A stretch of DNA of 62,102 bases, taken from the NCBI RefSeq assembly GCF_008297975.1, contig NZ_VLNY01000020.1, positions 1 through 62,102 on the forward strand, given 5' to 3'. The translations under genes and the position numbers were made by a program. The stretch is from Antrihabitans cavernicola. GTDB lineage: Bacteria > Actinomycetota > Actinomycetes > Mycobacteriales > Mycobacteriaceae. Position 1 is the first letter of the stretch. Each line of letters opens with the position of its first letter. The notes under the pieces were generated by a model. It was not told the origin of the DNA. It saw nothing but the letters and a program-made list of their open reading frames with translations, and did no database searches. This document shows, piece by piece, positions 1 to 62,102 of the stretch.

Positions 1-150
1 CAACTCCCGCGGATCACGACGCCCCGACGACGACAAACAATGCACACACGACAAATTGCACGCATACGTCAACTCCCACGTCAAACAAATCGGAGCATCG
101 AGCCCCAACTCGAACTGATCGACCAACCGGCCGGGCATGGCGAGTGTCAT
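1..150 (-). CDS. mftC: MftC, mycofactocin radical SAM maturase (5' part only)
   Basis: Only the first 50 codons are inside the window; the gene runs off the left edge. The translation contains TWELTYACNLSCVHCLSSSG, with the radical SAM cluster motif CxxxCxxC at Cys31, Cys35 and Cys38. MftC is known to decarboxylate the C-terminal tyrosine of the MftA peptide and crosslink it to the preceding valine, which starts synthesis of the redox cofactor mycofactocin. The start ATG overlaps the stop of mftB (ATGA), so the genes are translationally coupled. Codon use is unlike mftB: Leu is almost always TTG, Ser TCG, and GT-rich runs are frequent. It was recovered by reading the minus strand up to the edge. 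Identity is secure because mftB and mftA precede it. Confidence 0.93.
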   Translation of the reverse strand, partial: MTLAMPGRLVDQFELGLDAPICLTWELTYACNLSCVHCLSSSGRRDPREL

Positions 151-449
151 TTCGCTCCTTCTGACTGCGCAGTGGCCGGGCCAGCGCGAACGATCGTCGT
201 GGAGTCGGCAAGCGTGCCGAGCGCGCGGGCGTAGGCGGGCATGGCGTCGTCGTCGATGCCGGCGGCGCGGATTGCGGATCGTGCGTCGGCGTGGTCGGGC
301 AGAGCCGCAACGATGTCGACGATCGTCTGGTTCTTCAGGAACGACAGCTTGCGAGTCCCGAAGTGGTAGAGCAAAGCCCCGAACGACTCGGGGCGCAGTG
401 CTACCTGCGGATGTAGCCGCCAGGGTGAATCGAGGTCGATGGCGGGCAT
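147..449 (-). CDS. mftB: MftB, mycofactocin peptide chaperone (RRE-type)
   Basis: A protein of about 100 residues with the family signature PWRLHPQVALRPESFGALLY followed by HFGTRKLSFLKN. MftB is the small recognition-element chaperone that binds the precursor peptide MftA and presents it to the radical SAM enzyme MftC. The chosen ATG at 449 is 5 bases after the mftA stop and puts the conserved PWRLHP block about 8 residues from the N terminus, as expected. An in-frame GTG at 470 would add 7 residues and overlap mftA. The stop overlaps the mftC start by ATGA. No clear Shine-Dalgarno sequence precedes either start, which fits coupling to mftA translation. Confidence 0.93.
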   Translation of the reverse strand: MPAIDLDSPWRLHPQVALRPESFGALLYHFGTRKLSFLKNQTIVDIVAALPDHADARSAIRAAGIDDDAMPAYARALGTLADSTTIVRAGPATAQSEGAK

Positions 450-454
450 CGCGA

Positions 455-550
455 TCAGTACACGCCGCACATGCCGTCGATCGACACCTCTTCCACGAGG
501 GTCTCTTCGACGAGATCCGTGTCGTTGACGACGTCGTTGCGATCAGACAT
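455..550 (-). CDS. mftA: MftA, mycofactocin precursor peptide (31 aa)
   Basis: A 31-codon gene that default ORF length limits would miss. The peptide starts MSDRNDVV and ends in the invariant mycofactocin core IDGMCGVY, whose last two residues (Val-Tyr) are what MftC modifies and what becomes the cofactor. An acidic leader ([10 protein letters not shown]) precedes the core and is the part recognised by MftB. A strong ribosome binding site, GGAGGAAA, lies just before the ATG on the minus strand. It leads the mftABC operon and diverges from mftR. Mycofactocin serves as electron acceptor for nicotinoprotein alcohol and aldehyde dehydrogenases in mycobacteria and relatives (family knowledge). Confidence 0.96.
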
Positions 551-632
551 GGTTTCCTCCAGAGATCGAATGTGTGATGAGGCTCACTACTGTAATGGCA
601 TTGAGTGCATAAACACAAGGAAGGTGTCGGGG
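551..632. promoter_or_regulatory. Divergent mftA / mftR promoter region
   Basis: The 82 bases between the mftA and mftR starts must hold both promoters. Two short inverted repeats are visible: GTGA-N6-TCAC at 574-587 and AATG-G-CATT at 594-602. Either could be part of the MftR operator. The arms are short, so the assignment is tentative. Confidence 0.4.
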
Positions 633-1268
633 ATGGCACAACAAGAGGATTCGACTGTCGGGACCGGGCCACCGCCGCCCGCCCGGATCGGGAGGCGTCC
701 GGCTACGACGAAGGACGACATTGCGGCCACCGCACTGAAGCTCTTCGCCACCAACGGATTCGACGGGACCAGCATCGATCAGATAGCCGACGCAGCCGGA
801 ATTGCTCGTCGCACCTTCTTTCGCTACTTCGCGTCGAAGAACGCCGTCCCGTGGGGCGACTTCGATGTGCATCTCGCGGAAATGCGCGAACACCTTGCAG
901 ACCTACCGTCCGGTATTACACTCGCCGACGGGCTGACTGCGGCGCTGTTGGAGTTCAACACTTTTCCCGACGAGCAAGCAGCGGTCCATCGCACGCGAAT
1001 GGAGCTGATCCTGACTGTGCCTGCATTGCAGGGCTATTCGATGGTCATGTACGAGGGGTGGCGCACCGTGATCGCCGAGTACGTAGCGAAGCGCACCGGG
1101 TCCAAACCCGACGACCACGGTCCGCGCACTGCGGGGTGGCTGGTACTCGCGGTCGCGATTGCGGCATACGAGCAGTGGCTGCACGACAGTTCGCTCTCGC
1201 TCCAGGACCTCCTACGCTCCGGGGCGAGCGCGCTCCAGAACGGCCTGACCGGACAAGATCATGAGTAA
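633..1268 (+). CDS. mftR: MftR, TetR-family mycofactocin regulator
   Basis: A TetR-type repressor of 211 residues. After a flexible Pro-rich N terminus comes the HTH: TKDDIAATALKLFATNGFDG, then TSIDQIADAAGIARRTFFRY with FASKNAV. This recognition helix and the position divergent from mftA identify MftR. The Mycobacterium homologue has been reported to repress the mft operon and to respond to acyl-CoA. The ATG at 633 follows AAGGAAGG and is preferred over upstream in-frame starts, which would extend into mftA. The stop overlaps the next gene by 8 bases, so the two regulators are probably co-transcribed. Confidence 0.88.
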   Translation: MAQQEDSTVGTGPPPPARIGRRPATTKDDIAATALKLFATNGFDGTSIDQIADAAGIARRTFFRYFASKNAVPWGDFDVHLAEMREHLADLPSGITLADGLTAALLEFNTFPDEQAAVHRTRMELILTVPALQGYSMVMYEGWRTVIAEYVAKRTGSKPDDHGPRTAGWLVLAVAIAAYEQWLHDSSLSLQDLLRSGASALQNGLTGQDHE

Positions 1269-1881
1269 GCCACCGAACACTTCCCGCTCGCTCTCCGAGC
1301 GCGAGATCGTCGAAGCCGCTCTGCGAGTCGTCCAGAAGGACGGCCTTGCCAACCTGTCGATGCGACGGCTCTCTCGCGAACTCGGCATGTCACCGATGGC
1401 TCCGTACTACTACGTCGCGGACAAGAAGGAGCTGCTCGACCTTGTGGTGTCGGCAGCACTCGCCGGCATCCGCCCGCCGACCCGCGATTCGGGAACCTGG
1501 CAACATCGCCTGCGGATCGTGATCGATCAGATCGAGGAGCGGCTGCGCAAACACCCCGGATTGGGTGACGTGCTACTCGAACAGATGATGCGCAAACAGC
1601 TCAGGCTCATCGCGGACGTGATGGAGATCCTGGTCGATGCGGGCTTCACGGATCGCAATGTGCTCGCCGGATATGCGACCATTCATATCTACCTCTTCGG
1701 GCGAAGCAAGGTCGCCAGGGACAACAGCCAGGCGAGCCCGGATCAGGTACTGCCGCCGACCATCGAGCGGGTGCGCCCGCACCTCACCGAGCTGGACAGC
1801 GAGTACTTCTACGACTTCGGCATCGAGACACTGATCGCCGGACTCGAGGTGCAGCTTGTTCACCAGCAGCGGCCCCAGTAA
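1261..1881 (+). CDS. TetR/AcrR-family transcriptional regulator
   Basis: A 206-residue regulator with a TetR HTH: SEREIVEAALRVVQKDGLAN followed by LSMRRLSRELGMSPMAPYYY and VADKKELLDLVV. The C-terminal ligand domain has no recognisable binding signature. It overlaps mftR by 8 bases at its start, and its stop lies 5 bases before the palindrome in front of kshB. The target is unknown. It could control the adjacent operons or a distant gene. Nothing suggests it is KstR itself: the length and helix sequence do not recall KstR, and kstR normally sits in the steroid cluster. Confidence 0.8.
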   Translation: MSKPPNTSRSLSEREIVEAALRVVQKDGLANLSMRRLSRELGMSPMAPYYYVADKKELLDLVVSAALAGIRPPTRDSGTWQHRLRIVIDQIEERLRKHPGLGDVLLEQMMRKQLRLIADVMEILVDAGFTDRNVLAGYATIHIYLFGRSKVARDNSQASPDQVLPPTIERVRPHLTELDSEYFYDFGIETLIAGLEVQLVHQQRPQ

Positions 1882-1885
1882 CATG

Positions 1886-1905
1886 AACTAGAACCTGTTC
1901 TAGTT
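1886..1905. promoter_or_regulatory. KstR-type operator in front of kshB
   Basis: AACTAGAAC-CT-GTTCTAGTT is a perfect inverted repeat with 9-base arms around CT. Its core (1889-1902) fits the published KstR consensus TnnAACnnGTTnnA at every fixed position. KstR is the TetR repressor of cholesterol catabolism, released by steroid-acid CoA thioesters. The site lies between the second TetR gene and kshB, 23 bases before the kshB start, so kshB has its own regulated promoter here. Confidence 0.9.
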
Positions 1906-1928
1906 TTGCGCGAGAGGATTTCTACCCG

Positions 1929-2984
1929 ATGACCACCGTCGACGTGCCGCACAGCTCACGATCCGTTGTGCTCACCGTGTCCGGAGTCATCGAAGAGACC
2001 GCGGATTCGCGTTCGATCGTCTTCGATGTGCCCGATGACCTGAAAGAGAAGTTCGCCTACAAGCCCGGCCAGTTCCTCACCCTGCGGATCCCGAGTGATC
2101 GAACGGGGTCGGTGGCTCGGTGCTACTCCCTTGCCAGCTCCCCTTTCACCGACGACCTGCCGAAGGTCACCGTCAAGCGCACGTCCGACGGCTACGGGTC
2201 CAACTGGGTCTGCGACAACATCAAGGTGGGCGACACCCTCGAGGTTCTGCCGCCGTCGGGCGTCTTCACCCCGAAGGACCTCGACGACGACCTCCTGTTG
2301 TTCGGTGCGGGCAGCGGCATCACGCCGGTGATGTCGATCCTCAAGTCGGCGTTGTCGCAGGGCACCGGTTCGGTCGTCCTTGTCTATGCGAACCGCGACG
2401 TGGCATCGGTGATCTTCGGGGAGGAGCTGCGTGAGCTCACCGCGAAGTACCCGGATCGCCTAGCGGTGGTGCACTGGGTGGAGACCCTGCAGGGCCTGCC
2501 GACGGCCCGCCAGCTGGCGACCCTGGTCGCGCCGTTCGTCGAGCATCATTCCTTCATGTGCGGGCCTGCCCCGTTCATGGACGCGGTGCACGATGCGCTG
2601 GCCATCCTGAACGTGCCACGAACCCGCGTCCACGCCGAGGTGTTCAACTCGTTGGCGGGCGACCCGTTCACCGACTCTGCGCCGGTCGAGCTGTCCGAAG
2701 AGGACTCGGCCGATGCCGCGACCGTCGAGGTCGAGCTGGACGGCGAGGTCCACAAGATGGACTGGCCGCGCAAGCAAACGCTGGTCGACATCATGCTCGC
2801 CAAGGGCATCGATGTGCCCTACTCCTGCCAGGAAGGCGAGTGCGGATCGTGCGCGTGCACGGTGCTCGAGGGCAAGGTCGAGATGGACAACAGCGAGATC
2901 CTCGACCCCGAAGACATCGAGAACGGCTATGTCCTCGGCTGCCAGTCACATCCGGTCAGCGATTTCGTGAAGATCGAGTTCTGA
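1929..2984 (+). CDS. kshB: KshB, 3-ketosteroid 9-alpha-hydroxylase reductase subunit
   Basis: A 351-residue reductase with three parts in order: an FAD domain (RCYSLASSP flavin motif near residue 65), an NAD domain (GAGSGITPVMSIL near 125-137, MCGPAPFMDAV near 212) and a C-terminal plant-type [2Fe-2S] ferredoxin domain with CQEGECGSCACTVLEG and a distal Cys in LGCQSH. It passes electrons from NADH to the Rieske oxygenase KshA, which hydroxylates ring B of steroids so that the rings open. Length and domain order match KshB of Mycobacterium and Rhodococcus. The KstR operator directly upstream supports the steroid role. The kshA partner is not in the window. The alternative, a phenylacetyl-CoA oxygenase reductase (PaaE type), shares the domain order but would not carry this operator. 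Confidence 0.9.
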   Translation: MTTVDVPHSSRSVVLTVSGVIEETADSRSIVFDVPDDLKEKFAYKPGQFLTLRIPSDRTGSVARCYSLASSPFTDDLPKVTVKRTSDGYGSNWVCDNIKVGDTLEVLPPSGVFTPKDLDDDLLLFGAGSGITPVMSILKSALSQGTGSVVLVYANRDVASVIFGEELRELTAKYPDRLAVVHWVETLQGLPTARQLATLVAPFVEHHSFMCGPAPFMDAVHDALAILNVPRTRVHAEVFNSLAGDPFTDSAPVELSEEDSADAATVEVELDGEVHKMDWPRKQTLVDIMLAKGIDVPYSCQEGECGSCACTVLEGKVEMDNSEILDPEDIENGYVLGCQSHPVSDFVKIEF

Positions 2985-2989
2985 TGCGC

Positions 2990-3715
2990 TCACAGTCGGC
3001 GTAGCCGAGCCCGCTCGTCGGGGTCCAGGTGTTCGGTGGCGTAACTGAGTGCGGTGCGACCCATGTGGCCCGCATGTTCATCGAGGAACGCCACCAACTG
3101 ATCGCGATCTACTCGCTTGCCGATCTCGCGGAGCATCCAGCCGATCGCCTTCTGAATCAGATCGGCGCGATCGGGTAACAGGATCTCGCAGAGTTCGAAC
3201 GTCGTACTGGGATCGCCACGCTTGATGAAATCGAATGTCGACAGCACCGCGACGCGGCGTTCCCATAGATCGTCGCTCACCACCAATTCGAAAAGCAGAT
3301 CACGCGGACGCTCGAACAACCATGGGCCGATGATGTTTTCGGCCGACGAGTCGACGAGGTCCCAGTTGTTCACCCGACCTCGTCGAACGGCCGCGAGATA
3401 ATGCTCGAAGATCGTCCGTTGGGTGCCCTCGTCGAGCGCCCGTGGTTTCGAGGCCGCCGCGAACTGCCCGTTGAGAATGATCAACGCCACCAGTCGATGC
3501 TCATGGACTTCGCTGTCGAGGAGGACATCGATTTCGCTCAGCGGGAGGGCGGAAAACTGCTTCGCCACTTTGCGCGTCGCGGGCACGCGGACACCGATGA
3601 AGACATCGCCTTCGCCGTACTCCCCCGGCCCTGTCTTGAAGAAGCGTTGTAGGTGCTTCGCGTCGGCTGCATCGGAGACAGCATCCAACTCCGCAATCAC
3701 GTCCGAGGCTCTCAC
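2990..3715 (-). CDS. AlkD-like DNA alkylation repair protein
   Basis: A 241-residue all-helical HEAT-repeat protein of the AlkD/AlkC superfamily. Recognisable blocks are VFIGVRVPATRKVAKQF near residue 40, the helix RGRVNNWDLVDSSAENIIG near 112, and RRVAVLSTFDFIKRG near 152, followed by QKAIGWMLREIGKR. AlkD enzymes excise 3- and 7-alkylated purines. The WDLVD and WMLRE blocks contain the tryptophan and acidic residues that line the DNA-binding concavity. Its GTG start overlaps the stop of the racemase-like gene (GTGA). It converges tail to tail with kshB, with 5 bases between the stop codons. Confidence 0.8.
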   Translation of the reverse strand: MRASDVIAELDAVSDAADAKHLQRFFKTGPGEYGEGDVFIGVRVPATRKVAKQFSALPLSEIDVLLDSEVHEHRLVALIILNGQFAAASKPRALDEGTQRTIFEHYLAAVRRGRVNNWDLVDSSAENIIGPWLFERPRDLLFELVVSDDLWERRVAVLSTFDFIKRGDPSTTFELCEILLPDRADLIQKAIGWMLREIGKRVDRDQLVAFLDEHAGHMGRTALSYATEHLDPDERARLRRL

Positions 3716-4470
3716 CGCGGAACCAAGTCCCCCGCAACACCGAAAACTGCTGCTGCCGCGGGCAATTCGCCAGGCCTACCACTCAACAACACCTGGATCG
3801 AACCATCTCCGGCAGGCCGACCGAGAGCGTCGACCCTTCGAACCGTCTGTGCCGCAACCGCGGGCGCGCTGTCGAACAGCCGAACGCCTGCCGGCAACGC
3901 GGCCGCGATCTGATTCTCGACCAGCGGGTAATGCGTGCAGCCGAGTACCACTGCCTCGACGCGATCCGGTGTTCGTTCGGCGGCAGCAGCGATGGCGGCT
4001 TTCACCGCGTCCATGTCGCCACGCTCGATCGCGTCGACAAGGCCATGGCATGCGATCCCGACTACGTCGGCTCCGTTGCCGAACTGCTCGATCAGCTGCG
4101 CCTGATACTTGCTTGCAGTAGTCATCGCGGTCGCCCAGATCGCCACCGACGAGCACACCGCGGCAGCCGGTTTGATTGCGGGCACGGTACCGATCACCGG
4201 GACTTCGGGAAATCGTCTGCGCACGTGGTCCAGCGCCGTCACGCTCGCTGTGTTGCACGGCAGCACGATCACCTCGGCTCCGCGTCGCACCGCATCTTCC
4301 GCGGTTGCGACCACCCGATCGATCACCCATTCCTCGGACTTCGGCCCCCACGGGGCACCGTCCGGGTCCAGAAGGAGAAGTAGGTCGAGATCGGGTCGCA
4401 GTTTGCGCAGCCACGCCGAGGTGGGCAACATGCCAAGCCCGGAGTCGATCAGCGCAACGATCACGCCCAC
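3712..4470 (-). CDS. Glutamate racemase-like protein (Asp/Glu racemase superfamily)
   Basis: A 252-residue cofactor-independent racemase. Both catalytic cysteines are present, in VIVLPCNTASVT near residue 72 and VVLGCTHYPLVENQ near 184. The N-terminal IDSGLGML corresponds to the DSGVGGL loop of MurI, and PWGPKS replaces the usual PYGTKS. The likely reaction is interconversion of L- and D-glutamate for peptidoglycan. Actinobacteria usually carry the essential murI elsewhere (next to rph), so this may be a second, divergent copy. The start is GTG. The gene is 4 bases after the ferredoxin reductase and overlaps the AlkD-like gene, so all are probably one operon. Confidence 0.75.
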   Translation of the reverse strand: MGVIVALIDSGLGMLPTSAWLRKLRPDLDLLLLLDPDGAPWGPKSEEWVIDRVVATAEDAVRRGAEVIVLPCNTASVTALDHVRRRFPEVPVIGTVPAIKPAAAVCSSVAIWATAMTTASKYQAQLIEQFGNGADVVGIACHGLVDAIERGDMDAVKAAIAAAAERTPDRVEAVVLGCTHYPLVENQIAAALPAGVRLFDSAPAVAAQTVRRVDALGRPAGDGSIQVLLSGRPGELPAAAAVFGVAGDLVPR

Positions 4471-4474
4471 AACT

Positions 4475-5668
4475 CTATTCGGTCGGCTCCAGCAATTCCG
4501 CGACGGGGGATCCCGCCGCGATCTTGCCGCGCAGCTTCATCACCCTGCCTGCCAGCCCGCCACCGACCACGCCCGTGAGGGCTCCGTCACGGGAGAAGTA
4601 GGCAAGAAACTTGCGGCCGTCGTCGAGTGCGATATGCACGTCGTCGCTCGCCGACGGCGTACCCAGAGCCTGGATCTTGATGTCGTACTGGTCGCTCCAG
4701 AAGTACGGCACCTGTGCCGCGCCTGCCGGTTCCTTGCCGACGAGGGCGCCTGCGAGCGCCTTCGCCTGATCGCCCGCGTTGGTCCAATGTTCGACGCGTT
4801 TCTGGTTACCGGTGTCGTGGCGCCACGCGGCCACATCGCCGACGGCCCAGACACCCGGAGTCTCGGTGCGACCGAATTCGTCCGCCAGCACGCCACCACC
4901 GTCGGCCCGCTCGGCAAGGGCAATTCCCGACTCCGCGAGCCAGCCGGTCACCGGCACCGACCCGACACCGATCACCACGAGGTCGACGGCGACTTCGGAA
5001 CCGTCGCTCAGCACACCCGTCGTCACCCGTCCATCCACGCCGGCCAGCGAGGTCAACCCGATCCCGCACCGCAGATCGACGCCTTCGTCGCGATGCATGC
5101 GTGCGACCAGCCCGCCGATCTGCTCACCGAGCACCGACGCCAGCGGGGTCGCCTGGGGCTCGACGAGAACTACGTCCACACCGCGCGCCCGGAAGCTCGC
5201 GGCCAGTTCGCACCCGATGAACCCGGCACCGACGATCAGCGCCTTCTTGCCCTCGGCCAGTTCAGCTCTCAGTGCCAGCGAGTCGTCGATCGAGCGCAAC
5301 ACGAAGACGCCGTCCAAGTCGTGCTGACCCGGAATCCTGCGTGGCAGCAGCCCGGTGGCAATGATCAGGTCGTCGTACGCCAAGTCGGAACCGTCGCCCA
5401 GCTTCAGCTTCTTCGCCGTGGTGTCCACACCTTCGGCATCGACGCCCAGACGCAATTGGATCTGCTTCTCGTCGAAGAACTCGGCAGGCTTCAGCGTGGT
5501 CTCGTGCCGTTCGCCGCGGACCACTTCTTTCGACAGCGGTGGCCGATCGTAGGGCAGGTGAGACTCGTTGCCTACGAGGGTGATCGAGCCTTCGAATCCT
5601 GCTCGACGCAGTTCCTCGGCGGTGCGCAAGCCACCGAGCCCCGCACCGACGATGACCACTTCACTCAT
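4475..5668 (-). CDS. Ferredoxin/rubredoxin-type NAD(P)H reductase
   Basis: A 397-residue flavoprotein of the ferredoxin reductase family. The FAD motif VVIVGAGLGGLRTAEELRRA is at the extreme N terminus, LPYDRPPLSKE follows near residue 40, the NAD motif ALIVGAGFIGCELAASFRAR is near 145, and the C-terminal FAD-binding GVWAVGDVAAW is near 270. These enzymes reduce small ferredoxins that feed P450s or oxygenases. A comparable reductase gene (Rv0688) lies between tuf and the mft locus in M. tuberculosis, so the position looks conserved. The ATG at 5668 is preferred because the FAD motif starts at once and it overlaps the SDR stop (ATGA). The longer frame upstream only reads the 15-base repeats in another frame. 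Confidence 0.85.
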   Translation of the reverse strand: MSEVVIVGAGLGGLRTAEELRRAGFEGSITLVGNESHLPYDRPPLSKEVVRGERHETTLKPAEFFDEKQIQLRLGVDAEGVDTTAKKLKLGDGSDLAYDDLIIATGLLPRRIPGQHDLDGVFVLRSIDDSLALRAELAEGKKALIVGAGFIGCELAASFRARGVDVVLVEPQATPLASVLGEQIGGLVARMHRDEGVDLRCGIGLTSLAGVDGRVTTGVLSDGSEVAVDLVVIGVGSVPVTGWLAESGIALAERADGGGVLADEFGRTETPGVWAVGDVAAWRHDTGNQKRVEHWTNAGDQAKALAGALVGKEPAGAAQVPYFWSDQYDIKIQALGTPSASDDVHIALDDGRKFLAYFSRDGALTGVVGGGLAGRVMKLRGKIAAGSPVAELLEPTE

Positions 5669-6411
5669 GAACCGACTCCGCTTTTCTCGACACCGCTCTT
5701 CTCGACACCGCTCTTCTCGACACCGGGTACCGGCACCTGAGCACCTGTGATGGCCGAGGATTCCGGCCCGAAAAGAAAGGCAATCACATTGGCGATATCT
5801 TGCGGGGACACCCAACCCTTGCGGCTCGAATCAGGTTGTCCCGCACGGTTACCCGGGGTATCGATCACCGACGGCAGGATCGCGTTGACGCGAATTCCAG
5901 CATCCTTGTATTCGACGGCGAGCGCGCTGACGAGTGCCCAGACAGCGGCCTTGGACGTGATGTAGCCCGCGGCTCCGGAGAACGGCGCGAACGCCGCCTT
6001 GGTCGACATCGCGACGATGGATCCGCCGCCGGCATCGATCAGATGGGGCAGCGCGGCATGGGTGGTCAGGTAGGTGGGGCGCAGGTTGAGGCGCAGCAAA
6101 TGCTCGAAGTCGTCGATCGGTGTCTGATGCACCGGCGCACCCATCGCGAAGCCACCGACGAGGTTGGCCACCGCGCGCAGCGGCGCGTCCTCACGACCAC
6201 CGGCAAGTGCCGCGACCTCGGCGACGCTGTCCACCTCGAACAGATCGGCTTTGATCAGCTCCAGATTCGGGTGCGGTTCGAGTCGCTCCAATTCGGCTTC
6301 GACGATCCACGGCACCACCACCCGCCAACCGTCGGCGAGCAACCGGGTTGTCACAGCAGTTCCAAGGCCACCGGTGCCGCCGGTGACAAGTGCTGACTTG
6401 TCGATGTTCAC
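5665..6411 (-). CDS. Short-chain dehydrogenase/reductase
   Basis: A 248-residue classical SDR. The Rossmann motif is ALVTGGTGGLGTAV near residue 7, the catalytic Ser is in SIVAMSTKAAF, and the YxxxK pair is in GYITSKAAVWAL. The substrate is unknown. The protein ends in an unusual tail, GVEKSGVEKSGVEKSGVGS, encoded by three tandem 15-base units, beyond the normal SDR end at ITGAQVPVPG. The start is GTG. It follows pnkp by 30 bases and overlaps the reductase by ATGA. It does not look like the mycofactocin-coupled SDR class, which is longer and carries a characteristic NAD-retention insertion. Confidence 0.82.
   Translation of the reverse strand: MNIDKSALVTGGTGGLGTAVTTRLLADGWRVVVPWIVEAELERLEPHPNLELIKADLFEVDSVAEVAALAGGREDAPLRAVANLVGGFAMGAPVHQTPIDDFEHLLRLNLRPTYLTTHAALPHLIDAGGGSIVAMSTKAAFAPFSGAAGYITSKAAVWALVSALAVEYKDAGIRVNAILPSVIDTPGNRAGQPDSSRKGWVSPQDIANVIAFLFGPESSAITGAQVPVPGVEKSGVEKSGVEKSGVGS
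5681..5725. repeat. Three tandem 15-base repeats inside the SDR 3' end
   Basis: The units CTTTTCTCGACACCG, CTCTTCTCGACACCG and CTCTTCTCGACACCG lie head to tail; the first differs at one base. On the minus strand each encodes Gly-Val-Glu-Lys-Ser. Because 15 is a multiple of 3, copy-number change by slippage would lengthen or shorten the SDR tail without a frameshift and without touching the downstream start. Confidence 0.97.
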
Positions 6412-6441
6412 GCCATCTTGTGTAGCACGTCACAGGCGCTT

Positions 6442-8982
6442 CTAGAGTCGTGGGTCCACCGGCTCCGATTCCATCGCCAGCACACCGAACACCGCCTGGT
6501 GGATGCTGTGCAGCGGCTCGCCCCGGACCGATCGATCCAGCGCTTCGATACCGAGAGCGTATTCGCGCAGCGCCATCGACTCCTTGTGCCGGAGATTGCG
6601 CTCGCGCAAGGACTTCAATCGATCGGGCTCGGTGTAGTCCGGACCGTAGATCAGCCGAAGATACTCACGCCCACGAACTTTCATCCCGGGCTGCATCTTG
6701 CCGCGCGGGGCATTCTCCGCAGGCTTGACCACCATCCCTTCGCCGCCTGCGGCTGTCAGTTCCTCCCACCAGCGCTCTGCGGCGGTCACCGAGGCCGCAT
6801 CCGACAGGTCGACCTCGAGTCGCCGCGTGGTCGCGAACAAGGTCGGTGCAGCACCGACAAGCCGGTCGGCCAACTCGAGATGCCAGGAGTGCGGTCGGTC
6901 GGCGTACGTTCCGTTGCTGCTCGCCAGCAACTGAAACGGTGCGATCCGCACGCCGACAAGTCCGTCGGTCGGCCACACGTACCGACGGTAGGCATCGGTG
7001 AACTCTCCGATATTGCTGCGTCGCCGCATGTTTCGGTCTCGCAGCTCATCGACGGGGAGAGCGCGGGCGGCAGCAAGCGACAGCACCGACTCCTCGGCCG
7101 ACAGGTTGGCACGCGCAACCGCACCCGCCGTCGCGTACTCCGACTTGATCAGTCCCTCCGCCTTGGCGGACCAGGGCATGAGCTCGCAATCGAGGATGAC
7201 CCAGTCGGCAGCGAGCTCGTCCCACAGCCCGGCCGACTCGAACGCCGCCGCCATGGACGCCACCAGGACCTCGGTGAGCTCCGCCTCGAACACCGGCCTG
7301 CCGGTGCGTGTGTAAGCAGTTCCGGTCGCGTTACCGATCGCACCGAACTTGGTCCGGGCGATCTCCGCATCACGACAGACGACGACAACCACACGCGAGC
7401 CCATGTGCTTCTCCTCGCAGATCACCGCAGTCGCACCGAGGCGCCGGTAATCGTCGAACGCCTCCGTCGGATATTCGAGGTAGCCGTCGCGCGTGGCTGT
7501 ACGGCTCGGTGCCATCGTCGGCGGAAGGTAATGCAACCACTCCGGCGCGAGAGCGAACCTGCTCATCACTTCCAGTGCGCCCGCGGCATTCTCGGGACGA
7601 ATCGACACACGACCTCGCAGCGAGGTCTCGACTCCGGTCGGGCCGATGACGTCGGTCAGGTCGAGAGACGAAGCCTCGCGAACGAATTCGCCGAGCGGCT
7701 TCGTCGGCTGATACCAGACCTGCTGCGCGGGAACGGATACGAGTTCGCCCTCCGGATACCGGAGAGCCGTCAGCTTGCCACCGAAGACGCACCCGGTATC
7801 GAGGCACATCGTGCGGTTCTCCCACTTTGCCTCCGGCACCGGCGTGTGACCGTAGAGCACCATCGCCGAGCCCCGGTACTCCTGCGCCCATGGGTATCTG
7901 ACGGGAAGTCCGAATTCGTCGGTCTCACCCGTGGTGTCACCGTACAGCGCGAAACTACGCACACGCCCGGACGCGCGACCGTGATACTTCTCGATCAAGC
8001 CCGCGTGCGCCACGACGAGGTTGCCGCCGTCGAGGACAAGGTGCGCGACCAGCCCGTCGCAGAAATCGAGCACCTCTCGGCGGAATTCCGCACTCTCGGC
8101 GTCCAACTGTTCGAGCGTCTCGGCCAGTCCGTGCGATCGGGTGACTTGCCGCCCCCGCGTCTTTCGTCCACCCAGCGCCTTGACGAGCTTGTTCTCGTGG
8201 TTGCCCGGCACCGCCAGCGCCTCACCTGCACCGACCATTCCCATCACCAGGCGCAGTACGCCGACGGAGTCCGGTCCGCGGTCCACGTAGTCGCCGAGGA
8301 ACACGGCCGTACGACCAGCCGGCGGAACCGCACCGACCGCTGCACCGGAGCCGTCACGGCGCAGCGTGTATCCCATTGTCGTCAAGAGGGTTTCGAGCTC
8401 GCCGAGGCACCCGTGCACATCACCGATGACATCGAATGGGCCGCGAAGGTCGTGGCGGTCGCTGCGTAGCGGTGTCCGCACGAACGTGGCGGCCTCGACG
8501 TCGTCGATGCCGTCGAGTACGTGGACAGTTCGAAACCCTTCCTTCGACAGGCCACGCAGCGACCGCCGCAACTGCTGGTCCTGACGACGCAACACCTCCC
8601 GCCCGAACGAGCGATCGGCGCGTTCCGCATTGCGTTGTGCACATACCGATTCCGGGACGTCGAGAACAACGGCTACCGGCAGCACATCGTATTCGCGCGC
8701 GAGCGCGATCAGCGACTTGCGCGCGGCCGGTTGAACATTGGTCGCGTCGACCACGGTCAGCCTGCCCGCCTTCAACCGGGTGGCGACGATGAACTCCAAC
8801 AACGCGAAGGCATCTGCGGTGGCGGACTGCAGGTTCGGATCGTCGCTGACCATGCCGCGGCACATATCGCTCGACACCGTCTCGAACGGACCGAAGTTCT
8901 TCGCGGCGAACGACGACTTCCCCGACCCACTGATGCCGACGAGCACCACCAACGACAGGTCGGGAATCTCGAAGGCGGTCAT
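6442..8982 (-). CDS. pnkp: Pnkp, RNA end-healing and sealing enzyme (kinase-phosphatase-ligase)
   Basis: An 846-residue three-domain enzyme close to the length of Clostridium thermocellum Pnkp. The N-terminal kinase has the P-loop VGISGSGKSSF at residues 15-25. The central metallophosphatase has GDVHG (187-191), GDYVDRG (230-236) and GNHEN (260-264). The C-terminal nucleotidyltransferase (ligase) has EEKHMGSR, with Lys525 as the expected AMP acceptor. The enzyme phosphorylates 5'-OH ends, removes 2',3'-cyclic phosphates, and with Hen1 seals RNA cut by ribotoxins. The ATG at 8982 overlaps the hen1 stop (ATGA), and a longer in-frame extension would run into hen1. The gene pair is a known bacterial cassette, here placed directly after the str operon. 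Confidence 0.96.
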   Translation of the reverse strand: MTAFEIPDLSLVVLVGISGSGKSSFAAKNFGPFETVSSDMCRGMVSDDPNLQSATADAFALLEFIVATRLKAGRLTVVDATNVQPAARKSLIALAREYDVLPVAVVLDVPESVCAQRNAERADRSFGREVLRRQDQQLRRSLRGLSKEGFRTVHVLDGIDDVEAATFVRTPLRSDRHDLRGPFDVIGDVHGCLGELETLLTTMGYTLRRDGSGAAVGAVPPAGRTAVFLGDYVDRGPDSVGVLRLVMGMVGAGEALAVPGNHENKLVKALGGRKTRGRQVTRSHGLAETLEQLDAESAEFRREVLDFCDGLVAHLVLDGGNLVVAHAGLIEKYHGRASGRVRSFALYGDTTGETDEFGLPVRYPWAQEYRGSAMVLYGHTPVPEAKWENRTMCLDTGCVFGGKLTALRYPEGELVSVPAQQVWYQPTKPLGEFVREASSLDLTDVIGPTGVETSLRGRVSIRPENAAGALEVMSRFALAPEWLHYLPPTMAPSRTATRDGYLEYPTEAFDDYRRLGATAVICEEKHMGSRVVVVVCRDAEIARTKFGAIGNATGTAYTRTGRPVFEAELTEVLVASMAAAFESAGLWDELAADWVILDCELMPWSAKAEGLIKSEYATAGAVARANLSAEESVLSLAAARALPVDELRDRNMRRRSNIGEFTDAYRRYVWPTDGLVGVRIAPFQLLASSNGTYADRPHSWHLELADRLVGAAPTLFATTRRLEVDLSDAASVTAAERWWEELTAAGGEGMVVKPAENAPRGKMQPGMKVRGREYLRLIYGPDYTEPDRLKSLRERNLRHKESMALREYALGIEALDRSVRGEPLHSIHQAVFGVLAMESEPVDPRL

Positions 8983-10286
8983 GACGACACCTCGATTCGA
9001 CTGAACACCGCGAGCTGCGTCGGGGCGCCCAATGCCTCGTCGACCGGTCCGATCGGATGGAACGCGACGGTATAGCCGTGATCCGAGGCAACCACCGCAC
9101 CCCATCCCTCGAATTGGGTTCTGGTGAACTCGAATCGGTGATCTGGGTGCCGAAATTCGCCGTGCGCCAACGCGGGGTAGAGCGCGTTGTATTCGGCGTT
9201 CGGTGTGGTCACCAGAACGGTGCGCGCTCTGGCTTGCGCGAAGACCGACCGGATCAGCGCGGGAAGTCGCGGCGGGTCGACGTGTTCGATCACCTCCATC
9301 AGCACCATCGCGTCGAATCCGCTCAGCCGAGCGTCGCGATACGTCGCCGATGTCTGCAGTAGAGCGATCCGATCCCGTTCCCTGTCGGACAGATCGTCGA
9401 GGCGAAGTCGCTTGCGCGCCTTCGTCAACGCTCGGTCGCTGACGTCGGCACCGACGATCGTGCCGAACGAGTGGTCGGCGAACAGCGCACGCAGCAACCT
9501 GCCTTCACCGCAGCCGAGGTCGACCACCGACTTGGCTCCGAGGGTCCGCAGCTGATCGAGCACCGCACCGATGCGCTGTTCGCCGAGCGACGGGTCGCGC
9601 ACCACGACAGGCTCGTCCGGTGCATCGGGCACCAGCCTGTCGAGCGCAGAGGCCACGAGTTCGCGCCGATGCGCCAGGTAGCGCGACGCAATCAGATCGG
9701 ACTCTGGATGTGCACCGAGCCAATCCCCTGCTGCCCGAACAAGTTTGTCTGCTTCCTCGGCGCCAACCCAATAGTGCTTGGCATCATCGAGAACCGGGAG
9801 CAGCACGTACAGGTGGCGCAACGCGGCGGACAGAGCGAGCGTTCCGGTCAGTGTCAGACTCACGAATTCGGAGTTGCCCCAGTGCGGCAGTTGCGGATCC
9901 AGTGGAATCGGCTCGGCAACCACCTGCCAGCCGAGCGGCCCGAACAGCCGCTTCGACAGATCGGCGCCACCGCGTGATGGCACGGCGGGAAACTCGATCG
10001 TCAATTCGGCTGCGGCGTCCACCAGTTCGGGTCGAGTTGTGCACACGCCTGCGATCGTCTGCTTGAACAGCCTCGACAACGCGACAGCCATCGCCGACGC
10101 AGGCGCGTCGTCGACAACGACCGCGATGGTCGAACGCTGCTGCGACGACTCGGGATACAACACGGTCGCCGTACCGACGGACAGCTCGAACGTCTGCACG
10201 CGGTCGGGATGCTTGTGCAGCAGGAACCCGATTCCGGTGGTGTCGGGGAAATCGGTTGTCGCAGCGGCGGTGACGGTCACAAGCAC
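8979..10286 (-). CDS. hen1: Hen1, RNA 3'-terminal ribose 2'-O-methyltransferase
   Basis: A 435-residue protein with the two-part layout of bacterial Hen1. The N-terminal half (1 to about 240) is the domain that associates with Pnkp and activates the ligase. The C-terminal half is an SAM methyltransferase with VVDLGCGEGRLL near 254-265. The metal-binding set is seen as EVIEH (331-335) and His383 in RHPDHRFEFTR. The methyl group is placed on the 2'-OH at the break before sealing, which protects the repaired RNA from being cut again. It precedes pnkp with an ATGA overlap and begins 166 bases after the tuf stop, behind a terminator-like hairpin. The start is GTG; a second GTG lies 3 codons in. 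Confidence 0.95.
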   Translation of the reverse strand: MLVTVTAAATTDFPDTTGIGFLLHKHPDRVQTFELSVGTATVLYPESSQQRSTIAVVVDDAPASAMAVALSRLFKQTIAGVCTTRPELVDAAAELTIEFPAVPSRGGADLSKRLFGPLGWQVVAEPIPLDPQLPHWGNSEFVSLTLTGTLALSAALRHLYVLLPVLDDAKHYWVGAEEADKLVRAAGDWLGAHPESDLIASRYLAHRRELVASALDRLVPDAPDEPVVVRDPSLGEQRIGAVLDQLRTLGAKSVVDLGCGEGRLLRALFADHSFGTIVGADVSDRALTKARKRLRLDDLSDRERDRIALLQTSATYRDARLSGFDAMVLMEVIEHVDPPRLPALIRSVFAQARARTVLVTTPNAEYNALYPALAHGEFRHPDHRFEFTRTQFEGWGAVVASDHGYTVAFHPIGPVDEALGAPTQLAVFSRIEVSS

Positions 10287-10368
10287 CGCACCGACGTTAC
10301 GGGACCGGCCTGGACCCGCCCACCGGTTTACTCAGCTACCGGGGCCGCAGCCGCCCCGCGAACGACAA

Positions 10369-10401
10369 TGGCGCCGGTCCCCCGACGGGAAACCGGCGCC
10401 A
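10369..10401 (-). terminator. Terminator hairpin after tuf
   Basis: TGGCGCCGGT and ACCGGCGCCA form a perfect 10-base-pair stem with a 13-base loop. The stem can be extended by CAG/TTG pairing on the minus strand. It lies about 50 bases past the tuf stop. There is no long T run, as is common in high-GC actinobacteria. It separates the str operon from hen1-pnkp. Confidence 0.75.
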
Positions 10402-10452
10402 CTGTTGGCTCTGTGCAGCAGGTATTACTTAGATGATCGCCGTAGGCGGAGC

Positions 10453-11646
10453 CTACTTAATGATCTTCGTAACCCGACCGGCGCCGACGGTGCGGCCACC
10501 TTCACGGATTGCGAAACGCAGGCCCTCGTCCATGGCGATGGGCTGGATCAGCACGACGGACATCTCGGTGTTGTCACCGGGCATGACCATCTCGGTGCCC
10601 TCGGGCAGCGTCACAACGCCCGTCACGTCAGTCGTACGGAAGTAGAACTGCGGGCGGTAGTTGTTGAAGAACGGCGTGTGGCGGCCGCCCTCTTCCTTGT
10701 TCAGGATGTACGCCTGGCCCTCGAACTCGGTGTGCGGCGTGGTGGTGCCGGGCTTCACGACGACCTGGCCGCGCTCGACATCTTCACGCTTGATGCCACG
10801 AACCAGCAGACCGACGTTGTCGCCCGCCTGGCCGGAGTCGAGCAGCTTGCGGAACATCTCGATGCCGGTGACGGTGGTCTTGGTCGACTTCTCCTTGATG
10901 CCGACGATTTCCACATCCTCGTTCACGTTGATGTGGCCACGCTCGACACGACCGGTGACAACGGTGCCACGACCGGTGATGGTGAAAACGTCCTCGACGG
11001 GCATGAGGAACGGCTTCTCCGTCTCGCGGACCGGGTCCGGAACCGAGTCGTCGACAGCCTGCATGAGCTCGAGGATCGACTCGGCCCACTTCTCGTCACC
11101 CTCGAGTGCCTTCAGCGCGGAGACCTTGACGACGGGAGCGTTGTCGCCGTCGAACTCCTGCGCGGACAGCAGCTCACGGACCTCCATCTCGACGAGCTCG
11201 ATGATCTCTTCGTCGTCGACCATGTCGGCCTTGTTCAGCGCAACCAGGATGTACGGCACACCGACCTGACGAGCGAGCAGCACGTGCTCGCGGGTCTGCG
11301 GCATCGGACCGTCGGTAGCTGCAACGACCAGGATCGCGCCGTCCATCTGAGCCGCGCCGGTGATCATGTTCTTGATGTAGTCGGCGTGACCGGGAGCATC
11401 GACGTGAGCGTAGTGACGCTTCTCCGTCTGGTACTCGACGTGCGAGATGTTGATCGTGATACCACGAGCCTTCTCTTCGGGAGCCTTGTCGATCTGATCG
11501 AAGGCAAAGCTCTCGTTGAGAGTCGGGTACTTGTCGTGCAGAACCTTGGTGATAGCCGCGGTCAGCGTCGTTTTGCCGTGGTCAACGTGACCGATGGTCC
11601 CGATGTTGACGTGCGGCTTCGTCCGCTCGAACTTCGCCTTCGCCAC
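10453..11646 (-). CDS. tuf: Elongation factor Tu
   Basis: A 397-residue EF-Tu that delivers aminoacyl-tRNA to the ribosome. The GTPase motifs are all present: GHVDHGKTT (P-loop, about residue 19), [12 protein letters not shown] (switch I), DAPGHADYI (G3) and NKADM (G4). Domain 3 ends with [10 protein letters not shown]. It is the last gene of the str operon, 98 bases after fusA, with an AGGAGG ribosome binding site just before the ATG. Full length, with nothing unusual. Confidence 0.99.
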
Positions 11647-11744
11647 TGTGTGTCCTCCTGGACTGTCATTTGCCTGCGGGTGTGCAGCATTGCGGTTTCA
11701 TTAACAGGTGGTGCGGTCGTGCCTGGTCCAGCTCCCGGGAGGTA

Positions 11745-13847
11745 TTACTCCCCGGTGGCCTTCGCGATGATTTCCTTGGACACATTGGCCGGAACCTCTG
11801 CGTAGGAATCGAACACCATGGAGTAGTTCGCCCGGCCCTGAGTCTTCGACCGAAGGTCTCCGATGTAGCCGAACATCTCCGAGAGCGGAACCAGCGCCTT
11901 CACGACACGGGCACCACTGCGTTCCTCCATGGCCTGAATTTGACCACGGCGGGAGTTGAGGTCGCCGATCACGTCGCCCATGTAGTCCTCGGGCGTGATT
12001 ACCTCGACAGCCATCAACGGCTCGAGGATAACCGGACCGGCCTTACGGGCCGCTTCCTTGAAGGCTGCGGAGCCCGCGATCTTGAAGGCCATTTCCGACG
12101 AGTCGACGTCGTGGTATGCACCGTCGATCAGTGTCACCTTCACGTCCACCAGCGGATAGCCGGCGAGCACGCCGTACTGCATGGCATCCTGCGCACCCGC
12201 GTCGACGGATCCGATGTACTCCTTCGGAACACGGCCACCGGTGACCTTGTTCTCGAATTCGTAGTGCGCACCGTCTTCGCCGTGGAACGGGTCGATGTTG
12301 ATGATGACCTTGGCGAACTGGCCGGAACCACCCGTTTGCTTCTTGTGGGTGTAGGAGTGCTTCTCCACCGACTTGGTGATGGTCTCGCGGTACGCGACCT
12401 GCGGCTTGCCGACGTTGGCCTCGACCTTGAACTCGCGACGCATACGGTCGACGAGGATGTCGAGGTGGAGCTCGCCCATGCCGCCGATGACGGTCTGGCC
12501 GGTCTCGTCGTCGAGCTTCACCGAGAAGGTGGGATCCTCTTCGGCGAGCTTCTGGATCGCGGTGCCGAGCTTCTCCTGGTCCGACTTGGTCTTCGGCTCG
12601 ATGGAGACGTTGATGACCGGGTCCGGGAACGTCATCGACTCGAGAACGATCTGCTGCTGCGGATCGCAGAGCGTATCGCCCGTCGTCGTGTCCTTCAGAC
12701 CGATCACGGCGTAGATGTGACCGGCACTGGCGGTCGCCACCGGGTTCTCCTTGTTGGAGTGCATCTGGAAGAGCTTGCCCAGACGCTCCTTCTTCTCCTT
12801 GGTCGAGTTGATGACCTGGGAGCCGGAGTCGACCTTGCCCGAATACACGCGGACATAGGTCAGCTTGCCGAAGAACGGGTGCGTCGCGACCTTGAATGCC
12901 AGCGCGGCGAACGGCTCGGTGGCGTCGGGCTTCCGAGTGAGAAGCTCCTCTTCCTTACCGGGCACGTGGCCGGTGGTGGCCTCGACGTCCAGCGGGGACG
13001 GGAGGTAGTCGATGACGGCGTCGAGCATGGGCTGAACGCCCTTGTTCTTGAACGCCGAACCACACAGCACCGGGTACAGCTCCGAGCTGACCGTGAGCTT
13101 GCGGATGGCGGCCTTGATCTCGTCGATCGTCAGCTCTTCGCCGCCGAAGTGCTTCTCGAGAAGTGCCTCGTCGGACTCGGCAACGGTCTCGAGCAGCTCG
13201 GTGCGGTACTCGTCGGCCCGCTCCTTGAGCTCGGCCGGAATCTCGATGGTCTCGTAGGTCTCACCGAGCTTCGTCTCGCCACGCCACACCTTGGCGTTCA
13301 TCTCGACCAGGTCGACGATGCCTTCGAAGTCGTTCTCGGCACCGATCGGCAGCTGAATGACGAGAGGACGAGCGCCCAACCTGTCTTTGATGGTCTGGAC
13401 CGTGTAGTAGAAGTCCGCGCCGAGCTTGTCCATCTTGTTGACGAAACAGATGCGCGGGACGTCGTACTTGTCGGCCTGACGCCAGACCTGCTCGGACTGC
13501 GGCTCGACGCCTTCCTTGCCGTCGAACACGGCAACGGCACCGTCGAGAACACGCAGCGACCGCTCGACCTCGACCGTGAAGTCGACGTGGCCGGGCGTAT
13601 CGATGATGTTGATCTGGTTGTCGTTCCAGAAGCAGGTGGTGGCAGCCGACGTGATCGTGATGCCACGTTCCTGTTCCTGCTCCATCCAGTCCATGGTGGC
13701 TGCGCCATCGTGGACTTCACCGATCTTGTAGCTGATACCGGTGTAGAAGAGGATGCGTTCGGTAGTGGTGGTTTTGCCGGCATCGATGTGCGCCATGATG
13801 CCGATATTGCGGACCTTGTTGAGGTCGGTCAGCACGTCCTGTGCCAC
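11745..13847 (-). CDS. fusA: Elongation factor G
   Basis: A 700-residue EF-G, the GTPase that drives ribosome translocation. The motifs are [20 protein letters not shown] near residue 18, [20 protein letters not shown] (G3) and [10 protein letters not shown] (G4). The C terminus ends with [14 protein letters not shown]. It lies third in the str operon, 97 bases after rpsG. The FBP/FusB-like gene at 32.6 kb belongs to a family that binds this factor. Confidence 0.99.
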
Positions 13848-13944
13848 AGGATTCTTCCCCGCTTCTAGCTAGTAGGTCTCGTTCTGATTTTCAACGTGCA
13901 TAACGTCGAGACCGGACGAAAAGTGCCGGTCCCGACGTCGGACG

Positions 13945-14415
13945 TCACCAGCGGTAGTGGGCGAAAGCCTTGTTCGCGTCGGCCATCTTGTGAGTGTCTT
14001 CGCGACGCTTCACCGATGCTCCGAGGCCGTTGCTCGCGTCGAGCAGCTCGTTGGCGAGACGCTCGACCATCGTCTTCTCACGACGTGCGCGGGAGAACGT
14101 GACCAACCAGCGCAACGCGAGAGTGTTGGAGCGACCCGGACGAACCTCAACCGGCACCTGGTAGGTGGCGCCACCGACACGACGGCTCTTCACCTCGAGG
14201 GCGGGCTTGACGTTGTCGAGTGCACGCTTGAGGGTGACGACCGGGTCGGTGCCCGTCTTCTCGCGTGCCTGCTCGAGCGCGCCGTAGACGATGCGCTCGG
14301 CAGTCGACTTCTTGCCGTCGAGCAGGATCTTGTTGACAAGCTGCGTGACCAACGGCGATCCGTAGACAGGATCGTTGATCAGCGGACGCTTGGGTGCTGG
14401 GCCCTTGCGTGGCAT
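13945..14415 (-). CDS. rpsG: 30S ribosomal protein S7
   Basis: A 156-residue S7, the usual length. It starts [20 protein letters not shown] and ends [12 protein letters not shown]7 nucleates assembly of the 30S head. The ATG at 14415 is 1 base after the rpsL stop codon, so translation is coupled. Longer in-frame extensions would read through rpsL and are rejected. Confidence 0.99.
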
Positions 14416-14416
14416 A

Positions 14417-14791
14417 TCAGCTCTTCTCCTTCTTGGCGCCGTAACGGCTGCGGGCCTGCTTGCGGTTCTTGACACCCTGGGTGTCGAGCGAGCCGCGGAT
14501 GATCTTGTAGCGAACGCCGGGGAGGTCCTTAACTCGACCGCCACGCACGAGCACCATCGAGTGCTCCTGCAGGTTGTGGCCTTCACCGGGGATGTATGCC
14601 GTGACCTCGACCGAGCTGGTGAGGCGAACACGCGCGACCTTACGCAGCGCCGAGTTCGGCTTCTTCGGGGTGGTCGTGTACACGCGAGTGCACACGCCGC
14701 GGCGCTGGGGGCTGCCCTTCAGGGCGGCGGTCTTCAGCTTCGCGACCTTGTCGGTGCGACCCTTGCGGACCAGCTGGTTGATGGTTGGCAT
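14417..14791 (-). CDS. rpsL: 30S ribosomal protein S12
   Basis: A 124-residue S12, first gene of the str operon. It starts [15 protein letters not shown] and contains [19 protein letters not shown] and [13 protein letters not shown]. The two positions linked to streptomycin resistance are wild type (Lys43 and Lys88), so the sequence predicts a streptomycin-sensitive S12. AGAGGAAAG precedes the ATG. The promoter must lie in the 246 bases between this start and the DoxX stop. Confidence 0.99.
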
Positions 14792-14922
14792 GTACCGGCT
14801 TTCCTCTGTTTCGACGCTTCGTATCTGGGATATTGCGTGTTCGTGCTTGTCAGCTTGTTCGTACTTGTCATGGGCCCTGCCTCGCATCCCGAGGTCGGGC
14901 GTGTCGCACGCGGGTAGTGGCC

Positions 14923-14945
14923 CAATTCAAGGCACAGCTGAATTG
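14923..14945. promoter_or_regulatory. Inverted repeat between doxX and rpsL
   Basis: CAATTCA-N9-TGAATTG is a perfect 7-base inverted repeat, 132-154 bases ahead of rpsL and about 93 bases past the doxX stop. It could be an operator in the str promoter region or a weak terminator for doxX. I see no clear -35/-10 pair in the surrounding 246-base gap (14792-15037). Confidence 0.4.
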
Positions 14946-15037
14946 TCAGCCGCTCTCGCTGGCCTCTACCTTGCATACAATCCTGCCCGCGTACTCCGGG
15001 CACAGCGATCCACAGTACCTGTCTGCGCGCCTTCGGG

Positions 15038-15487
15038 TCAAAGCGCGCGGCGGATCGCGAAGGCACCCGGCCCCGCGAACGCGATGAGGAAGAAGCTCCA
15101 GCAGAACAGTATCGGCAGGTCGCCGCCGTTCTCTATCGGCCACAGGCCGGTCTTCTGATGGACGACCAGGTACGCGTAGGCCATGGCCCCGGAGCACAGC
15201 AGCGCCGCGACGCGGGTACCGAAGCCCACCGTCACCAGGATGCCGGCAATCAGCTCGATGACACCCGCCCACCAATGCGGCCAACTGAGGAACGCCGCCG
15301 TCTGACCGCCGTACGGCGCGACGGGGATTCCGAAGAGTTCGGAAAGACCGTGGAACACGAAGAGCAGGCCGGTGATGATTCGGAAGAAGCCGAGAACGAA
15401 CCAGAGCGGGGTGCCCCGCGCAACACCTGAGGCGCGTAATCCGGACACGGTTTCGGCGTTCGAAAAGGGCAAGCGCAGCACTGACAT
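15038..15487 (-). CDS. DoxX-family membrane protein
   Basis: A 149-residue protein with about four hydrophobic segments: WFVLGFFRIITGLLFVFHGL, the WWAGVIELIAGILVTVGFG region, AALLCSGAMAYAYLVV and LFCWSFFLIAFAGPGAFAI. This pattern, with an N-terminal FRIITGLLFVFHG helix and the short GYGT-like stretch replaced by VAPYGGQ, is typical of DoxX/SURF4-like proteins. In M. tuberculosis a DoxX protein forms a membrane oxidoreductase complex with SodA and SseA; no partners are next to it here. Function is otherwise unknown. Confidence 0.82.
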   Translation of the reverse strand: MSVLRLPFSNAETVSGLRASGVARGTPLWFVLGFFRIITGLLFVFHGLSELFGIPVAPYGGQTAAFLSWPHWWAGVIELIAGILVTVGFGTRVAALLCSGAMAYAYLVVHQKTGLWPIENGGDLPILFCWSFFLIAFAGPGAFAIRRAL

Positions 15488-15580
15488 GACGGACCTCTGA
15501 TCGTCGTAGTGGATGTCGGAGAAATCGGAAGCGCTTCCGACCTATCCACGTACGACGCGGGAGATTCGTTCAGATTTCCA

Positions 15581-16129
15581 CTACCTGCTGAGGTTCAACG
15601 TCAGTTCGGCGAGCTTCACGGCGGCCTGGCAGGGGTCCGGATGGGCGGCGCCGGGCCGGTATTGCACCCACCAGCCGATGATTCCGGAGCTCGGCGAGCC
15701 TGCCGTGACGCCGCACGAGTCGGGATCGTTGGGCGGCTGCGACTGAAACGCCTTGCGGCCTTGAATAGCGATGTCCTTGATCGCGTACTGCAGCTTCTCG
15801 GTGGCCGCGCGTTCCACCTGCAGCGAACCGGACTCGAACCAGTTGAACGTCACCTTGGTGTTGCCTGCCGGACCGGCGACGTCCCAGCGGCAGATCGCGC
15901 CGAAGAACCCGCGTTCGATCGAGTCACCGCCGACTGTCTTGGCGATCAGGTCGTCGGCAACGGCGTCGCATTCCTGCAGGACGTCCTTGTATTTGCCGTA
16001 GTCCTTGATGGCCGTCGACGAACCCTCGGGTAACGCCGTGCCTTGAATCGTGGAACCGCAACCCGCCGCCATCGTCGCAACGGCAACAGCGGCCAAGGCG
16101 AGTGGCAGCCTGCGCAGTCGTGTTGTCAT
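15581..16129 (-). CDS. DUF3558-like lipoprotein
   Basis: A 182-residue lipoprotein. The signal peptide ends in a lipobox (VATMAAGCGS) with the lipidated Cys near residue 24. The mature part has paired cysteines (ECDAVADDL, AICRWD, DSCGV, DPC), consistent with the DUF3558 family of secreted mycobacterial and rhodococcal lipoproteins. The ATG at 16129 is chosen because the signal peptide begins there and it overlaps the stop of the sister gene (ATGA). Function is unknown; the two similar genes look like a tandem duplication. Confidence 0.8.
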   Translation of the reverse strand: MTTRLRRLPLALAAVAVATMAAGCGSTIQGTALPEGSSTAIKDYGKYKDVLQECDAVADDLIAKTVGGDSIERGFFGAICRWDVAGPAGNTKVTFNWFESGSLQVERAATEKLQYAIKDIAIQGRKAFQSQPPNDPDSCGVTAGSPSSGIIGWWVQYRPGAAHPDPCQAAVKLAELTLNLSR

Positions 16130-16656
16130 TTCGCCCTCGACACTGTCAGCTCGGCCAGATCGTTGGCGACCTTGCAAGGATCGGCCGTCGCCGGCACATC
16201 GGCGTAGGTGACCGACCAGTGGATGAAGTCGTCGCCGAATTGCACGCCGATCTCGCATAGTTGGTTTCCTGCCGAACCCTTGAATCCTGGGTGGCCCTTC
16301 ACGTCGATGGTCTCGGGCGGCCTGCCGATCAGGCCGGAGCCCGCGGCTTCACGTCCGATCGGGCTGCCGCGGTACCAGGAGAAACTGACGCTCGGCCCCT
16401 GCGGTCCGCTGGCCTCCCACACGCAGCCGACCGAGTTGCGCCAGACCACGGGTAAGGCAGGCATCGCGAACGCGGCGAGCACTTCCTGATCGGTGACCGA
16501 GCCGCATTCTCCGAAGAACGGGCCGGGCGCAGCGGGCTTCGCGGGAGCGCTCGTTGCCGCCGCGTCCGAGTTGTCGGCCGAGTCGTCGCTGCCGCCGCAA
16601 CCCGACATCAGCAACGCGAGAGATATCGCCGCGACTGCCGTGAGCTTTGTCCGCAC
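16126..16656 (-). CDS. DUF3558-like lipoprotein (tandem paralogue)
   Basis: A 176-residue lipoprotein with a GTG start. The signal peptide TKLTAVAAISLALLMSGCGG carries a lipobox Cys near residue 20, followed by a Ser/Asp/Ala/Pro-rich linker. Cys positions (GECGSV, VGCVWE, QLCEIG, DPCKVANDLAELTV) match the neighbouring lipoprotein, including the shared ending DPCxxAxxLAELT. The two genes overlap by 4 bases. No enzymatic motif is visible. They probably sit on the outer face of the cytoplasmic membrane. Confidence 0.78.
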   Translation of the reverse strand: MRTKLTAVAAISLALLMSGCGGSDDSADNSDAAATSAPAKPAAPGPFFGECGSVTDQEVLAAFAMPALPVVWRNSVGCVWEASGPQGPSVSFSWYRGSPIGREAAGSGLIGRPPETIDVKGHPGFKGSAGNQLCEIGVQFGDDFIHWSVTYADVPATADPCKVANDLAELTVSRAK

Positions 16657-16694
16657 ACTCGCAGACTCTACCGACGCCACGGTGGTGGGAGGCG

Positions 16695-17057
16695 TCAGTC
16701 GGTTGCCGAGCGAGTCGAACGAAACGGCGTGATGGGCGGTTTGACCCACATGATCTTTTCGTCGGAGTGGGCGGGGACCGCACCCCGACTTTCCGGGTGC
16801 TGTCGCGCCCACGCTGATTTGCGATCGACCAATTCGGCTGCGGTGGTCCAGGTTTCCATCGAACTCGGCGGATGAGCGCCTGCAGCGCGCGCAAGTTTGC
16901 GCAGGGTCGCGTCGGGCAGTGCCAGCAGTTCCGCACTGGTGATCGCGCGATCCCACACGAACCTGGCCAACACCGTCGCCTTCTCGCGACGTTTGGTAGC
17001 CGCCTGGTCCGTGTGGGCGAAATCGACGTCCGGCGTCGTCTCGTGCGGTTCGCTCAT
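16695..17057 (-). CDS. Conserved hypothetical protein (120 aa)
   Basis: A small, charged, soluble protein without a signal peptide or membrane segment. It has a helical middle (ATVLARFVWDRAITSAELLA, then LPDATLRKLARAAGAHPPSS). I do not recognise the family. The ATG overlaps the stop of the quinone oxidoreductase gene (ATGA), so the two are co-translated. Codon use is like that of its neighbours, which supports a real gene. Confidence 0.65.
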   Translation of the reverse strand: MSEPHETTPDVDFAHTDQAATKRREKATVLARFVWDRAITSAELLALPDATLRKLARAAGAHPPSSMETWTTAAELVDRKSAWARQHPESRGAVPAHSDEKIMWVKPPITPFRSTRSATD

Positions 17058-18025
17058 CGGACGGCTAGCACAACCTTGCCCTTGGCGGAACGGTTCTCCA
17101 ACGACGCGATCGCCTGACCGGCGTCCGCCAACGGATGGATCACCGGGTCGGGTGCCGACAGCTGCCCCGACGCCAGCAGCGGCTCGACGTCCGTCCACTG
17201 CTCGGCCAGAAACTCCTTGTGCGTCATCCACCAGGCTCCCCAGCCCACGCCGACTACCTCGACGTTGCCCAGCAGCAACCGGTTCACCTTCACCGTCGGA
17301 ATCTCGCCGCCCGTGAAACCCAGAACCAGCAGTCGTCCGCCGGGTGCCAAGGAGCGGACGCTGTCGGTGAACCGGTCACCGCCGACCGGATCCACGACGA
17401 TGTCGACGCCCTTGCCGTCCGTCAGCTCTTTGACCGCCTTCAGCCAGCCGTCGGCGAGGACCACGTCGGTGGCACCGGCAGCACGGGCGACAGCGATCTT
17501 GTCTTCGGTGCTCACGACTGCGATCGTCCGGCCCGCTCCGAGCACCGGGGCAAGTCGCAGCGTCGATGTGCCGATACCGCCTGCCGCACCGTGCACCAGC
17601 ACCGTCTCGCCGTCATGTAGTCGGCCGCGGTCGCGGAGCGCGAAGTGGACGGTCAGGTCGTTGAAAAGCAGACCGGCGCCGGCCTCCAGAGATACGTTGT
17701 CGGGCAACGGAAATACGAGATCGGGTTGCAGCGCGGCAACGTCGGCCATTCCCCCACCCAGCATCGTCAGACCGACAACGCGGTCCCCCGCCGACACGCG
17801 GGCACCAGCGGGCGCCGATCGCACGATGCCCGCAACCTCGCCGCCGGGAACGAACGGCAGGTCCGGCTTGTACTGGTAGAGCCCGCGACTCATCAGCGCG
17901 TCGGGAAACGCGACGCCTGCCGCGTGCACCTCGACGACGACAAGATCGTCGCCACTCGGCTCGTCGATATCGACGAGCTCCACCGCCTCTGGACCGTCGA
18001 GTCGGGTGACCTGAATTGCACGCAT
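17054..18025 (-). CDS. NADPH:quinone oxidoreductase (zinc-less MDR family)
   Basis: A 323-residue medium-chain reductase. It starts MRAIQVTRLDGPEAVELVD. The GroES-like part has HAAGVAFPDALMSRGLYQ and PGGEVAGIV. The cofactor-binding motif is VHGAAGGIGTSTLRLAPVLG near residue 143. No structural-zinc cysteine cluster is present, as in quinone oxidoreductases. It likely reduces quinones or other activated alkenes with NADPH. The ATG at 18025 is preferred because the family N terminus begins there. It overlaps the small downstream gene by 4 bases. Confidence 0.85.
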   Translation of the reverse strand: MRAIQVTRLDGPEAVELVDIDEPSGDDLVVVEVHAAGVAFPDALMSRGLYQYKPDLPFVPGGEVAGIVRSAPAGARVSAGDRVVGLTMLGGGMADVAALQPDLVFPLPDNVSLEAGAGLLFNDLTVHFALRDRGRLHDGETVLVHGAAGGIGTSTLRLAPVLGAGRTIAVVSTEDKIAVARAAGATDVVLADGWLKAVKELTDGKGVDIVVDPVGGDRFTDSVRSLAPGGRLLVLGFTGGEIPTVKVNRLLLGNVEVVGVGWGAWWMTHKEFLAEQWTDVEPLLASGQLSAPDPVIHPLADAGQAIASLENRSAKGKVVLAVR

Positions 18026-18098
18026 GGCGTCCTCTCGGTGGCGTACGTCGAATACGAATCCGAACTTAGCCGATCCGATGTGCCGACCTTCGGGGCCG

Positions 18099-19019
18099 TC
18101 AGCGGACGTTGTTGCCTCGCCACGCGACATAGTCGGCAACGGCCGATGCGACGTCGAACTTCGGCGTGAACCCGGTGTCTGCTGTCAGCCGAGATATGTC
18201 GAGGTACGGGTCCGCGCCTGCACCGCCGCTGCGACCCGGCGGCTGCTCGATGCGCAGGTCGGGAGCGAACGCGCGCAACGCATCCCCGAAGTCGCGATTG
18301 GTGAACGGTTTTCCGCTGGAGACGTTGTAGGTGTCGTGCCGCAATTCGTCCGCGTCGATCAGCAGAGCGATCGCGCGACCCGCATCCGGCGCGTAACAGC
18401 AGTCACCGCCGTCGTCGGCGTGCAGCTGCTGCGGCTCCTCACCGCGAAGCACGGCGCTGATGTAGGACGGGATGTGGAAGAACGGCGATTCCGGGTCGAC
18501 CAGCGGACCCCAGATCGTCCCGATCCGAAGCACAACCGGCGCTACGCCGCTACCTGCAAGGCCGTGCGTGGTCAGCGGTTCGACGGCCTTCTTGAACGCG
18601 ATGATCAGGTGTGGCAGCGCCGCCGTCGGTAGCGAAAGGTCTTCGTGCCACGGCGTTTCGGCCCGACCGATATACACGCCGAGACTGCTCGCGACCGCGA
18701 ACCGGCGCACTCCCCAGGCGCGGGCGGCATCGAGTGCGTTGAGCAGGCCGATCGTGTCGGTTCGGAAATAGTCGATCGGATCCGCGCCGGGAAGGCTGCC
18801 CGCGAGGTGGACGATATCGCTGATGTCGTGACGATCCCCGAGTGCAAGAAAGGCGTTGCGATCCGTGACGTCGAGAGATTCGACGGTGACACGTCCCTCG
18901 AGGAACGACGGGACGTCGGTTCGCCTGTGCGCCGTGACCACAACCTCATGTCCGAGATCGAGAAGCGCGCGGGCGGTGTGCGCGCCGATCATGCCCAGCC
19001 CGCCGGTCACCAGAATCAT
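18099..19019 (-). CDS. NAD-dependent epimerase/dehydratase-like protein
   Basis: A 306-residue extended SDR. The cofactor motif [20 protein letters not shown] is at the N terminus, and DIVHLAG and [13 protein letters not shown] are recognisable. Where the catalytic YxxxK should stand, the sequence reads [12 protein letters not shown]: the lysine is there but the tyrosine is replaced by an aliphatic residue. It may therefore be a non-catalytic or altered member of the family. The start ATG overlaps the stop of the DHFR-like gene (ATGA). Substrate unknown. Confidence 0.75.
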
Positions 19020-19612
19020 CGGACCACCTCGTAGTGGAGGTGGGTGACACCGGGCGCGGCGACCGCTTCGAGCAAGCGCAGTTCGATATGTGCGGGGAGA
19101 CTGTCGAAATAGGGGCGCCCCTCGCCGAGCAGGATGGGCACCTGATGCAGGACCACCTCGTCGACCAGGCCTTCCTTCAGCGCTTCGGTCAACAGGACCC
19201 CACCCATCAGGGCAACATCCTTGCCATTCGCAGCGGCGCGAGCCGCCGCAACGGCGTCCGCCAGCCCGGTCGTGATCAGCGTTTGGTTACCGCCCATCTG
19301 CGGTGCGGGTCGGTGGCTGAGAACGAACAAGGGCACTCCCGGTTGCGGGCTGCCGTCGTCGCCGAACCGGTCGGAGTCGTCGTAGGTGTTGCGGCCTGCG
19401 ATGCAGGCACCGACGCGGCCTGCCAGTGCATCGAAGACCCGAGCGCTGGCCTCGCTGAGCCTGAAGCTGTCGAAGACCCGGCTGGGAACGTCGCCGTCGA
19501 AATACCAGTCGAAGAGCATCCCCGCGTCGCCGAGTCCCCGGCCCGGGCCGGGCTCGCGACCGGTGATGTATCCGTCGACCGAGACCGCCAAAGCGCTGAA
19601 CACCTTGCTCAT
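19016..19612 (-). CDS. DHFR/RibD C-terminal domain protein
   Basis: A 198-residue member of the dihydrofolate reductase-like family (RibD_C). It starts [17 protein letters not shown] and has GRNTYDD and [20 protein letters not shown] near residue 133, ending in [13 protein letters not shown]. These proteins bind NADPH; most stand-alone members have no proven substrate. GGAGAG precedes the ATG. It is coupled to the epimerase-like gene by an ATGA overlap. A second family member sits at 31165-31716. Confidence 0.8.
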
Positions 19613-19687
19613 TTCTCTCCTTCGCTGCTGTCCGACGACTCACCGTACGAACTTCCGGGCACCGAGTCTTGAACAAATCGAGCACGA

Positions 19688-20524
19688 TCAGCCTCGCAGT
19701 AGCGGACCCCTACGAGTGGCGAGAAACGGTGCGTACGAGGCCGAATGGTCGTGCCCGCACTCGCATCGGTCGATGTCACCGCCGAGAAGTTGACGCGGCG
19801 TGCACCCGGTGAGGCGGAGGCACTCTCGACTCAGATGCGCCTGATCGGCGTATCCCGCGTCGATCGCAACCCCTGCCATCCCGTCGGCGCCGCGTCGACC
19901 GGTGGCTACCGCACCGGCTTGCGCCAGTGCGAGAAATCCCTGAAATCGCAAGGTCCGCTGCAGCACCTTGGGACTTGTCCCGACGGCCTGCAGGCAGCGG
20001 CGACGCAACTGGCTCGGAGAGAGCGAGAATGCAGTGGCGACGGTATCGATGCCGACCGGATGCCACGGCATCAACGCGGTCACCGCCTCGCGCATCAGAG
20101 CATCGGTGCGGATCGCTCGCCGAAACCGCTCCGCGAGATGCGCTTGCATGATCGCCAGCGCACGCTCGGGCGTCCCCGCCTCGGCCATCGTGTCGACTAG
20201 TCGGTGCGCGGCACTCCCCCACAGCTGCGTCAGGTCCACTCGTCGGTCGACCACGTCGTCGAGCATCTCGGGCAGCGGCGGCGCACATCCCGGTTTGAAC
20301 CGCGCACCCACGATGGTGGTGCGGGCGGGAATGACATCGATCATCGGTCCGGTGAGCGGACCGATCAGTTGCGGTTCGCCGCCGATCGGAAAGTGGATCT
20401 CGATACCGCCGGTCGGCAAGTGCCGTTGCACGTAGGACGTGTTGCCGGTCCGCTGAATCCAGACCGTTCGAACCACGCCGGCGAGCTCCGGCAGCGGCGG
20501 ACGCTCGATGTAGGACGCGGCCAT
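19688..20524 (-). CDS. AraC-family transcriptional regulator
   Basis: A 278-residue regulator. The N-terminal part (RHLPTGGIEIHFPIGGEPQL, then GARFKPGCAPPL) is the DUF6597-like sensor of this subgroup. The C-terminal AraC HTH pair is seen as VATAFSLSPSQLRRRCLQAV with GTSPKVLQRTLRFQ, and AIDAGYADQAHLSRECLRLT with GCTPRQLL. It diverges from the salicylate ligase gene with 81 bases between starts, which hold an IdeR-like box. It could act on that promoter, but many such regulators act elsewhere. The ATG at 20524 is chosen because the conserved N terminus (IERPPLPELAGVVRTVW) follows at once. Confidence 0.82.
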   Translation of the reverse strand: MAASYIERPPLPELAGVVRTVWIQRTGNTSYVQRHLPTGGIEIHFPIGGEPQLIGPLTGPMIDVIPARTTIVGARFKPGCAPPLPEMLDDVVDRRVDLTQLWGSAAHRLVDTMAEAGTPERALAIMQAHLAERFRRAIRTDALMREAVTALMPWHPVGIDTVATAFSLSPSQLRRRCLQAVGTSPKVLQRTLRFQGFLALAQAGAVATGRRGADGMAGVAIDAGYADQAHLSRECLRLTGCTPRQLLGGDIDRCECGHDHSASYAPFLATRRGPLLRG

Positions 20525-20566
20525 CACATCAGAACCCACCTGGACATCTTCGCACCGACAATCAAG

Positions 20567-20585
20567 GTAGGGTTGCCTTACCTTG
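20567..20585. promoter_or_regulatory. IdeR/DtxR-like iron box before the salicylate ligase gene
   Basis: GTAGGGTTGCCTTACCTTG matches 15 of 19 positions of TWAGGTWAGSCTWACCTWA; the central 15 bases match 13 of 15. It lies 21 bases before the ATG of the salicylate-AMP ligase gene. IdeR with iron represses siderophore genes from such sites. Alignment was done by eye. Confidence 0.75.
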
Positions 20586-20605
20586 CTGTTTGGACGAAGG
20601 ACGTC

Positions 20606-22231
20606 ATGACCTCGCACACCGCTGCCTCGCATCGCGAGGGGTTCGTTCCGTTTCGCGACGACATCGCCGCCTCGTACCGCGCAGCCGACCTGTGGCGCGG
20701 CACCACGCTCGGCGCGATTCTGAGCGACGCCGCGACGCGGTGGCCGACTCGAACCGCGGTGCTCACCGACGGCGATCCGATCAGCTACGCCGACCTCGAC
20801 GTTGCAGCCGACCGACTGGCTGCCGGACTGATCGCACTCGGTATCGAACCCGGCGACCGAGTGGTGATGCAACTGCCCAACCGACCCGAGTTCGTGACGA
20901 CCCTGTTCGGGCTGTTGCGCGCCGGCGCGATTCCGGTGATGTGTCTGCCTGCCCATCGCAGCGCCGAAATCGGGCATCTGGCAGAGCTTTCCGGTGCGGT
21001 CGGCTACGTCATCGCCGACACCGCGGCCGGCTTCGACTATCGCGAACTCGCGCGCACCGTGCAGCACAGGGTTCCGTCCATGCGCCATGTTCTGGTTGCA
21101 GGCGATCCGGGGCCGTACCTGAGCCTGAGCGACGTTGCGCGAGATCGCGTCGCGCTCCCGGACATCGATCCAACCGACATCGCGTTGCTCCTGGTGTCCG
21201 GCGGCACGACGGGCGTGCCCAAGCTCATCCCTCGGACCCACGACGACTACGCCTACAACGCTCGCGCCAGTGCCGAGCTCTGTCGGCTCGACAGCGCCGA
21301 CGTCTACCTCGCCACACTCCCTGCCGCGCACAACTTTCCGCTTGCCTGCCCGGGCATCCTCGGAACGCTGGGTATGGGCGGCGCTGTCTGCCTGATCGAA
21401 GATCCCAGTCCCGAGAGTTCGTTCGCCACCATCGAGCGCAACAAGGTCACGATCACAGCGGTGGTCCCGCCGCTGGCCCAACTGTGGTGCGCGGCAGTCG
21501 AATGGGAAGACGCGAACATCGAGTCGCTCCGCCTACTGCAAGTGGGTGGAGCCAAACTCGCCGAATCCAACGCTCGCGCTGTGACACCAGCCTTGAATGC
21601 GCAGTTGCAGCAGGTCTTCGGCATGGCCGAGGGGTTGCTCAACTACACGCGTTTGAACGACTCGGACGAGCTGATCTGCACCACTCAGGGCAGGCCGCTC
21701 TCCGACGCCGACGAAGTGCGGGTGGTCGACGGCGAGGGCAACGACGTTCCCGACGGCGTCGAAGGCGAGTTGCTCACCCGCGGGCCGTACACGATCCGCG
21801 GCTACTACCGCGCCGAAGAACACAACGCACGAGCCATCACAGCAGACGGCTTCTACCGCAGCGGCGACCTGGTTCGACGCCTGGCGTCCGGCCATCTGAT
21901 GGTGACCGGTCGCATCAAGGACGTGATCAACCGCGGCGGCGAAAACGTGTCGTGCGACGAACTCGAAGAACATCTGCTCGCGCACCCCGCCATCCGACAC
22001 GCGGCAGCTGTCGGACTACCCGACGACTCGCTCGGCGAAAAAGTTTGCGCCGCAGTCGTTCTGGATGCGCTGGTCGACTCACCCACGCTGGCCGAGATCA
22101 AAGCCTTCCTGACCGACCGAGGACTCGCCGCGTTCAAGCTGCCGGACTCCCTGCACCGGGCAACGCAGTTGCCGGTCACCGCGGTCGGAAAGATCGACAA
22201 GCGAGCGTTGGCGGAGCAGATCGCGCACTGA
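20606..22231 (+). CDS. Salicylate-AMP ligase (MbtA/DhbE family)
   Basis: A 541-residue stand-alone aryl-acid adenylation enzyme. The nucleotide motif is LLLVSGGTTGVPKLIPRTH near residue 195. The aryl pocket motif AHNFPLACPG is at 241-250, and FGMAEGLLNYTR is at 338-349. Counted against Bacillus DhbE (offset 8), the selectivity positions are Phe244, Cys248 and Leu345. The published pattern is Tyr/Ser/Val for 2,3-dihydroxybenzoate enzymes and Cys plus Leu for salicylate enzymes such as MbtA and YbtE, so salicylate is the predicted substrate. The C-terminal catalytic Lys is in VGKIDKRAL. An IdeR-like box precedes it, with ribosome site GAAGGA. It activates salicylate for loading on a carrier protein, which is not in the window. 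Confidence 0.9.
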   Translation: MTSHTAASHREGFVPFRDDIAASYRAADLWRGTTLGAILSDAATRWPTRTAVLTDGDPISYADLDVAADRLAAGLIALGIEPGDRVVMQLPNRPEFVTTLFGLLRAGAIPVMCLPAHRSAEIGHLAELSGAVGYVIADTAAGFDYRELARTVQHRVPSMRHVLVAGDPGPYLSLSDVARDRVALPDIDPTDIALLLVSGGTTGVPKLIPRTHDDYAYNARASAELCRLDSADVYLATLPAAHNFPLACPGILGTLGMGGAVCLIEDPSPESSFATIERNKVTITAVVPPLAQLWCAAVEWEDANIESLRLLQVGGAKLAESNARAVTPALNAQLQQVFGMAEGLLNYTRLNDSDELICTTQGRPLSDADEVRVVDGEGNDVPDGVEGELLTRGPYTIRGYYRAEEHNARAITADGFYRSGDLVRRLASGHLMVTGRIKDVINRGGENVSCDELEEHLLAHPAIRHAAAVGLPDDSLGEKVCAAVVLDALVDSPTLAEIKAFLTDRGLAAFKLPDSLHRATQLPVTAVGKIDKRALAEQIAH

Positions 22232-22257
22232 GCGCGAATCGGTGCAATTCTGGAGCC

Positions 22258-22635
22258 ATGCCACAACCGGTCGATATCGTCCAGAAACTGTCGCTCGTCA
22301 CCGAACAGTGGTCACCGAAGGTGGTGGCACGCCTCAACGACTACGAGATCAAGGTCGTCAAGGTCCAAGGCGAATTCGTGTGGCACAGCCACGACGACAC
22401 GGACGAGTTGTTCCTGGTGGTCGACGGCGTACTCACGATCCAGCTACACGACGGCGATGTGGTACTCCACCCCGGTCAGCTGTACGTGGTGCCGAAGGGC
22501 GTCGAACATTGCCCGATCGCCGACGGCGAGGTACACGCCGTGCTGATCGAGCCGTCCGGTGTCGCCAACACCGGTAGTGCCGGCGGCGACCGCACAGCGG
22601 CCTACGACGACTCGCTCAGTTCCAGTGCTCGGTGA
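22258..22635 (+). CDS. Small cupin-domain protein
   Basis: A 125-residue single cupin. The first metal motif is HSHDDTDELFLVVDG near residues 42-56. The second is HPGQLYVVPKGVEHCP near 74-89. Together they give the His, His, Glu and His ligands. The family includes dioxygenases, isomerases and binding proteins; the sequence does not tell which. It lies 26 bases after the salicylate ligase gene in the same direction, so co-transcription under iron control is plausible. Its last 20 bases overlap the end of the convergent secreted-protein gene. Confidence 0.82.
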   Translation: MPQPVDIVQKLSLVTEQWSPKVVARLNDYEIKVVKVQGEFVWHSHDDTDELFLVVDGVLTIQLHDGDVVLHPGQLYVVPKGVEHCPIADGEVHAVLIEPSGVANTGSAGGDRTAAYDDSLSSSAR

Positions 22636-23002
22636 TGACGAGTGATACGTCCTGGTTTGCCGGATTGTTCGGATCTGTGAGGTATGCGTTGATGTATCCG
22701 CCTGGGTGCGAGGCTGTTTCGCGAAACAGATCCTCCAGGCTGGTGTCGATACGGCCGTTGCTGTCGCTGTAGCTCGAACCGGGAGCGAGCCGAACACCCG
22801 TTGTCCGACCGGCAAAAGCCCGCTCGACCAGGGCAGGAACCGGACCTTCGGACACTGCCGTGGTTTCTCCCGGCGTGAGGCTGACACCCAGTCGGCCATT
22901 GCCCGGGTCGACGAGCGGGGTGGCCGCAGCAGCGGTTCCCGACGCGATTCCCATGACGATCGCAGTGCCCGCAAGCACCGTGAGGATAGTGGTGGATCGC
23001 AT
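22616..23002 (-). CDS. Small secreted protein of unknown function
   Basis: A 128-residue protein with a signal peptide (MRSTTILTVLAGTAIVMGIA, cleavage expected after GTAAAA). The mature part of about 100 residues starts TPLVDPGNGRLGVSLTPGET and ends NQDVSLVITEHWN. There are no cysteines in the mature part and no known motif. I do not recognise the family beyond small exported proteins of rhodococci and mycobacteria. It lies between the two salicylate genes but 73 bases downstream of the salicylate synthase gene on the same strand, so it could be read through from that iron-controlled promoter. Confidence 0.7.
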   Translation of the reverse strand: MRSTTILTVLAGTAIVMGIASGTAAAATPLVDPGNGRLGVSLTPGETTAVSEGPVPALVERAFAGRTTGVRLAPGSSYSDSNGRIDTSLEDLFRETASHPGGYINAYLTDPNNPANQDVSLVITEHWN

Positions 23003-23075
23003 ATTTCCCCTTCCGCGGTCAAACAGTCTTTCGCACTGTAATCGCTTCGGGAGCAATCCGTATCGGTCGTTCGTA

Positions 23076-24389
23076 TCAGAGTCTGCGCACGACGTAGGGC
23101 GAGACGCTGGCGAGCTTCTCGCAGGTCTCCTCGAACTCACGCTCGGGCCGCGACTGCTCGATCACACCGGCACCGGCACGCAGCCAGGCTTTGCCGTTCT
23201 GCTGATAGACCGCACGCAGGACCAACGTGGCTTCGAGCACGCCTTCGGACGAAACCGTCACCACCGCACCCGAATACAGTCCACGCGCAGCGCCGTCGAG
23301 CCGGAATATGGTGTCGACGCTCTCACGCTTCGGAATACCGGACGCCGTCACGGAGGGAAACAGCACCTCGAGCGCTTCCCAGTGCGAGTGGTGCTCGGAC
23401 AGCTGACCGCGCACCGTAGACGCCAGATGCTGGACGCTGCCACGCTCGCGCACGGTCATGAAGTCCGATACGGACGACGTACCCGGGATGGCAACCGATT
23501 CGATCTCAGCCACCGACGTGCGCACCGAAACAGCATGCTCCACAATCTCTTTGGGATCGGACTCGAGGTCGATACGAGCCGCCGAGTCCGCCGCGACACC
23601 GCGTCCGAACGCGCGCGTGCCCGCCAGTGGCTCGGTTGTCACCACCCCGTCCTCGTCGACGGCGGCCACCAACTCGGGGCTGAATCCGGCCGCCTCCAGC
23701 CCACCCATCCGCAGCAGGAACGAACGCGCGGGAGTGTTGTGCGCGCGACCGAGTCGGTAGGTGGCCGGCATGTCGACGGCGAAGGGCAGATCGACCTTCC
23801 GCGACAGAATTACCTTTTGATAGCCGCCTGCCGCGATCTCCGCGACCGCAGTGGCGACGCGACCTCGGTAGTCGGTTGCATCGGCGCGAATGTCGACGGG
23901 CTCGGCGAGTGGATCCGGACCGTCGGCAGCATTCACGATGGCGCGAATCTCGTCGCGCTCGGCGTCGTCGCACCCGACGATCGTCATGCCGGAACCGTCG
24001 ATGCGCACCTCGATTCGCGGCACCATCAGACGAGCGAGTTCGTGCACGCCTTCCAGGTGCTGCTCCGCGTCCAACGTGTATGCGCAGAACTCGAACCCGA
24101 TCCAGCCGTACGCCTGGCGATCGCCTATCGGCAGCGACGCGAGCGCTTCGTCGAGCGCGATTGCAGGACGCCCGACCCACGTCGTTGCGCGGACCTGACC
24201 GTCCCAGCTGACCCGCAGTTCATCGGTGTCGAGTTCTACGCCACCGAGCGTGTCTCCGGCGAATACCCACTCACCTGGTCGTTCGTACACCACGTACTCG
24301 GCGAACCGACCCGACGCGGCCAGGCGCGCCACCGTGTCGAGGGCATCCACCGGAGCCTCGATCCGCAATTCCTCGTGCGTGGTCGACAT
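23076..24389 (-). CDS. Salicylate synthase (MbtI/Irp9 type)
   Basis: A 437-residue chorismate-utilising enzyme, close to MbtI (450). Signature blocks are GGYQKVILSRKVDLPF (general base Lys), GFSPELVAAV, TEPLAGTRAFGRG, DPKEIVEHAVSVRTS, FMTVRERGSVQHLAST, FPSVTASGIPKRES and PEREFEETCEKLASVSPYV. All resemble MbtI rather than plain isochorismate synthases, and no separate pyruvate lyase is seen. It converts chorismate via isochorismate to salicylate and pyruvate with Mg. Iron control is indicated by a good IdeR-like box 43 bases before the ATG. With the ligase at 20.6 kb it supplies salicyl-AMP. Confidence 0.9.
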   Translation of the reverse strand: MSTTHEELRIEAPVDALDTVARLAASGRFAEYVVYERPGEWVFAGDTLGGVELDTDELRVSWDGQVRATTWVGRPAIALDEALASLPIGDRQAYGWIGFEFCAYTLDAEQHLEGVHELARLMVPRIEVRIDGSGMTIVGCDDAERDEIRAIVNAADGPDPLAEPVDIRADATDYRGRVATAVAEIAAGGYQKVILSRKVDLPFAVDMPATYRLGRAHNTPARSFLLRMGGLEAAGFSPELVAAVDEDGVVTTEPLAGTRAFGRGVAADSAARIDLESDPKEIVEHAVSVRTSVAEIESVAIPGTSSVSDFMTVRERGSVQHLASTVRGQLSEHHSHWEALEVLFPSVTASGIPKRESVDTIFRLDGAARGLYSGAVVTVSSEGVLEATLVLRAVYQQNGKAWLRAGAGVIEQSRPEREFEETCEKLASVSPYVVRRL

Positions 24390-24405
24390 AGTTCCTCCAG
24401 TTTGG

Positions 24406-24424
24406 AAAGGCTCGCCTAACTAAG
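24406..24424. promoter_or_regulatory. Second, weaker IdeR-like site before the salicylate synthase gene
   Basis: On the minus strand this reads CTTAGTTAGGCGAGCCTTT. The right part, TTAGGCGAGCCT, matches 10 of 12 bases of the IdeR core, but the full 19-base match is only about 13 of 19. Paired sites are common at IdeR promoters. This one overlaps the likely start of transcription. Confidence 0.4.
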
Positions 24425-24431
24425 CTGGAAG

Positions 24432-24450
24432 TGAGGTTAGCATTACCTCT
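24432..24450. promoter_or_regulatory. IdeR/DtxR-like iron box before the salicylate synthase gene
   Basis: TGAGGTTAGCATTACCTCT matches the core AGGTWAGSCTWACCT at 14 of 15 positions and the 19-base consensus at 15. It sits 43 bases ahead of the salicylate synthase ATG and just beyond the stop of the DUF2127-like gene. This is the best iron box in the window. Confidence 0.82.
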
Positions 24451-24456
24451 TGATGA

Positions 24457-25212
24457 TCAGGAATCTACGGCAGCACGTTCGACAGTCAGCAGGCTTTCGG
24501 CACTGTGTTCGGCGTGGTACGCGGCGCCGCCCCCGCGCACACCGAACAGTCGTTTGCTCCAGATCAACCACACGACGGCGGCAACGTTGACCACAAACGC
24601 CCCGACGCGCAGAACCGTCACCTTCTCGGTGAGTTCGTAGATCTCCAGCGGGAGGAAGATGCTGGTCGCGACGACGGCGAAATACTCGCCCCAGCGCTTC
24701 ACCAGCCAGAGTCCTACCGCTTCTATCAACTGCAGCACCGCGTACGCGATGAAGCCGATGCCGATCAGCAGCAGCGTGTTGGTCGACAACGAGAACGCGG
24801 AATCGATGGCGCGGACGATCTTCGAGTCGTCGATGTTCCAGCCGAGCTGATCGGCGATCGGGCGTAAGAGCGGCAGTTCGCTGTCGAACGCATCGCGGAC
24901 ACTGCCCTTGGAACCTCGAAACTTGAAGACGGCAAACGCAATACCGATCAAGATCAGGGCACGGACCAATCGTTCCACCGCCAGCACACGCATGATCCAC
25001 CGATCGCGCAGCAGTTTGCCGTGCGGCACTTCGGGTGCCTCGTCGGCGGGCCCGGATCGTCGTGGCGGCGCGGGCACGAAATTGCCGCAACGCAGGCACC
25101 GCCACGCATCGCCCGCCGCGGTCTCGACGTGGAGTCGGTCCCGCAATGCGGGCTCATCCGGGGCGTACGTTTCATGCCCTCGCCAACTGCACGACCTCAG
25201 CGCGAAATCCAC
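24457..25212 (-). CDS. DUF2127-like membrane protein with N-terminal zinc-ribbon-like start
   Basis: A 251-residue protein. The N terminus contains His and Cys pairs (SCSWRGHETYAP, then WRCLRCGNFVP), which suggests a small metal-binding unit near residues 8-45. Four hydrophobic segments follow: VRALILIGIAFAVFKF, TLLLIGIGFIAYAVLQLIEA, WGEYFAVVATSIFLPLEIYE and VGAFVVNVAAVVWLIWS. The RWGEYFAVVAT...LPLEIYE block is characteristic of DUF2127. Function is unknown. It diverges from plsB with 96 bases between starts. Confidence 0.75.
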   Translation of the reverse strand: MDFALRSCSWRGHETYAPDEPALRDRLHVETAAGDAWRCLRCGNFVPAPPRRSGPADEAPEVPHGKLLRDRWIMRVLAVERLVRALILIGIAFAVFKFRGSKGSVRDAFDSELPLLRPIADQLGWNIDDSKIVRAIDSAFSLSTNTLLLIGIGFIAYAVLQLIEAVGLWLVKRWGEYFAVVATSIFLPLEIYELTEKVTVLRVGAFVVNVAAVVWLIWSKRLFGVRGGGAAYHAEHSAESLLTVERAAVDS

Positions 25213-25308
25213 GGGAGAAGCCTAGCGGCGGAATTGCCAAAACGGCTCACATGCACGGCTCGGGAATCGGACAATGAACATCCAGCGGGGCACGGGTGAA
25301 GGGACAAG

Positions 25309-27621
25309 ATGACCGAGACGGAACCCATCGTCGTACTCGCACAGGCGTCGACGCCGGTGGAGCGCGAGATCATCACGCGCTGGCTGCGGGAAGAGGGCCT
25401 GGGAAGCGAGCATCGCGGAACGCCGACGCAGATCGACCTCGACGTCGAAACCGTTGCGGGAAAGCTCGTCAGCCGCACCGACGACCCGCTCGTGGTCCCT
25501 GTCCGAGTGCTGTGGCTGCCCCCGGAGCGTGACGGCACCCGACGCGCCCACGTGTCCGACCTTGCGACACTGAGCAATCCGCGCAATCCGAACCGATTGA
25601 TGCAGCGCTGGATCGTGCGCAACGCCCCCGATCGTCATCGCGTTCTCACCGGCGAGCCCGCCTTGCTCAGCGAACTGCGGAAGCGGCACGTCGCTGCCGC
25701 AGGCGATCCCGGTGCTCGTACCTTCGCCCGCTACATCCATCGCACCGCCGTGGTCGCGCTGGAACGCTCGGAACGCTCGGTCATCGGCGACCGGTACAAG
25801 GTTCCGCGGTTGGTCGCCGAGGAGATTCTCGACGCACCGGCGTTCCGACGCGAGCTCGACGAGATCGCCGCACAAACCGGAATCACCTCCGACGAGGCCT
25901 ACGACCGCGCCGAAGCCGCACTCCGCGAACTGGTCGCGGTGCAGAGTCGGCTGGTGACCGACCTGTTCACCCAGGCGATGTCGCCGTTCCACAAGCGTGC
26001 GTGGACCGTGCACGCCGACGAGACCGGGCTCGCCGAGTTGCGCGGCTACAACCGGCGCTACCCGCTGATCTTCCTGCCCTCGCATCGCTCCTACGTCGAC
26101 CCGTTCGTACTGGGCGATGTGTTGGCACGCAACGACTTTCCACCGAACCATCTGATCGGCGGCGCGAACCTGAGCTTCTGGCCGATCGGCCCGATCGCGC
26201 GGCGTTCCGGTGCGGTGTTCATCCGGCGCAGTTTCGGCGACGACGAGATCTACAAGGCCGTCGTCGAGGAGTATTTCGCTTATCTGCTCACCAAACGCTT
26301 CAACATGGAGTGGTACTTCGAGGGCGGCCGGTCGCGAACCGGCAAGCTGCGCCCACCCCGATACGGGCTGCTGAACTACGTTGCCGAAGCGGTGCGTTCG
26401 CGTCGTGTCGACGACGCCCTGCTGGTCCCGGTGTCCATCACCTACGAGCGACTGCACGAACTCGGCGCCATCGCCAGCGAACAGTTGGGCGGCAAGAAGA
26501 AACCGGAGGGCCTCGCCTGGATGGCGCGCTACGTGCGCAACCAGCAGAATTCGGCCGGCCAGGTGTACGTGCGTTTCGGTGAACCGCTGTCGGCTCGGGA
26601 TCGGCTCCAGGCGCACGGGGACGTATTCGGCGCCGAGCCGAACGAGGAGCGCGAACGGCGCGCTGTGCAGCGGGTTGCCTTCGAGGTGGCCGTGGGGATA
26701 AACAAGATCACGCCGATCTCGGCCAACGCGTTGGTGACGTTGGCACTGCTCGGCGTCAGCGAGCGCGCGTTGACGCTCCCTGAACTTCAAGCGGTGATCG
26801 CGCCGGTCGTGAAATACATGGACGAGCGCAAGATTCCGAAGGGCGACATCGACGTTCTCGGCGATCGCACGCGCCTGATGAGCGTCCTCGACGACCTCGC
26901 GATCGCCAAGGTGGTCACGGCGTACACCGGCGGTGACGAACCCGTCTACTCCATCGAGCCCGGGCAGCACCTGGTCGCAGCCTTCTACCGCAACAGCGCA
27001 ATTCACTGGTTCGTCAACCGCGCACTGCTGGAACTCGCGATACTCGGAGCGGCCGAGAGCGGCTTCACCGATCCGCTTCGCGCGGGTTGGGACGAGGCGA
27101 AGCGGTTGCGCGACCTGCTGAAGTTCGAGTTCTTCTTCCCCGAGCGGGAGAAGTTCGAAGAAGAGATGACCGAAGAGATGCTGCTGGTGGATCCCCAATG
27201 GCGCTCACGGACACCGAGTGTCGACGAAGTACTCGAGAAGCTGACCGAGACCGGGTTCTTCATGGCGCATCGCGCTCTCCGCTCGTTCTTCGACGCACAA
27301 CTGGTGGTCGCGGAGCGGTTGGCGCTGCGCGATCCGAGTGTCGAGGTGGACAAGAATGCCCTGCTCGACGAGTGTGTTGCGGTGGGCAAGCAGATGTTGA
27401 TGCAGGCGCGGTTGCACAGCCCGGAATCGGTGTCGTCCGAACTCTTCACCACCGCACTGAAACTCGCGAACAATCGCAATCTGATGGGGCCTGGCGACGA
27501 GCTCCTCGGTCAGCGCCGAGCGGAGTTCGCCGAAGAGCTCCGCGAAGTCGGTGAGCGAATCTCCAAGGCAGAGTTGCTCGATGCCTCGAACCGAAGGAAC
27601 GCTCCCGGTGGATATCGCTGA
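25309..27621 (+). CDS. plsB: Glycerol-3-phosphate 1-O-acyltransferase PlsB
   Basis: A 770-residue acyltransferase that adds the first acyl chain to glycerol-3-phosphate at the membrane. The four family blocks are in order: FLPSHRSYVDPF (HxxxxD) near residue 257, GAVFIRRSFGD near 303, FEGGRSRTGKLRPP near 338 and LLVPVSITYERL near 371. Length and motifs fit actinobacterial PlsB (M. tuberculosis PlsB2 type). The next gene, a HAD-PlsC fusion, starts inside its 3' end, which suggests coupled production of phosphatidate. The ATG at 25309 follows a purine-rich stretch. Confidence 0.93.
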   Translation: MTETEPIVVLAQASTPVEREIITRWLREEGLGSEHRGTPTQIDLDVETVAGKLVSRTDDPLVVPVRVLWLPPERDGTRRAHVSDLATLSNPRNPNRLMQRWIVRNAPDRHRVLTGEPALLSELRKRHVAAAGDPGARTFARYIHRTAVVALERSERSVIGDRYKVPRLVAEEILDAPAFRRELDEIAAQTGITSDEAYDRAEAALRELVAVQSRLVTDLFTQAMSPFHKRAWTVHADETGLAELRGYNRRYPLIFLPSHRSYVDPFVLGDVLARNDFPPNHLIGGANLSFWPIGPIARRSGAVFIRRSFGDDEIYKAVVEEYFAYLLTKRFNMEWYFEGGRSRTGKLRPPRYGLLNYVAEAVRSRRVDDALLVPVSITYERLHELGAIASEQLGGKKKPEGLAWMARYVRNQQNSAGQVYVRFGEPLSARDRLQAHGDVFGAEPNEERERRAVQRVAFEVAVGINKITPISANALVTLALLGVSERALTLPELQAVIAPVVKYMDERKIPKGDIDVLGDRTRLMSVLDDLAIAKVVTAYTGGDEPVYSIEPGQHLVAAFYRNSAIHWFVNRALLELAILGAAESGFTDPLRAGWDEAKRLRDLLKFEFFFPEREKFEEEMTEEMLLVDPQWRSRTPSVDEVLEKLTETGFFMAHRALRSFFDAQLVVAERLALRDPSVEVDKNALLDECVAVGKQMLMQARLHSPESVSSELFTTALKLANNRNLMGPGDELLGQRRAEFAEELREVGERISKAELLDASNRRNAPGGYR

Positions 27622-28825
27622 GGCTGTCGAGGGCGTCCGCAGCGGCCCGACCGGACCCACGGTCGGGGTGTTCTTCGACTTCGACGACACCATCGTCCAC
27701 GGATCGTCCACCCTGTCGATCGAGGACGGGCAGTCCGATACGGAGATCGCGGAGAGCGCTCGCAGACACTTCGCGAAGAAGCTCGCCGGGTTTCTCTATC
27801 CCGAAGTGTGGCAATTGATTCGGGCGCACGAGGCCGCGGGGCACACCATTGTCATCGCATCACCGGTGCCGCAGTTTCGGATCGCACCCGTCGCGGACGC
27901 ACTGGGTATCGAGCACGTACTCTCGACTCGACCGGATACCACGGCCACAGTTCGCGAGTTCGCCGCCGAGCGAAATCTGGATCTGCCGTCGAGCTACGGC
28001 TACTCCCATTCGGACAGGGAGCTGCTGGCTGTCGTCGGGACCGGTGTCGCCGTGAATCCCGTCGACGCCCGCAATCGCTTCGTGGTGTTCCGAGAGCGAG
28101 GCCGCGCCAAGCCACGAGAGGTCTTCCGCACGGCCGCCGGCCTTGCCGGTTTCTTCGGTGGTGTCGCGGCAGGCGGTGTCGAGGGTCTGCGGGTACGGGA
28201 TCGCAGGCGCTCCGTCGACGGAATGATCTCGCATGCAGGCGATTTCGCACTGAAGTTCGCAAAGATCGACGTCGCCGTCACGGGTGCGCACAATGCCGAA
28301 TCGCCACGGCCAGCCGTCTTCATCTTCAATCATCAAAGTGAGCTGGATCTGATCGTGCTGGCGAAGGTATTGCGCCACGGGTTCACCGGTATCACCAAGA
28401 AGGAGTTGGCAACGAGCCCGCTGTTCGGCCCGTTGCTGCGCTTCGCAGGTGCGACGTTTGTCGATCGATCCAATACGACCAAGGCCAAGGAAGCGCTCGC
28501 ACCGGTCGTGTCGACCTTGCGCGGCGGACTCTCCGTCGTCATAGCGCCGGAGGGCACCCGCTCGCTGACGCCCACGCTCGGCCCTTTCAAGAAGGGCGCT
28601 TTCCACATCGCGATCCAAGCCGAGGTGCCGATCATTCCGGTGGTGATCCGCAATGCGGGCGAACTGTACTGGAAGAATGCGAAAACGGCTCGCGCGGGCC
28701 GTGTCGACGTGGCTGTCCTCGACCCCATCTACGTCAGCAACTGGACCCTCGACGAGCTCGACGAGCGTGTCGAACAGGTTCGCGAGTTGTTCGCGCAAAC
28801 GCTGAGCCATTGGCCCGAGAGCTGA
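27581..28825 (+). CDS. HAD phosphatase-lysophosphatidate acyltransferase fusion (PlsC-like)
   Basis: A protein of about 414 residues with two domains. The N-terminal HAD domain has FFDFDDTIV (nucleophile motif DxDxT, about residue 32), VIASPVPQF and SHSDRELL. The C-terminal acyltransferase has FNHQSELD (HxxxxD) near 243, GATFVDRS and APEGTRSLTP near 323, then PIIPVVIRNAG. It resembles M. tuberculosis Rv2483c, which also follows a plsB gene. It probably makes phosphatidate from the PlsB product; the HAD part may act on a phosphorylated lipid. The ATG at 27581 overlaps plsB by 41 bases. An ATG at 27551 is also possible. Confidence 0.85.
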   Translation: MPRTEGTLPVDIAEAVEGVRSGPTGPTVGVFFDFDDTIVHGSSTLSIEDGQSDTEIAESARRHFAKKLAGFLYPEVWQLIRAHEAAGHTIVIASPVPQFRIAPVADALGIEHVLSTRPDTTATVREFAAERNLDLPSSYGYSHSDRELLAVVGTGVAVNPVDARNRFVVFRERGRAKPREVFRTAAGLAGFFGGVAAGGVEGLRVRDRRRSVDGMISHAGDFALKFAKIDVAVTGAHNAESPRPAVFIFNHQSELDLIVLAKVLRHGFTGITKKELATSPLFGPLLRFAGATFVDRSNTTKAKEALAPVVSTLRGGLSVVIAPEGTRSLTPTLGPFKKGAFHIAIQAEVPIIPVVIRNAGELYWKNAKTARAGRVDVAVLDPIYVSNWTLDELDERVEQVRELFAQTLSHWPES

Positions 28826-28828
28826 CGG

Positions 28829-29710
28829 GTGCTCCCTATTCGCGACGGCATCAACCCCACTCGCCTACGACTACCCGGCGACACCAGCTGGCCGACCGTG
28901 CTCGACTACTTGCTCGCCCGCTTTCCGCACGACAGCGTCCGGCTCCGAGAGAAGGTCGCGGGCCACGAGGTGGTGGACGATCGCGGCGAACCCATCTCCG
29001 CCGAAACCCCCTACCGTGCACACCGTTTCGTATATCTATATCGAGATCTTCCAGTGGAGCAGCCGGTGCCGTTCCAGATCGAGATCCTGCACCGCGACGA
29101 CGATCTGCTGGTCGTCGACAAGCCGCACTTCCTCGCCAGCACCCCGCGCGGCGCGTACGTGGTGGAGACCGCCCTTGTTCGACTACGCCGCGAACTCGAT
29201 CTGCCTGAGCTCAGCCCAGCGCACCGCCTCGACAGATTGACCGCAGGCGTGCTGATCTTCACAGTTCGCGCCGGTGCTCGACGGCCGTATCAGATGATGT
29301 TCGCCGATCGATCGGTGCGCAAGGAATACCAGGCGATCGCGAAATACGATCCGGCACTTGCCCTCCCCCGCACTGTTCGCAGCCGCATCGTGAAGGAGCG
29401 CGGCGTGTTGCAGGCGCGTGAAGTCGACGGCGAACCGAACAGCGAGACGCGCATCGAACTGATCGAGCAACTCGGTGATCGCGCCCGCTACCGACTGCTC
29501 CCGCATACCGGAAAGACGCATCAGTTGCGGCTGCACATGAGCTCGTTGGGCGTTCCGATCGTCGGCGACAATTTCTACCCGACGTTCTACGACGTCGCGG
29601 GTGACGACTACTCCGATCCGCTGCAACTGCTCGCGGCCGCCATCGAGTTCGACGACCCCCTCACGGGTGCGCACCGGAGTTTCGTCAGCAATCGCCGACT
29701 GGTCGTCTAA
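28829..29710 (+). CDS. RluA-family RNA pseudouridine synthase
   Basis: A 293-residue pseudouridine synthase. It has ILHRDDDLLVVDKPHFLAST near residue 85, the catalytic-Asp motif AHRLDRLTAGVLIF near 130, GKTHQLRLHMSSLG near 229 and PIVGDNFYP. Its order and sizes fit the RluA/RluC group acting on rRNA or tRNA uridines; the exact site cannot be read from sequence. It starts with GTG 3 bases after the HAD-PlsC stop, so it is co-transcribed with the lipid genes. Confidence 0.9.
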   Translation: MLPIRDGINPTRLRLPGDTSWPTVLDYLLARFPHDSVRLREKVAGHEVVDDRGEPISAETPYRAHRFVYLYRDLPVEQPVPFQIEILHRDDDLLVVDKPHFLASTPRGAYVVETALVRLRRELDLPELSPAHRLDRLTAGVLIFTVRAGARRPYQMMFADRSVRKEYQAIAKYDPALALPRTVRSRIVKERGVLQAREVDGEPNSETRIELIEQLGDRARYRLLPHTGKTHQLRLHMSSLGVPIVGDNFYPTFYDVAGDDYSDPLQLLAAAIEFDDPLTGAHRSFVSNRRLVV

Positions 29711-29740
29711 TTGACAGCAATTATTGTCTTGACAAATATT
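29711..29740 (+). promoter_or_regulatory. Promoter and operator of the ArsR-family operon
   Basis: TTGACA at 29711-29716 and AAATAT at 29734-29739 are 17 bases apart. The imperfect palindrome AATTATTGTC-TT-GACAAATATT (29719-29740, 8 of 10 positions paired) covers the spacer and the -10 element. This is an AT-rich island in high-GC DNA. The layout is typical of autorepression by an ArsR protein, whose gene starts at 29764. Confidence 0.65.
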
Positions 29741-29763
29741 TTGTTCGGTGTGACGCTTGACCC

Positions 29764-30345
29764 GTGCACGACATCGCAGTGATCAACGACCCCGCCGCGG
29801 CGGAGGTCTCGCTCGACCCCGTACGCGCCGATCTGCTTGCGGCACTGACTCACCCGGGCTCGGCAACCAGCCTTGCCAACCAGGTGGGTCTGCCGAGGCA
29901 GAAGGTGAACTATCACCTGCGGGCGCTGGAGCGGCACGGGCTGGTGGAGCTGGTGGAGGAACGGAAGAAGGGCAACATGGTCGAACGCGTGCTGCAGGCC
30001 ACTGCGGCGTCGTATGTGATCTCCCCGACCGCCCTGTCCGCCGTTGCCCCCGACCCGCGCCGGGCGCCCGACCAACTGTCCGCGCGGTGGATGCTCGCCG
30101 TCGCCGCCCGGCTGGTCAAGGACATCGGCGATCTCATCACCGGCGCCGGCGCTGCGGGCAAACCGCTTGCCACTTACGCCATCGACACCGAACTTCGTTT
30201 TGCCTCCGCCGCCGACCGCGCGGCGTTCGCAACCGAGCTCGGCGATGCCGTCAAGAACCTGGTCGGCAAGTACCACAACGAAACCGCGGCGCGCGGCCGC
30301 AAGCACCGACTGGTCGTCGCGCTGCATCCGAGCTTGAAGGGTTGA
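29764..30345 (+). CDS. ArsR-family winged-helix regulator
   Basis: A 193-residue regulator with an N-terminal winged helix: VRADLLAALTHPGSATSLAN, then QVGLPRQKVNYHLRALERHG followed by LVELVEERKKG. No metal-binding Cys pair is present, so it is not a metal sensor of the SmtB type. The GTG start lies close to the predicted promoter. It leads a set with an SRPBCC protein 4 bases downstream, the usual companion for this ArsR subgroup. Confidence 0.82.
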   Translation: MHDIAVINDPAAAEVSLDPVRADLLAALTHPGSATSLANQVGLPRQKVNYHLRALERHGLVELVEERKKGNMVERVLQATAASYVISPTALSAVAPDPRRAPDQLSARWMLAVAARLVKDIGDLITGAGAAGKPLATYAIDTELRFASAADRAAFATELGDAVKNLVGKYHNETAARGRKHRLVVALHPSLKG

Positions 30346-30349
30346 ACTT

Positions 30350-31057
30350 ATGTCGCAGGAATTCAAGATCGAGCACGAGCTGGTCCTGCCCGCCAGTGCC
30401 GAGGACGTCTTCGCAGCCATCACCACCGGCACCGCGGGATGGAACTTTCCGACGCCGCCGGTGAGGGAAGGTAAGGCGCCCGAGGGTTACACGATCACCG
30501 CATGGGAGCCGCCACACCACGTTGCGGTCCGCGGCACCGGCCCGGACGGCGGTCTGAACGCGCTCGAGCACATCATCGAATCGCGCGACGGCGGAACCGC
30601 CGTGCTGCACTACGTGCACAGCGGAATCTTCGTCGACGACTGGGAAAATCAATACGATGGCGCAGCCAAGCACACGGACTTCTACCTGCACAGTCTCGGT
30701 CAGTACCTGCAGTACTTCTCGGGTCGACCGGTCACCTACGTCTCAGTGGGAGGCCCCGCGGCGTCATCGGTCCCGAACGCCATGGTCACGCTGAAGGCCG
30801 CGCTGGGGTTGGCTGCGGACGCACCGGACGGAACAGCAGTCCGGATCGAGCTTCCCGACGAGTCGGTAAATGCCGTCGTCGACTACAACAATCGATATTT
30901 CCTGGGCCTTCGCAGCGAGGGAACGCTGTTCCGGTTCTACGGCCGCAACTATTTCGGCGGCACGGTAGACGCCGCACACCACTACTTCACCCCGGGAATC
31001 GACGAGCAGAAAGCCGCGCTGAACTGGCAGAACTGGCTCGATTCGGTCTACGCATAG
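30350..31057 (+). CDS. SRPBCC/AHSA1-domain protein
   Basis: A 235-residue protein with a START-like fold at the N terminus: KIEHELVLPASAEDVFAAIT, GWNFPTPP and LEHIIESRDGGTAVLHYVHS. A second half (about 130-235) has the shorter pattern VRIELPDESVNAVVDYNN. Such proteins bind small hydrophobic molecules. The substrate is unknown. It is translated right after the ArsR gene (4-base gap). Confidence 0.8.
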   Translation: MSQEFKIEHELVLPASAEDVFAAITTGTAGWNFPTPPVREGKAPEGYTITAWEPPHHVAVRGTGPDGGLNALEHIIESRDGGTAVLHYVHSGIFVDDWENQYDGAAKHTDFYLHSLGQYLQYFSGRPVTYVSVGGPAASSVPNAMVTLKAALGLAADAPDGTAVRIELPDESVNAVVDYNNRYFLGLRSEGTLFRFYGRNYFGGTVDAAHHYFTPGIDEQKAALNWQNWLDSVYA

Positions 31058-31164
31058 CCAGGTTTCGGCGGCACCGGAAGGCGACCGTAAACAAGCCGTA
31101 AGGCCATCCCTGCAGAGTCATCACCAGCAACCACGCAAGCCACAGACACAGTAAGGACCGACAA

Positions 31165-31716
31165 ATGCGCAAGATCGTGAACGCCACCTACCTCACCCTC
31201 GACGGTGACATGTCCAACATGGCCGACTGGCACTTCGACTACTTCGGCGAAGAGGCCATGAAGGCCGCCACCGACCAGCTCGCCGCCACCGACGCCCTGA
31301 TCATGGGCCGCAAGACCTACGACGGCTTCTCCGAAGCATGGTCCAGCCGGGCAGGCGCGGACGATTTCGCGGATCGCATGAACAGCATCAAGAAGTACGT
31401 CGTCTCGTCCACCCTGACCGACCCCACCTGGAACAACACCACCGTCATCAACGGTGACGTCGCAGCAAAGGTCCGCGAGCTCAAGGAGCAGGAGGGCGCG
31501 AACATCCTGCAGTACGGATACGGCTCGGTATCTCGACTGCTGGTGGAGAACGGCTTGCTCGACGAACTTCGCGTCTGGCTCCATCCCGTCATCTCCGGCA
31601 AGGCGACCCAGGAGGAGCTGTTCTACCGCGATTCGCCGCAGACCAAATTCGAACTCGCCGGCACCGATGTCCACAGCACCGGCCTGATCATCCTCAGCTA
31701 CACCCCCAAGAACTGA
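31165..31716 (+). CDS. DHFR/RibD C-terminal domain protein (second copy)
   Basis: A 183-residue dihydrofolate-reductase-like protein. It starts MRKIVNATYLTLDGDM and has LIMGRKTYDGFS near residue 46, NILQYGYGSVSRLLVENGLL near 113 and ELRVWLHPVISGK. It is of the YwjB/YyaP type, NADPH-binding with no proven physiological reaction. AAGGA precedes the ATG. The 107-base gap after the SRPBCC gene shows no hairpin, so it may still belong to the ArsR-led group. Confidence 0.82.
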   Translation: MRKIVNATYLTLDGDMSNMADWHFDYFGEEAMKAATDQLAATDALIMGRKTYDGFSEAWSSRAGADDFADRMNSIKKYVVSSTLTDPTWNNTTVINGDVAAKVRELKEQEGANILQYGYGSVSRLLVENGLLDELRVWLHPVISGKATQEELFYRDSPQTKFELAGTDVHSTGLIILSYTPKN

Positions 31717-31750
31717 CCTCCCCCCAAACAAACAACTCAGGAGAATCGTC

Positions 31751-32185
31751 ATGACCACTGCCGCCGCCGCAACCAGCCGTTTCAACAACATCGAGGTCAC
31801 CAGGGTCCGCGCCGTGATCGGCACCGCACTTGTTGCGGTCGTCGTCAACCTGGCGATCTGGCTGATCGGGCTCGCCGCAGGTGGCGACTTCATGGTCACC
31901 GACGACGTCAAGGGGCCCATCTCCGCCGCACCGGTCGGCGTCATCGTGATGACGGTCATTCCGATTGTCGTCGGCATGACGGCAGCCGCTTTGCTCTCCC
32001 TGCGGTGGGGCTCGATCATCCGGGTGGCGCAGGTGATCGGTGCGATCCTGCCGATCGCAACGATCGCGATGACCATTGGTTCCGACTTCGACGGCGTGAG
32101 CACCGTATCTCTCAGCCTCATGCACATCGTGGTCGCGGCAACTGTGGTGCTCGGCCTCCAGGCCATCCGCAACAAGACTGCCTGA
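31751..32185 (+). CDS. Four-helix membrane protein (DUF6069-like)
   Basis: A 144-residue protein with four hydrophobic segments: AVIGTALVAVVVNLAIWLIG, the PVGVIVMTVIPIVVGMTAAA region, VAQVIGAILPIATIAMTIGS and LSLMHIVVAATVVLGLQAI. No motif of known function. The name is from general resemblance to small actinobacterial membrane proteins found beside DHFR-like genes. CAGGAG precedes the ATG. It is the last gene before a strong terminator. Confidence 0.68.
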   Translation: MTTAAAATSRFNNIEVTRVRAVIGTALVAVVVNLAIWLIGLAAGGDFMVTDDVKGPISAAPVGVIVMTVIPIVVGMTAAALLSLRWGSIIRVAQVIGAILPIATIAMTIGSDFDGVSTVSLSLMHIVVAATVVLGLQAIRNKTA

Positions 32186-32212
32186 CGAATCTCACAGAGT
32201 CACAAGCTAATT

Positions 32213-32251
32213 GGTTGCATTTTCTCCCGGATACCGGGAGGAAATGCAACC
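32213..32251 (+). terminator. Strong terminator hairpin
   Basis: An 18-base-pair stem with a 3-base loop: GGTTGCATTTTCTCCCGG paired with CCGGGAGGAAATGCAACC. One pair is a U-G wobble on the plus strand, and TTTCGT follows. It ends the ArsR-led group. The minus-strand gene at 32274-32516 ends into it from the other side, so it may work in both directions. Confidence 0.85.
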
Positions 32252-32273
32252 TTTCGTCATGTGTGCTCGAACC

Positions 32274-32516
32274 TCACCGCCACGACCCCGCAACCTCGAC
32301 CAGCGCTGTCTCCGGCGGGTAGCCGTTGAGTCGGTAGCAGTGTTCGATCGCGTCGTCCCAGTCGCACTTGCACCACGAGTGGACGACGTAGCTGCCGCCA
32401 TAGGCATCGCGATTGCGCATTTCCCAGCGAACGCCGCCTGCGAGCCGAATGGTGAAACCGTCGATCGGTGGGCGCCTGGCATCACGCGGAACCAGGTAGT
32501 GAATTGTTGCGCCCAT
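32274..32516 (-). CDS. Small hypothetical protein (80 aa)
   Basis: An 80-residue soluble protein, MGATIHYLVPRDARRPPIDG at the start and GYPPETALVEVAGSWR at the end, with Cys in HSWCKCDWDDAIEHCYRLNG. AAAGGG lies about 12 bases before the ATG. Composition (many Trp, Cys, Tyr in a non-repetitive order) looks like a real protein and not a chance frame. I do not recognise it. It runs head to head with the FBP gene, 113 bases between starts. Confidence 0.6.
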   Translation of the reverse strand: MGATIHYLVPRDARRPPIDGFTIRLAGGVRWEMRNRDAYGGSYVVHSWCKCDWDDAIEHCYRLNGYPPETALVEVAGSWR

Positions 32517-32629
32517 TCGGATCGGCCCTTTCTGTTCGCCTCTGTCGACCCGGACACTGCCACGGGGCACCGACACGAACGGAAAACACGTTGCCCAGAG
32601 CAACGAACGTCCGTACCGTCGTGATCCTT

Positions 32630-33118
32630 ATGGAACCCATCAACGAGCGCGATATTCGGTCGTCGTTCATCAACTGCTCCAAAGGCGACGCCAAACGCCT
32701 ACCCGTACCCAAGGACCTCGACGATCAGCCGTGGGACGACCTCGACTTCCTCGGCTGGAGCGACCCGTCGTTTCGCGGTCGCTGCTACATCGTCACGCCG
32801 CAGGACGATCGCCTGGTCGGCATCGCGCTGAAATATGAGCTCGGTGGATCGCGCAAGTCGCAGATGTGCACGATCTGTCTGACCACACACGCAGGAGGGG
32901 CCGTCGAACTCATGACGGCCCGCAAGACCGGCGATTCCGGTCGGCGGGGAAATACGGTCGGTACCTACATCTGCACCGATCTCGCGTGCTCCCTTTACGC
33001 CCGCCGGAAGAAGACCCCCGCGTTGGGCAACCAGTACCGCGAGGATTCGAGCCCCGAGGACCGAATCGAGCGCGTACGCACCAACTTGGATGCGTTCATC
33101 GGGCGGGTTTACAGCTGA
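32630..33118 (+). CDS. FBP/FusB-like EF-G-binding zinc-finger protein
   Basis: A 162-residue protein of the FBP_C (FusB-like) family. It starts MEPINERDIRSSFINCSKGD, has LDFLGWSDP near residue 39 and a treble-clef zinc finger: MCTICLTTHAGG near residue 83, and TYICTDLACSLYARRK near 115. Fusidic-acid resistance proteins FusB and FusC bind EF-G and free it from the ribosome. The actinobacterial relatives are annotated as EF-G-binding proteins, mostly untested. The ATG at 32630 is chosen since the family N terminus begins there. Confidence 0.8.
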   Translation: MEPINERDIRSSFINCSKGDAKRLPVPKDLDDQPWDDLDFLGWSDPSFRGRCYIVTPQDDRLVGIALKYELGGSRKSQMCTICLTTHAGGAVELMTARKTGDSGRRGNTVGTYICTDLACSLYARRKKTPALGNQYREDSSPEDRIERVRTNLDAFIGRVYS

Positions 33119-33138
33119 TCGACCTCGTCGGGGTCGAT
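33118..33138 (+). terminator. Small hairpin at the FBP stop codon
   Basis: ATCGACC and GGTCGAT form a perfect 7-base-pair stem around a 7-base loop, beginning at the last base of the stop codon. No T run follows. It may be a weak terminator before the serine hydrolase gene. Confidence 0.35.
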
Positions 33139-33198
33139 AGATCACACGAAGAAGCACGACCCGCGATACTCCCATCGGCCACCGACTAAGATCAGCCA

Positions 33199-34488
33199 AT
33201 GCGCCTCCCGCGGGTACCACGACTACCCCTGGTGCCCGATCCACTTCGACGGGCACGTATCCCGTCCGACGTGGAATCCGTGATCTCTCGTGCTGCCGAG
33301 GTGGACCCGAGATCGGTCGGGATGACGGTCGACAAGATCGAACACATCTGGAACGGCGTCGTCGACCTCTATCGCGGCGGAGCGCACCGCGCGATCCAGG
33401 TCTGCGTTCGTCGCAGGGGTCAGGTGGTACTCGATCGAAGCATCGGTCACGCCCATGGCAACGGCCCGCGGGACAAACCCGATGACGAAAAGGTCTTGGC
33501 CACAACGGAAACACCGTTCCTCGCTTACTCGGCATCGAAGGCCGTCACAGCGTCGGTCGTCCATCTGCTCGACCAGCGCGGCCAAATCCACATCGGCGAT
33601 CGCGTGGCCGAATACATTCCGGAATTCGCCAAGAACGGCAAGGAATTCATCACGATCGGGCAGGTGCTCGCCCATCGCGCGGGCATGCCGATCCATCCGC
33701 CCGAACTGATGACCCTCGACGCGCTACACGATCGCGAACGGATCCTCCAAGCCTTGTGCGACGCCAAGCCCATCAGCCGAGCGGGCAAACTGCAGGCCTA
33801 TCACGCGCTGAGCGGCGGGTCGATCCTCGGTGAGATCGTGCACCGGGTGACAGACAAGAACATTCGGGACTATCTGGGCTCGGAAATCCTGTCGCCACTG
33901 GGATTCCGCTGGACCAACTACGGCGTTTCGCTCGACGATGTCGGCAAGGTCGCCACCAATTACGTCACCGGTCCACCGGCGCTTCCTCCGGTCTCGACGA
34001 TGGTGAACCGCCTGCTGGGCGTTTCGACCAGCCAGGCGGTGGAGATGAGCAACGATCCCCGCTTCCTCACCAGCATTCTTCCCGCGGGCAGCGTCGTCAC
34101 CACGGCAAACGAATTGTCGCGTTTCTTCGAATTACTGCGTGCAGGCGGCGAATTGGACGGCGTCCGGATATTCGAACCGCGCACCATCCGACGTGCGATT
34201 TCCGAGCAGTCGTTCCTCGAAGTGGACTTCACGCTCGCATTCCCGGTGCGCTACAGCTACGGATTCATGCTGGGCGGCAAACACTTCAGCCTGTTCGGTC
34301 CCGACACCATGAGCACCTTCGGACATTTGGGATATACGAACATCCTGGGGTGGGCCGACCCGGACCGGGAACTGTCCGTCGGTTTGATCACCAGCGGCAA
34401 GCCCGTAATCTATCCCGAGGTATTCAGCTGGCTTGGAGTGCCGGCACGCATCGGGGCTTCGGCACCGAAGACCGGATCACCGCGCTAG
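33199..34488 (+). CDS. Beta-lactamase-related serine hydrolase (class C/EstB fold)
   Basis: A 429-residue protein of the beta-lactamase/esterase family. The active-site SxxK is in AYSASKAVTASVVHLLDQRG near residue 112. GQVLAHRAGMPIH and GSILGEIVHRVT follow. The third motif region is FGHLGYTNILGWADP near 374. The expected second-motif YxN is YHAL, so Asn or Ser is missing there. Such enzymes are esterases or lipases in mycobacteria; a true beta-lactamase is unlikely. No signal peptide is visible, so it is probably cytoplasmic. Confidence 0.82.
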   Translation: MRLPRVPRLPLVPDPLRRARIPSDVESVISRAAEVDPRSVGMTVDKIEHIWNGVVDLYRGGAHRAIQVCVRRRGQVVLDRSIGHAHGNGPRDKPDDEKVLATTETPFLAYSASKAVTASVVHLLDQRGQIHIGDRVAEYIPEFAKNGKEFITIGQVLAHRAGMPIHPPELMTLDALHDRERILQALCDAKPISRAGKLQAYHALSGGSILGEIVHRVTDKNIRDYLGSEILSPLGFRWTNYGVSLDDVGKVATNYVTGPPALPPVSTMVNRLLGVSTSQAVEMSNDPRFLTSILPAGSVVTTANELSRFFELLRAGGELDGVRIFEPRTIRRAISEQSFLEVDFTLAFPVRYSYGFMLGGKHFSLFGPDTMSTFGHLGYTNILGWADPDRELSVGLITSGKPVIYPEVFSWLGVPARIGASAPKTGSPR

Positions 34489-34584
34489 ATTCTCGTCGAC
34501 ACGAGTGATCGGCTGCGATGTCAAGCCCGCGGAAGTGGGGAATCGACCGCCGTGGTGCCACCAGGCACCATCGGAGGGATGGGG

Positions 34585-35619
34585 ATGGTGTTCATGCGTT
34601 GGTCGAAAACGGCGTTGGTTTGTGCTGCAATGGCAACGATTCTTCTCGGTGGCCAGGCAACCGCGACGGCCGATGACGGGATTGCCCATATCGTCTCCCG
34701 CGCAACGGCATCCACGGACGGCTCGCATCTCGATCACATCGAGCGAGTCGACGACCGACGGATCGACCTCTATGTCTACTCCGCGGCGATGAACAAGGTG
34801 TTCCAGCAGGTGGTCCTTCTGCCGAAGGACACCAGCGCGCCTCGACCGACGCTGTATCTGCTCGACGGCGGCAACGGCGGCGAATCGACCGTGACGTGGC
34901 GGACCCAGACCGATATCGTGCCGTTCTTCGCCGACAAGAACGTCAACGTCGTTCTGCCCATCGGCGGCGAGTTCAGCTATTACACCGACTGGCAGCACGA
35001 CGATCCGGTTCTCGGCAGGAACAAGTGGAAGACGTATCTCACCGAAGAGCTTCCCGCCATTGTCGATTCGGCGCTGGGTACGACGGGCAAGAATGCAATC
35101 GCCGGACTGTCCATGTCCGGAACGTCCGTCCTTGCGCTCGCCGAAGCAGCCCCGAACCTGTATCAGAGTGTCGGCGCGTTCAGTGGTTGCGCGGATACCA
35201 GCTCACCCATCGGGGCTGCGTACGTTTCGACGACGGTCATACCGTCGGGCGGCAATCCCACCAACATGTGGGGCCCGTACGGCAGCCCGGGCTGGGTAGC
35301 GAACGATCCGTACGTGCACGCCGACAAACTTCGCGGCAAGGCGCTGTTCATCTCCAGCGGGAACGGCCTGCCCGGACCACACGACACGCTGAACGATCCA
35401 TCGGTCGACGGACAATTGCGACAGCTGGGTGTGCAGATCGGAGTGGGCGGCGTCATCGAAGCCGCGACGAACGAGTGCACCCACCGCCTCGCCGGACGAC
35501 TGGATTCGTTGGGCATACCGGCGACCTTCAGCTTCCCACCCGGAACCCACTCATGGGGCTATTGGCAAGACGCGCTGCACAACTCGTGGCCGGTACTCGG
35601 TTCGGCCATCGGTTCCTGA
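34585..35619 (+). CDS. Antigen 85-like mycolyltransferase/esterase
   Basis: A 344-residue secreted protein. The signal peptide spans about residues 1-29 (KTALVCAAMATILLGGQATA). The alpha/beta-hydrolase core has TLYLLDGGNGGEST near 89, the nucleophile Ser176 in AIAGLSMSGTS, and the catalytic His in FSFPPGTHSWGYW near 325. These match antigen 85 proteins, which transfer mycolic acids to trehalose and arabinogalactan. In place of GxSxG it reads GLSMS. GGAGGG lies a few bases before the ATG at 34585; an ATG at 34594 is also possible. It ends 12 bases from the stop of the convergent NRPS gene. Confidence 0.85.
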   Translation: MVFMRWSKTALVCAAMATILLGGQATATADDGIAHIVSRATASTDGSHLDHIERVDDRRIDLYVYSAAMNKVFQQVVLLPKDTSAPRPTLYLLDGGNGGESTVTWRTQTDIVPFFADKNVNVVLPIGGEFSYYTDWQHDDPVLGRNKWKTYLTEELPAIVDSALGTTGKNAIAGLSMSGTSVLALAEAAPNLYQSVGAFSGCADTSSPIGAAYVSTTVIPSGGNPTNMWGPYGSPGWVANDPYVHADKLRGKALFISSGNGLPGPHDTLNDPSVDGQLRQLGVQIGVGGVIEAATNECTHRLAGRLDSLGIPATFSFPPGTHSWGYWQDALHNSWPVLGSAIGS

Positions 35620-35631
35620 CGCTCGAACCGA

Positions 35632-35890
35632 TCAGAGCGATTGCATCGCCGAGGCCAGCTCGGCCGGATCGTCGCCGAGTTCGGGGACCAGCGACAGCAG
35701 CGCCATCGTCAAGGCAGCCGCACCGGTCACGCCCGTTGCCGCCAACGATGCGGCGAGAGCCTCGGTCCGCTCGTTCAGCTCCGCATAGGTGATGCGGTGG
35801 CCGTGCAGATCGATCGCGATCGCATCGGGCTGCTGCACGGCCAGTGCTGCGATGTCCGTCGGCGAGCCTGGGTCCGGAGCAGTGTCGAAC
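35632..35890 (-). other. Truncated adenylation domain at the C terminus of the NRPS
   Basis: After C3 the protein continues with [20 protein letters not shown] and [18 protein letters not shown], which is the normal start of an A domain including core motif A1. It then changes to a short tail, [20 protein letters not shown] and so on, and stops. All later A motifs and a carrier domain are absent. It is either the remnant of a deleted module or a functional tail. Confidence 0.85.
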
Positions 35891-38800
35891 CCCATCTCGG
35901 CACGCTCGGCGCTGCTCAGAATGTCGATGTCACCGACCGGCACGTCGACGTCGTCGACCACCGACTCGAGCACGCGGACGAACCTGCCCGCAAAGTTTTC
36001 GACCGTAGAGCGATCGAACAGTGCAGTCGCATAGACGAACTCGGCATCGATCTGCCCAGGCACATCGTGATCATCGAACTGTTCGTTCAAGGTCAGCTGT
36101 AGATCGACCTGCGCGGCTACGGCTGCCACGTCCATCTGCGAGACGGTGAGACCGGGCAGCTGCAGCTCCGGCCGCTGCGTGTTCTGCAGGGCGAGAATGA
36201 CCTGAAAAAACGGTGAGTACGCAGGCGACCGCGGCGGATTCAGCTGCTGCACCAGCATTTCGAACGGCACGTCCGCGTTCGCGAACGCCGCCAGGTCGGC
36301 CGCGCGCGCGGCGGCAACGACATCGCGGAACGACGCTCCGCCGTCCACTCGCGTTCGAAGCACCAACGTGTTCACGAACATGCCAACCGCGTCGTCCAGA
36401 TCGGCATGACCCCGCCCTGCAACGGGTGCACCGACGACGATGTCGGCACTACCGCTCAACCTGGCCAGCAGCACCGAGAACGCGGCGTGAAACACCATGA
36501 ACAACGTAGAGTTCTGGCTTCGTGCCAGCGCATTCAGCGATCGTTGCAGGTCGGTGGAGATGGTGAAGCGGACCGTGTCGCCGTCGGACGACCTGGCGTG
36601 CAGTCGCGGTCGGTCCGTCGGCAGCTCCAGCACGCCGGGCGCGCCGGCGAGAGCCTCTCGCCAATATCCGACCTGACGATCGAGAGCGGAGCCAGGACCG
36701 CCGTGTCCGAGTGCATCCTTTTGCCACAGTGCGTAATCCACGTACTGAACAGGTAGCGGCTGCCACTGCGGCGCATAACCTGCCAGCCGTGCGGCGTATG
36801 CGACGAACAGGGAGCGCGAGAGGGGTGCCATCGAATATCCGTCGGCCGAAATATGCTGCAGCACAACCGACAAGACGTGGTCATCCGCAGTGAGTCGATA
36901 CAACTCGGCGCGGATCGGCGAGTCGATGGTGACGTCGAAACCCCGGGCGCCGCAGGTCGCGATCCGCTGGTCGAGTGCGGCCGAATCGACTGCGATCGGA
37001 TCGAGCGTGACGCCGGACAACGCGTCGCCTGCGCTCAGCACCACCTGATGCGGCCCGGAATCGCCAAGCGGGTAGACCGTGCGCAACGCCTCGTGCCGTT
37101 GCACCACATCGGCCAGCGCATCGCGAAGCACGGACACATCGAGTTCGCCGGTCAATCGAAGTGCGAAGGAGATGTTGTACGACGACGATTCCGGGTCGGC
37201 CTGATTGATCGTCCACATTCCCGCCTGCGCGAACGACAGTGGGATCTCCAACGGCCGGTCCGCGACGTGAACGAGGGGCGCCACGTCGGATACCGGGGTG
37301 TCGGCGATTCGCTCGGCCAGTGCCGCAACCGTGCCCGCCGCGAACAGTTCGCGTACTTCGACTCGTCGACCGAACGCGACGCCCAGACGGGCGACCACCT
37401 GAGTCGCCGAAAGCGAGTTGCCGCCAAGTTCGAAGAAGCCGTCGAGCACGCTCACCCGCTCGACCCCGAGCACATCGGCGAACACTCCGGCGATGATGTG
37501 CTCGTCCGAGCTGCGCGGAACGACGAACGCGAGATCGGATCCGAATCCCGGGTCCGGCAGCGCCGTCCGATCGAGCTTCCCTACCGGATTGAGCGGAATC
37601 TCTTCCAGTTCAACCACTTTCGTCGGAACCATGTACGCGGGCAGCAGGCTCCGGAGATGATCGGTGACCGCTGCGGAATCGAGAGTGCTCGACGCCGAGG
37701 CGGACACGTACGACACGAGGGCCGAATCGCCCGCGGGAGTATCACGGGCAACGGTGACCGCAAATGCCACGTCGCTGTGGGTGCGCAATGCGGCGTCGAT
37801 CTCACCGAGTTCGATCCGGAAGCCGCGTACCTTCACCTGGAAGTCGGACCGGCCGACGTATTCGAGTGTCAGATCCTTGGTCCATCGCACCAAGTCGCCG
37901 GTCCGATACAGCTGACCACCGGCTCCTCCGAACGGGTCCGCCACGAACCGCGACGCGGTCAGCGCCGCCTTCCCCAGATAGCCTCGCGCACAACCGAGAC
38001 CGGCGATGTACAACTCGCCGATCGCACCGGTCGGGACGGGCCGCAACCTGGAATCGAGTACCACCGCGGACGTACCGCGGATCGGGCCTCCGATCGTCAC
38101 CCGCTCGGCGGAATCGATCGGATCGCTGATGCACACCATGATGGTGGTCTCGGTCGGTCCGTAGCCGTTGTGGAGCCGGCGACCGATAGCCCACTCCCCC
38201 GCCAGATCGGTCGGCAGTTCCTCGCCTCCGGCGACCAGCGTGTGCGGGAAGTCGAGGGCGGCCGGTTGCAGTGACGACAGCACGGTCGGCGTCAGGAAGG
38301 CATGCGTGATGCGCTCGGACGTGAGCAGATCGGCGAGGTCGTCGCCGCCGAGCAATCCGGGCGGTGTGACGACCATCGTGGCTCCCGCACCGACGGCGAG
38401 CAGGAACTCGAGTACCCAAGCGTCGAAGCTCGGCGACGCGAACTGCAAGACCCGCGAATCAGGCTGCACGCCATAGCGTTCACGCTGCTCGGCGGCAAAG
38501 TTCGCAAGACCGCGATGGGTGACCGTGACACCCTTCGGCTTGCCCGTCGACCCAGACGTGTAGATCACGTACGCGGCGTTGTCGGGGGTTGTCGTCGCCT
38601 GCAGTTCGCCGGCTCCGATCGGCTCGTCGGAGCGGAAGGCGAGCTCGGCGATGGTGGCGCCGTCGTCGAGCTCCACCCAGTTCGCCGAACCACCGAGCAC
38701 GCCGCGATGTTCCGACAAGGTGACGCCGAGAGTGGCAGCGGAATCGGTCAGCAGGTGGGCTATGCGTTCGACCGGATGAGTTGCGTCGATCGGCAGCCAC

Positions 38801-41800
38801 GCCGCACCCGTCTTCGCGACCGCCCAGACTGCGATCACCAGGTCGATGCTGCGCGGAAGGCACAGCGCGACAAGCTGTTCCGGCCGCGCACCACGCTCGA
38901 CCAATATCCGCGCCAGGCTGTTGGAGCGTCGGTCCAACTCGCCGTACGTCAGGCTGGTCCCGCCGAGCACCACGGCGGCCGCAGCCGGGTCGGCCGTTGC
39001 GTCGGCAAGCAGTCGCGACAACACCACGGGTTCTGCGCCCGCGCGACCACGCACCGGCGTGAGCGCGGCGAGCTCTGCGGGACAGAGCAGTTCGACATCA
39101 CCGACCATCACCGTCGCGTCAGCGGTCACAGCATCCAGGACGCGAAGAAACCTGTGCGCGAACAGCTCTACCGTGTCCGCGTCGAACAGGTCTGTGGCAT
39201 AACCGAGCTCGGCACGAAGGCCGGTAGCGGTCGATGCGGGAGCACCCAGCTCGGTCAGGGTGACCAGAAGATCGAATTTGGTTGCCGACGACGGCGGATC
39301 GAGCAGTTCGAACTCCACACCGCTCGCCGCGGCCTTGCGTTCGGTGTAGCCCTCGTAGGCGAGAGCGACCTGGACGATCGGCGAATACGACGACGTACGA
39401 GCGGGATTGCACACCTCCACCACGTGCTCGAACGGGACGTCGGCATTGTCGAACGCCTCGAGATCGGCCTCGCGTACTCGCACCAGCAGGTCGGCGAATG
39501 CCTCGCCGAGCTCGATACCGGTACGCAACGCGACGGTGTTGACGAACATCCCGACCATGTCGTCCAACTCGGCGGCACCGCGCCCGGCGACCGGAGTTCC
39601 GACCGCGACGTCGGAGGTACCGCTCACCCGGGCGAGAAGGGCCGCGAGCGCGGCGTGGACCACCATGAACACCGTGACGTTGTGTGCCTGTGCCGTCTGC
39701 TTCAGCCGCTCGTTGAGGTCGGCAGAGATCGTGAACGGCACAGTCGCGCCACGACCTGACGCTTCGGACGGTCGCGGTCGGTCGGTCGCGAGTGGCAGCA
39801 GTTCGGGGACGCCGTGCAATGCGGTTCGCCAGTAGTCGATCTGGTGGGCGAAAACAGATTCCGGATCGTCGGGGTCGCCGAGCACCTCGTGCTGCCACAG
39901 GGTGTAGTCCGCGTATTGCATCGCGAGCCGACTGCCGCCGGGTTCCACACCGCGCACCCGAGTGTCGTAGGCGCCGATCACATCGCGCAGCAACGGCCCG
40001 GTCGATTCGCCGTCGGAACAGATGTGATGCAGCACGACCACCAGCACATGGGTGTGCGGATCGACCTGCAGGAGCCGTACCCTGAGCGGAATCGCGGCGG
40101 CCACGTCGAAGCCTTTGCCGGCGAATACGCCTATGCGACTGTCGATCTCGCCTGCATCGACCGCCTGCGGGGACAGGTCCACGTCGACGAGCGCGTCCGC
40201 GACCGATCCGATCACCTGATGCGGCAGTCCACCGTCCGCCGGAAACACGGTACGTAGCGACTCGTGCCTGCCGAGGACATCCGCGAACGCCGTGGCAAGT
40301 GCGGCGAGGTCGAGTGGCCCGGTGAGCCGCACGATGCCTGGCACGTTGTATGCCGCGGACGCCGGGTCGAACTGGTTGACCAGCCACATTCGCTGCTGCG
40401 CGGAGGACAGCGGGATCCGAGCCGGTCGTTCGCGGGCGACAAGTGCGGGCGGGGCGCCGGTTCCCGCGTGGGTACCCGCTCGTGCTGCGATCGCCGACAC
40501 TGTCGGCGCGTCGAACAGTTCACGCACGCTGATGCGCGTGTCGAGAGCCGCGCCCAGTCTCGACACCACGTGAGTCGCCGACAGCGAATCGCCGCCCAGC
40601 TCGAAGAAGTGGTCGTCGCGGCCAACCCGATCATGCTGCAGGACATCGGCATACACGCCTGCCACGATCTCTTCCAAGGGCGTCGCAGGTGCGCGGTACG
40701 TGCGTGCTTGCCGTTCCGGTTCGGGCAACGCCGAGCGATCGATTTTCCCGACCGGCGTCAAAGGCAGCTGCGCCAGCACCATGATGGTTGTCGGAACCAT
40801 GTGCGCGGGAAGAGTTTTCGCAAGCGCGTCGGCCAGGCGGTCCACATCGATTGCTGCACCGACGATGTAGGACACCAGCGTCACAGCACCTGCGGTATTC
40901 GCATTGCCGACGGTGACGGCCGACTCCACCTGCGGGTGTTCGACGAGTGCGGCATCGATCTCGCCCAGTTCGACACGGAACCCGCGGATCTTGAGTTGGA
41001 AATCGTTGCGCCCGGAGTATTCGAGTTCGCCCGTTTGCCGAAGGCGCACAACATCTCCGGTCCGGTACATCCGCTGTCCGGCTACGAACGGACTGGCGAC
41101 GAAGCGATCGGCGGTCGTCGCCGATCGTGCGTGATAGCCGCGCGCCAGTTGCGGGCCGGCGAGGTAGAGCTCCCCCGCGACCCCGACGGGCACCGGCTTC
41201 AGCCGACGATCGAGAACGACGGCGCCGACACCGGGCACCGCGTCACCGATGGTGACCGGCGTTCCAGGCGTCAATGCGGTTGTGGTCGCGAGAATGGTTG
41301 CCTCGGTAGGCCCGTAGCCGTTGAAGAAGCGTCTTCCGGTCCCCCACTGCTGCACGAGTACGGGACTGATCGCCTCACCGGCGCCGACCACCACCTCGAG
41401 CTCGTGCAAGCCGGCGGGGTCGACTGTCGACAGGGCGCCCGGCGTGATGATCAGGTGCGAAACATGCTCGCGCCGCAGCAGATCGGACAGTTCGGCGCCA
41501 CCGAAGACGGGGGGCGGGACGACGACCAGCGTCGCACCGGCCGTGAACGTCACCAGCATCTCGAGAATCGAGACATCGAAGCTGGGCGAGCACACATGCG
41601 CGACACGGGAATCGGGGACGACACCGAATTCGACGCGCTCCGCATCTGCCAGACCGGCAAGGCCTCGATGGGTGACGACGACACCCTTCGGCAGGCCCGT
41701 CGAACCGGAGGTGTAGATCAGATACGCGGCATGCTCGGGCCGCACGCGACGAACCCGATCGGCATCGGACACCGGCGCCGAGCTGTGCTGCGAGACATCG

Positions 41801-43554
41801 GTGCGGTCGATCGGCAGCCAGTGGATGTCCGTCGGCAACGCGTCCATCGACGCACCGACCGTCAGGCCCGTCCTCGCACCCGAATCGGAGACCATGTGCG
41901 CGATCCGCTCGGCCGGGTAGTTCGGGTCGATCGGGGCAAACGCGGCACCGGTTTTCGCCACCGCCCAGACCGCGAGCACCGATTCGATCGAGCGCGGTAT
42001 CGCCACCGCGACCACGTCCTCGGCGCCGACCCCTCGATCGATCAGCGTGCGAGCCAGCTGTGACGATCGCTCGTCGAGTTCGCCGTACGTCATGGTCCGA
42101 TCAGCCGCCGTGACGGCGAGCGCAGCCGCGTCGGTGAACGTCGTCAGCAGGTCCGGAAGCAACTCGACCGGCGTATCGGCGACGTCGACGCGTGCGACAA
42201 GCTCGGCGCGCTCGCACTCTGTGAGTACATCGAGCGATGCCACCTCGGTTGTGGTCGCGACGGTGAGAAAGCGCTCGAGCAGCAGCAGGAAGCGCGACCG
42301 GTATCCGGTGAGCTCCGCCTCGTCGTAGTTGTTGGGATTGCCGTGGAAGTCGACGGAAATAGGCGCGTCGGGGCCGCTTTGATACAGGTTGATCCGCAGG
42401 TCGTCGAGAGCGCCCGAGGTGAGGATGTTGTAGCGCCCGATGGAGTCGCCGAACTTGATCTCGGTATCGAAGAACATCATGTTGACCGACGGTCCGAACG
42501 AACCGGTGTGCGGATCCGCGAGACCGGCGTCGCGACGAATGTCTTCGTACCGGTATCGCTGGTGGCGCAGCGCTCCGGTGATGTCGAGGGAGGTACGGGC
42601 GATCAGATCGCTGACGCTCACGCCGGGACCACACCGCAGCACGATCGGCACGGTGTTCGCGACCATGCCACCCGAGCGCTTCAACGCCATGGTCGTTCGG
42701 CCGGTGACCGGCAGCGTGACCATGGTGGAATCGGTGCCGGTCATCTTGGTCAGGAACACCCCGATAGCCGCAAGGAGCACCTGAGCAGGACTGACTTCGA
42801 GTTGCTTGGCCACCAACGCCAGGTCGGCTGCCACGGTGTCCGGCAGTTCGCCCTCGGCAAGCCTGTTATACGGGGCGGGACCCCCGCTGCGACCCGAGAG
42901 GTTGACCACTACCGGCAGGTCAGCGGTCTGCTCGGCCCAATATCGAGCATCCGTCTCGAACCGGCTCGACGCCCGATACTTCTGTTCGGCCTCGTTGAGA
43001 TCACGCAGGGGCAGGCCTCGAAACACATCGGGTTCGCGGCCGGCCAGCGCCGCTTCGTAGCGATGCGCGGTGCGGGTGGTCAGCGTCAACCCGGCATAAC
43101 CGTCGATGGCGATGTGGTGCATCCGCCCGTACCAGTAGTAGTGATCGACGCCGATTTTCAGGATCGCCATCACGGCGAGCCCATCTCGGGTGAGGTCGAG
43201 CGGCTTCAGGTAGTCGGCGCGCATCCACTCGAGTGCAGCGATAGCTGGGTCGTTGTCGGAGGTGGTGAAATCCAGCCGCTCGACGACTTGCACCATCTCG
43301 TCGTCGACCCACTGATACGGCGTGCCGTCGATCTCGGTAAGCCGCAGGTATCCCGTTCCCATCTCGCGGGCGGCCGCAAGACAGGCATCGGTGAACGTGT
43401 CGAGATCGAGTTCGCCACGGATTTCCACGTACTGCGCGACGTTGATCGGGAATTCGTCCGTCAGGTGCTCGGCGTACCAGACTCCCTGTTGCGCCGCGGA
43501 CAACGGAAAAATGTTGCCAGGAACGCCCTTTGCTGCCGATAGATCCGGCCCCAT
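35632..43554 (-). CDS. Non-ribosomal peptide synthetase, C-A-PCP-C-A-PCP-C plus A-domain stub
   Basis: About 2640 residues. Approximate DNA spans: C1 43520-42200, A1 42160-40740, PCP1 near 40590 (GGDSLSAT), C2 40430-39080, A2 39030-37570, PCP2 near 37415 (GGNSLSAT), C3 37250-35900, A stub 35890-35635. C1 begins [16 protein letters not shown] and has [11 protein letters not shown] with [12 protein letters not shown], the pattern of starter-type C domains as in EntF/DhbF, which take an acyl or aryl starter. C2 has HHICSDG, C3 has QHISADG. By-eye selectivity codes are DVLIVAGILK (A1) and DALFVGGIMK (A2); I cannot assign them. No E or TE domain. The ATG at 43554 follows GAGGGGG; an ATG at 43617 lies inside a hairpin. 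Confidence 0.9.
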
Positions 43555-43611
43555 CGAGTGCCCCCTCACATAATCGACATATTCGCGAAAGGTGTGTCCG
43601 TTTCGTGGCAA

Positions 43612-43651
43612 ATGCATCGCGCCCCCAGCGATGCATCCACCTTCGACTATA
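43612..43651 (-). promoter_or_regulatory. Leader hairpin and -10-like element before the downstream NRPS gene
   Basis: ATGCATCGC (43612-43620) and GCGATGCAT (43628-43636) form a perfect 9-base-pair stem with a 7-base loop. On the minus strand a TATAGT hexamer (43646-43651) precedes it. If that is the -10, the hairpin would lie near the 5' end of the mRNA, 58 bases ahead of the ATG at 43554. No IdeR-like box is visible in this 268-base gap (43555-43822). Confidence 0.45.
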
Positions 43652-43822
43652 CCGACGACCGGTTGGACGACCGTCCACAACCGCATGGCCATTTCGGCTT
43701 GTTACCAAGCTAATTGGGACTTCGAGTCGGATACAGCCCCAAAAAACGTGGGCAGCACAAGGGAGATCGGACATTTAGCGAAATGGTCGTGCGAATTCCA
43801 GTGATCTCCAACCGAATACGGA

Positions 43823-46800
43823 TCAACTTCGCAGGTTGTCGCGCAGCATCGGGCCGATCACGTCGAGCGCCGCCGGGTTCGCCATGCCGAGATGTCGCTC
43901 GTCCACGCGGGTGTCTTCGATGTCGCCCGAAACGTAGCGTCGCCACGTGTGCGATGGCACGTCGTCACCGGTGTGATCGCGAGCGGCCGTGAAGAACATC
44001 AGATCGCCGACGAACACGCCCGGCCGATAGGTGCGCTGATCCGCTTCCGTGAAGCTCTCGATCATGGCGTCCACCTGCTCCGCCGTCAGCATTCCGGCGG
44101 CCGAAATGCGGTCCCTGATCAACTCGGCGAGTTCCTCCGGTCCGCTGACCTGCGCGTCGTCGGCCAAGTCGAGAAGTTCCCGCCAGCCGCCGAGGGTATC
44201 GCCGACCGCGTCGGAGACGGACGTTGCCTGGCCGGTAGCGGGTGGCTCGTCAGGGAGCGTCAGCTCGGCCGCAGCGTCCATCATCGCCAGCAACGCGACG
44301 CGGTCACCTTCGGCTTGCAGTTGCACGGCCATCGCGTGGGCGATCCGTCCGCCCAGCGACCAGCCGAGTAAGTGATAGGGCCCGTGAGGCTGTACTCGCC
44401 GAATCTCGTCGACGTAGCGCGCGGCGTAGTCCTCGATCGCCAGGTATGCCTGCTCACCCTTGACCACGCGCGGATCCTGCAGGCCGAACAACGGCCTGTC
44501 GTCGTCGAGGTGGCTGATCAATCCGGCGTAGAACCAGGCGAGGCCGCCTGCGGGATGAATGCAGAAGAGCGGCTCGCGGTCGCCCGACGATCGCAGCGGC
44601 GTCAGTACATCGAACGCCGACGCGCCGGCCCGTGCGCCGCCGCCGCTCAGCAGTAGCCCGAGCTCCTCCGGGGTCGATGCCGCGAACAGCCAGTTGTACT
44701 GCACCTCGATGCCGGACGCTGCTCGTAGCCGCGACACCACCGTCATGCCGATCAGCGAGTTGCCACCGAGCTCGAAGAACGAGTCCTTCGAACCCACCTG
44801 GTCGAGATCCAGCACATCGGCGAAGACATCCGCGACCAATCGTGCGTTCTCGGAGGTCGGCGCGACAGCGGTCGGGACGACTCGCTCGGGTCGCGGTAAG
44901 GCGTTGCGATCGAGCTTGCCGTTGGCATTGAGCGGGAACGCGTCGAGTTCGACGAGCGAACCGGGAACCATGTACGACGGGACGCGACGGGCGATCGCCG
45001 CACGAAGGTCGCCGACATCGATTGACGTTCCGGCACTCGGTACGAAGTACCCCACCAGTTCCTGCTGACCGTTCGTGTCGACCTGCACGGTCGCGACAGC
45101 GTTGTCGACGGTCGGCTGGTCGAGCAACGCCGACTCGATCTCGCCGAGTTCGATCCGGAGCCCGCGAACGTGAACCTGGAAGTCGGTCCTGCCCAGGTAC
45201 TCCAGTTCAGGCTTGTCGTCGGCGCGGTTCCAGCGGACTCTGTCGCCGGTTCGGTACATACGCAAGCCGGGCCGCAACGGGTCGGCGACAAACCGCTCCG
45301 ACGTCAGATCGGGTCGGCCGAAATAGCCGCGCGCCAGTTGCGTGCCGCCGAGGTAGAGCTCGCCGGCGACGCCGTCGGGTACCGGCCGCAGCCGGTCGTC
45401 GAGGGCGTAGACGACCACGTTCTGGACGGGAACACCGATCGGCATCACGTCGATGTCCGCGGCGGTGACCGGGTGATTGGTCGCCGTCACGGCGGCTTCG
45501 GTGGGCCCGTACTCGTTGGTGAGCAGCGCGTTGCTGACGGCGAGGAACTTCGCAGCGGTCGTGGTCGGGAGCGGCTCGCCCCCCACGAATACCGTGCGAA
45601 GGGATCGTAGTTTCGCCGCGTCGGCGCCGGCGATCAGCAGGGCGAGCATCGACGCGACGAAATGCGTTGCGGTGACACCGTGCTGCTCGATGGTGTCGGC
45701 GAGGTAGTCGACGTCGCGCTCGCCGCCGGGCGCAGCGATCACGATGCGGGCACCGACTTGGAGCGGCAGCCACAGCTCACGCATCGATGCGTCGAAGGTT
45801 GCCGGGGTCTTGAGCAAAAACACGTCGTCGGCGTCGAGACCGTATTCGGAATGCTTCCACGCCAACTGATTCACGATCGCGCGGTGGCTGACGACGACGC
45901 CCTTCGGCAGGCCGGTCGATCCCGAGGTGAAGAGCACGTATGCCGGGTTGTCAGGATTCAGCGAGCGACGACGATCGGAATCCGTTACGGGAGCGGTTGA
46001 TTCGTTGGACAGGTCGAGCGTGTCCACCGCAACCGTCGGCAGGGTCGTGTGCAGCTGCGACGCGTCCATCGATGTGGTGAGGATGCACATCGGACGCGCA
46101 CTGTCGAGAAGGTGTTGCGTCCGTTCGGCGGGATGATCGATGTCGACGGGCACGTATGCGGCACCGCTCGTGGTGACGGCGTACATAGCGACAAGCAGGT
46201 CGATGGAGCGTCGCATCGCGATCGCGACAGTAGATTCGGCACCGACGCCATCGGCGATCAACCTGCGCGCCAACGCATTCACGCGGGCAGCCAGCTCTGA
46301 GTAGGTGAGCTGCTGCTCGCCGAAGACCAGGGCGATCCCGGAAGGAGTTGCCGCGACCTGCCTTTCGAACTCGGACACCAGGGTGGCACCGTCGTTGCCC
46401 GCGCGCTCGGTACGGTTTCGGTAGGCGAGTCGGTGGCGTTCGTCGTCGTCCATCAGGTCGACATCGCCGACGCTGGTGTCCAGCGCCGTCACCATGGCTT
46501 CCAGGACGAGGAGGTAGCGCTGCGACAGTTGCCGCATCGAGTCGTGGTCGAACAGATCCGTGGCGTAGGTGAGCTCGACCCTGATGCCTGCATCGAGTTC
46601 GGCCATTGTGACTGTGAGGTCGAATCGCGCATGCGCGGCAGCGGATTCGATCGGCTCGACTGTCAGACCGGGCAGCACGAATTCGGTCCGCTCGAAGTTC
46701 TGGAACGTCAACATCACCTGGAACAGCGTCGAGTACGCCGTGGACCGAACGGGATCGAGTACCTCGACCAGACGCTCGAAGGGCATGTCGCTGTTGGAGA

Positions 46801-49800
46801 ATGCCGAAAGGTCGTTCTCGCGCACCTGGTCGAGCACGGCAGCGAACGACTGGCCACCGTCGACTCGCGTTCGCAACACGAGCGTGTTGACGAACATGCC
46901 GATCAGCCGATCCAGTGCGACGTCACCGCGACCCGCGACGGGAGTACCGATTGCGATGTCGCCGGTGCCGGACAGCCGTGACAGCAACACGGCAAGCGCG
47001 GTGTGCACCACCATGAACATCGACGCGTCGTTGGCATCAGCCAGCGCTGCAAGGCGCCGCTGCAACGCCGCGTCGATTGTGAAGTCGTATCGACCGCCGC
47101 GCATCGATGCGACGGCCGGACGGGTGCGATCGGTCGGCAGTCGAAGCAGATCGGGTAGCTCGGCAAGCTGCGCCGACCAGTAGGCGATCTGCTGCGCCAT
47201 CAGCGAGTCGGGATCGTCGGCGGATCCCAGGGTCTCGCGCTGCCAGATCGCGAAGTCCGCGTACTGCACCGGAAGCGGTGCCCAGGTGGGCGCGCTGCCC
47301 GCTGACCGAGATGTGTACGCGGCCATGACTTCCTGCCCAAGCGGGCCGAGCGAGAAGCCGTCGGCCGCGATGTGGTGCACAACCACAGCGAGGACGTATT
47401 CCGTGGCTCCTGTGCGGAACAGGCGAATCCGAACTGGGACTTCGGTGGTCGCGTCGAATCCCGCGCCGGTGACATCCGCAATGTCCGCCATCGCTGCCGG
47501 TGTTGCGGTGAGGCGCCCCACGACACGGTCGACGGGTTCGATCACCTGCGCGGGAACCCCGTCGAATTCTGGGTAGCGCGTGCGCAGGGCCTCGTGGCGT
47601 TCCACCACGTCTCGGATCGCGCTGTCGAGCGCATCGACGTCCAGGTCGCCGGTCAGTCGCATGGCGAGCGCGACGTTGTAGGCGGCAGACGACGGGTCCA
47701 GCTGATTGAGGATCCACATTCGCTGCTGCGCCATCGACAGCGGAATGCGCGCCGGACGCGTTTGCGGCACCAGCGGAAGACGCGCGCTGCACTCGAAAGT
47801 AGCTGTGCGAACAGCCAGTTCGGCGACCGTCGGTGCCTCGAACAGATCTCGGACGGCCACGCTGACGCCGAGCGCGGCAGTAACCCTGGAGGTGGCACGG
47901 GTCGCCGACAGCGAGTTGCCGCCGAGGTCGAAGAACGAGTCGTGTGCACCGACCGTCGCGACACCGAGAACATCGCCGAAGACCGCGGCGATGGCGATCT
48001 CGTTCGGCGTCTCGGGTGCCCGGAACTCGGTGCTGGACTGGAATACCGGCGCAGGCAGGGCCCGGCGATCGACCTTGCCCGCCGGGGTCAACGGCAGCGC
48101 ATCCAAAACGGTGATCGAGGCCGGCACCATGTGCGACGGCAGTGTGTCCGCAACGAATGCGGTCAAGTCGTCGGGCACCAGCGCCTGATCACGCATGGGA
48201 CTGACATAGGAGGCGAGTGACATCGCACCGTCCCTGGTGTGCGCAATCGTGATGGCGAACTCGACACCGGGGTGAGCGGTCAACGCCGAGTCGATTTCGC
48301 CGAGCTCGATACGGAAGCCGCGCATCTTCACCTGGAAGTCGGCTCGGCCGATGTACTCGATGCGGCCGGCGTCGGTCCACCGCACGACGTCTCCGGTCCG
48401 ATACATCCGATCACTCACTGCCCCATACGGATCCGCTACGAACCGCTCGGCGGTCAAGGTCGGTCGTCGGTGATAGCCGCGGGCCAACGCAATACCCGCG
48501 AGGTAGTGCTCGCCCGCTACCCCTACCGGCACAGGGCGCAGCTGCCGATCGAGAATCAGCGAGCGCATACCTCTGATCGGACCGCCGAGCGTCACCCGCT
48601 CGCCCGCCCGCAGCGGAGCGCCGAGGTTGCTGACGATCGTCGTTTCGGTGGGACCGTAGCCGTTGTAGAAATCGCGGCCATCGGCGATCCATCGGGCAGC
48701 CACCTCCGCCGGTAGGGCTTCACCACCGGTGACGAGCACGCGTAGTTCCGGCAGGTCCGCCGATCCGATCGAGGCCAGAGCGGCGGTTGTGACGAAGGCA
48801 TGCGTCACCCGTTCACGCTCGAGCAGCGCTGCCAGCTCGTCGCCGCCGTAGATGTCGGCAGGCGCAATCACCAGTGTTGCCCCCGCGCAGAGGCCCATCA
48901 GGTATTCCATGAAGGACGCGTCGAAGCTGGGCGAAGCGAAATGCAGCACCCGCGAGTGCGCCGTCACCGAGTACCGATCACGTTGTTCCGCAGCAAAGTT
49001 CGCCAAACCGGCGTGCGTCACCGACACACCCTTCGGCGTACCCGTCGATCCTGACGTGTAGATCAGGTAGGCGGTGTCGGCAGCGCCCAGCGTGGCGACC
49101 CGATCGGCATCGGTCACCACGTCGGCCGACTTGCTCGCCAGTTCGATATCGAGTTCATCGCCGATCGCGAGCACGGCAATGTCGTAGTCGATTGCGTCCG
49201 ACTGGTTTGTCAGCAGCAGTACAGCGCCCGAGTCGGCGAGCATGTGCGCAATACGCTCCCGTGGGAACTTCAGGTCGACAGGAACGGCAACGCCGCCTGC
49301 CTTGGTCACAGCCCACAGTGCGACGACGGATTCGACGGATCGTGAAATGCCGATGGCTACAGCGGTTTCGGGCCCAACGCCTCGGTCGATCAGCACCCGC
49401 GCGAGCTGCGACGAGGTGGAGTCGAGTTCGCCGTAAGACACCTCGGAGCCGCGATAGGTCAACGCGGTCGCATCGGGGTCGAGCGCTGTCGCCGCCGCGA
49501 TCAGCTCCGGCAGCGTCTGTGCCGGTTCCGCGGCACCACCGGTGCGTCCGAGCAGGTCGGCGCGCTCGGCTGCATCGAGCAGATCGATGTCGCCGGCTGG
49601 GCGGGTGGTGTCTGCCGTGATCTGCTCGAGCACCCGCACCAGCTGTCGGCCGAACCGCTCGACCGTCGTGCGCTCGAAGAGATCGCTGGCGTAGGTGATC
49701 GACGCGGCGAGTCCGCCCGCGGTTCGCGTAAAGCCGAACTGCAGGTCGAATTTCGCTATCTGCGTATCGATCTCGAGCGCGCCGGCCTGCAGGTCACCGA

Positions 49801-52800
49801 GTTCGAGAGAGATGCCGTCAGCATCCTGGAACACGAGTGCAACTTGGAACAGCGGATGCCGCGATGCCGATCGCTCCGGGCTGATGATGTCGACCAGTCG
49901 CTCGAACGGCAGATCGGCGTGGCCGAACGCGTCGATGTCGGTGGCACTGACCTGATCGATCAAGGCGGCGATCGAGCTGCGGGGATCCATGACGGTGCGC
50001 AGGACCAGGGTATTGACGAACATCCCCACGAGATGGTCGAGCGCGGCGTCGCCACGGCCTGCGATCGGCGTGCCGATTGCGACGTCGTCGGATCCGGCTA
50101 CCTGCGCGAGCAGTACCGCGAGAGCCGTGTGCAGCATCATGAACGGCGTTGCCCCGTGCACACGAGCGGTCGCGTCCACGGCCCTGGCGACAGCGTCGGG
50201 AATCGCGAAGTCCACCCGTCCGCCGCGGTACGACTGGGCGGCGGGACGCGGCGCATCGGTGGGCAGATTCGTTTCGGCAGGCAGTGCCGCCAGCGCAGTG
50301 GTCCAGTAGTCGACCTGTTGCGACACAACCGAAGTGGGGTCGCTCTCCGAGCCGAGTACCTCGTGCTGCCATTGACTGTAGTCGGCGTACTGCACAGCCA
50401 ACGGCGCCCACGCAGGAGCGTCACCCTGCGATCGTGCCGCGTAGGCGACCATGATGTCGCGCGACAGCGGCCCCATCGAGAACGCATCGCCGCTGATGTG
50501 GTGGATCACGACGACCAGAACGTGTTCGGTACCACTCAGCTCGAGCAGACCGATGCTCAACGGCACCTGCGCGGCAACATCGAACGGTGTTGCCGCGATG
50601 GCATTCACACGGTCGCTCAGCCGACCTCGGTCGATCGGCTGCGGAGCCAGCGCCAACGTCGCGACGACGTCGGCTGCCGGAACGACGAATTGAACTGCGA
50701 CACCGTCGCGTTCGGGGTACACCGTCCGCAGCGCCTCGTGGCGATCGACCACATCGGCGATCGCGTGTCGCAGAGCAGCAACGTCCAACGCGCCGGTCAG
50801 GCGGATTGCGATCGGAATGTTGTATGCCGACGAGCCGGGCTCGTAACGGTTGAGGAACCACATCCGCTGTTGTGCGAGCGAGAGCGGAATCTGCTCCGGC
50901 CGCGCCCGTTTGCGCAGTACGACTCGATTGCCCTGGCCCGCATGTAATTCGACCCGTGCTGCTAGGGCATACACAGTGGGCGCCTCGAACAGCGTTCGTA
51001 CGGCGACGGTGGTGTCGAGCGCCGCTGCGAGACGCGAAACCATCTGTGTCGCAATCAGGCTGTTGCCGCCGAGGGCGAAGAAGTCGTCGTCCGCACCGAC
51101 CCGCTCGATCCCGAGGACTTCGGCGAAGATGCCCGCAACGATTTCTTCGATCGGCGTCGACGGCGTGCGGAACGTCTTCGCCTCGAACACCGGATCCGGC
51201 AACGCTTTGCGATCCAACTTACCCGACGAGTTCAGCGGTAGCTCGTCCAGCACAACGATTGCCGACGGCAGCATATAGCTGGGGAGACGGTCGCCAACAG
51301 TGGACTTCAGACTCACGATGTCGACCGTCTTCGCTGCAGCAGGAACGACATACGCAACCAACTGTTGACCCGTAACGGTCTCGGTGACCAGCGCCACGGC
51401 CTGGCTGACCGTGTCATCGGCCAACAGTGCTGTCTCGATCTCACCCAGTTCGATGCGCTGGCCGCGGAACTTCACCTGGAAGTCGGTACGGCCGATGTAA
51501 TCCAGTACTCCTTGGTTCGTCCAGCGCACCAGATCACCCGTGCGATACAGACGTCCGCTACCGAACGGGTTGGCCACGAAGCGATCGGCCGTCAGATCTG
51601 GCCGCGATACATAACCGCGGGCCAATTGCCTTCCTGCCAAGTACAGCTCACCCGCGACTCCCACCGGCACCGGGCGCAATCTGGCGTCGAGGACATACGC
51701 CGCAACGTTCCACTCCGGCACGCCGATCGGCACACTGCCTGTATCCGATTCGCTGGATTGCCACGATGTGACACTGACAGCGGCTTCCGTCGGTCCGTAC
51801 AGGTTGTGCAGGCCGGCCGTCGCAAGCGCCCGGAACGCCCGCGCAGTCTCGATCGGCAGCGCTTCGCCGATCACGAACACGTGCCGCAGAGTGTCGCACT
51901 GCTGCGCGGTCGCAGGACTGGTGAAGACCGTAAGCATCGACGGCACGAAATCGGTGATGGTGACGTGATGTTCGGCAATTGCGGCAGAGACGTACGCCGC
52001 ATCGCGGTGACCGTCGGGTGTCGCAACGACCAGACGCGCGCCGGTGATCAGCGGTAGGAAATAGCCCCACAGCGAAACGTCGAAGGTGGTGGCGGTCTTC
52101 TGGAAGTACACATCCGTACTGTCGACGCCGTAGCGGTCGACCATCCACAGCATCTGATTGACGATCGCGGCATGCGTGACCGCCACACCCTTCGGCCGAC
52201 CGGTCGAACCCGATGTGAAGATCACGTAGGCGGTGTTTCCGGCGGCTAGGTGCGCCGAACGTTCTTCGGGGGCAATCGGATCCGCAGCCAGATCATCGAG
52301 ATCGATGATGTCGACGGCCAGTGTCGGCGTCGTGCCGGTTGTTACGAATCCGTCCGCCGAGCTGGTGAGCACGCATACCGGGGCCGCGGTCTCGAGAATA
52401 TAGCCGATCCGCTCGATCGGGTGATCGGGGTCGACGGGGACGAACGCGCCACCGGCCGCGACCACGGCATGCAAGCTGACCACCAAATCCAGTGAGCGTC
52501 GCATGGCCACCGTAACCAACGATTCGGGACCGACACCGTCCGCGATCAACCGTCGCGCAAGGCGATTCACTCGACCGTCGAACTCGGCGAAGGTCAGCTC
52601 GGCACCGTCGAAGCTGACTGCGACAGCGCCCGGGTCTCGTTGCATTCCCACGGCCGTCAATTCGGCAAGGGTCATATTGGGAACGCTGTGATCGGTTGCG
52701 TTCCACTCGCTGACGATTCGCTCGCGCTCCGCAGCGGCCAGCAGGTCGATATCGCCGACCGCGGTTGACGGATCTGTGACGATTCCGCTGAGTAGTGCAG

Positions 52801-55800
52801 TGAGTCGATTACCGAATTCGACCACTGTGGTTTCGTCGAACAAATCGGTGGCATAGGTGAATTGCGCATCGATGCCAGCCGAACTGCCACGCTCGTCACG
52901 CCGTTCCGCGATGGCAAGCTGCACATCGAACTGCGCGATATGTGTGTCGGCGTTCAGTCCGGTGACGACGAGGCCGGGCAACGCGAAGTCGGCTCGCTCC
53001 ATGTTCTGGAGGGTGAGGCTCACCTGGAACAAGGGATGGCGGGCAGTCGAGCGAGTCGGATTCAATACCTCGACCAGCCGCTCGAACGGCACGTCTGCGT
53101 TCGCGAACGCTTCGAGATCACCCTCGCGAACGGTTGCCAACAAATCGGTGAAAGGTGTTGCGTTGTCGATGCGAGTCCGCAGCACCAGCGTGTTGACGAA
53201 CATCCCCACGAGGCCGTCAAGCGCCTCTTCGCCACGGCCCGCGACAGGGGTACCGATTGCGATGTCCTCGGCGCTGGACAGTCGAGCAAGCAGAACCGCC
53301 AGTGCTGCATGCAGGATCATGAACAGCGTCGAATGCTGTTCGTTGGCAAGCTGGTTCAATCGATTGTGCATATCGGCGTCGATCGTGAAGGACGTGGTCG
53401 CGCCGGCAAACGACTGCACGGCAGGCCGTGGCCGGTCCGTAGGTAGGTCGATCTGATCCGGCAAGCCAGCCAGCGTGGTGCGCCAGTACGCCAACTGACG
53501 GGATGTCACCGAGTTGGGATCGTCTTCGGAACCCAGTACTGCACGCTGCCACAGGGCAAAGTCCGCGTATTGCACCGGCAACGGCGACCACGACGGCGAC
53601 TCGTCTGTTGCGCGAGCTCGATATGCCGTCATCAAATCCTGCGCCAGCGGTCCCATCGAGTAACCGTCGGCGACGATGTGGTGCACGACCACCGCCAGCA
53701 CATGGTCGGCCGGCGAGATCCGGAGCAGGTTCATCCGAACCGGAACGTCAGCGGTCACATCGAACGGGGCGGCAACAAGTTCGAAGATTCTGGCCGAAAG
53801 ATCCTCCTCTGCAACCTGTTCCGGAGTCAGGTCCGGACGTGATGCCACCTCGATCACCTGAACCGGACCGTCTACGGTCTCCGGATACACGGTCCGCAGC
53901 GATTCGTGTCGTGCGAGCACGTCGGCTGCTGCGGCCGCGAACACGTCCGCATCGAACACGCCGACCATGCGGATTGCCATCGGAACGTTGTAGGCGGCGG
54001 AATCTGGTTCGAATCGGTTGAGGAACCACATGCGTTGCTGCGCAAGCGAGAGCGGCACCCGGTCCGGACGCGGCTGCGGCACCAATGGTGTGCGCGCGCC
54101 GCCACCTGCGAGCGATTGTGCGCGCGTTGCAAGCGCAGCAACGGTCGATGCTTCGAAGACGACCCGAACACCGATCTCGGTATCGAGCGCGGCCCCGAGT
54201 CGCGCAACCACCTGGGTCGCAAGCAGGGAGTTGCCGCCCAATTCGAAGAAGTCGTCGGTGGTGCCCACGCGGTCGACACCGAGGACACCGGAAAAGACAG
54301 CGGCAACCGCTCGCTCCGCATCGGTAGTCGGCGGTCGATGCTTGCGTGGTCCGAAAGACGGTTCCGGCAACGCTTTCCGATCGAGCTTGCCCGAGGCATT
54401 CAGCGGCAATGCGTCGAGAACAACAAAGGCGGTGGGCACCATGTATGAGGGCAATCGTTTGCCGAGCCCCTCACGAACACGCGCCACCACAATCGACTTA
54501 TCCACCTCCGCAACCAGATACGCGACGAGCTGGTCGCCACGTCGTGTATCTTGTCGAACGACAGCGACGGCCTCGTTGATCGAATCTTGCTGTACGAGTG
54601 CGGTTTCGATTTCACCGAGTTCGATCCGCAGGCCACGCAACTTCACCTGGAAATCGGTGCGGCCGATGTAATTCAACTCGCCCCGCGAGTTCCACGACAC
54701 CAGATCACCCGTGCGATACATCCGCGCACCAGGCTCTCCGTACGGGTTCGCCACGAACCGATCCGACGTCAGGTCCGGGCGCCCGACATAGCCGCGCGCC
54801 AACTGGACACCCGCAAGGTAGAGCTCACCCGCGACACCGACCGGGACCGGACGCAACCGACCGTCGAGGACGAACAGCTCGGTGTTGAACACCGGCGCAC
54901 CGATCGACACCGACGCGATATCGGCATCGACCACCTCGTGGAACGTCACGTCGACCGCAGCCTCGGTCGGGCCGTACAAATTGTGCAGTCGAGCACCCGT
55001 CGCGGCACGCAACTGCTGCGCCGTCTTCCCCGGCAACGCCTCACCCGACGCAAACACCTGCCGCAACGACGTGCACTCCCTCACACCGGCGGTGACATCC
55101 CCCGTCGCTCCGCTCGCCCCGGCAGCAACGAACACCGCCAACATCGACGGCACGAAATGCGCCGTCGTCACGTTCTCGCTACGAATGATGTCGACCAGAT
55201 ACGCCGGATCACGATGACCATCCGGGCGCGCCACCACCAACCGGGCACCGGTCTGCAACGGCCAGAAGAACTCCCACACCGACACATCGAACGTCGCCGG
55301 CGTCTTCTGCAACACCACATCGGATTCGGTGAGTGGGTATGCGGACTGCATCCACACCAAACGGTTCACGATCGCACCATGGGAGACCGCAACACCCTTC
55401 GGGCGCCCCGTCGAGCCCGACGTGAAAATCACATACGCCGTGTTGCTCGAATCCAGTGTCGAGGTCCGCTCACCGTCGGCAATTGGCGCATCCGAGAAAG
55501 CCTCGAGATTCAGTGTGTCGATCGCGACCGTGCGGGCCGACGACTCGAATTCGTAACCACTCGTCGTCAGCACCGCCACCGGTTGCGCCGTCTCCAGGAT
55601 GTAGTCGATGCGTTCCGCCGGGTGATCCGGGTCCAGCGGCACATACCCGCCACCGGCCACCGATACCGCATACATGCCTACGACCAAATCCAGCGAGCGG
55701 CGCATACCCAGAGCCACCAGCGATTCCGGACCCACACCCTCGGCAATCAACCACCGAGCAAGGCGATGCACCCGCGACGCGAACTCGCCATACGTCAGCT

Positions 55801-58800
55801 GCTCACCCTCGAACGACACCGCCACCGCACCCGGCGTCGCGGACGCTTGCGCCTCGAACAACGACACCAACGTCGCCGACGAATCCACCACCTGTGCGGT
55901 GTCGTTGAAACCGGACAACACCAACGACCGCTCGGCAACATCGAGCAACTCGATATCACCCACCGCCGCATCCGGTGCCGCGATCATCGCCGACAACACC
56001 CGAATCAGGCGGTCCGCGATCAACCGCACCGACTCTTCATCCAACAAATCCCGCAAGAACCCAGCCCGCACCGACAGGGTGGCCGCCAACGACACGATCA
56101 AACTCAACGGATAATGCGTCGCATCCGCCGCATCGATACCCGTGATCGACATCCCATCGATCGACGCCGCCTGCGACGCAATACCCGCAGCATCGACCGG
56201 GTACGACTCGAACACCACCAACGTGTCGAACAACCCGGACACCCCGGCCGCGGCCTGAATATCGGCCAACCCCACATAGTGGTGATCCAACAGATCCGCC
56301 TGCTCACCCTGAACCCGGGTCAGCAACTCCTCGACCGACTCCGCCGGATCGACCCGCACCCGTACCGGCACCGTGTTGATGAACAACCCGACCATCGACT
56401 CCACACCGGAAAGGCCCGCGGGCCGACCCGACACCGTCGTACCGAACACCACATCATCCACACCCACCAAGCGCGACAACAACACACCCCACCCGGCCTG
56501 CAACACGGTGTTCACCGTGACCCCGACCCGCGCCGCCAACACCGACAACCGAGCAGTCCGCGCCTCGTCCAACTCGAAAATCAACTCACCCGCCAACGCC
56601 GTCACGACCCGGCCCGGCTCAGCCGGCGCCAGCAGAGTCGGTTCTACGACACCGTCGAGGGCAGCGCGCCACTCTGCTAGGGAAGCATCTGTGTCCTGCA
56701 ACGCAATCCACTCGAGATAGCTGCGATAGGACAGTGCTGCCGGAATCGCGGTCCGATCGTTGCGGACGACGTACAAGGTCAACAGTTCTTGCAGAACCAG
56801 CGGCATCGACCAGCCGTCGAGAATGATGTGATGGTTCGTCACCACCAGCTTCCACGCATCGGAATCGATGCGCACCAACGTGAACCGGATCAAAGGCGGA
56901 TCGGTGAGATCGAATCGAGCTGCGCGGTCGTCGGCAACGATCGCGGCGCATTCGTCGGCGCGATCGGCGTCCGGGTTGCTCGTCAGATCGACGTCTCGCC
57001 AGGGTGCGCGCGTTGCGTCGAGCACGACTTGTACTGCGCTGCCCGATTCGCCCCGCACAAACGCTGTGCGCAGGGCGGCGTGGCGGGCAATCATGCCGTC
57101 GGCGGCGGCGCGCAGACGTTCGGAGTCCACCGAACCGTTGAGCGACAACACGATCTGCGAGGTGTAGACGTCGACCGACTCTGCAGCAAGGTTCGCGTGG
57201 AACAGCAGCCCGCTTTGCAGCGGTGACAACGGCCAGGCGTCGACAAGCGCTGGGTAGTGAGCCTCCCAGGTATCGATGTCTGACTGTGGGACACCCGCAG
57301 CGAACAGGTCCGACGGCGTCCGACCACCCGCCCCAGCCGTCTTCGCATGCGCGACTACCGCGGCCAAGGCATCGGTCCACCGCGTGGCGAACTGGTCGAC
57401 GTCACCCCGTTCGAGCAGAGTCTCCGGGTAGCCGAGATTGGCAACCAGCTTGCCCTGCAACACGATCGCGTTGATATCGATGACCGCCATGGCAGGCATG
57501 TCGGCGTCGGGGATGACCTCGAGCTCACCGAGATCATCCGCCGGCATCCAACCGAATCCCGCGAGTTCCTCGGGGATGTCGGTAGTCGAGACCTGCCCGA
57601 GGTAGTTGAAACTGACCTGGCCGGGCATCTCTGTCGGAAGACTGCTGGCCGGATCGAGGTATCGCAGCATGCCGTAGCCGATGCCCTTGTCCGGCAACGC
57701 AAGTATCTGTTCCTTGACTGCCTTGATCGCCGACCCCATCGCAGGACCACCGGCAAGAGCATCATCGACATCGATGCCACCCAGATCCAGGCGCACCGGG
57801 AAGATCGCCGTGAACCACCCCACCGTACGAGACAGATCGGCGCCCGGCACGACCTCCTCTTCACGGCCATGCCCCTCGAGACGAATCAGCGACGACGCCT
57901 CACTCACACCACGACGCCTGCGCCATGACGTCAACGCCAGAGCGAGAGCCGTAAGCATGGCGTCGGTGGCACCGCCGTGGAACAACTCGGGGACCGTGGT
58001 CAGCAGATCCGCCGTTGTCTCGGCGGACAGTTCGAGTCGCACGTTGCGAACGGTGGTCGCAACGTCGACGGCTGGATCAAGGGCCCTGGTGCCGAGCAGC
58101 GGATCAGGACCGTCGATGATCTCCTGCCACATCGGAAGTTCCGCTGCTCGATCGGCAACCAGCTCGGTCAGTGCCGTCGACCAGCGGCGCATCGACGTGG
58201 ACGGCTCCGCCAACAACGGAACGCGTCCCGCGGAGATCTGGGCCCAGGCGGAGACGAAGTCGGGCAGCAGGATTCGCCACGACACACCGTCCACCGCGAG
58301 GTGATGGGCCGCGACGATCAGCCGACCCGATCGGCGCAATGCCTTGTCGGTGGCTATCGGATTCAGCCACACGAACTGCACCACAACACCTGACGCCGGA
58401 TCCAGCCGACTCAAGGCCGAATCGAGCTCTCGGGTAGCAAGATTCGTCAGCGACTCCGCGTCGAGGCCGGCGTCGAAAGGGACGTGGGAGACCAGAGCGT
58501 CGACGTCGATCGCACCCACTGGCAGCACGTCGAGATGTAGCCCATCGTCATCGGTGAACAGCCGCGATCGCAGCATGTCGTGCCGATCGACGACCGCGGT
58601 CAGGGTGTTCACGACGCCGGCTCGATCGATCTCCATGGGAAGTTCGATGGTGATGGTCTGGTTGAACCGGTCGTAGCTGCCGCCTCGCTCGGCCATGAAT
58701 CGAACGACCGGCGGCAACGGCATGTCGCCCACTCCACCGCCGCGCAGCTCCTCCAGCACCACGGGAGCCGCTGCCTTCGCCGTCGCTGCGATCGCCGCCA

Positions 58801-61800
58801 AACCCGCTACCGTGCGCTGCTCGAAGACGTTGCGCGGCGAGAACACCACACCACGAGCCTTCGCCCGCGACACCAACTGAATCGACACGATGCTGTCACC
58901 ACCGAGCGCGAAGAACGAATCGTCGACACCCACCCGCTCCACACCCAACACCTCGGCGAACACCGCCGCAATGGTCTCCTCCACCGGCGTCCGCGGAGCC
59001 GTGAACGCAACCGCATCCGCGTACACCGGTTCCGGCAACGCCGCCCGATCCAACTTGCCTGCGCGCGTCAACGGAATGTCGCCCAACACCATGACGCTCG
59101 CGGGAACCATGTGTGACGGGAGGCGCGTCGCGGCGTGTTCGATCAACTGCGACGTGCTGATCGATTGCCCCTGGGCGGCAACAACATACGACACGAGACT
59201 CGTCGCACCTGCGGCATTGGTGTGGCCGATGGTCGTCGCGAACCGAACGCTGACATGGTCCGTCAAGACGGCGTCGATCTCACCGAGCTCGACACGGAAT
59301 CCGCGCACCTTCACTTGGAAATCGCTGCGGCCCACGTACTCGACGTCACCAGTGATGGTCCAGCGCACCACGTCACCCGTGCGGTACATCCGTTCACCCG
59401 CAACGCCGTACGGGTCGGCGACGAACCGGTCGGCCGTCAGGCCGTTCCGTTCGTGATAACCCCGGGCCAGCTGAACTCCGGAAACATAGAGTTCCCCGGC
59501 GACGCCCACGGGGACCGGCCGCAGCCGTTGATCCAGAACCACCGACCGCATACCGCGAATCGGCTTACCGATCGTGACGAGATCGCCGGCTGTCAACGGC
59601 TCGCTGATGTGCGGCGCGACCGTTGCTTCCGTCGGACCGTAGGCGTTGAAGAATCGGCGAGTGCGGGTGGAATCCGTTGTCGCCCAGCGTGACACCAAAC
59701 CGGCGGGCACCGCATCGCCACCTGCCACCACAACCTGTAGGTCGTCCAGGTCGATCGGATCCACCGAGGCCAGAGCTGCGGGCGTCACGAACGCATGCGT
59801 AATACGTTGGCGCCGTATCAGATCAGCCAATTCCGTACCGCCGTAGACCGTGGTAGGCGCAATGACCGTTGCTGCACCGGCGCACACCGCAAGGAGCAGC
59901 TCCAAGATCGATGCGTCGAAGCTCGGCGAGGCGAAGTGCAGTACGCGCGACGACGAGGTGACCGCGAATCGCTCGCGCTGCTCGGCCGCGAAGTTGGCTA
60001 GTCCGGCGTGGGTAACCGTGACGCCCTTGGGCTTGCCGGTCGATCCGGAGGTATAGATCACGTACGCCGGGTGTTGCACGGAGAGAGTGCGGAGTCGTAC
60101 GACGTCAGGAACGTTTTCGCGCGAAGAGCCGACTACATCGTCGGTCGACAACCATTCGACGCTGTCGGGCAACGCCTCTCGCGCATCGGGCACAGTCAGA
60201 CCCATCACCGCGCCGGAATCGGACAACATATGGGCTATTCGGTCCGGCGGGTAGGACGGGTCGACAGGCACGAAGGCCGCACCCGACTTCGCCACCGCCC
60301 AGACCGCGATCACCGATTCGATCGATCGCGGCACAGCAACGGCAACCAGATCTTCCGGCCCGACTCCCCGGCCGATCAGCATCCGCGCCAACCGGTTCGA
60401 GCGAATATCCAACTCGTCGTACGACAGCACCACGCCGTCGGCAACAAGGGCAGGGGCGTCCGGATCGATTTTCGTCGCCGTAGCGAGCAACTGTGGAAGC
60501 GTTTGTGCTGCTTCAGCGTCCGGTCCGGTGCGGCTGGTCAAGTCTGCTCGCTCGGCAACACTCAACAGCTCGATGTCGCCGACGGCAACGTTCGGCGTCG
60601 CAGCGACAGTTCGGAGCAATTGCCCGAAGCGATCCGCAAAATGCTCGATTGTCGCCCGATCGAACAAGCTTGTCGCATAGCTGAACTCGGCCGCAACACC
60701 ACCCGTCGCGGTCTCCGGTGCGGCGGCGAGCACGGTGAGGGTGAGATCGAACTTTGCCGTGTGGACATCGATGTCGACACCGCGTGCGGTGACCCCCGGG
60801 AGTGTGAAATCGGTTGTCGGCACGTTCTGGAACGCCAATGCCACCTGGAACAGCGGATGCCGTGCCGTCGATCGCTCGGGGTGCAGTAGATCGACGAGTC
60901 GCTCGAACGGGACATCGGCATGCCCGAACGCGTCCACGTCTGTACGACGAATCCGATCGAGCAGATCGACGAACGATTCGCTCGTATCGATACGCGAGCG
61001 CAACACTAGGGTATTGACGAACATGCCGATCATGTCGTCGAGCGCGGCCTCACCACGACCGGCTATCGGTGTGCCGATTGCGATGTCGTCGCTCACCGAC
61101 ATCCGAGCGAGGAACGCGGCAAGCGCACCGTGGACGACCATGAACACCGTGGCGTTGTTCGCCCTGGCCAGTTCCACCAACCCGCGGTACGTACCGGCGT
61201 CGATCTGGAAAGGCACTCGCCCGCCGTCGAGCGATTGCGTTGCAGGGCGTGGACGATCCATCGGGAGCGAGAGCTCGTCGGGCAGTCCTGCCAACGTGGT
61301 TGTCCAGTAGTCGATCTGCCCTGCGATCAACGACGACGCATCGCTCTCTGAGCCGAGCAGCTCGCGCTGCCAGGTGCTGTAGTCGGCGTACTGCACCGGC
61401 AACGGTGACCACCTGGGCTCGTCGCCGTCGGCACGTGCTGCGTACGCAACCATCACGTCTCGGGCGAGCGGACCCATCGAGAAGGCGTCGGCGCTGATGT
61501 GGTGAACGACCATGACCACCACATGTTCGGTCGCACCGAGTTCGAACAGCGTCACGGCCAATGGCGTAGCCGTCGATACATCGAGCGGACGTGACACCGC
61601 TTCCGTGATGCGTTGCGGCAGCTCGGACTCCGCGACGGCGTGCACCGTCAGGTCCGGAACAGCCTGTGTCGCAGAGAGAATCACCTGCTCGGCTGCGCCG
61701 TCGTGCTCGGGGTAGATCGTGCGCAGCGACTCGTGCCGGGCCACCACGTCCGCGATCGCCGAACTCAGCGCAGCAACGTCCAATTCGCCGGACAGTCGGA

Positions 61801-62102
61801 TGGCGATCGGAATGTTGTAGGCAGCGGATTCGGGTTCGAATCGGTTGAGGAACCACATCCGCTGCTGCGCCAGCGAGAGCGGAATGCGTTCCGGACGCTC
61901 CCGCGCAACAAGAGCAGCGCGAGCACCCTCGCCCGCATGCGATTCCACCCGAGCAGCCAAACCAGCCACCGTGGGCGCTTCGAACAACACACGCACCGCA
62001 ACCCGCGAATCCAACACCACACCCAACCGCGACACCACCTGCGTCGCGATCAGACTGTTACCACCCAACGCGAAGAAATCATCATCCGCACCGACCCGCT
62101 CG
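43823..62102 (-). CDS. Giant non-ribosomal peptide synthetase, five full modules and TE (N-terminal part off window)
   Basis: More than 6080 residues; the start lies beyond the right edge. Order and approximate DNA spans: PCP0 at the edge; C1 61890-60480, A1 60450-59030, PCP1 near 58893 (GGDSI), E 58760-57330; C2 57290-55900, A2 55870-54370, PCP2 near 54230; C3 54060-52690, A3 52680-51190, PCP3 near 51060; C4 50890-49520, A4 49500-48050, PCP4 near 47915; C5 47750-46400, A5 46370-44880, PCP5 near 44760; TE 44600-43826 (GWSLGG). E has HHLAVDGVSWRIL; C2 is the D-accepting type after it. By-eye codes: A1 DALFVGAVAK, A2 DVWHFSLVDK (serine), A3 DVWDFILVSK, A4 DAMFVGGIVK, A5 DARHFGEVTK. The EntF-like TE should release or cyclise the product. 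Confidence 0.95.
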   Translation of the reverse strand, partial: ERVGADDDFFALGGNSLIATQVVSRLGVVLDSRVAVRVLFEAPTVAGLAARVESHAGEGARAALVARERPERIPLSLAQQRMWFLNRFEPESAAYNIPIAIRLSGELDVAALSSAIADVVARHESLRTIYPEHDGAAEQVILSATQAVPDLTVHAVAESELPQRITEAVSRPLDVSTATPLAVTLFELGATEHVVVMVVHHISADAFSMGPLARDVMVAYAARADGDEPRWSPLPVQYADYSTWQRELLGSESDASSLIAGQIDYWTTTLAGLPDELSLPMDRPRPATQSLDGGRVPFQIDAGTYRGLVELARANNATVFMVVHGALAAFLARMSVSDDIAIGTPIAGRGEAALDDMIGMFVNTLVLRSRIDTSESFVDLLDRIRRTDVDAFGHADVPFERLVDLLHPERSTARHPLFQVALAFQNVPTTDFTLPGVTARGVDIDVHTAKFDLTLTVLAAAPETATGGVAAEFSYATSLFDRATIEHFADRFGQLLRTVAATPNVAVGDIELLSVAERADLTSRTGPDAEAAQTLPQLLATATKIDPDAPALVADGVVLSYDELDIRSNRLARMLIGRGVGPEDLVAVAVPRSIESVIAVWAVAKSGAAFVPVDPSYPPDRIAHMLSDSGAVMGLTVPDAREALPDSVEWLSTDDVVGSSRENVPDVVRLRTLSVQHPAYVIYTSGSTGKPKGVTVTHAGLANFAAEQRERFAVTSSSRVLHFASPSFDASILELLLAVCAGAATVIAPTTVYGGTELADLIRRQRITHAFVTPAALASVDPIDLDDLQVVVAGGDAVPAGLVSRWATTDSTRTRRFFNAYGPTEATVAPHISEPLTAGDLVTIGKPIRGMRSVVLDQRLRPVPVGVAGELYVSGVQLARGYHERNGLTADRFVADPYGVAGERMYRTGDVVRWTITGDVEYVGRSDFQVKVRGFRVELGEIDAVLTDHVSVRFATTIGHTNAAGATSLVSYVVAAQGQSISTSQLIEHAATRLPSHMVPASVMVLGDIPLTRAGKLDRAALPEPVYADAVAFTAPRTPVEETIAAVFAEVLGVERVGVDDSFFALGGDSIVSIQLVSRAKARGVVFSPRNVFEQRTVAGLAAIAATAKAAAPVVLEELRGGGVGDMPLPPVVRFMAERGGSYDRFNQTITIELPMEIDRAGVVNTLTAVVDRHDMLRSRLFTDDDGLHLDVLPVGAIDVDALVSHVPFDAGLDAESLTNLATRELDSALSRLDPASGVVVQFVWLNPIATDKALRRSGRLIVAAHHLAVDGVSWRILLPDFVSAWAQISAGRVPLLAEPSTSMRRWSTALTELVADRAAELPMWQEIIDGPDPLLGTRALDPAVDVATTVRNVRLELSAETTADLLTTVPELFHGGATDAMLTALALALTSWRRRRGVSEASSLIRLEGHGREEEVVPGADLSRTVGWFTAIFPVRLDLGGIDVDDALAGGPAMGSAIKAVKEQILALPDKGIGYGMLRYLDPASSLPTEMPGQVSFNYLGQVSTTDIPEELAGFGWMPADDLGELEVIPDADMPAMAVIDINAIVLQGKLVANLGYPETLLERGDVDQFATRWTDALAAVVAHAKTAGAGGRTPSDLFAAGVPQSDIDTWEAHYPALVDAWPLSPLQSGLLFHANLAAESVDVYTSQIVLSLNGSVDSERLRAAADGMIARHAALRTAFVRGESGSAVQVVLDATRAPWRDVDLTSNPDADRADECAAIVADDRAARFDLTDPPLIRFTLVRIDSDAWKLVVTNHHIILDGWSMPLVLQELLTLYVVRNDRTAIPAALSYRSYLEWIALQDTDASLAEWRAALDGVVEPTLLAPAEPGRVVTALAGELIFELDEARTARLSVLAARVGVTVNTVLQAGWGVLLSRLVGVDDVVFGTTVSGRPAGLSGVESMVGLFINTVPVRVRVDPAESVEELLTRVQGEQADLLDHHYVGLADIQAAAGVSGLFDTLVVFESYPVDAAGIASQAASIDGMSITGIDAADATHYPLSLIVSLAATLSVRAGFLRDLLDEESVRLIADRLIRVLSAMIAAPDAAVGDIELLDVAERSLVLSGFNDTAQVVDSSATLVSLFEAQASATPGAVAVSFEGEQLTYGEFASRVHRLARWLIAEGVGPESLVALGMRRSLDLVVGMYAVSVAGGGYVPLDPDHPAERIDYILETAQPVAVLTTSGYEFESSARTVAIDTLNLEAFSDAPIADGERTSTLDSSNTAYVIFTSGSTGRPKGVAVSHGAIVNRLVWMQSAYPLTESDVVLQKTPATFDVSVWEFFWPLQTGARLVVARPDGHRDPAYLVDIIRSENVTTAHFVPSMLAVFVAAGASGATGDVTAGVRECTSLRQVFASGEALPGKTAQQLRAATGARLHNLYGPTEAAVDVTFHEVVDADIASVSIGAPVFNTELFVLDGRLRPVPVGVAGELYLAGVQLARGYVGRPDLTSDRFVANPYGEPGARMYRTGDLVSWNSRGELNYIGRTDFQVKLRGLRIELGEIETALVQQDSINEAVAVVRQDTRRGDQLVAYLVAEVDKSIVVARVREGLGKRLPSYMVPTAFVVLDALPLNASGKLDRKALPEPSFGPRKHRPPTTDAERAVAAVFSGVLGVDRVGTTDDFFELGGNSLLATQVVARLGAALDTEIGVRVVFEASTVAALATRAQSLAGGGARTPLVPQPRPDRVPLSLAQQRMWFLNRFEPDSAAYNVPMAIRMVGVFDADVFAAAAADVLARHESLRTVYPETVDGPVQVIEVASRPDLTPEQVAEEDLSARIFELVAAPFDVTADVPVRMNLLRISPADHVLAVVVHHIVADGYSMGPLAQDLMTAYRARATDESPSWSPLPVQYADFALWQRAVLGSEDDPNSVTSRQLAYWRTTLAGLPDQIDLPTDRPRPAVQSFAGATTSFTIDADMHNRLNQLANEQHSTLFMILHAALAVLLARLSSAEDIAIGTPVAGRGEEALDGLVGMFVNTLVLRTRIDNATPFTDLLATVREGDLEAFANADVPFERLVEVLNPTRSTARHPLFQVSLTLQNMERADFALPGLVVTGLNADTHIAQFDVQLAIAERRDERGSSAGIDAQFTYATDLFDETTVVEFGNRLTALLSGIVTDPSTAVGDIDLLAAAERERIVSEWNATDHSVPNMTLAELTAVGMQRDPGAVAVSFDGAELTFAEFDGRVNRLARRLIADGVGPESLVTVAMRRSLDLVVSLHAVVAAGGAFVPVDPDHPIERIGYILETAAPVCVLTSSADGFVTTGTTPTLAVDIIDLDDLAADPIAPEERSAHLAAGNTAYVIFTSGSTGRPKGVAVTHAAIVNQMLWMVDRYGVDSTDVYFQKTATTFDVSLWGYFLPLITGARLVVATPDGHRDAAYVSAAIAEHHVTITDFVPSMLTVFTSPATAQQCDTLRHVFVIGEALPIETARAFRALATAGLHNLYGPTEAAVSVTSWQSSESDTGSVPIGVPEWNVAAYVLDARLRPVPVGVAGELYLAGRQLARGYVSRPDLTADRFVANPFGSGRLYRTGDLVRWTNQGVLDYIGRTDFQVKFRGQRIELGEIETALLADDTVSQAVALVTETVTGQQLVAYVVPAAAKTVDIVSLKSTVGDRLPSYMLPSAIVVLDELPLNSSGKLDRKALPDPVFEAKTFRTPSTPIEEIVAGIFAEVLGIERVGADDDFFALGGNSLIATQMVSRLAAALDTTVAVRTLFEAPTVYALAARVELHAGQGNRVVLRKRARPEQIPLSLAQQRMWFLNRYEPGSSAYNIPIAIRLTGALDVAALRHAIADVVDRHEALRTVYPERDGVAVQFVVPAADVVATLALAPQPIDRGRLSDRVNAIAATPFDVAAQVPLSIGLLELSGTEHVLVVVIHHISGDAFSMGPLSRDIMVAYAARSQGDAPAWAPLAVQYADYSQWQHEVLGSESDPTSVVSQQVDYWTTALAALPAETNLPTDAPRPAAQSYRGGRVDFAIPDAVARAVDATARVHGATPFMMLHTALAVLLAQVAGSDDVAIGTPIAGRGDAALDHLVGMFVNTLVLRTVMDPRSSIAALIDQVSATDIDAFGHADLPFERLVDIISPERSASRHPLFQVALVFQDADGISLELGDLQAGALEIDTQIAKFDLQFGFTRTAGGLAASITYASDLFERTTVERFGRQLVRVLEQITADTTRPAGDIDLLDAAERADLLGRTGGAAEPAQTLPELIAAATALDPDATALTYRGSEVSYGELDSTSSQLARVLIDRGVGPETAVAIGISRSVESVVALWAVTKAGGVAVPVDLKFPRERIAHMLADSGAVLLLTNQSDAIDYDIAVLAIGDELDIELASKSADVVTDADRVATLGAADTAYLIYTSGSTGTPKGVSVTHAGLANFAAEQRDRYSVTAHSRVLHFASPSFDASFMEYLMGLCAGATLVIAPADIYGGDELAALLERERVTHAFVTTAALASIGSADLPELRVLVTGGEALPAEVAARWIADGRDFYNGYGPTETTIVSNLGAPLRAGERVTLGGPIRGMRSLILDRQLRPVPVGVAGEHYLAGIALARGYHRRPTLTAERFVADPYGAVSDRMYRTGDVVRWTDAGRIEYIGRADFQVKMRGFRIELGEIDSALTAHPGVEFAITIAHTRDGAMSLASYVSPMRDQALVPDDLTAFVADTLPSHMVPASITVLDALPLTPAGKVDRRALPAPVFQSSTEFRAPETPNEIAIAAVFGDVLGVATVGAHDSFFDLGGNSLSATRATSRVTAALGVSVAVRDLFEAPTVAELAVRTATFECSARLPLVPQTRPARIPLSMAQQRMWILNQLDPSSAAYNVALAMRLTGDLDVDALDSAIRDVVERHEALRTRYPEFDGVPAQVIEPVDRVVGRLTATPAAMADIADVTGAGFDATTEVPVRIRLFRTGATEYVLAVVVHHIAADGFSLGPLGQEVMAAYTSRSAGSAPTWAPLPVQYADFAIWQRETLGSADDPDSLMAQQIAYWSAQLAELPDLLRLPTDRTRPAVASMRGGRYDFTIDAALQRRLAALADANDASMFMVVHTALAVLLSRLSGTGDIAIGTPVAGRGDVALDRLIGMFVNTLVLRTRVDGGQSFAAVLDQVRENDLSAFSNSDMPFERLVEVLDPVRSTAYSTLFQVMLTFQNFERTEFVLPGLTVEPIESAAAHARFDLTVTMAELDAGIRVELTYATDLFDHDSMRQLSQRYLLVLEAMVTALDTSVGDVDLMDDDERHRLAYRNRTERAGNDGATLVSEFERQVAATPSGIALVFGEQQLTYSELAARVNALARRLIADGVGAESTVAIAMRRSIDLLVAMYAVTTSGAAYVPVDIDHPAERTQHLLDSARPMCILTTSMDASQLHTTLPTVAVDTLDLSNESTAPVTDSDRRRSLNPDNPAYVLFTSGSTGLPKGVVVSHRAIVNQLAWKHSEYGLDADDVFLLKTPATFDASMRELWLPLQVGARIVIAAPGGERDVDYLADTIEQHGVTATHFVASMLALLIAGADAAKLRSLRTVFVGGEPLPTTTAAKFLAVSNALLTNEYGPTEAAVTATNHPVTAADIDVMPIGVPVQNVVVYALDDRLRPVPDGVAGELYLGGTQLARGYFGRPDLTSERFVADPLRPGLRMYRTGDRVRWNRADDKPELEYLGRTDFQVHVRGLRIELGEIESALLDQPTVDNAVATVQVDTNGQQELVGYFVPSAGTSIDVGDLRAAIARRVPSYMVPGSLVELDAFPLNANGKLDRNALPRPERVVPTAVAPTSENARLVADVFADVLDLDQVGSKDSFFELGGNSLIGMTVVSRLRAASGIEVQYNWLFAASTPEELGLLLSGGGARAGASAFDVLTPLRSSGDREPLFCIHPAGGLAWFYAGLISHLDDDRPLFGLQDPRVVKGEQAYLAIEDYAARYVDEIRRVQPHGPYHLLGWSLGGRIAHAMAVQLQAEGDRVALLAMMDAAAELTLPDEPPATGQATSVSDAVGDTLGGWRELLDLADDAQVSGPEELAELIRDRISAAGMLTAEQVDAMIESFTEADQRTYRPGVFVGDLMFFTAARDHTGDDVPSHTWRRYVSGDIEDTRVDERHLGMANPAALDVIGPMLRDNLRS
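54650..56630 (-). other. Block of divergent codon use inside the giant NRPS gene
   Basis: From the middle of C2 through most of A2 the coding strand changes to TTG for Leu, GTG for Val, GCG for Ala and GAT for Asp almost throughout, seen on the plus strand as CAA/CAC/CGC/ATC-rich text. Flanking modules use mixed CTC/CTG, GTC and GCC. The change at about 56630 is abrupt. Judged by reading, not by computed statistics. Confidence 0.6.

Follow-up and report, generated by a model that had tools for sequence, protein, structure and literature searches.

A probable back-to-front two-protein NRPS line in Antrihabitans cavernicola with a putative docking-domain pair at a split between C and A domains

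Introduction

In the rhodococci, clade-specific NRPS families without known relatives are the rule and most are of the lipopeptide type, 69 of 79 NRPS families carrying lipopeptide hallmarks according to the portions of PMC5550956 drawn on here. Since such orphan families are common in that group, the lack of a known relative is on its own an unsurprising property of a newly found line. The line from Antrihabitans cavernicola described below resembles the C-starter lipopeptide families of that study, which are large, multimodular, mostly clade-specific and without known relatives, in having an N-terminal starter C domain. It differs from them in that its gene order is reversed and in that one of its modules is divided at a within-module C|A junction with a paired domain, here called DD, on the two sides of the split; the word "docking" occurs nowhere in the same portions of that paper.

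Three classes of NRPS docking element are named in the sections used here of a 2021 review (PMC9113145): COM elements at E/C junctions, PAX elements at PCP/C junctions and beta-hairpin domains. The DDs are like COM in that a C-terminal and an N-terminal element would join two NRPS proteins, and like PAX in being paired, helical terminal elements. COM, however, places a helix on a hand motif of the C domain, whereas the DDs are 80-90-aa domains that are homologous on both sides of the split; PAX comprises three helices in all, whereas the DDs have a predicted beta hairpin and a likeness to the A-domain N-terminus. The DD junction is of the C|A type, and so is neither the E/C junction of COM nor the PCP/C junction, with its three-helix bundle, of PAX. 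In beta-hairpin docking an N-terminal hairpin domain binds a short peptide tail, whereas the tail element of the present line is predicted to be a folded domain. Type S NRPSs with SYNZIPs in the C-A linker, as presented in the parts of PMC10443035 consulted, are likewise cut between C and A with paired elements holding the halves, but SYNZIPs are engineered additions and the DDs are natural. We found no C|A docking element described in the covered portions of the open-licence literature on NRPS docking or A remnants, PMC9113145 included, and the DD pair may represent an undescribed docking class.

Results

Gene layout of the locus

The window analysed here is the whole of contig NZ_VLNY01000020.1 (62,102 bp; contig C13 of our genome G000), one of 41 contigs in the 5.66-Mb genome assembly of A. 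cavernicola. The original prediction had set the line against rhodococcal products, which was wrong at the genus level, as the host is Antrihabitans and not Rhodococcus. Two NRPS genes are present as minus-strand open reading frames. Transcribed first is a giant gene, of which the window has the 3' part (43823-62101; 6,092 aa) and which is open at its 5' end, the contig ending at 62102; it ends in T-TE and is followed after 130 bp by the gene of a 2,686-aa protein (35632-43692) with the domain order Cs-A-T-C-A-T-C-DD. The giant part in the window contains five A, six T (the first truncated at the contig end), five C, one E and one TE domain, and the 2,686-aa protein has two A, two T and three C domains, no TE, and a starter-type C domain at its N-terminus. 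The expectation of a TE on the gene that lies upstream on the DNA, with a starter C and no TE on the downstream gene, is thus borne out by the sole PF00975 match in the two genes (44033-44572, in the giant gene) and by the starter C domain at 42196-43512, and the predicted two A domains plus at least six more carriers hold for the window. Because the contig end cuts the giant gene on its 5' side, the cluster is unreadable further rightward on this contig.

An Antigen-85-like esterase gene (PF00756; 34552-35619) lies convergent with the gene of the 2,686-aa protein, about 12 bp from it, and such genes are similarly near NRPS loci on contigs C41 and C38 of this genome. As a constant NRPS partner we rejected this esterase, which is present in just 5 of 76 related loci; no enrichment is claimed.

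Domain order and A-domain codes

The domains of the 2,686-aa protein, all on the minus strand, are the starter-type C domain, the A domain (41131-42123; code DVLIVAGILK) and the T domain (40480-40665) of module 1; the C (39061-40416), A (37975-39000; DALFVGGIMK) and T (37306-37494) domains of module 2; the C domain of split module 3 (35893-37248; motif QHISADG), which is the last catalytic domain of this protein; and the 80-aa, A-like and docking-like tail DD (35635-35874). In the giant gene, on the same strand, the cut T domain of module 7 (61946-62101) is followed by module 8 with its C (60536-61888; ordinary C clade, motif HHISADA), A (59453-60472; DALFVGAVAK), T (58793-58975) and epimerization (57338-58672) domains. 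Module 9 then has a C domain from the clade of C domains after E (55928-57235; DCL type), an A domain with the code DVWHFSLVDK (54788-55858) and a T domain (54125-54310). Modules 10 (C, 52715-54061; A, 51611-52642, DVWDFILVSK; T, 50951-51139), 11 (C, 49550-50893, motif HHISGDA; A, 48470-49486, DAMFVGGIVK; T, 47813-47992) and 12 (C, 46427-47746; A, 45320-46369, DARHFGEVTK; T, 44657-44839) follow, and the thioesterase with its GWSLGG motif ends the line.

The class of each C domain was read from a tree of the 38 C/E domains of four contigs, which resolved into E domains (7), C domains after E (7), starter C domains (2) and other C domains (22); the first C domain of the 2,686-aa protein falls in the starter group with the first C domain of contig C10 (support 100/100), in a tree whose E and starter clades are separated by long branches, as the program cautioned. 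With contig C20 taken as the missing 5' part of the giant gene (below), the module order would be Cs-A1-T, C-A2-T, C in the starter protein and A3-T, C-A4-T, C-A5-T-E, C-A6-T, C-A7-T, C-A8-T-E, C-A9-T, C-A10-T, C-A11-T, C-A12-T-TE in the giant. The A-domain codes outside the window are DVWTLILVSK (module 3), DPLVSGGIIK (4), DALFVGGIMK (5) and DVWSAALVHK (6), the module 7 code falling in an assembly gap that holds most of this A domain; the elongation modules are otherwise complete and the releasing TE is present. All codes were read at sequence anchors. The one code that we read with confidence, and the sole substrate assigned, is DVWHFSLVDK, which we take to be the serine code of EntF and which predicts serine at position 9, after the second E domain. 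The forecast of one D residue followed by serine (D-X-Ser) is supported by the signatures, the E domain passing TIGR01720 (100.2 bits; cut-off 74.2) and falling in the E clade of the tree; that of eight or more residues is right as a lower bound but low, the whole line having about 12 modules.

The window stretch 54600-56654 is 94.7% identical in DNA over 2,058 bp to contig C10 (59939-61993) and 90.3% identical over 1,317 bp to contig C41, which probably reflects sequence exchange between modules that belong to two different NRPS lines.

A proposed route from the downstream-encoded protein to the giant

We propose that the two genes, written back to front, encode an NRPS of two proteins and twelve modules whose product is an N-acylated peptide. 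The 2,686-aa protein would begin the chain, its starter C domain presumably acylating residue 1, and would then add residue 2 and use its last C domain to form the bond to residue 3. The giant's first A-T would load residue 3, so that module 3 is split between its C and A domains. The DD pair (about 80-90 aa each; one at the C-terminus of the starter protein, the other at the N-terminus of the giant) would hold the two halves together while the dipeptide is handed across the junction. The giant protein (about 11.4 kaa, its 5' part on contig C20 and its 3' part in the window) would add residues 3 to 12, make residues 5 and 8 D-configured and place serine at 9, and the TE would release the chain. 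To this proposal as a whole, a back-to-front two-protein line with a DD-joined split module 3 and an acylated 12-residue product, we give a probability of roughly three in four. The reversed order and the route with the downstream-encoded protein acting first and the giant second had been predicted from the starter C and the TE; they are now supported in addition by matching A-like DDs at the C-terminus of the 2,686-aa protein and at the N-terminus encoded by contig C20, the latter placed by elimination.

The DD pair in this genome

After its last C domain the 2,686-aa protein ends with an 80-aa A-like piece, the tail DD, and the gene on contig C20 begins with a homologous DD ahead of its first full A domain. 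Over its first half the tail DD is similar to the beginning of the A-domain model (PF00501 positions 5-44 of 384; E 2.1e-6; 27.2 bits, below the cut-off of 29.9), and the C20 head DD alone gave no PF00501 match at E 1. A profile built from 12 DDs (90 columns) has A domains as its best PDB matches, which cover at most columns 3-66 among the matches listed. Neither the catalytic motifs nor the full length of an A domain are present in the DDs, which are only 80-90 aa long, the Pfam match of the tail stopping at 44 of 384. Only two of the 63 matches to the profile in the genome are full-length, the window tail (columns 2-83 of 90) and the C20 head (columns 2-88). The other 61 end at column 50-63, save one, in a 205-aa frame on contig C23, that ends at 68, much as would be expected of the N-terminal parts of ordinary A domains.

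The window tail DD is predicted to form a single compact fold (pLDDT 89.5, pTM 0.79), as is a related head DD from Gordonia (locus L070, not the C20 head itself; pLDDT 94.2, pTM 0.83), the predicted domain having a hairpin and four or five helices. A Foldseek search with the tail model returned A domains and acyl-CoA ligases among the matches listed. The DD is probably a shrunken A domain, made of the N-terminal helix-hairpin-helix and helices with a possible counterpart further along the A core.

DD pairs across relatives

We surveyed 151 genomes of the host's GTDB family, in 124 of which some match to the profile was found at 1e-6, plain A-domain starts included. The best 150 DD matches came from 69 genomes and comprise 38 tail-head pairs on neighbouring genes, 21 pairs in the same ORF and 32 single DDs. 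The gap between the two DDs in the 38 neighbouring pairs is 64-863 bp. Of the single DDs, six lie in frames of the ~11.3-kaa type, seven in small frames (118-424 aa), and two are the window line's own; inspection of the flanks of the remaining 17 revealed an adjacent mate for six and none for 11. Together with two further loci (L070 and L072), the 38 survey pairs and the six from inspected flanks give at least 46 collinear tail-head pairs in other genomes, each with the tail gene upstream on the same strand, at a C|A split and with the DDs of both ends confirmed. The 11 mateless DDs include a head at a contig end, a tail and a head about 10 kb apart on one strand in genome G030, a tail and a head on different contigs of G120, and two heads in G064 that follow genes ending in a T domain; heads in loci L046 and L085 are also mateless, for a total of 13 other listed DD ends without an adjacent mate.

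Every scanned DD above 30 bits has, among C, A and T domains, either C or nothing before it and either A or nothing after it: 73 are N-terminal before A, 64 are C-terminal after C, four are internal (C-DD-A) and eight stand alone, in counts that include some loci in more than one scan.

Several other arrangements were seen. Twenty of the 21 same-ORF pairs are in frames of 11.3-11.9 kaa, the other one being in an 8.9-kaa frame; they trace to a widely shared NRPS, mostly of about 11.3 kaa, whose single frame holds two DDs at a distance of about 6.6 kb (L109, L117 and 19 more), and in L109 and L117 both DDs lie between C and A domains. Small stand-alone frames with one DD occur in L110, L111, L118, L117, L070 and L032, and lie upstream of NRPS genes in L117 (32 and 43 bits) and, weakly, in L070 and L032 (25 bits). 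Stand-alone DD proteins as NRPS partners were rejected on the single neighbourhood run through Pfam, that of L111, whose six frames in 7 kb include no NRPS gene. In G064, the gene before each head-DD gene (C16:5343 and C5:171201) has a T domain at its C-terminus and space for a TE, and no tail lies adjacent; both loci are candidates for further reversed-order lines.

Covariation of tail and head

Across 47 pairs (the 46 and that of the window line) the distance matrices of tails and heads correlate with r 0.89, and those of the adjacent domains likewise with 0.80-0.90. Once the adjacent C- and A-domain distances were regressed out, a partial r of 0.40 remained, a value reached by 0 of 2,000 permutations; the control covers the adjacent C/A distances, with genome relatedness not otherwise removed. 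For the window tail as for the C20 head, the nearest neighbours are by and large the ten pairs (of the 46) of one subtype, which come from Gordonia- and Williamsia-type genomes: these ten hold ranks 1-6, 8 and 11-13 for the head and 1, 2, 4, 5, 8, 10-12, 25 and 42 for the tail, whereas the adjacent domains of the window line rank the same ten low (C, 25-46; A, 36-45). Tail and head thus appear to share a DD subtype although the flanking C and A domains do not; as the ten pairs were grouped after the neighbours had been seen, this is support and not proof.

The DDs could instead be mere remnants of an A domain that was split, playing no part in docking, with the proteins meeting through other contacts or not at all. 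The A-domain likeness of the tail and of the profile's best PDB matches fits such a history, as do the DDs that occur within one protein or in small ORFs (for one such ORF the 7 kb of surroundings examined hold no NRPS gene) and the unpaired heads. We nevertheless think this unlikely, though the most serious of the alternatives, given that 46 loci keep both copies, of similar length, at C|A borders, and that tail and head covary beyond their flanking domains.

We lean slightly towards regarding the DD as a new natural class of NRPS docking domain: an A domain minus its middle, present as a homologous pair across the C|A split and as a matched portable cassette, and so far found almost only in the host's GTDB family. 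Of this reading, the A-domain origin of the head DD and the spread of DDs outside the family are the less firm parts. If the DD pair fixes the partner, gene order becomes free, and a line can be encoded back to front. A longer, inactive A remnant with an Arg-rich head on the next gene would be a sister solution.

Such remnants, 257-315 aa long and without the catalytic motifs searched for, end NRPS proteins on contig C41, in G003 (contig C12), in L078, L019, L047, L073 and L076, and elsewhere (19 of 20 matches lack the motifs; one gene is counted twice), and the next gene, where in view, often starts with an Arg-rich head. A frameshift-like case on contig C37 of the host genome was left out; there (75806-76833) an A domain is split over two frames (positions 3-195 and 206-384) by a frameshift or an assembly error.

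Product class and starter unit

The cluster itself looks like an ordinary orphan NRPS of the C-starter (lipopeptide) type, and it is the DD junction that appears to be new. Three other genomes of the same genus contain no orthologue of the 2,686-aa protein, their best starter C domain being 48% identical. Among 84,980 species, each represented by one genome in a set that may leave out the host's own genome or near ones, a scan gave 76 loci kept from the best 80 of 117, with 38-50% identity in the best segment. Judged from its domains, the product is probably a lipid-capped peptide of about 12 amino acids with two D residues and a D-X-Ser pair.

Loading of module 1 with an aryl acid (salicylate or dihydroxybenzoate) by a ligase and a chorismate enzyme encoded at 20-24 kb, which would make the product a siderophore, seems improbable to us. 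An aryl-AMP-ligase-like gene (20204-22231; TIGR02275 625.6 bits, below the cut-off of 723.55) does lie 11-15 kb away together with a gene for a chorismate-binding enzyme (23076-24389), but other genes intervene between this region and the NRPS genes, and the window has no PF00550 carrier domain outside the two NRPS genes. Twelve modules would also be long for a siderophore.

The missing 5' part of the giant gene

Candidate joins were sought by comparing the coordinates of frames with a C domain (77 matches in the genome) with the contig ends. Two such frames are cut on the 3' side (contigs C10 and C20) and two on the 5' side (C13, where the giant gene begins inside the module 7 T domain, and C41). 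The outermost 123 bp of C13 and C41 are identical, and the outermost 123 bp of C20 are identical to C10 from 64002 on; a 123-bp repeat common to two genes probably collapsed and broke the assembly here.

The C/E domains of C10, followed by those of C41 to the end of its cut gene, find their best matches consecutively on one 14,997-aa gene of the same-genus genome G003, with one exception (the E domain at C41:179603, whose best match is out of order). The last C domain of C10 matches G003 at 737166 and the first of C41 matches the next one, at 733980, with 73% identity each, and the series runs on in G003 into the gene after the 14,997-aa one. In addition, cobM (on the C10 side) and an Antigen-85-like esterase gene (on the C41 side) flank one NRPS locus in both G003 and G002; in G001 the two sides are on different contigs. 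Since C10 and C41 match one G003 gene, C20 goes with C13 by elimination and would carry the missing 5' part of the giant gene. The marker genes of the C20 and C13 flanks lie apart in G001-G003, and no relative shows the join directly. With the spacing between C domains taken as 1,846 bp, as in G003, the gap between C20 and C13 is estimated at about 1,390 bp and the joined gene at about 11.4 kaa. A giant gene formed instead from C10 and C13, self-contained with its own starter C and TE while the 2,686-aa protein feeds C20 and C41 elsewhere, is permitted by the contig ends alone (C10 and C20, like C13 and C41, share the 123 bp), but we considered and rejected it as highly improbable on the order of the C10 and then C41 domains in G003, the one exception notwithstanding, and on the shared locus flanked by their neighbours in G002 and G003.

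Discussion

The twelve-module line, with contig C20 and the window read as one giant gene, would make an acylated dodecapeptide that has two D-configured residues and includes a D-X-Ser pair, and one can search for it by mass spectrometry. Should the DD pair dock, it would be a natural solution to the cutting and rejoining of NRPSs at the C-A border that engineers address with SYNZIPs, and the 46 natural pairs would be a ready connector set. Partners could then also be assigned for lines whose genes are scattered, reversed or on different contigs, as they are here.
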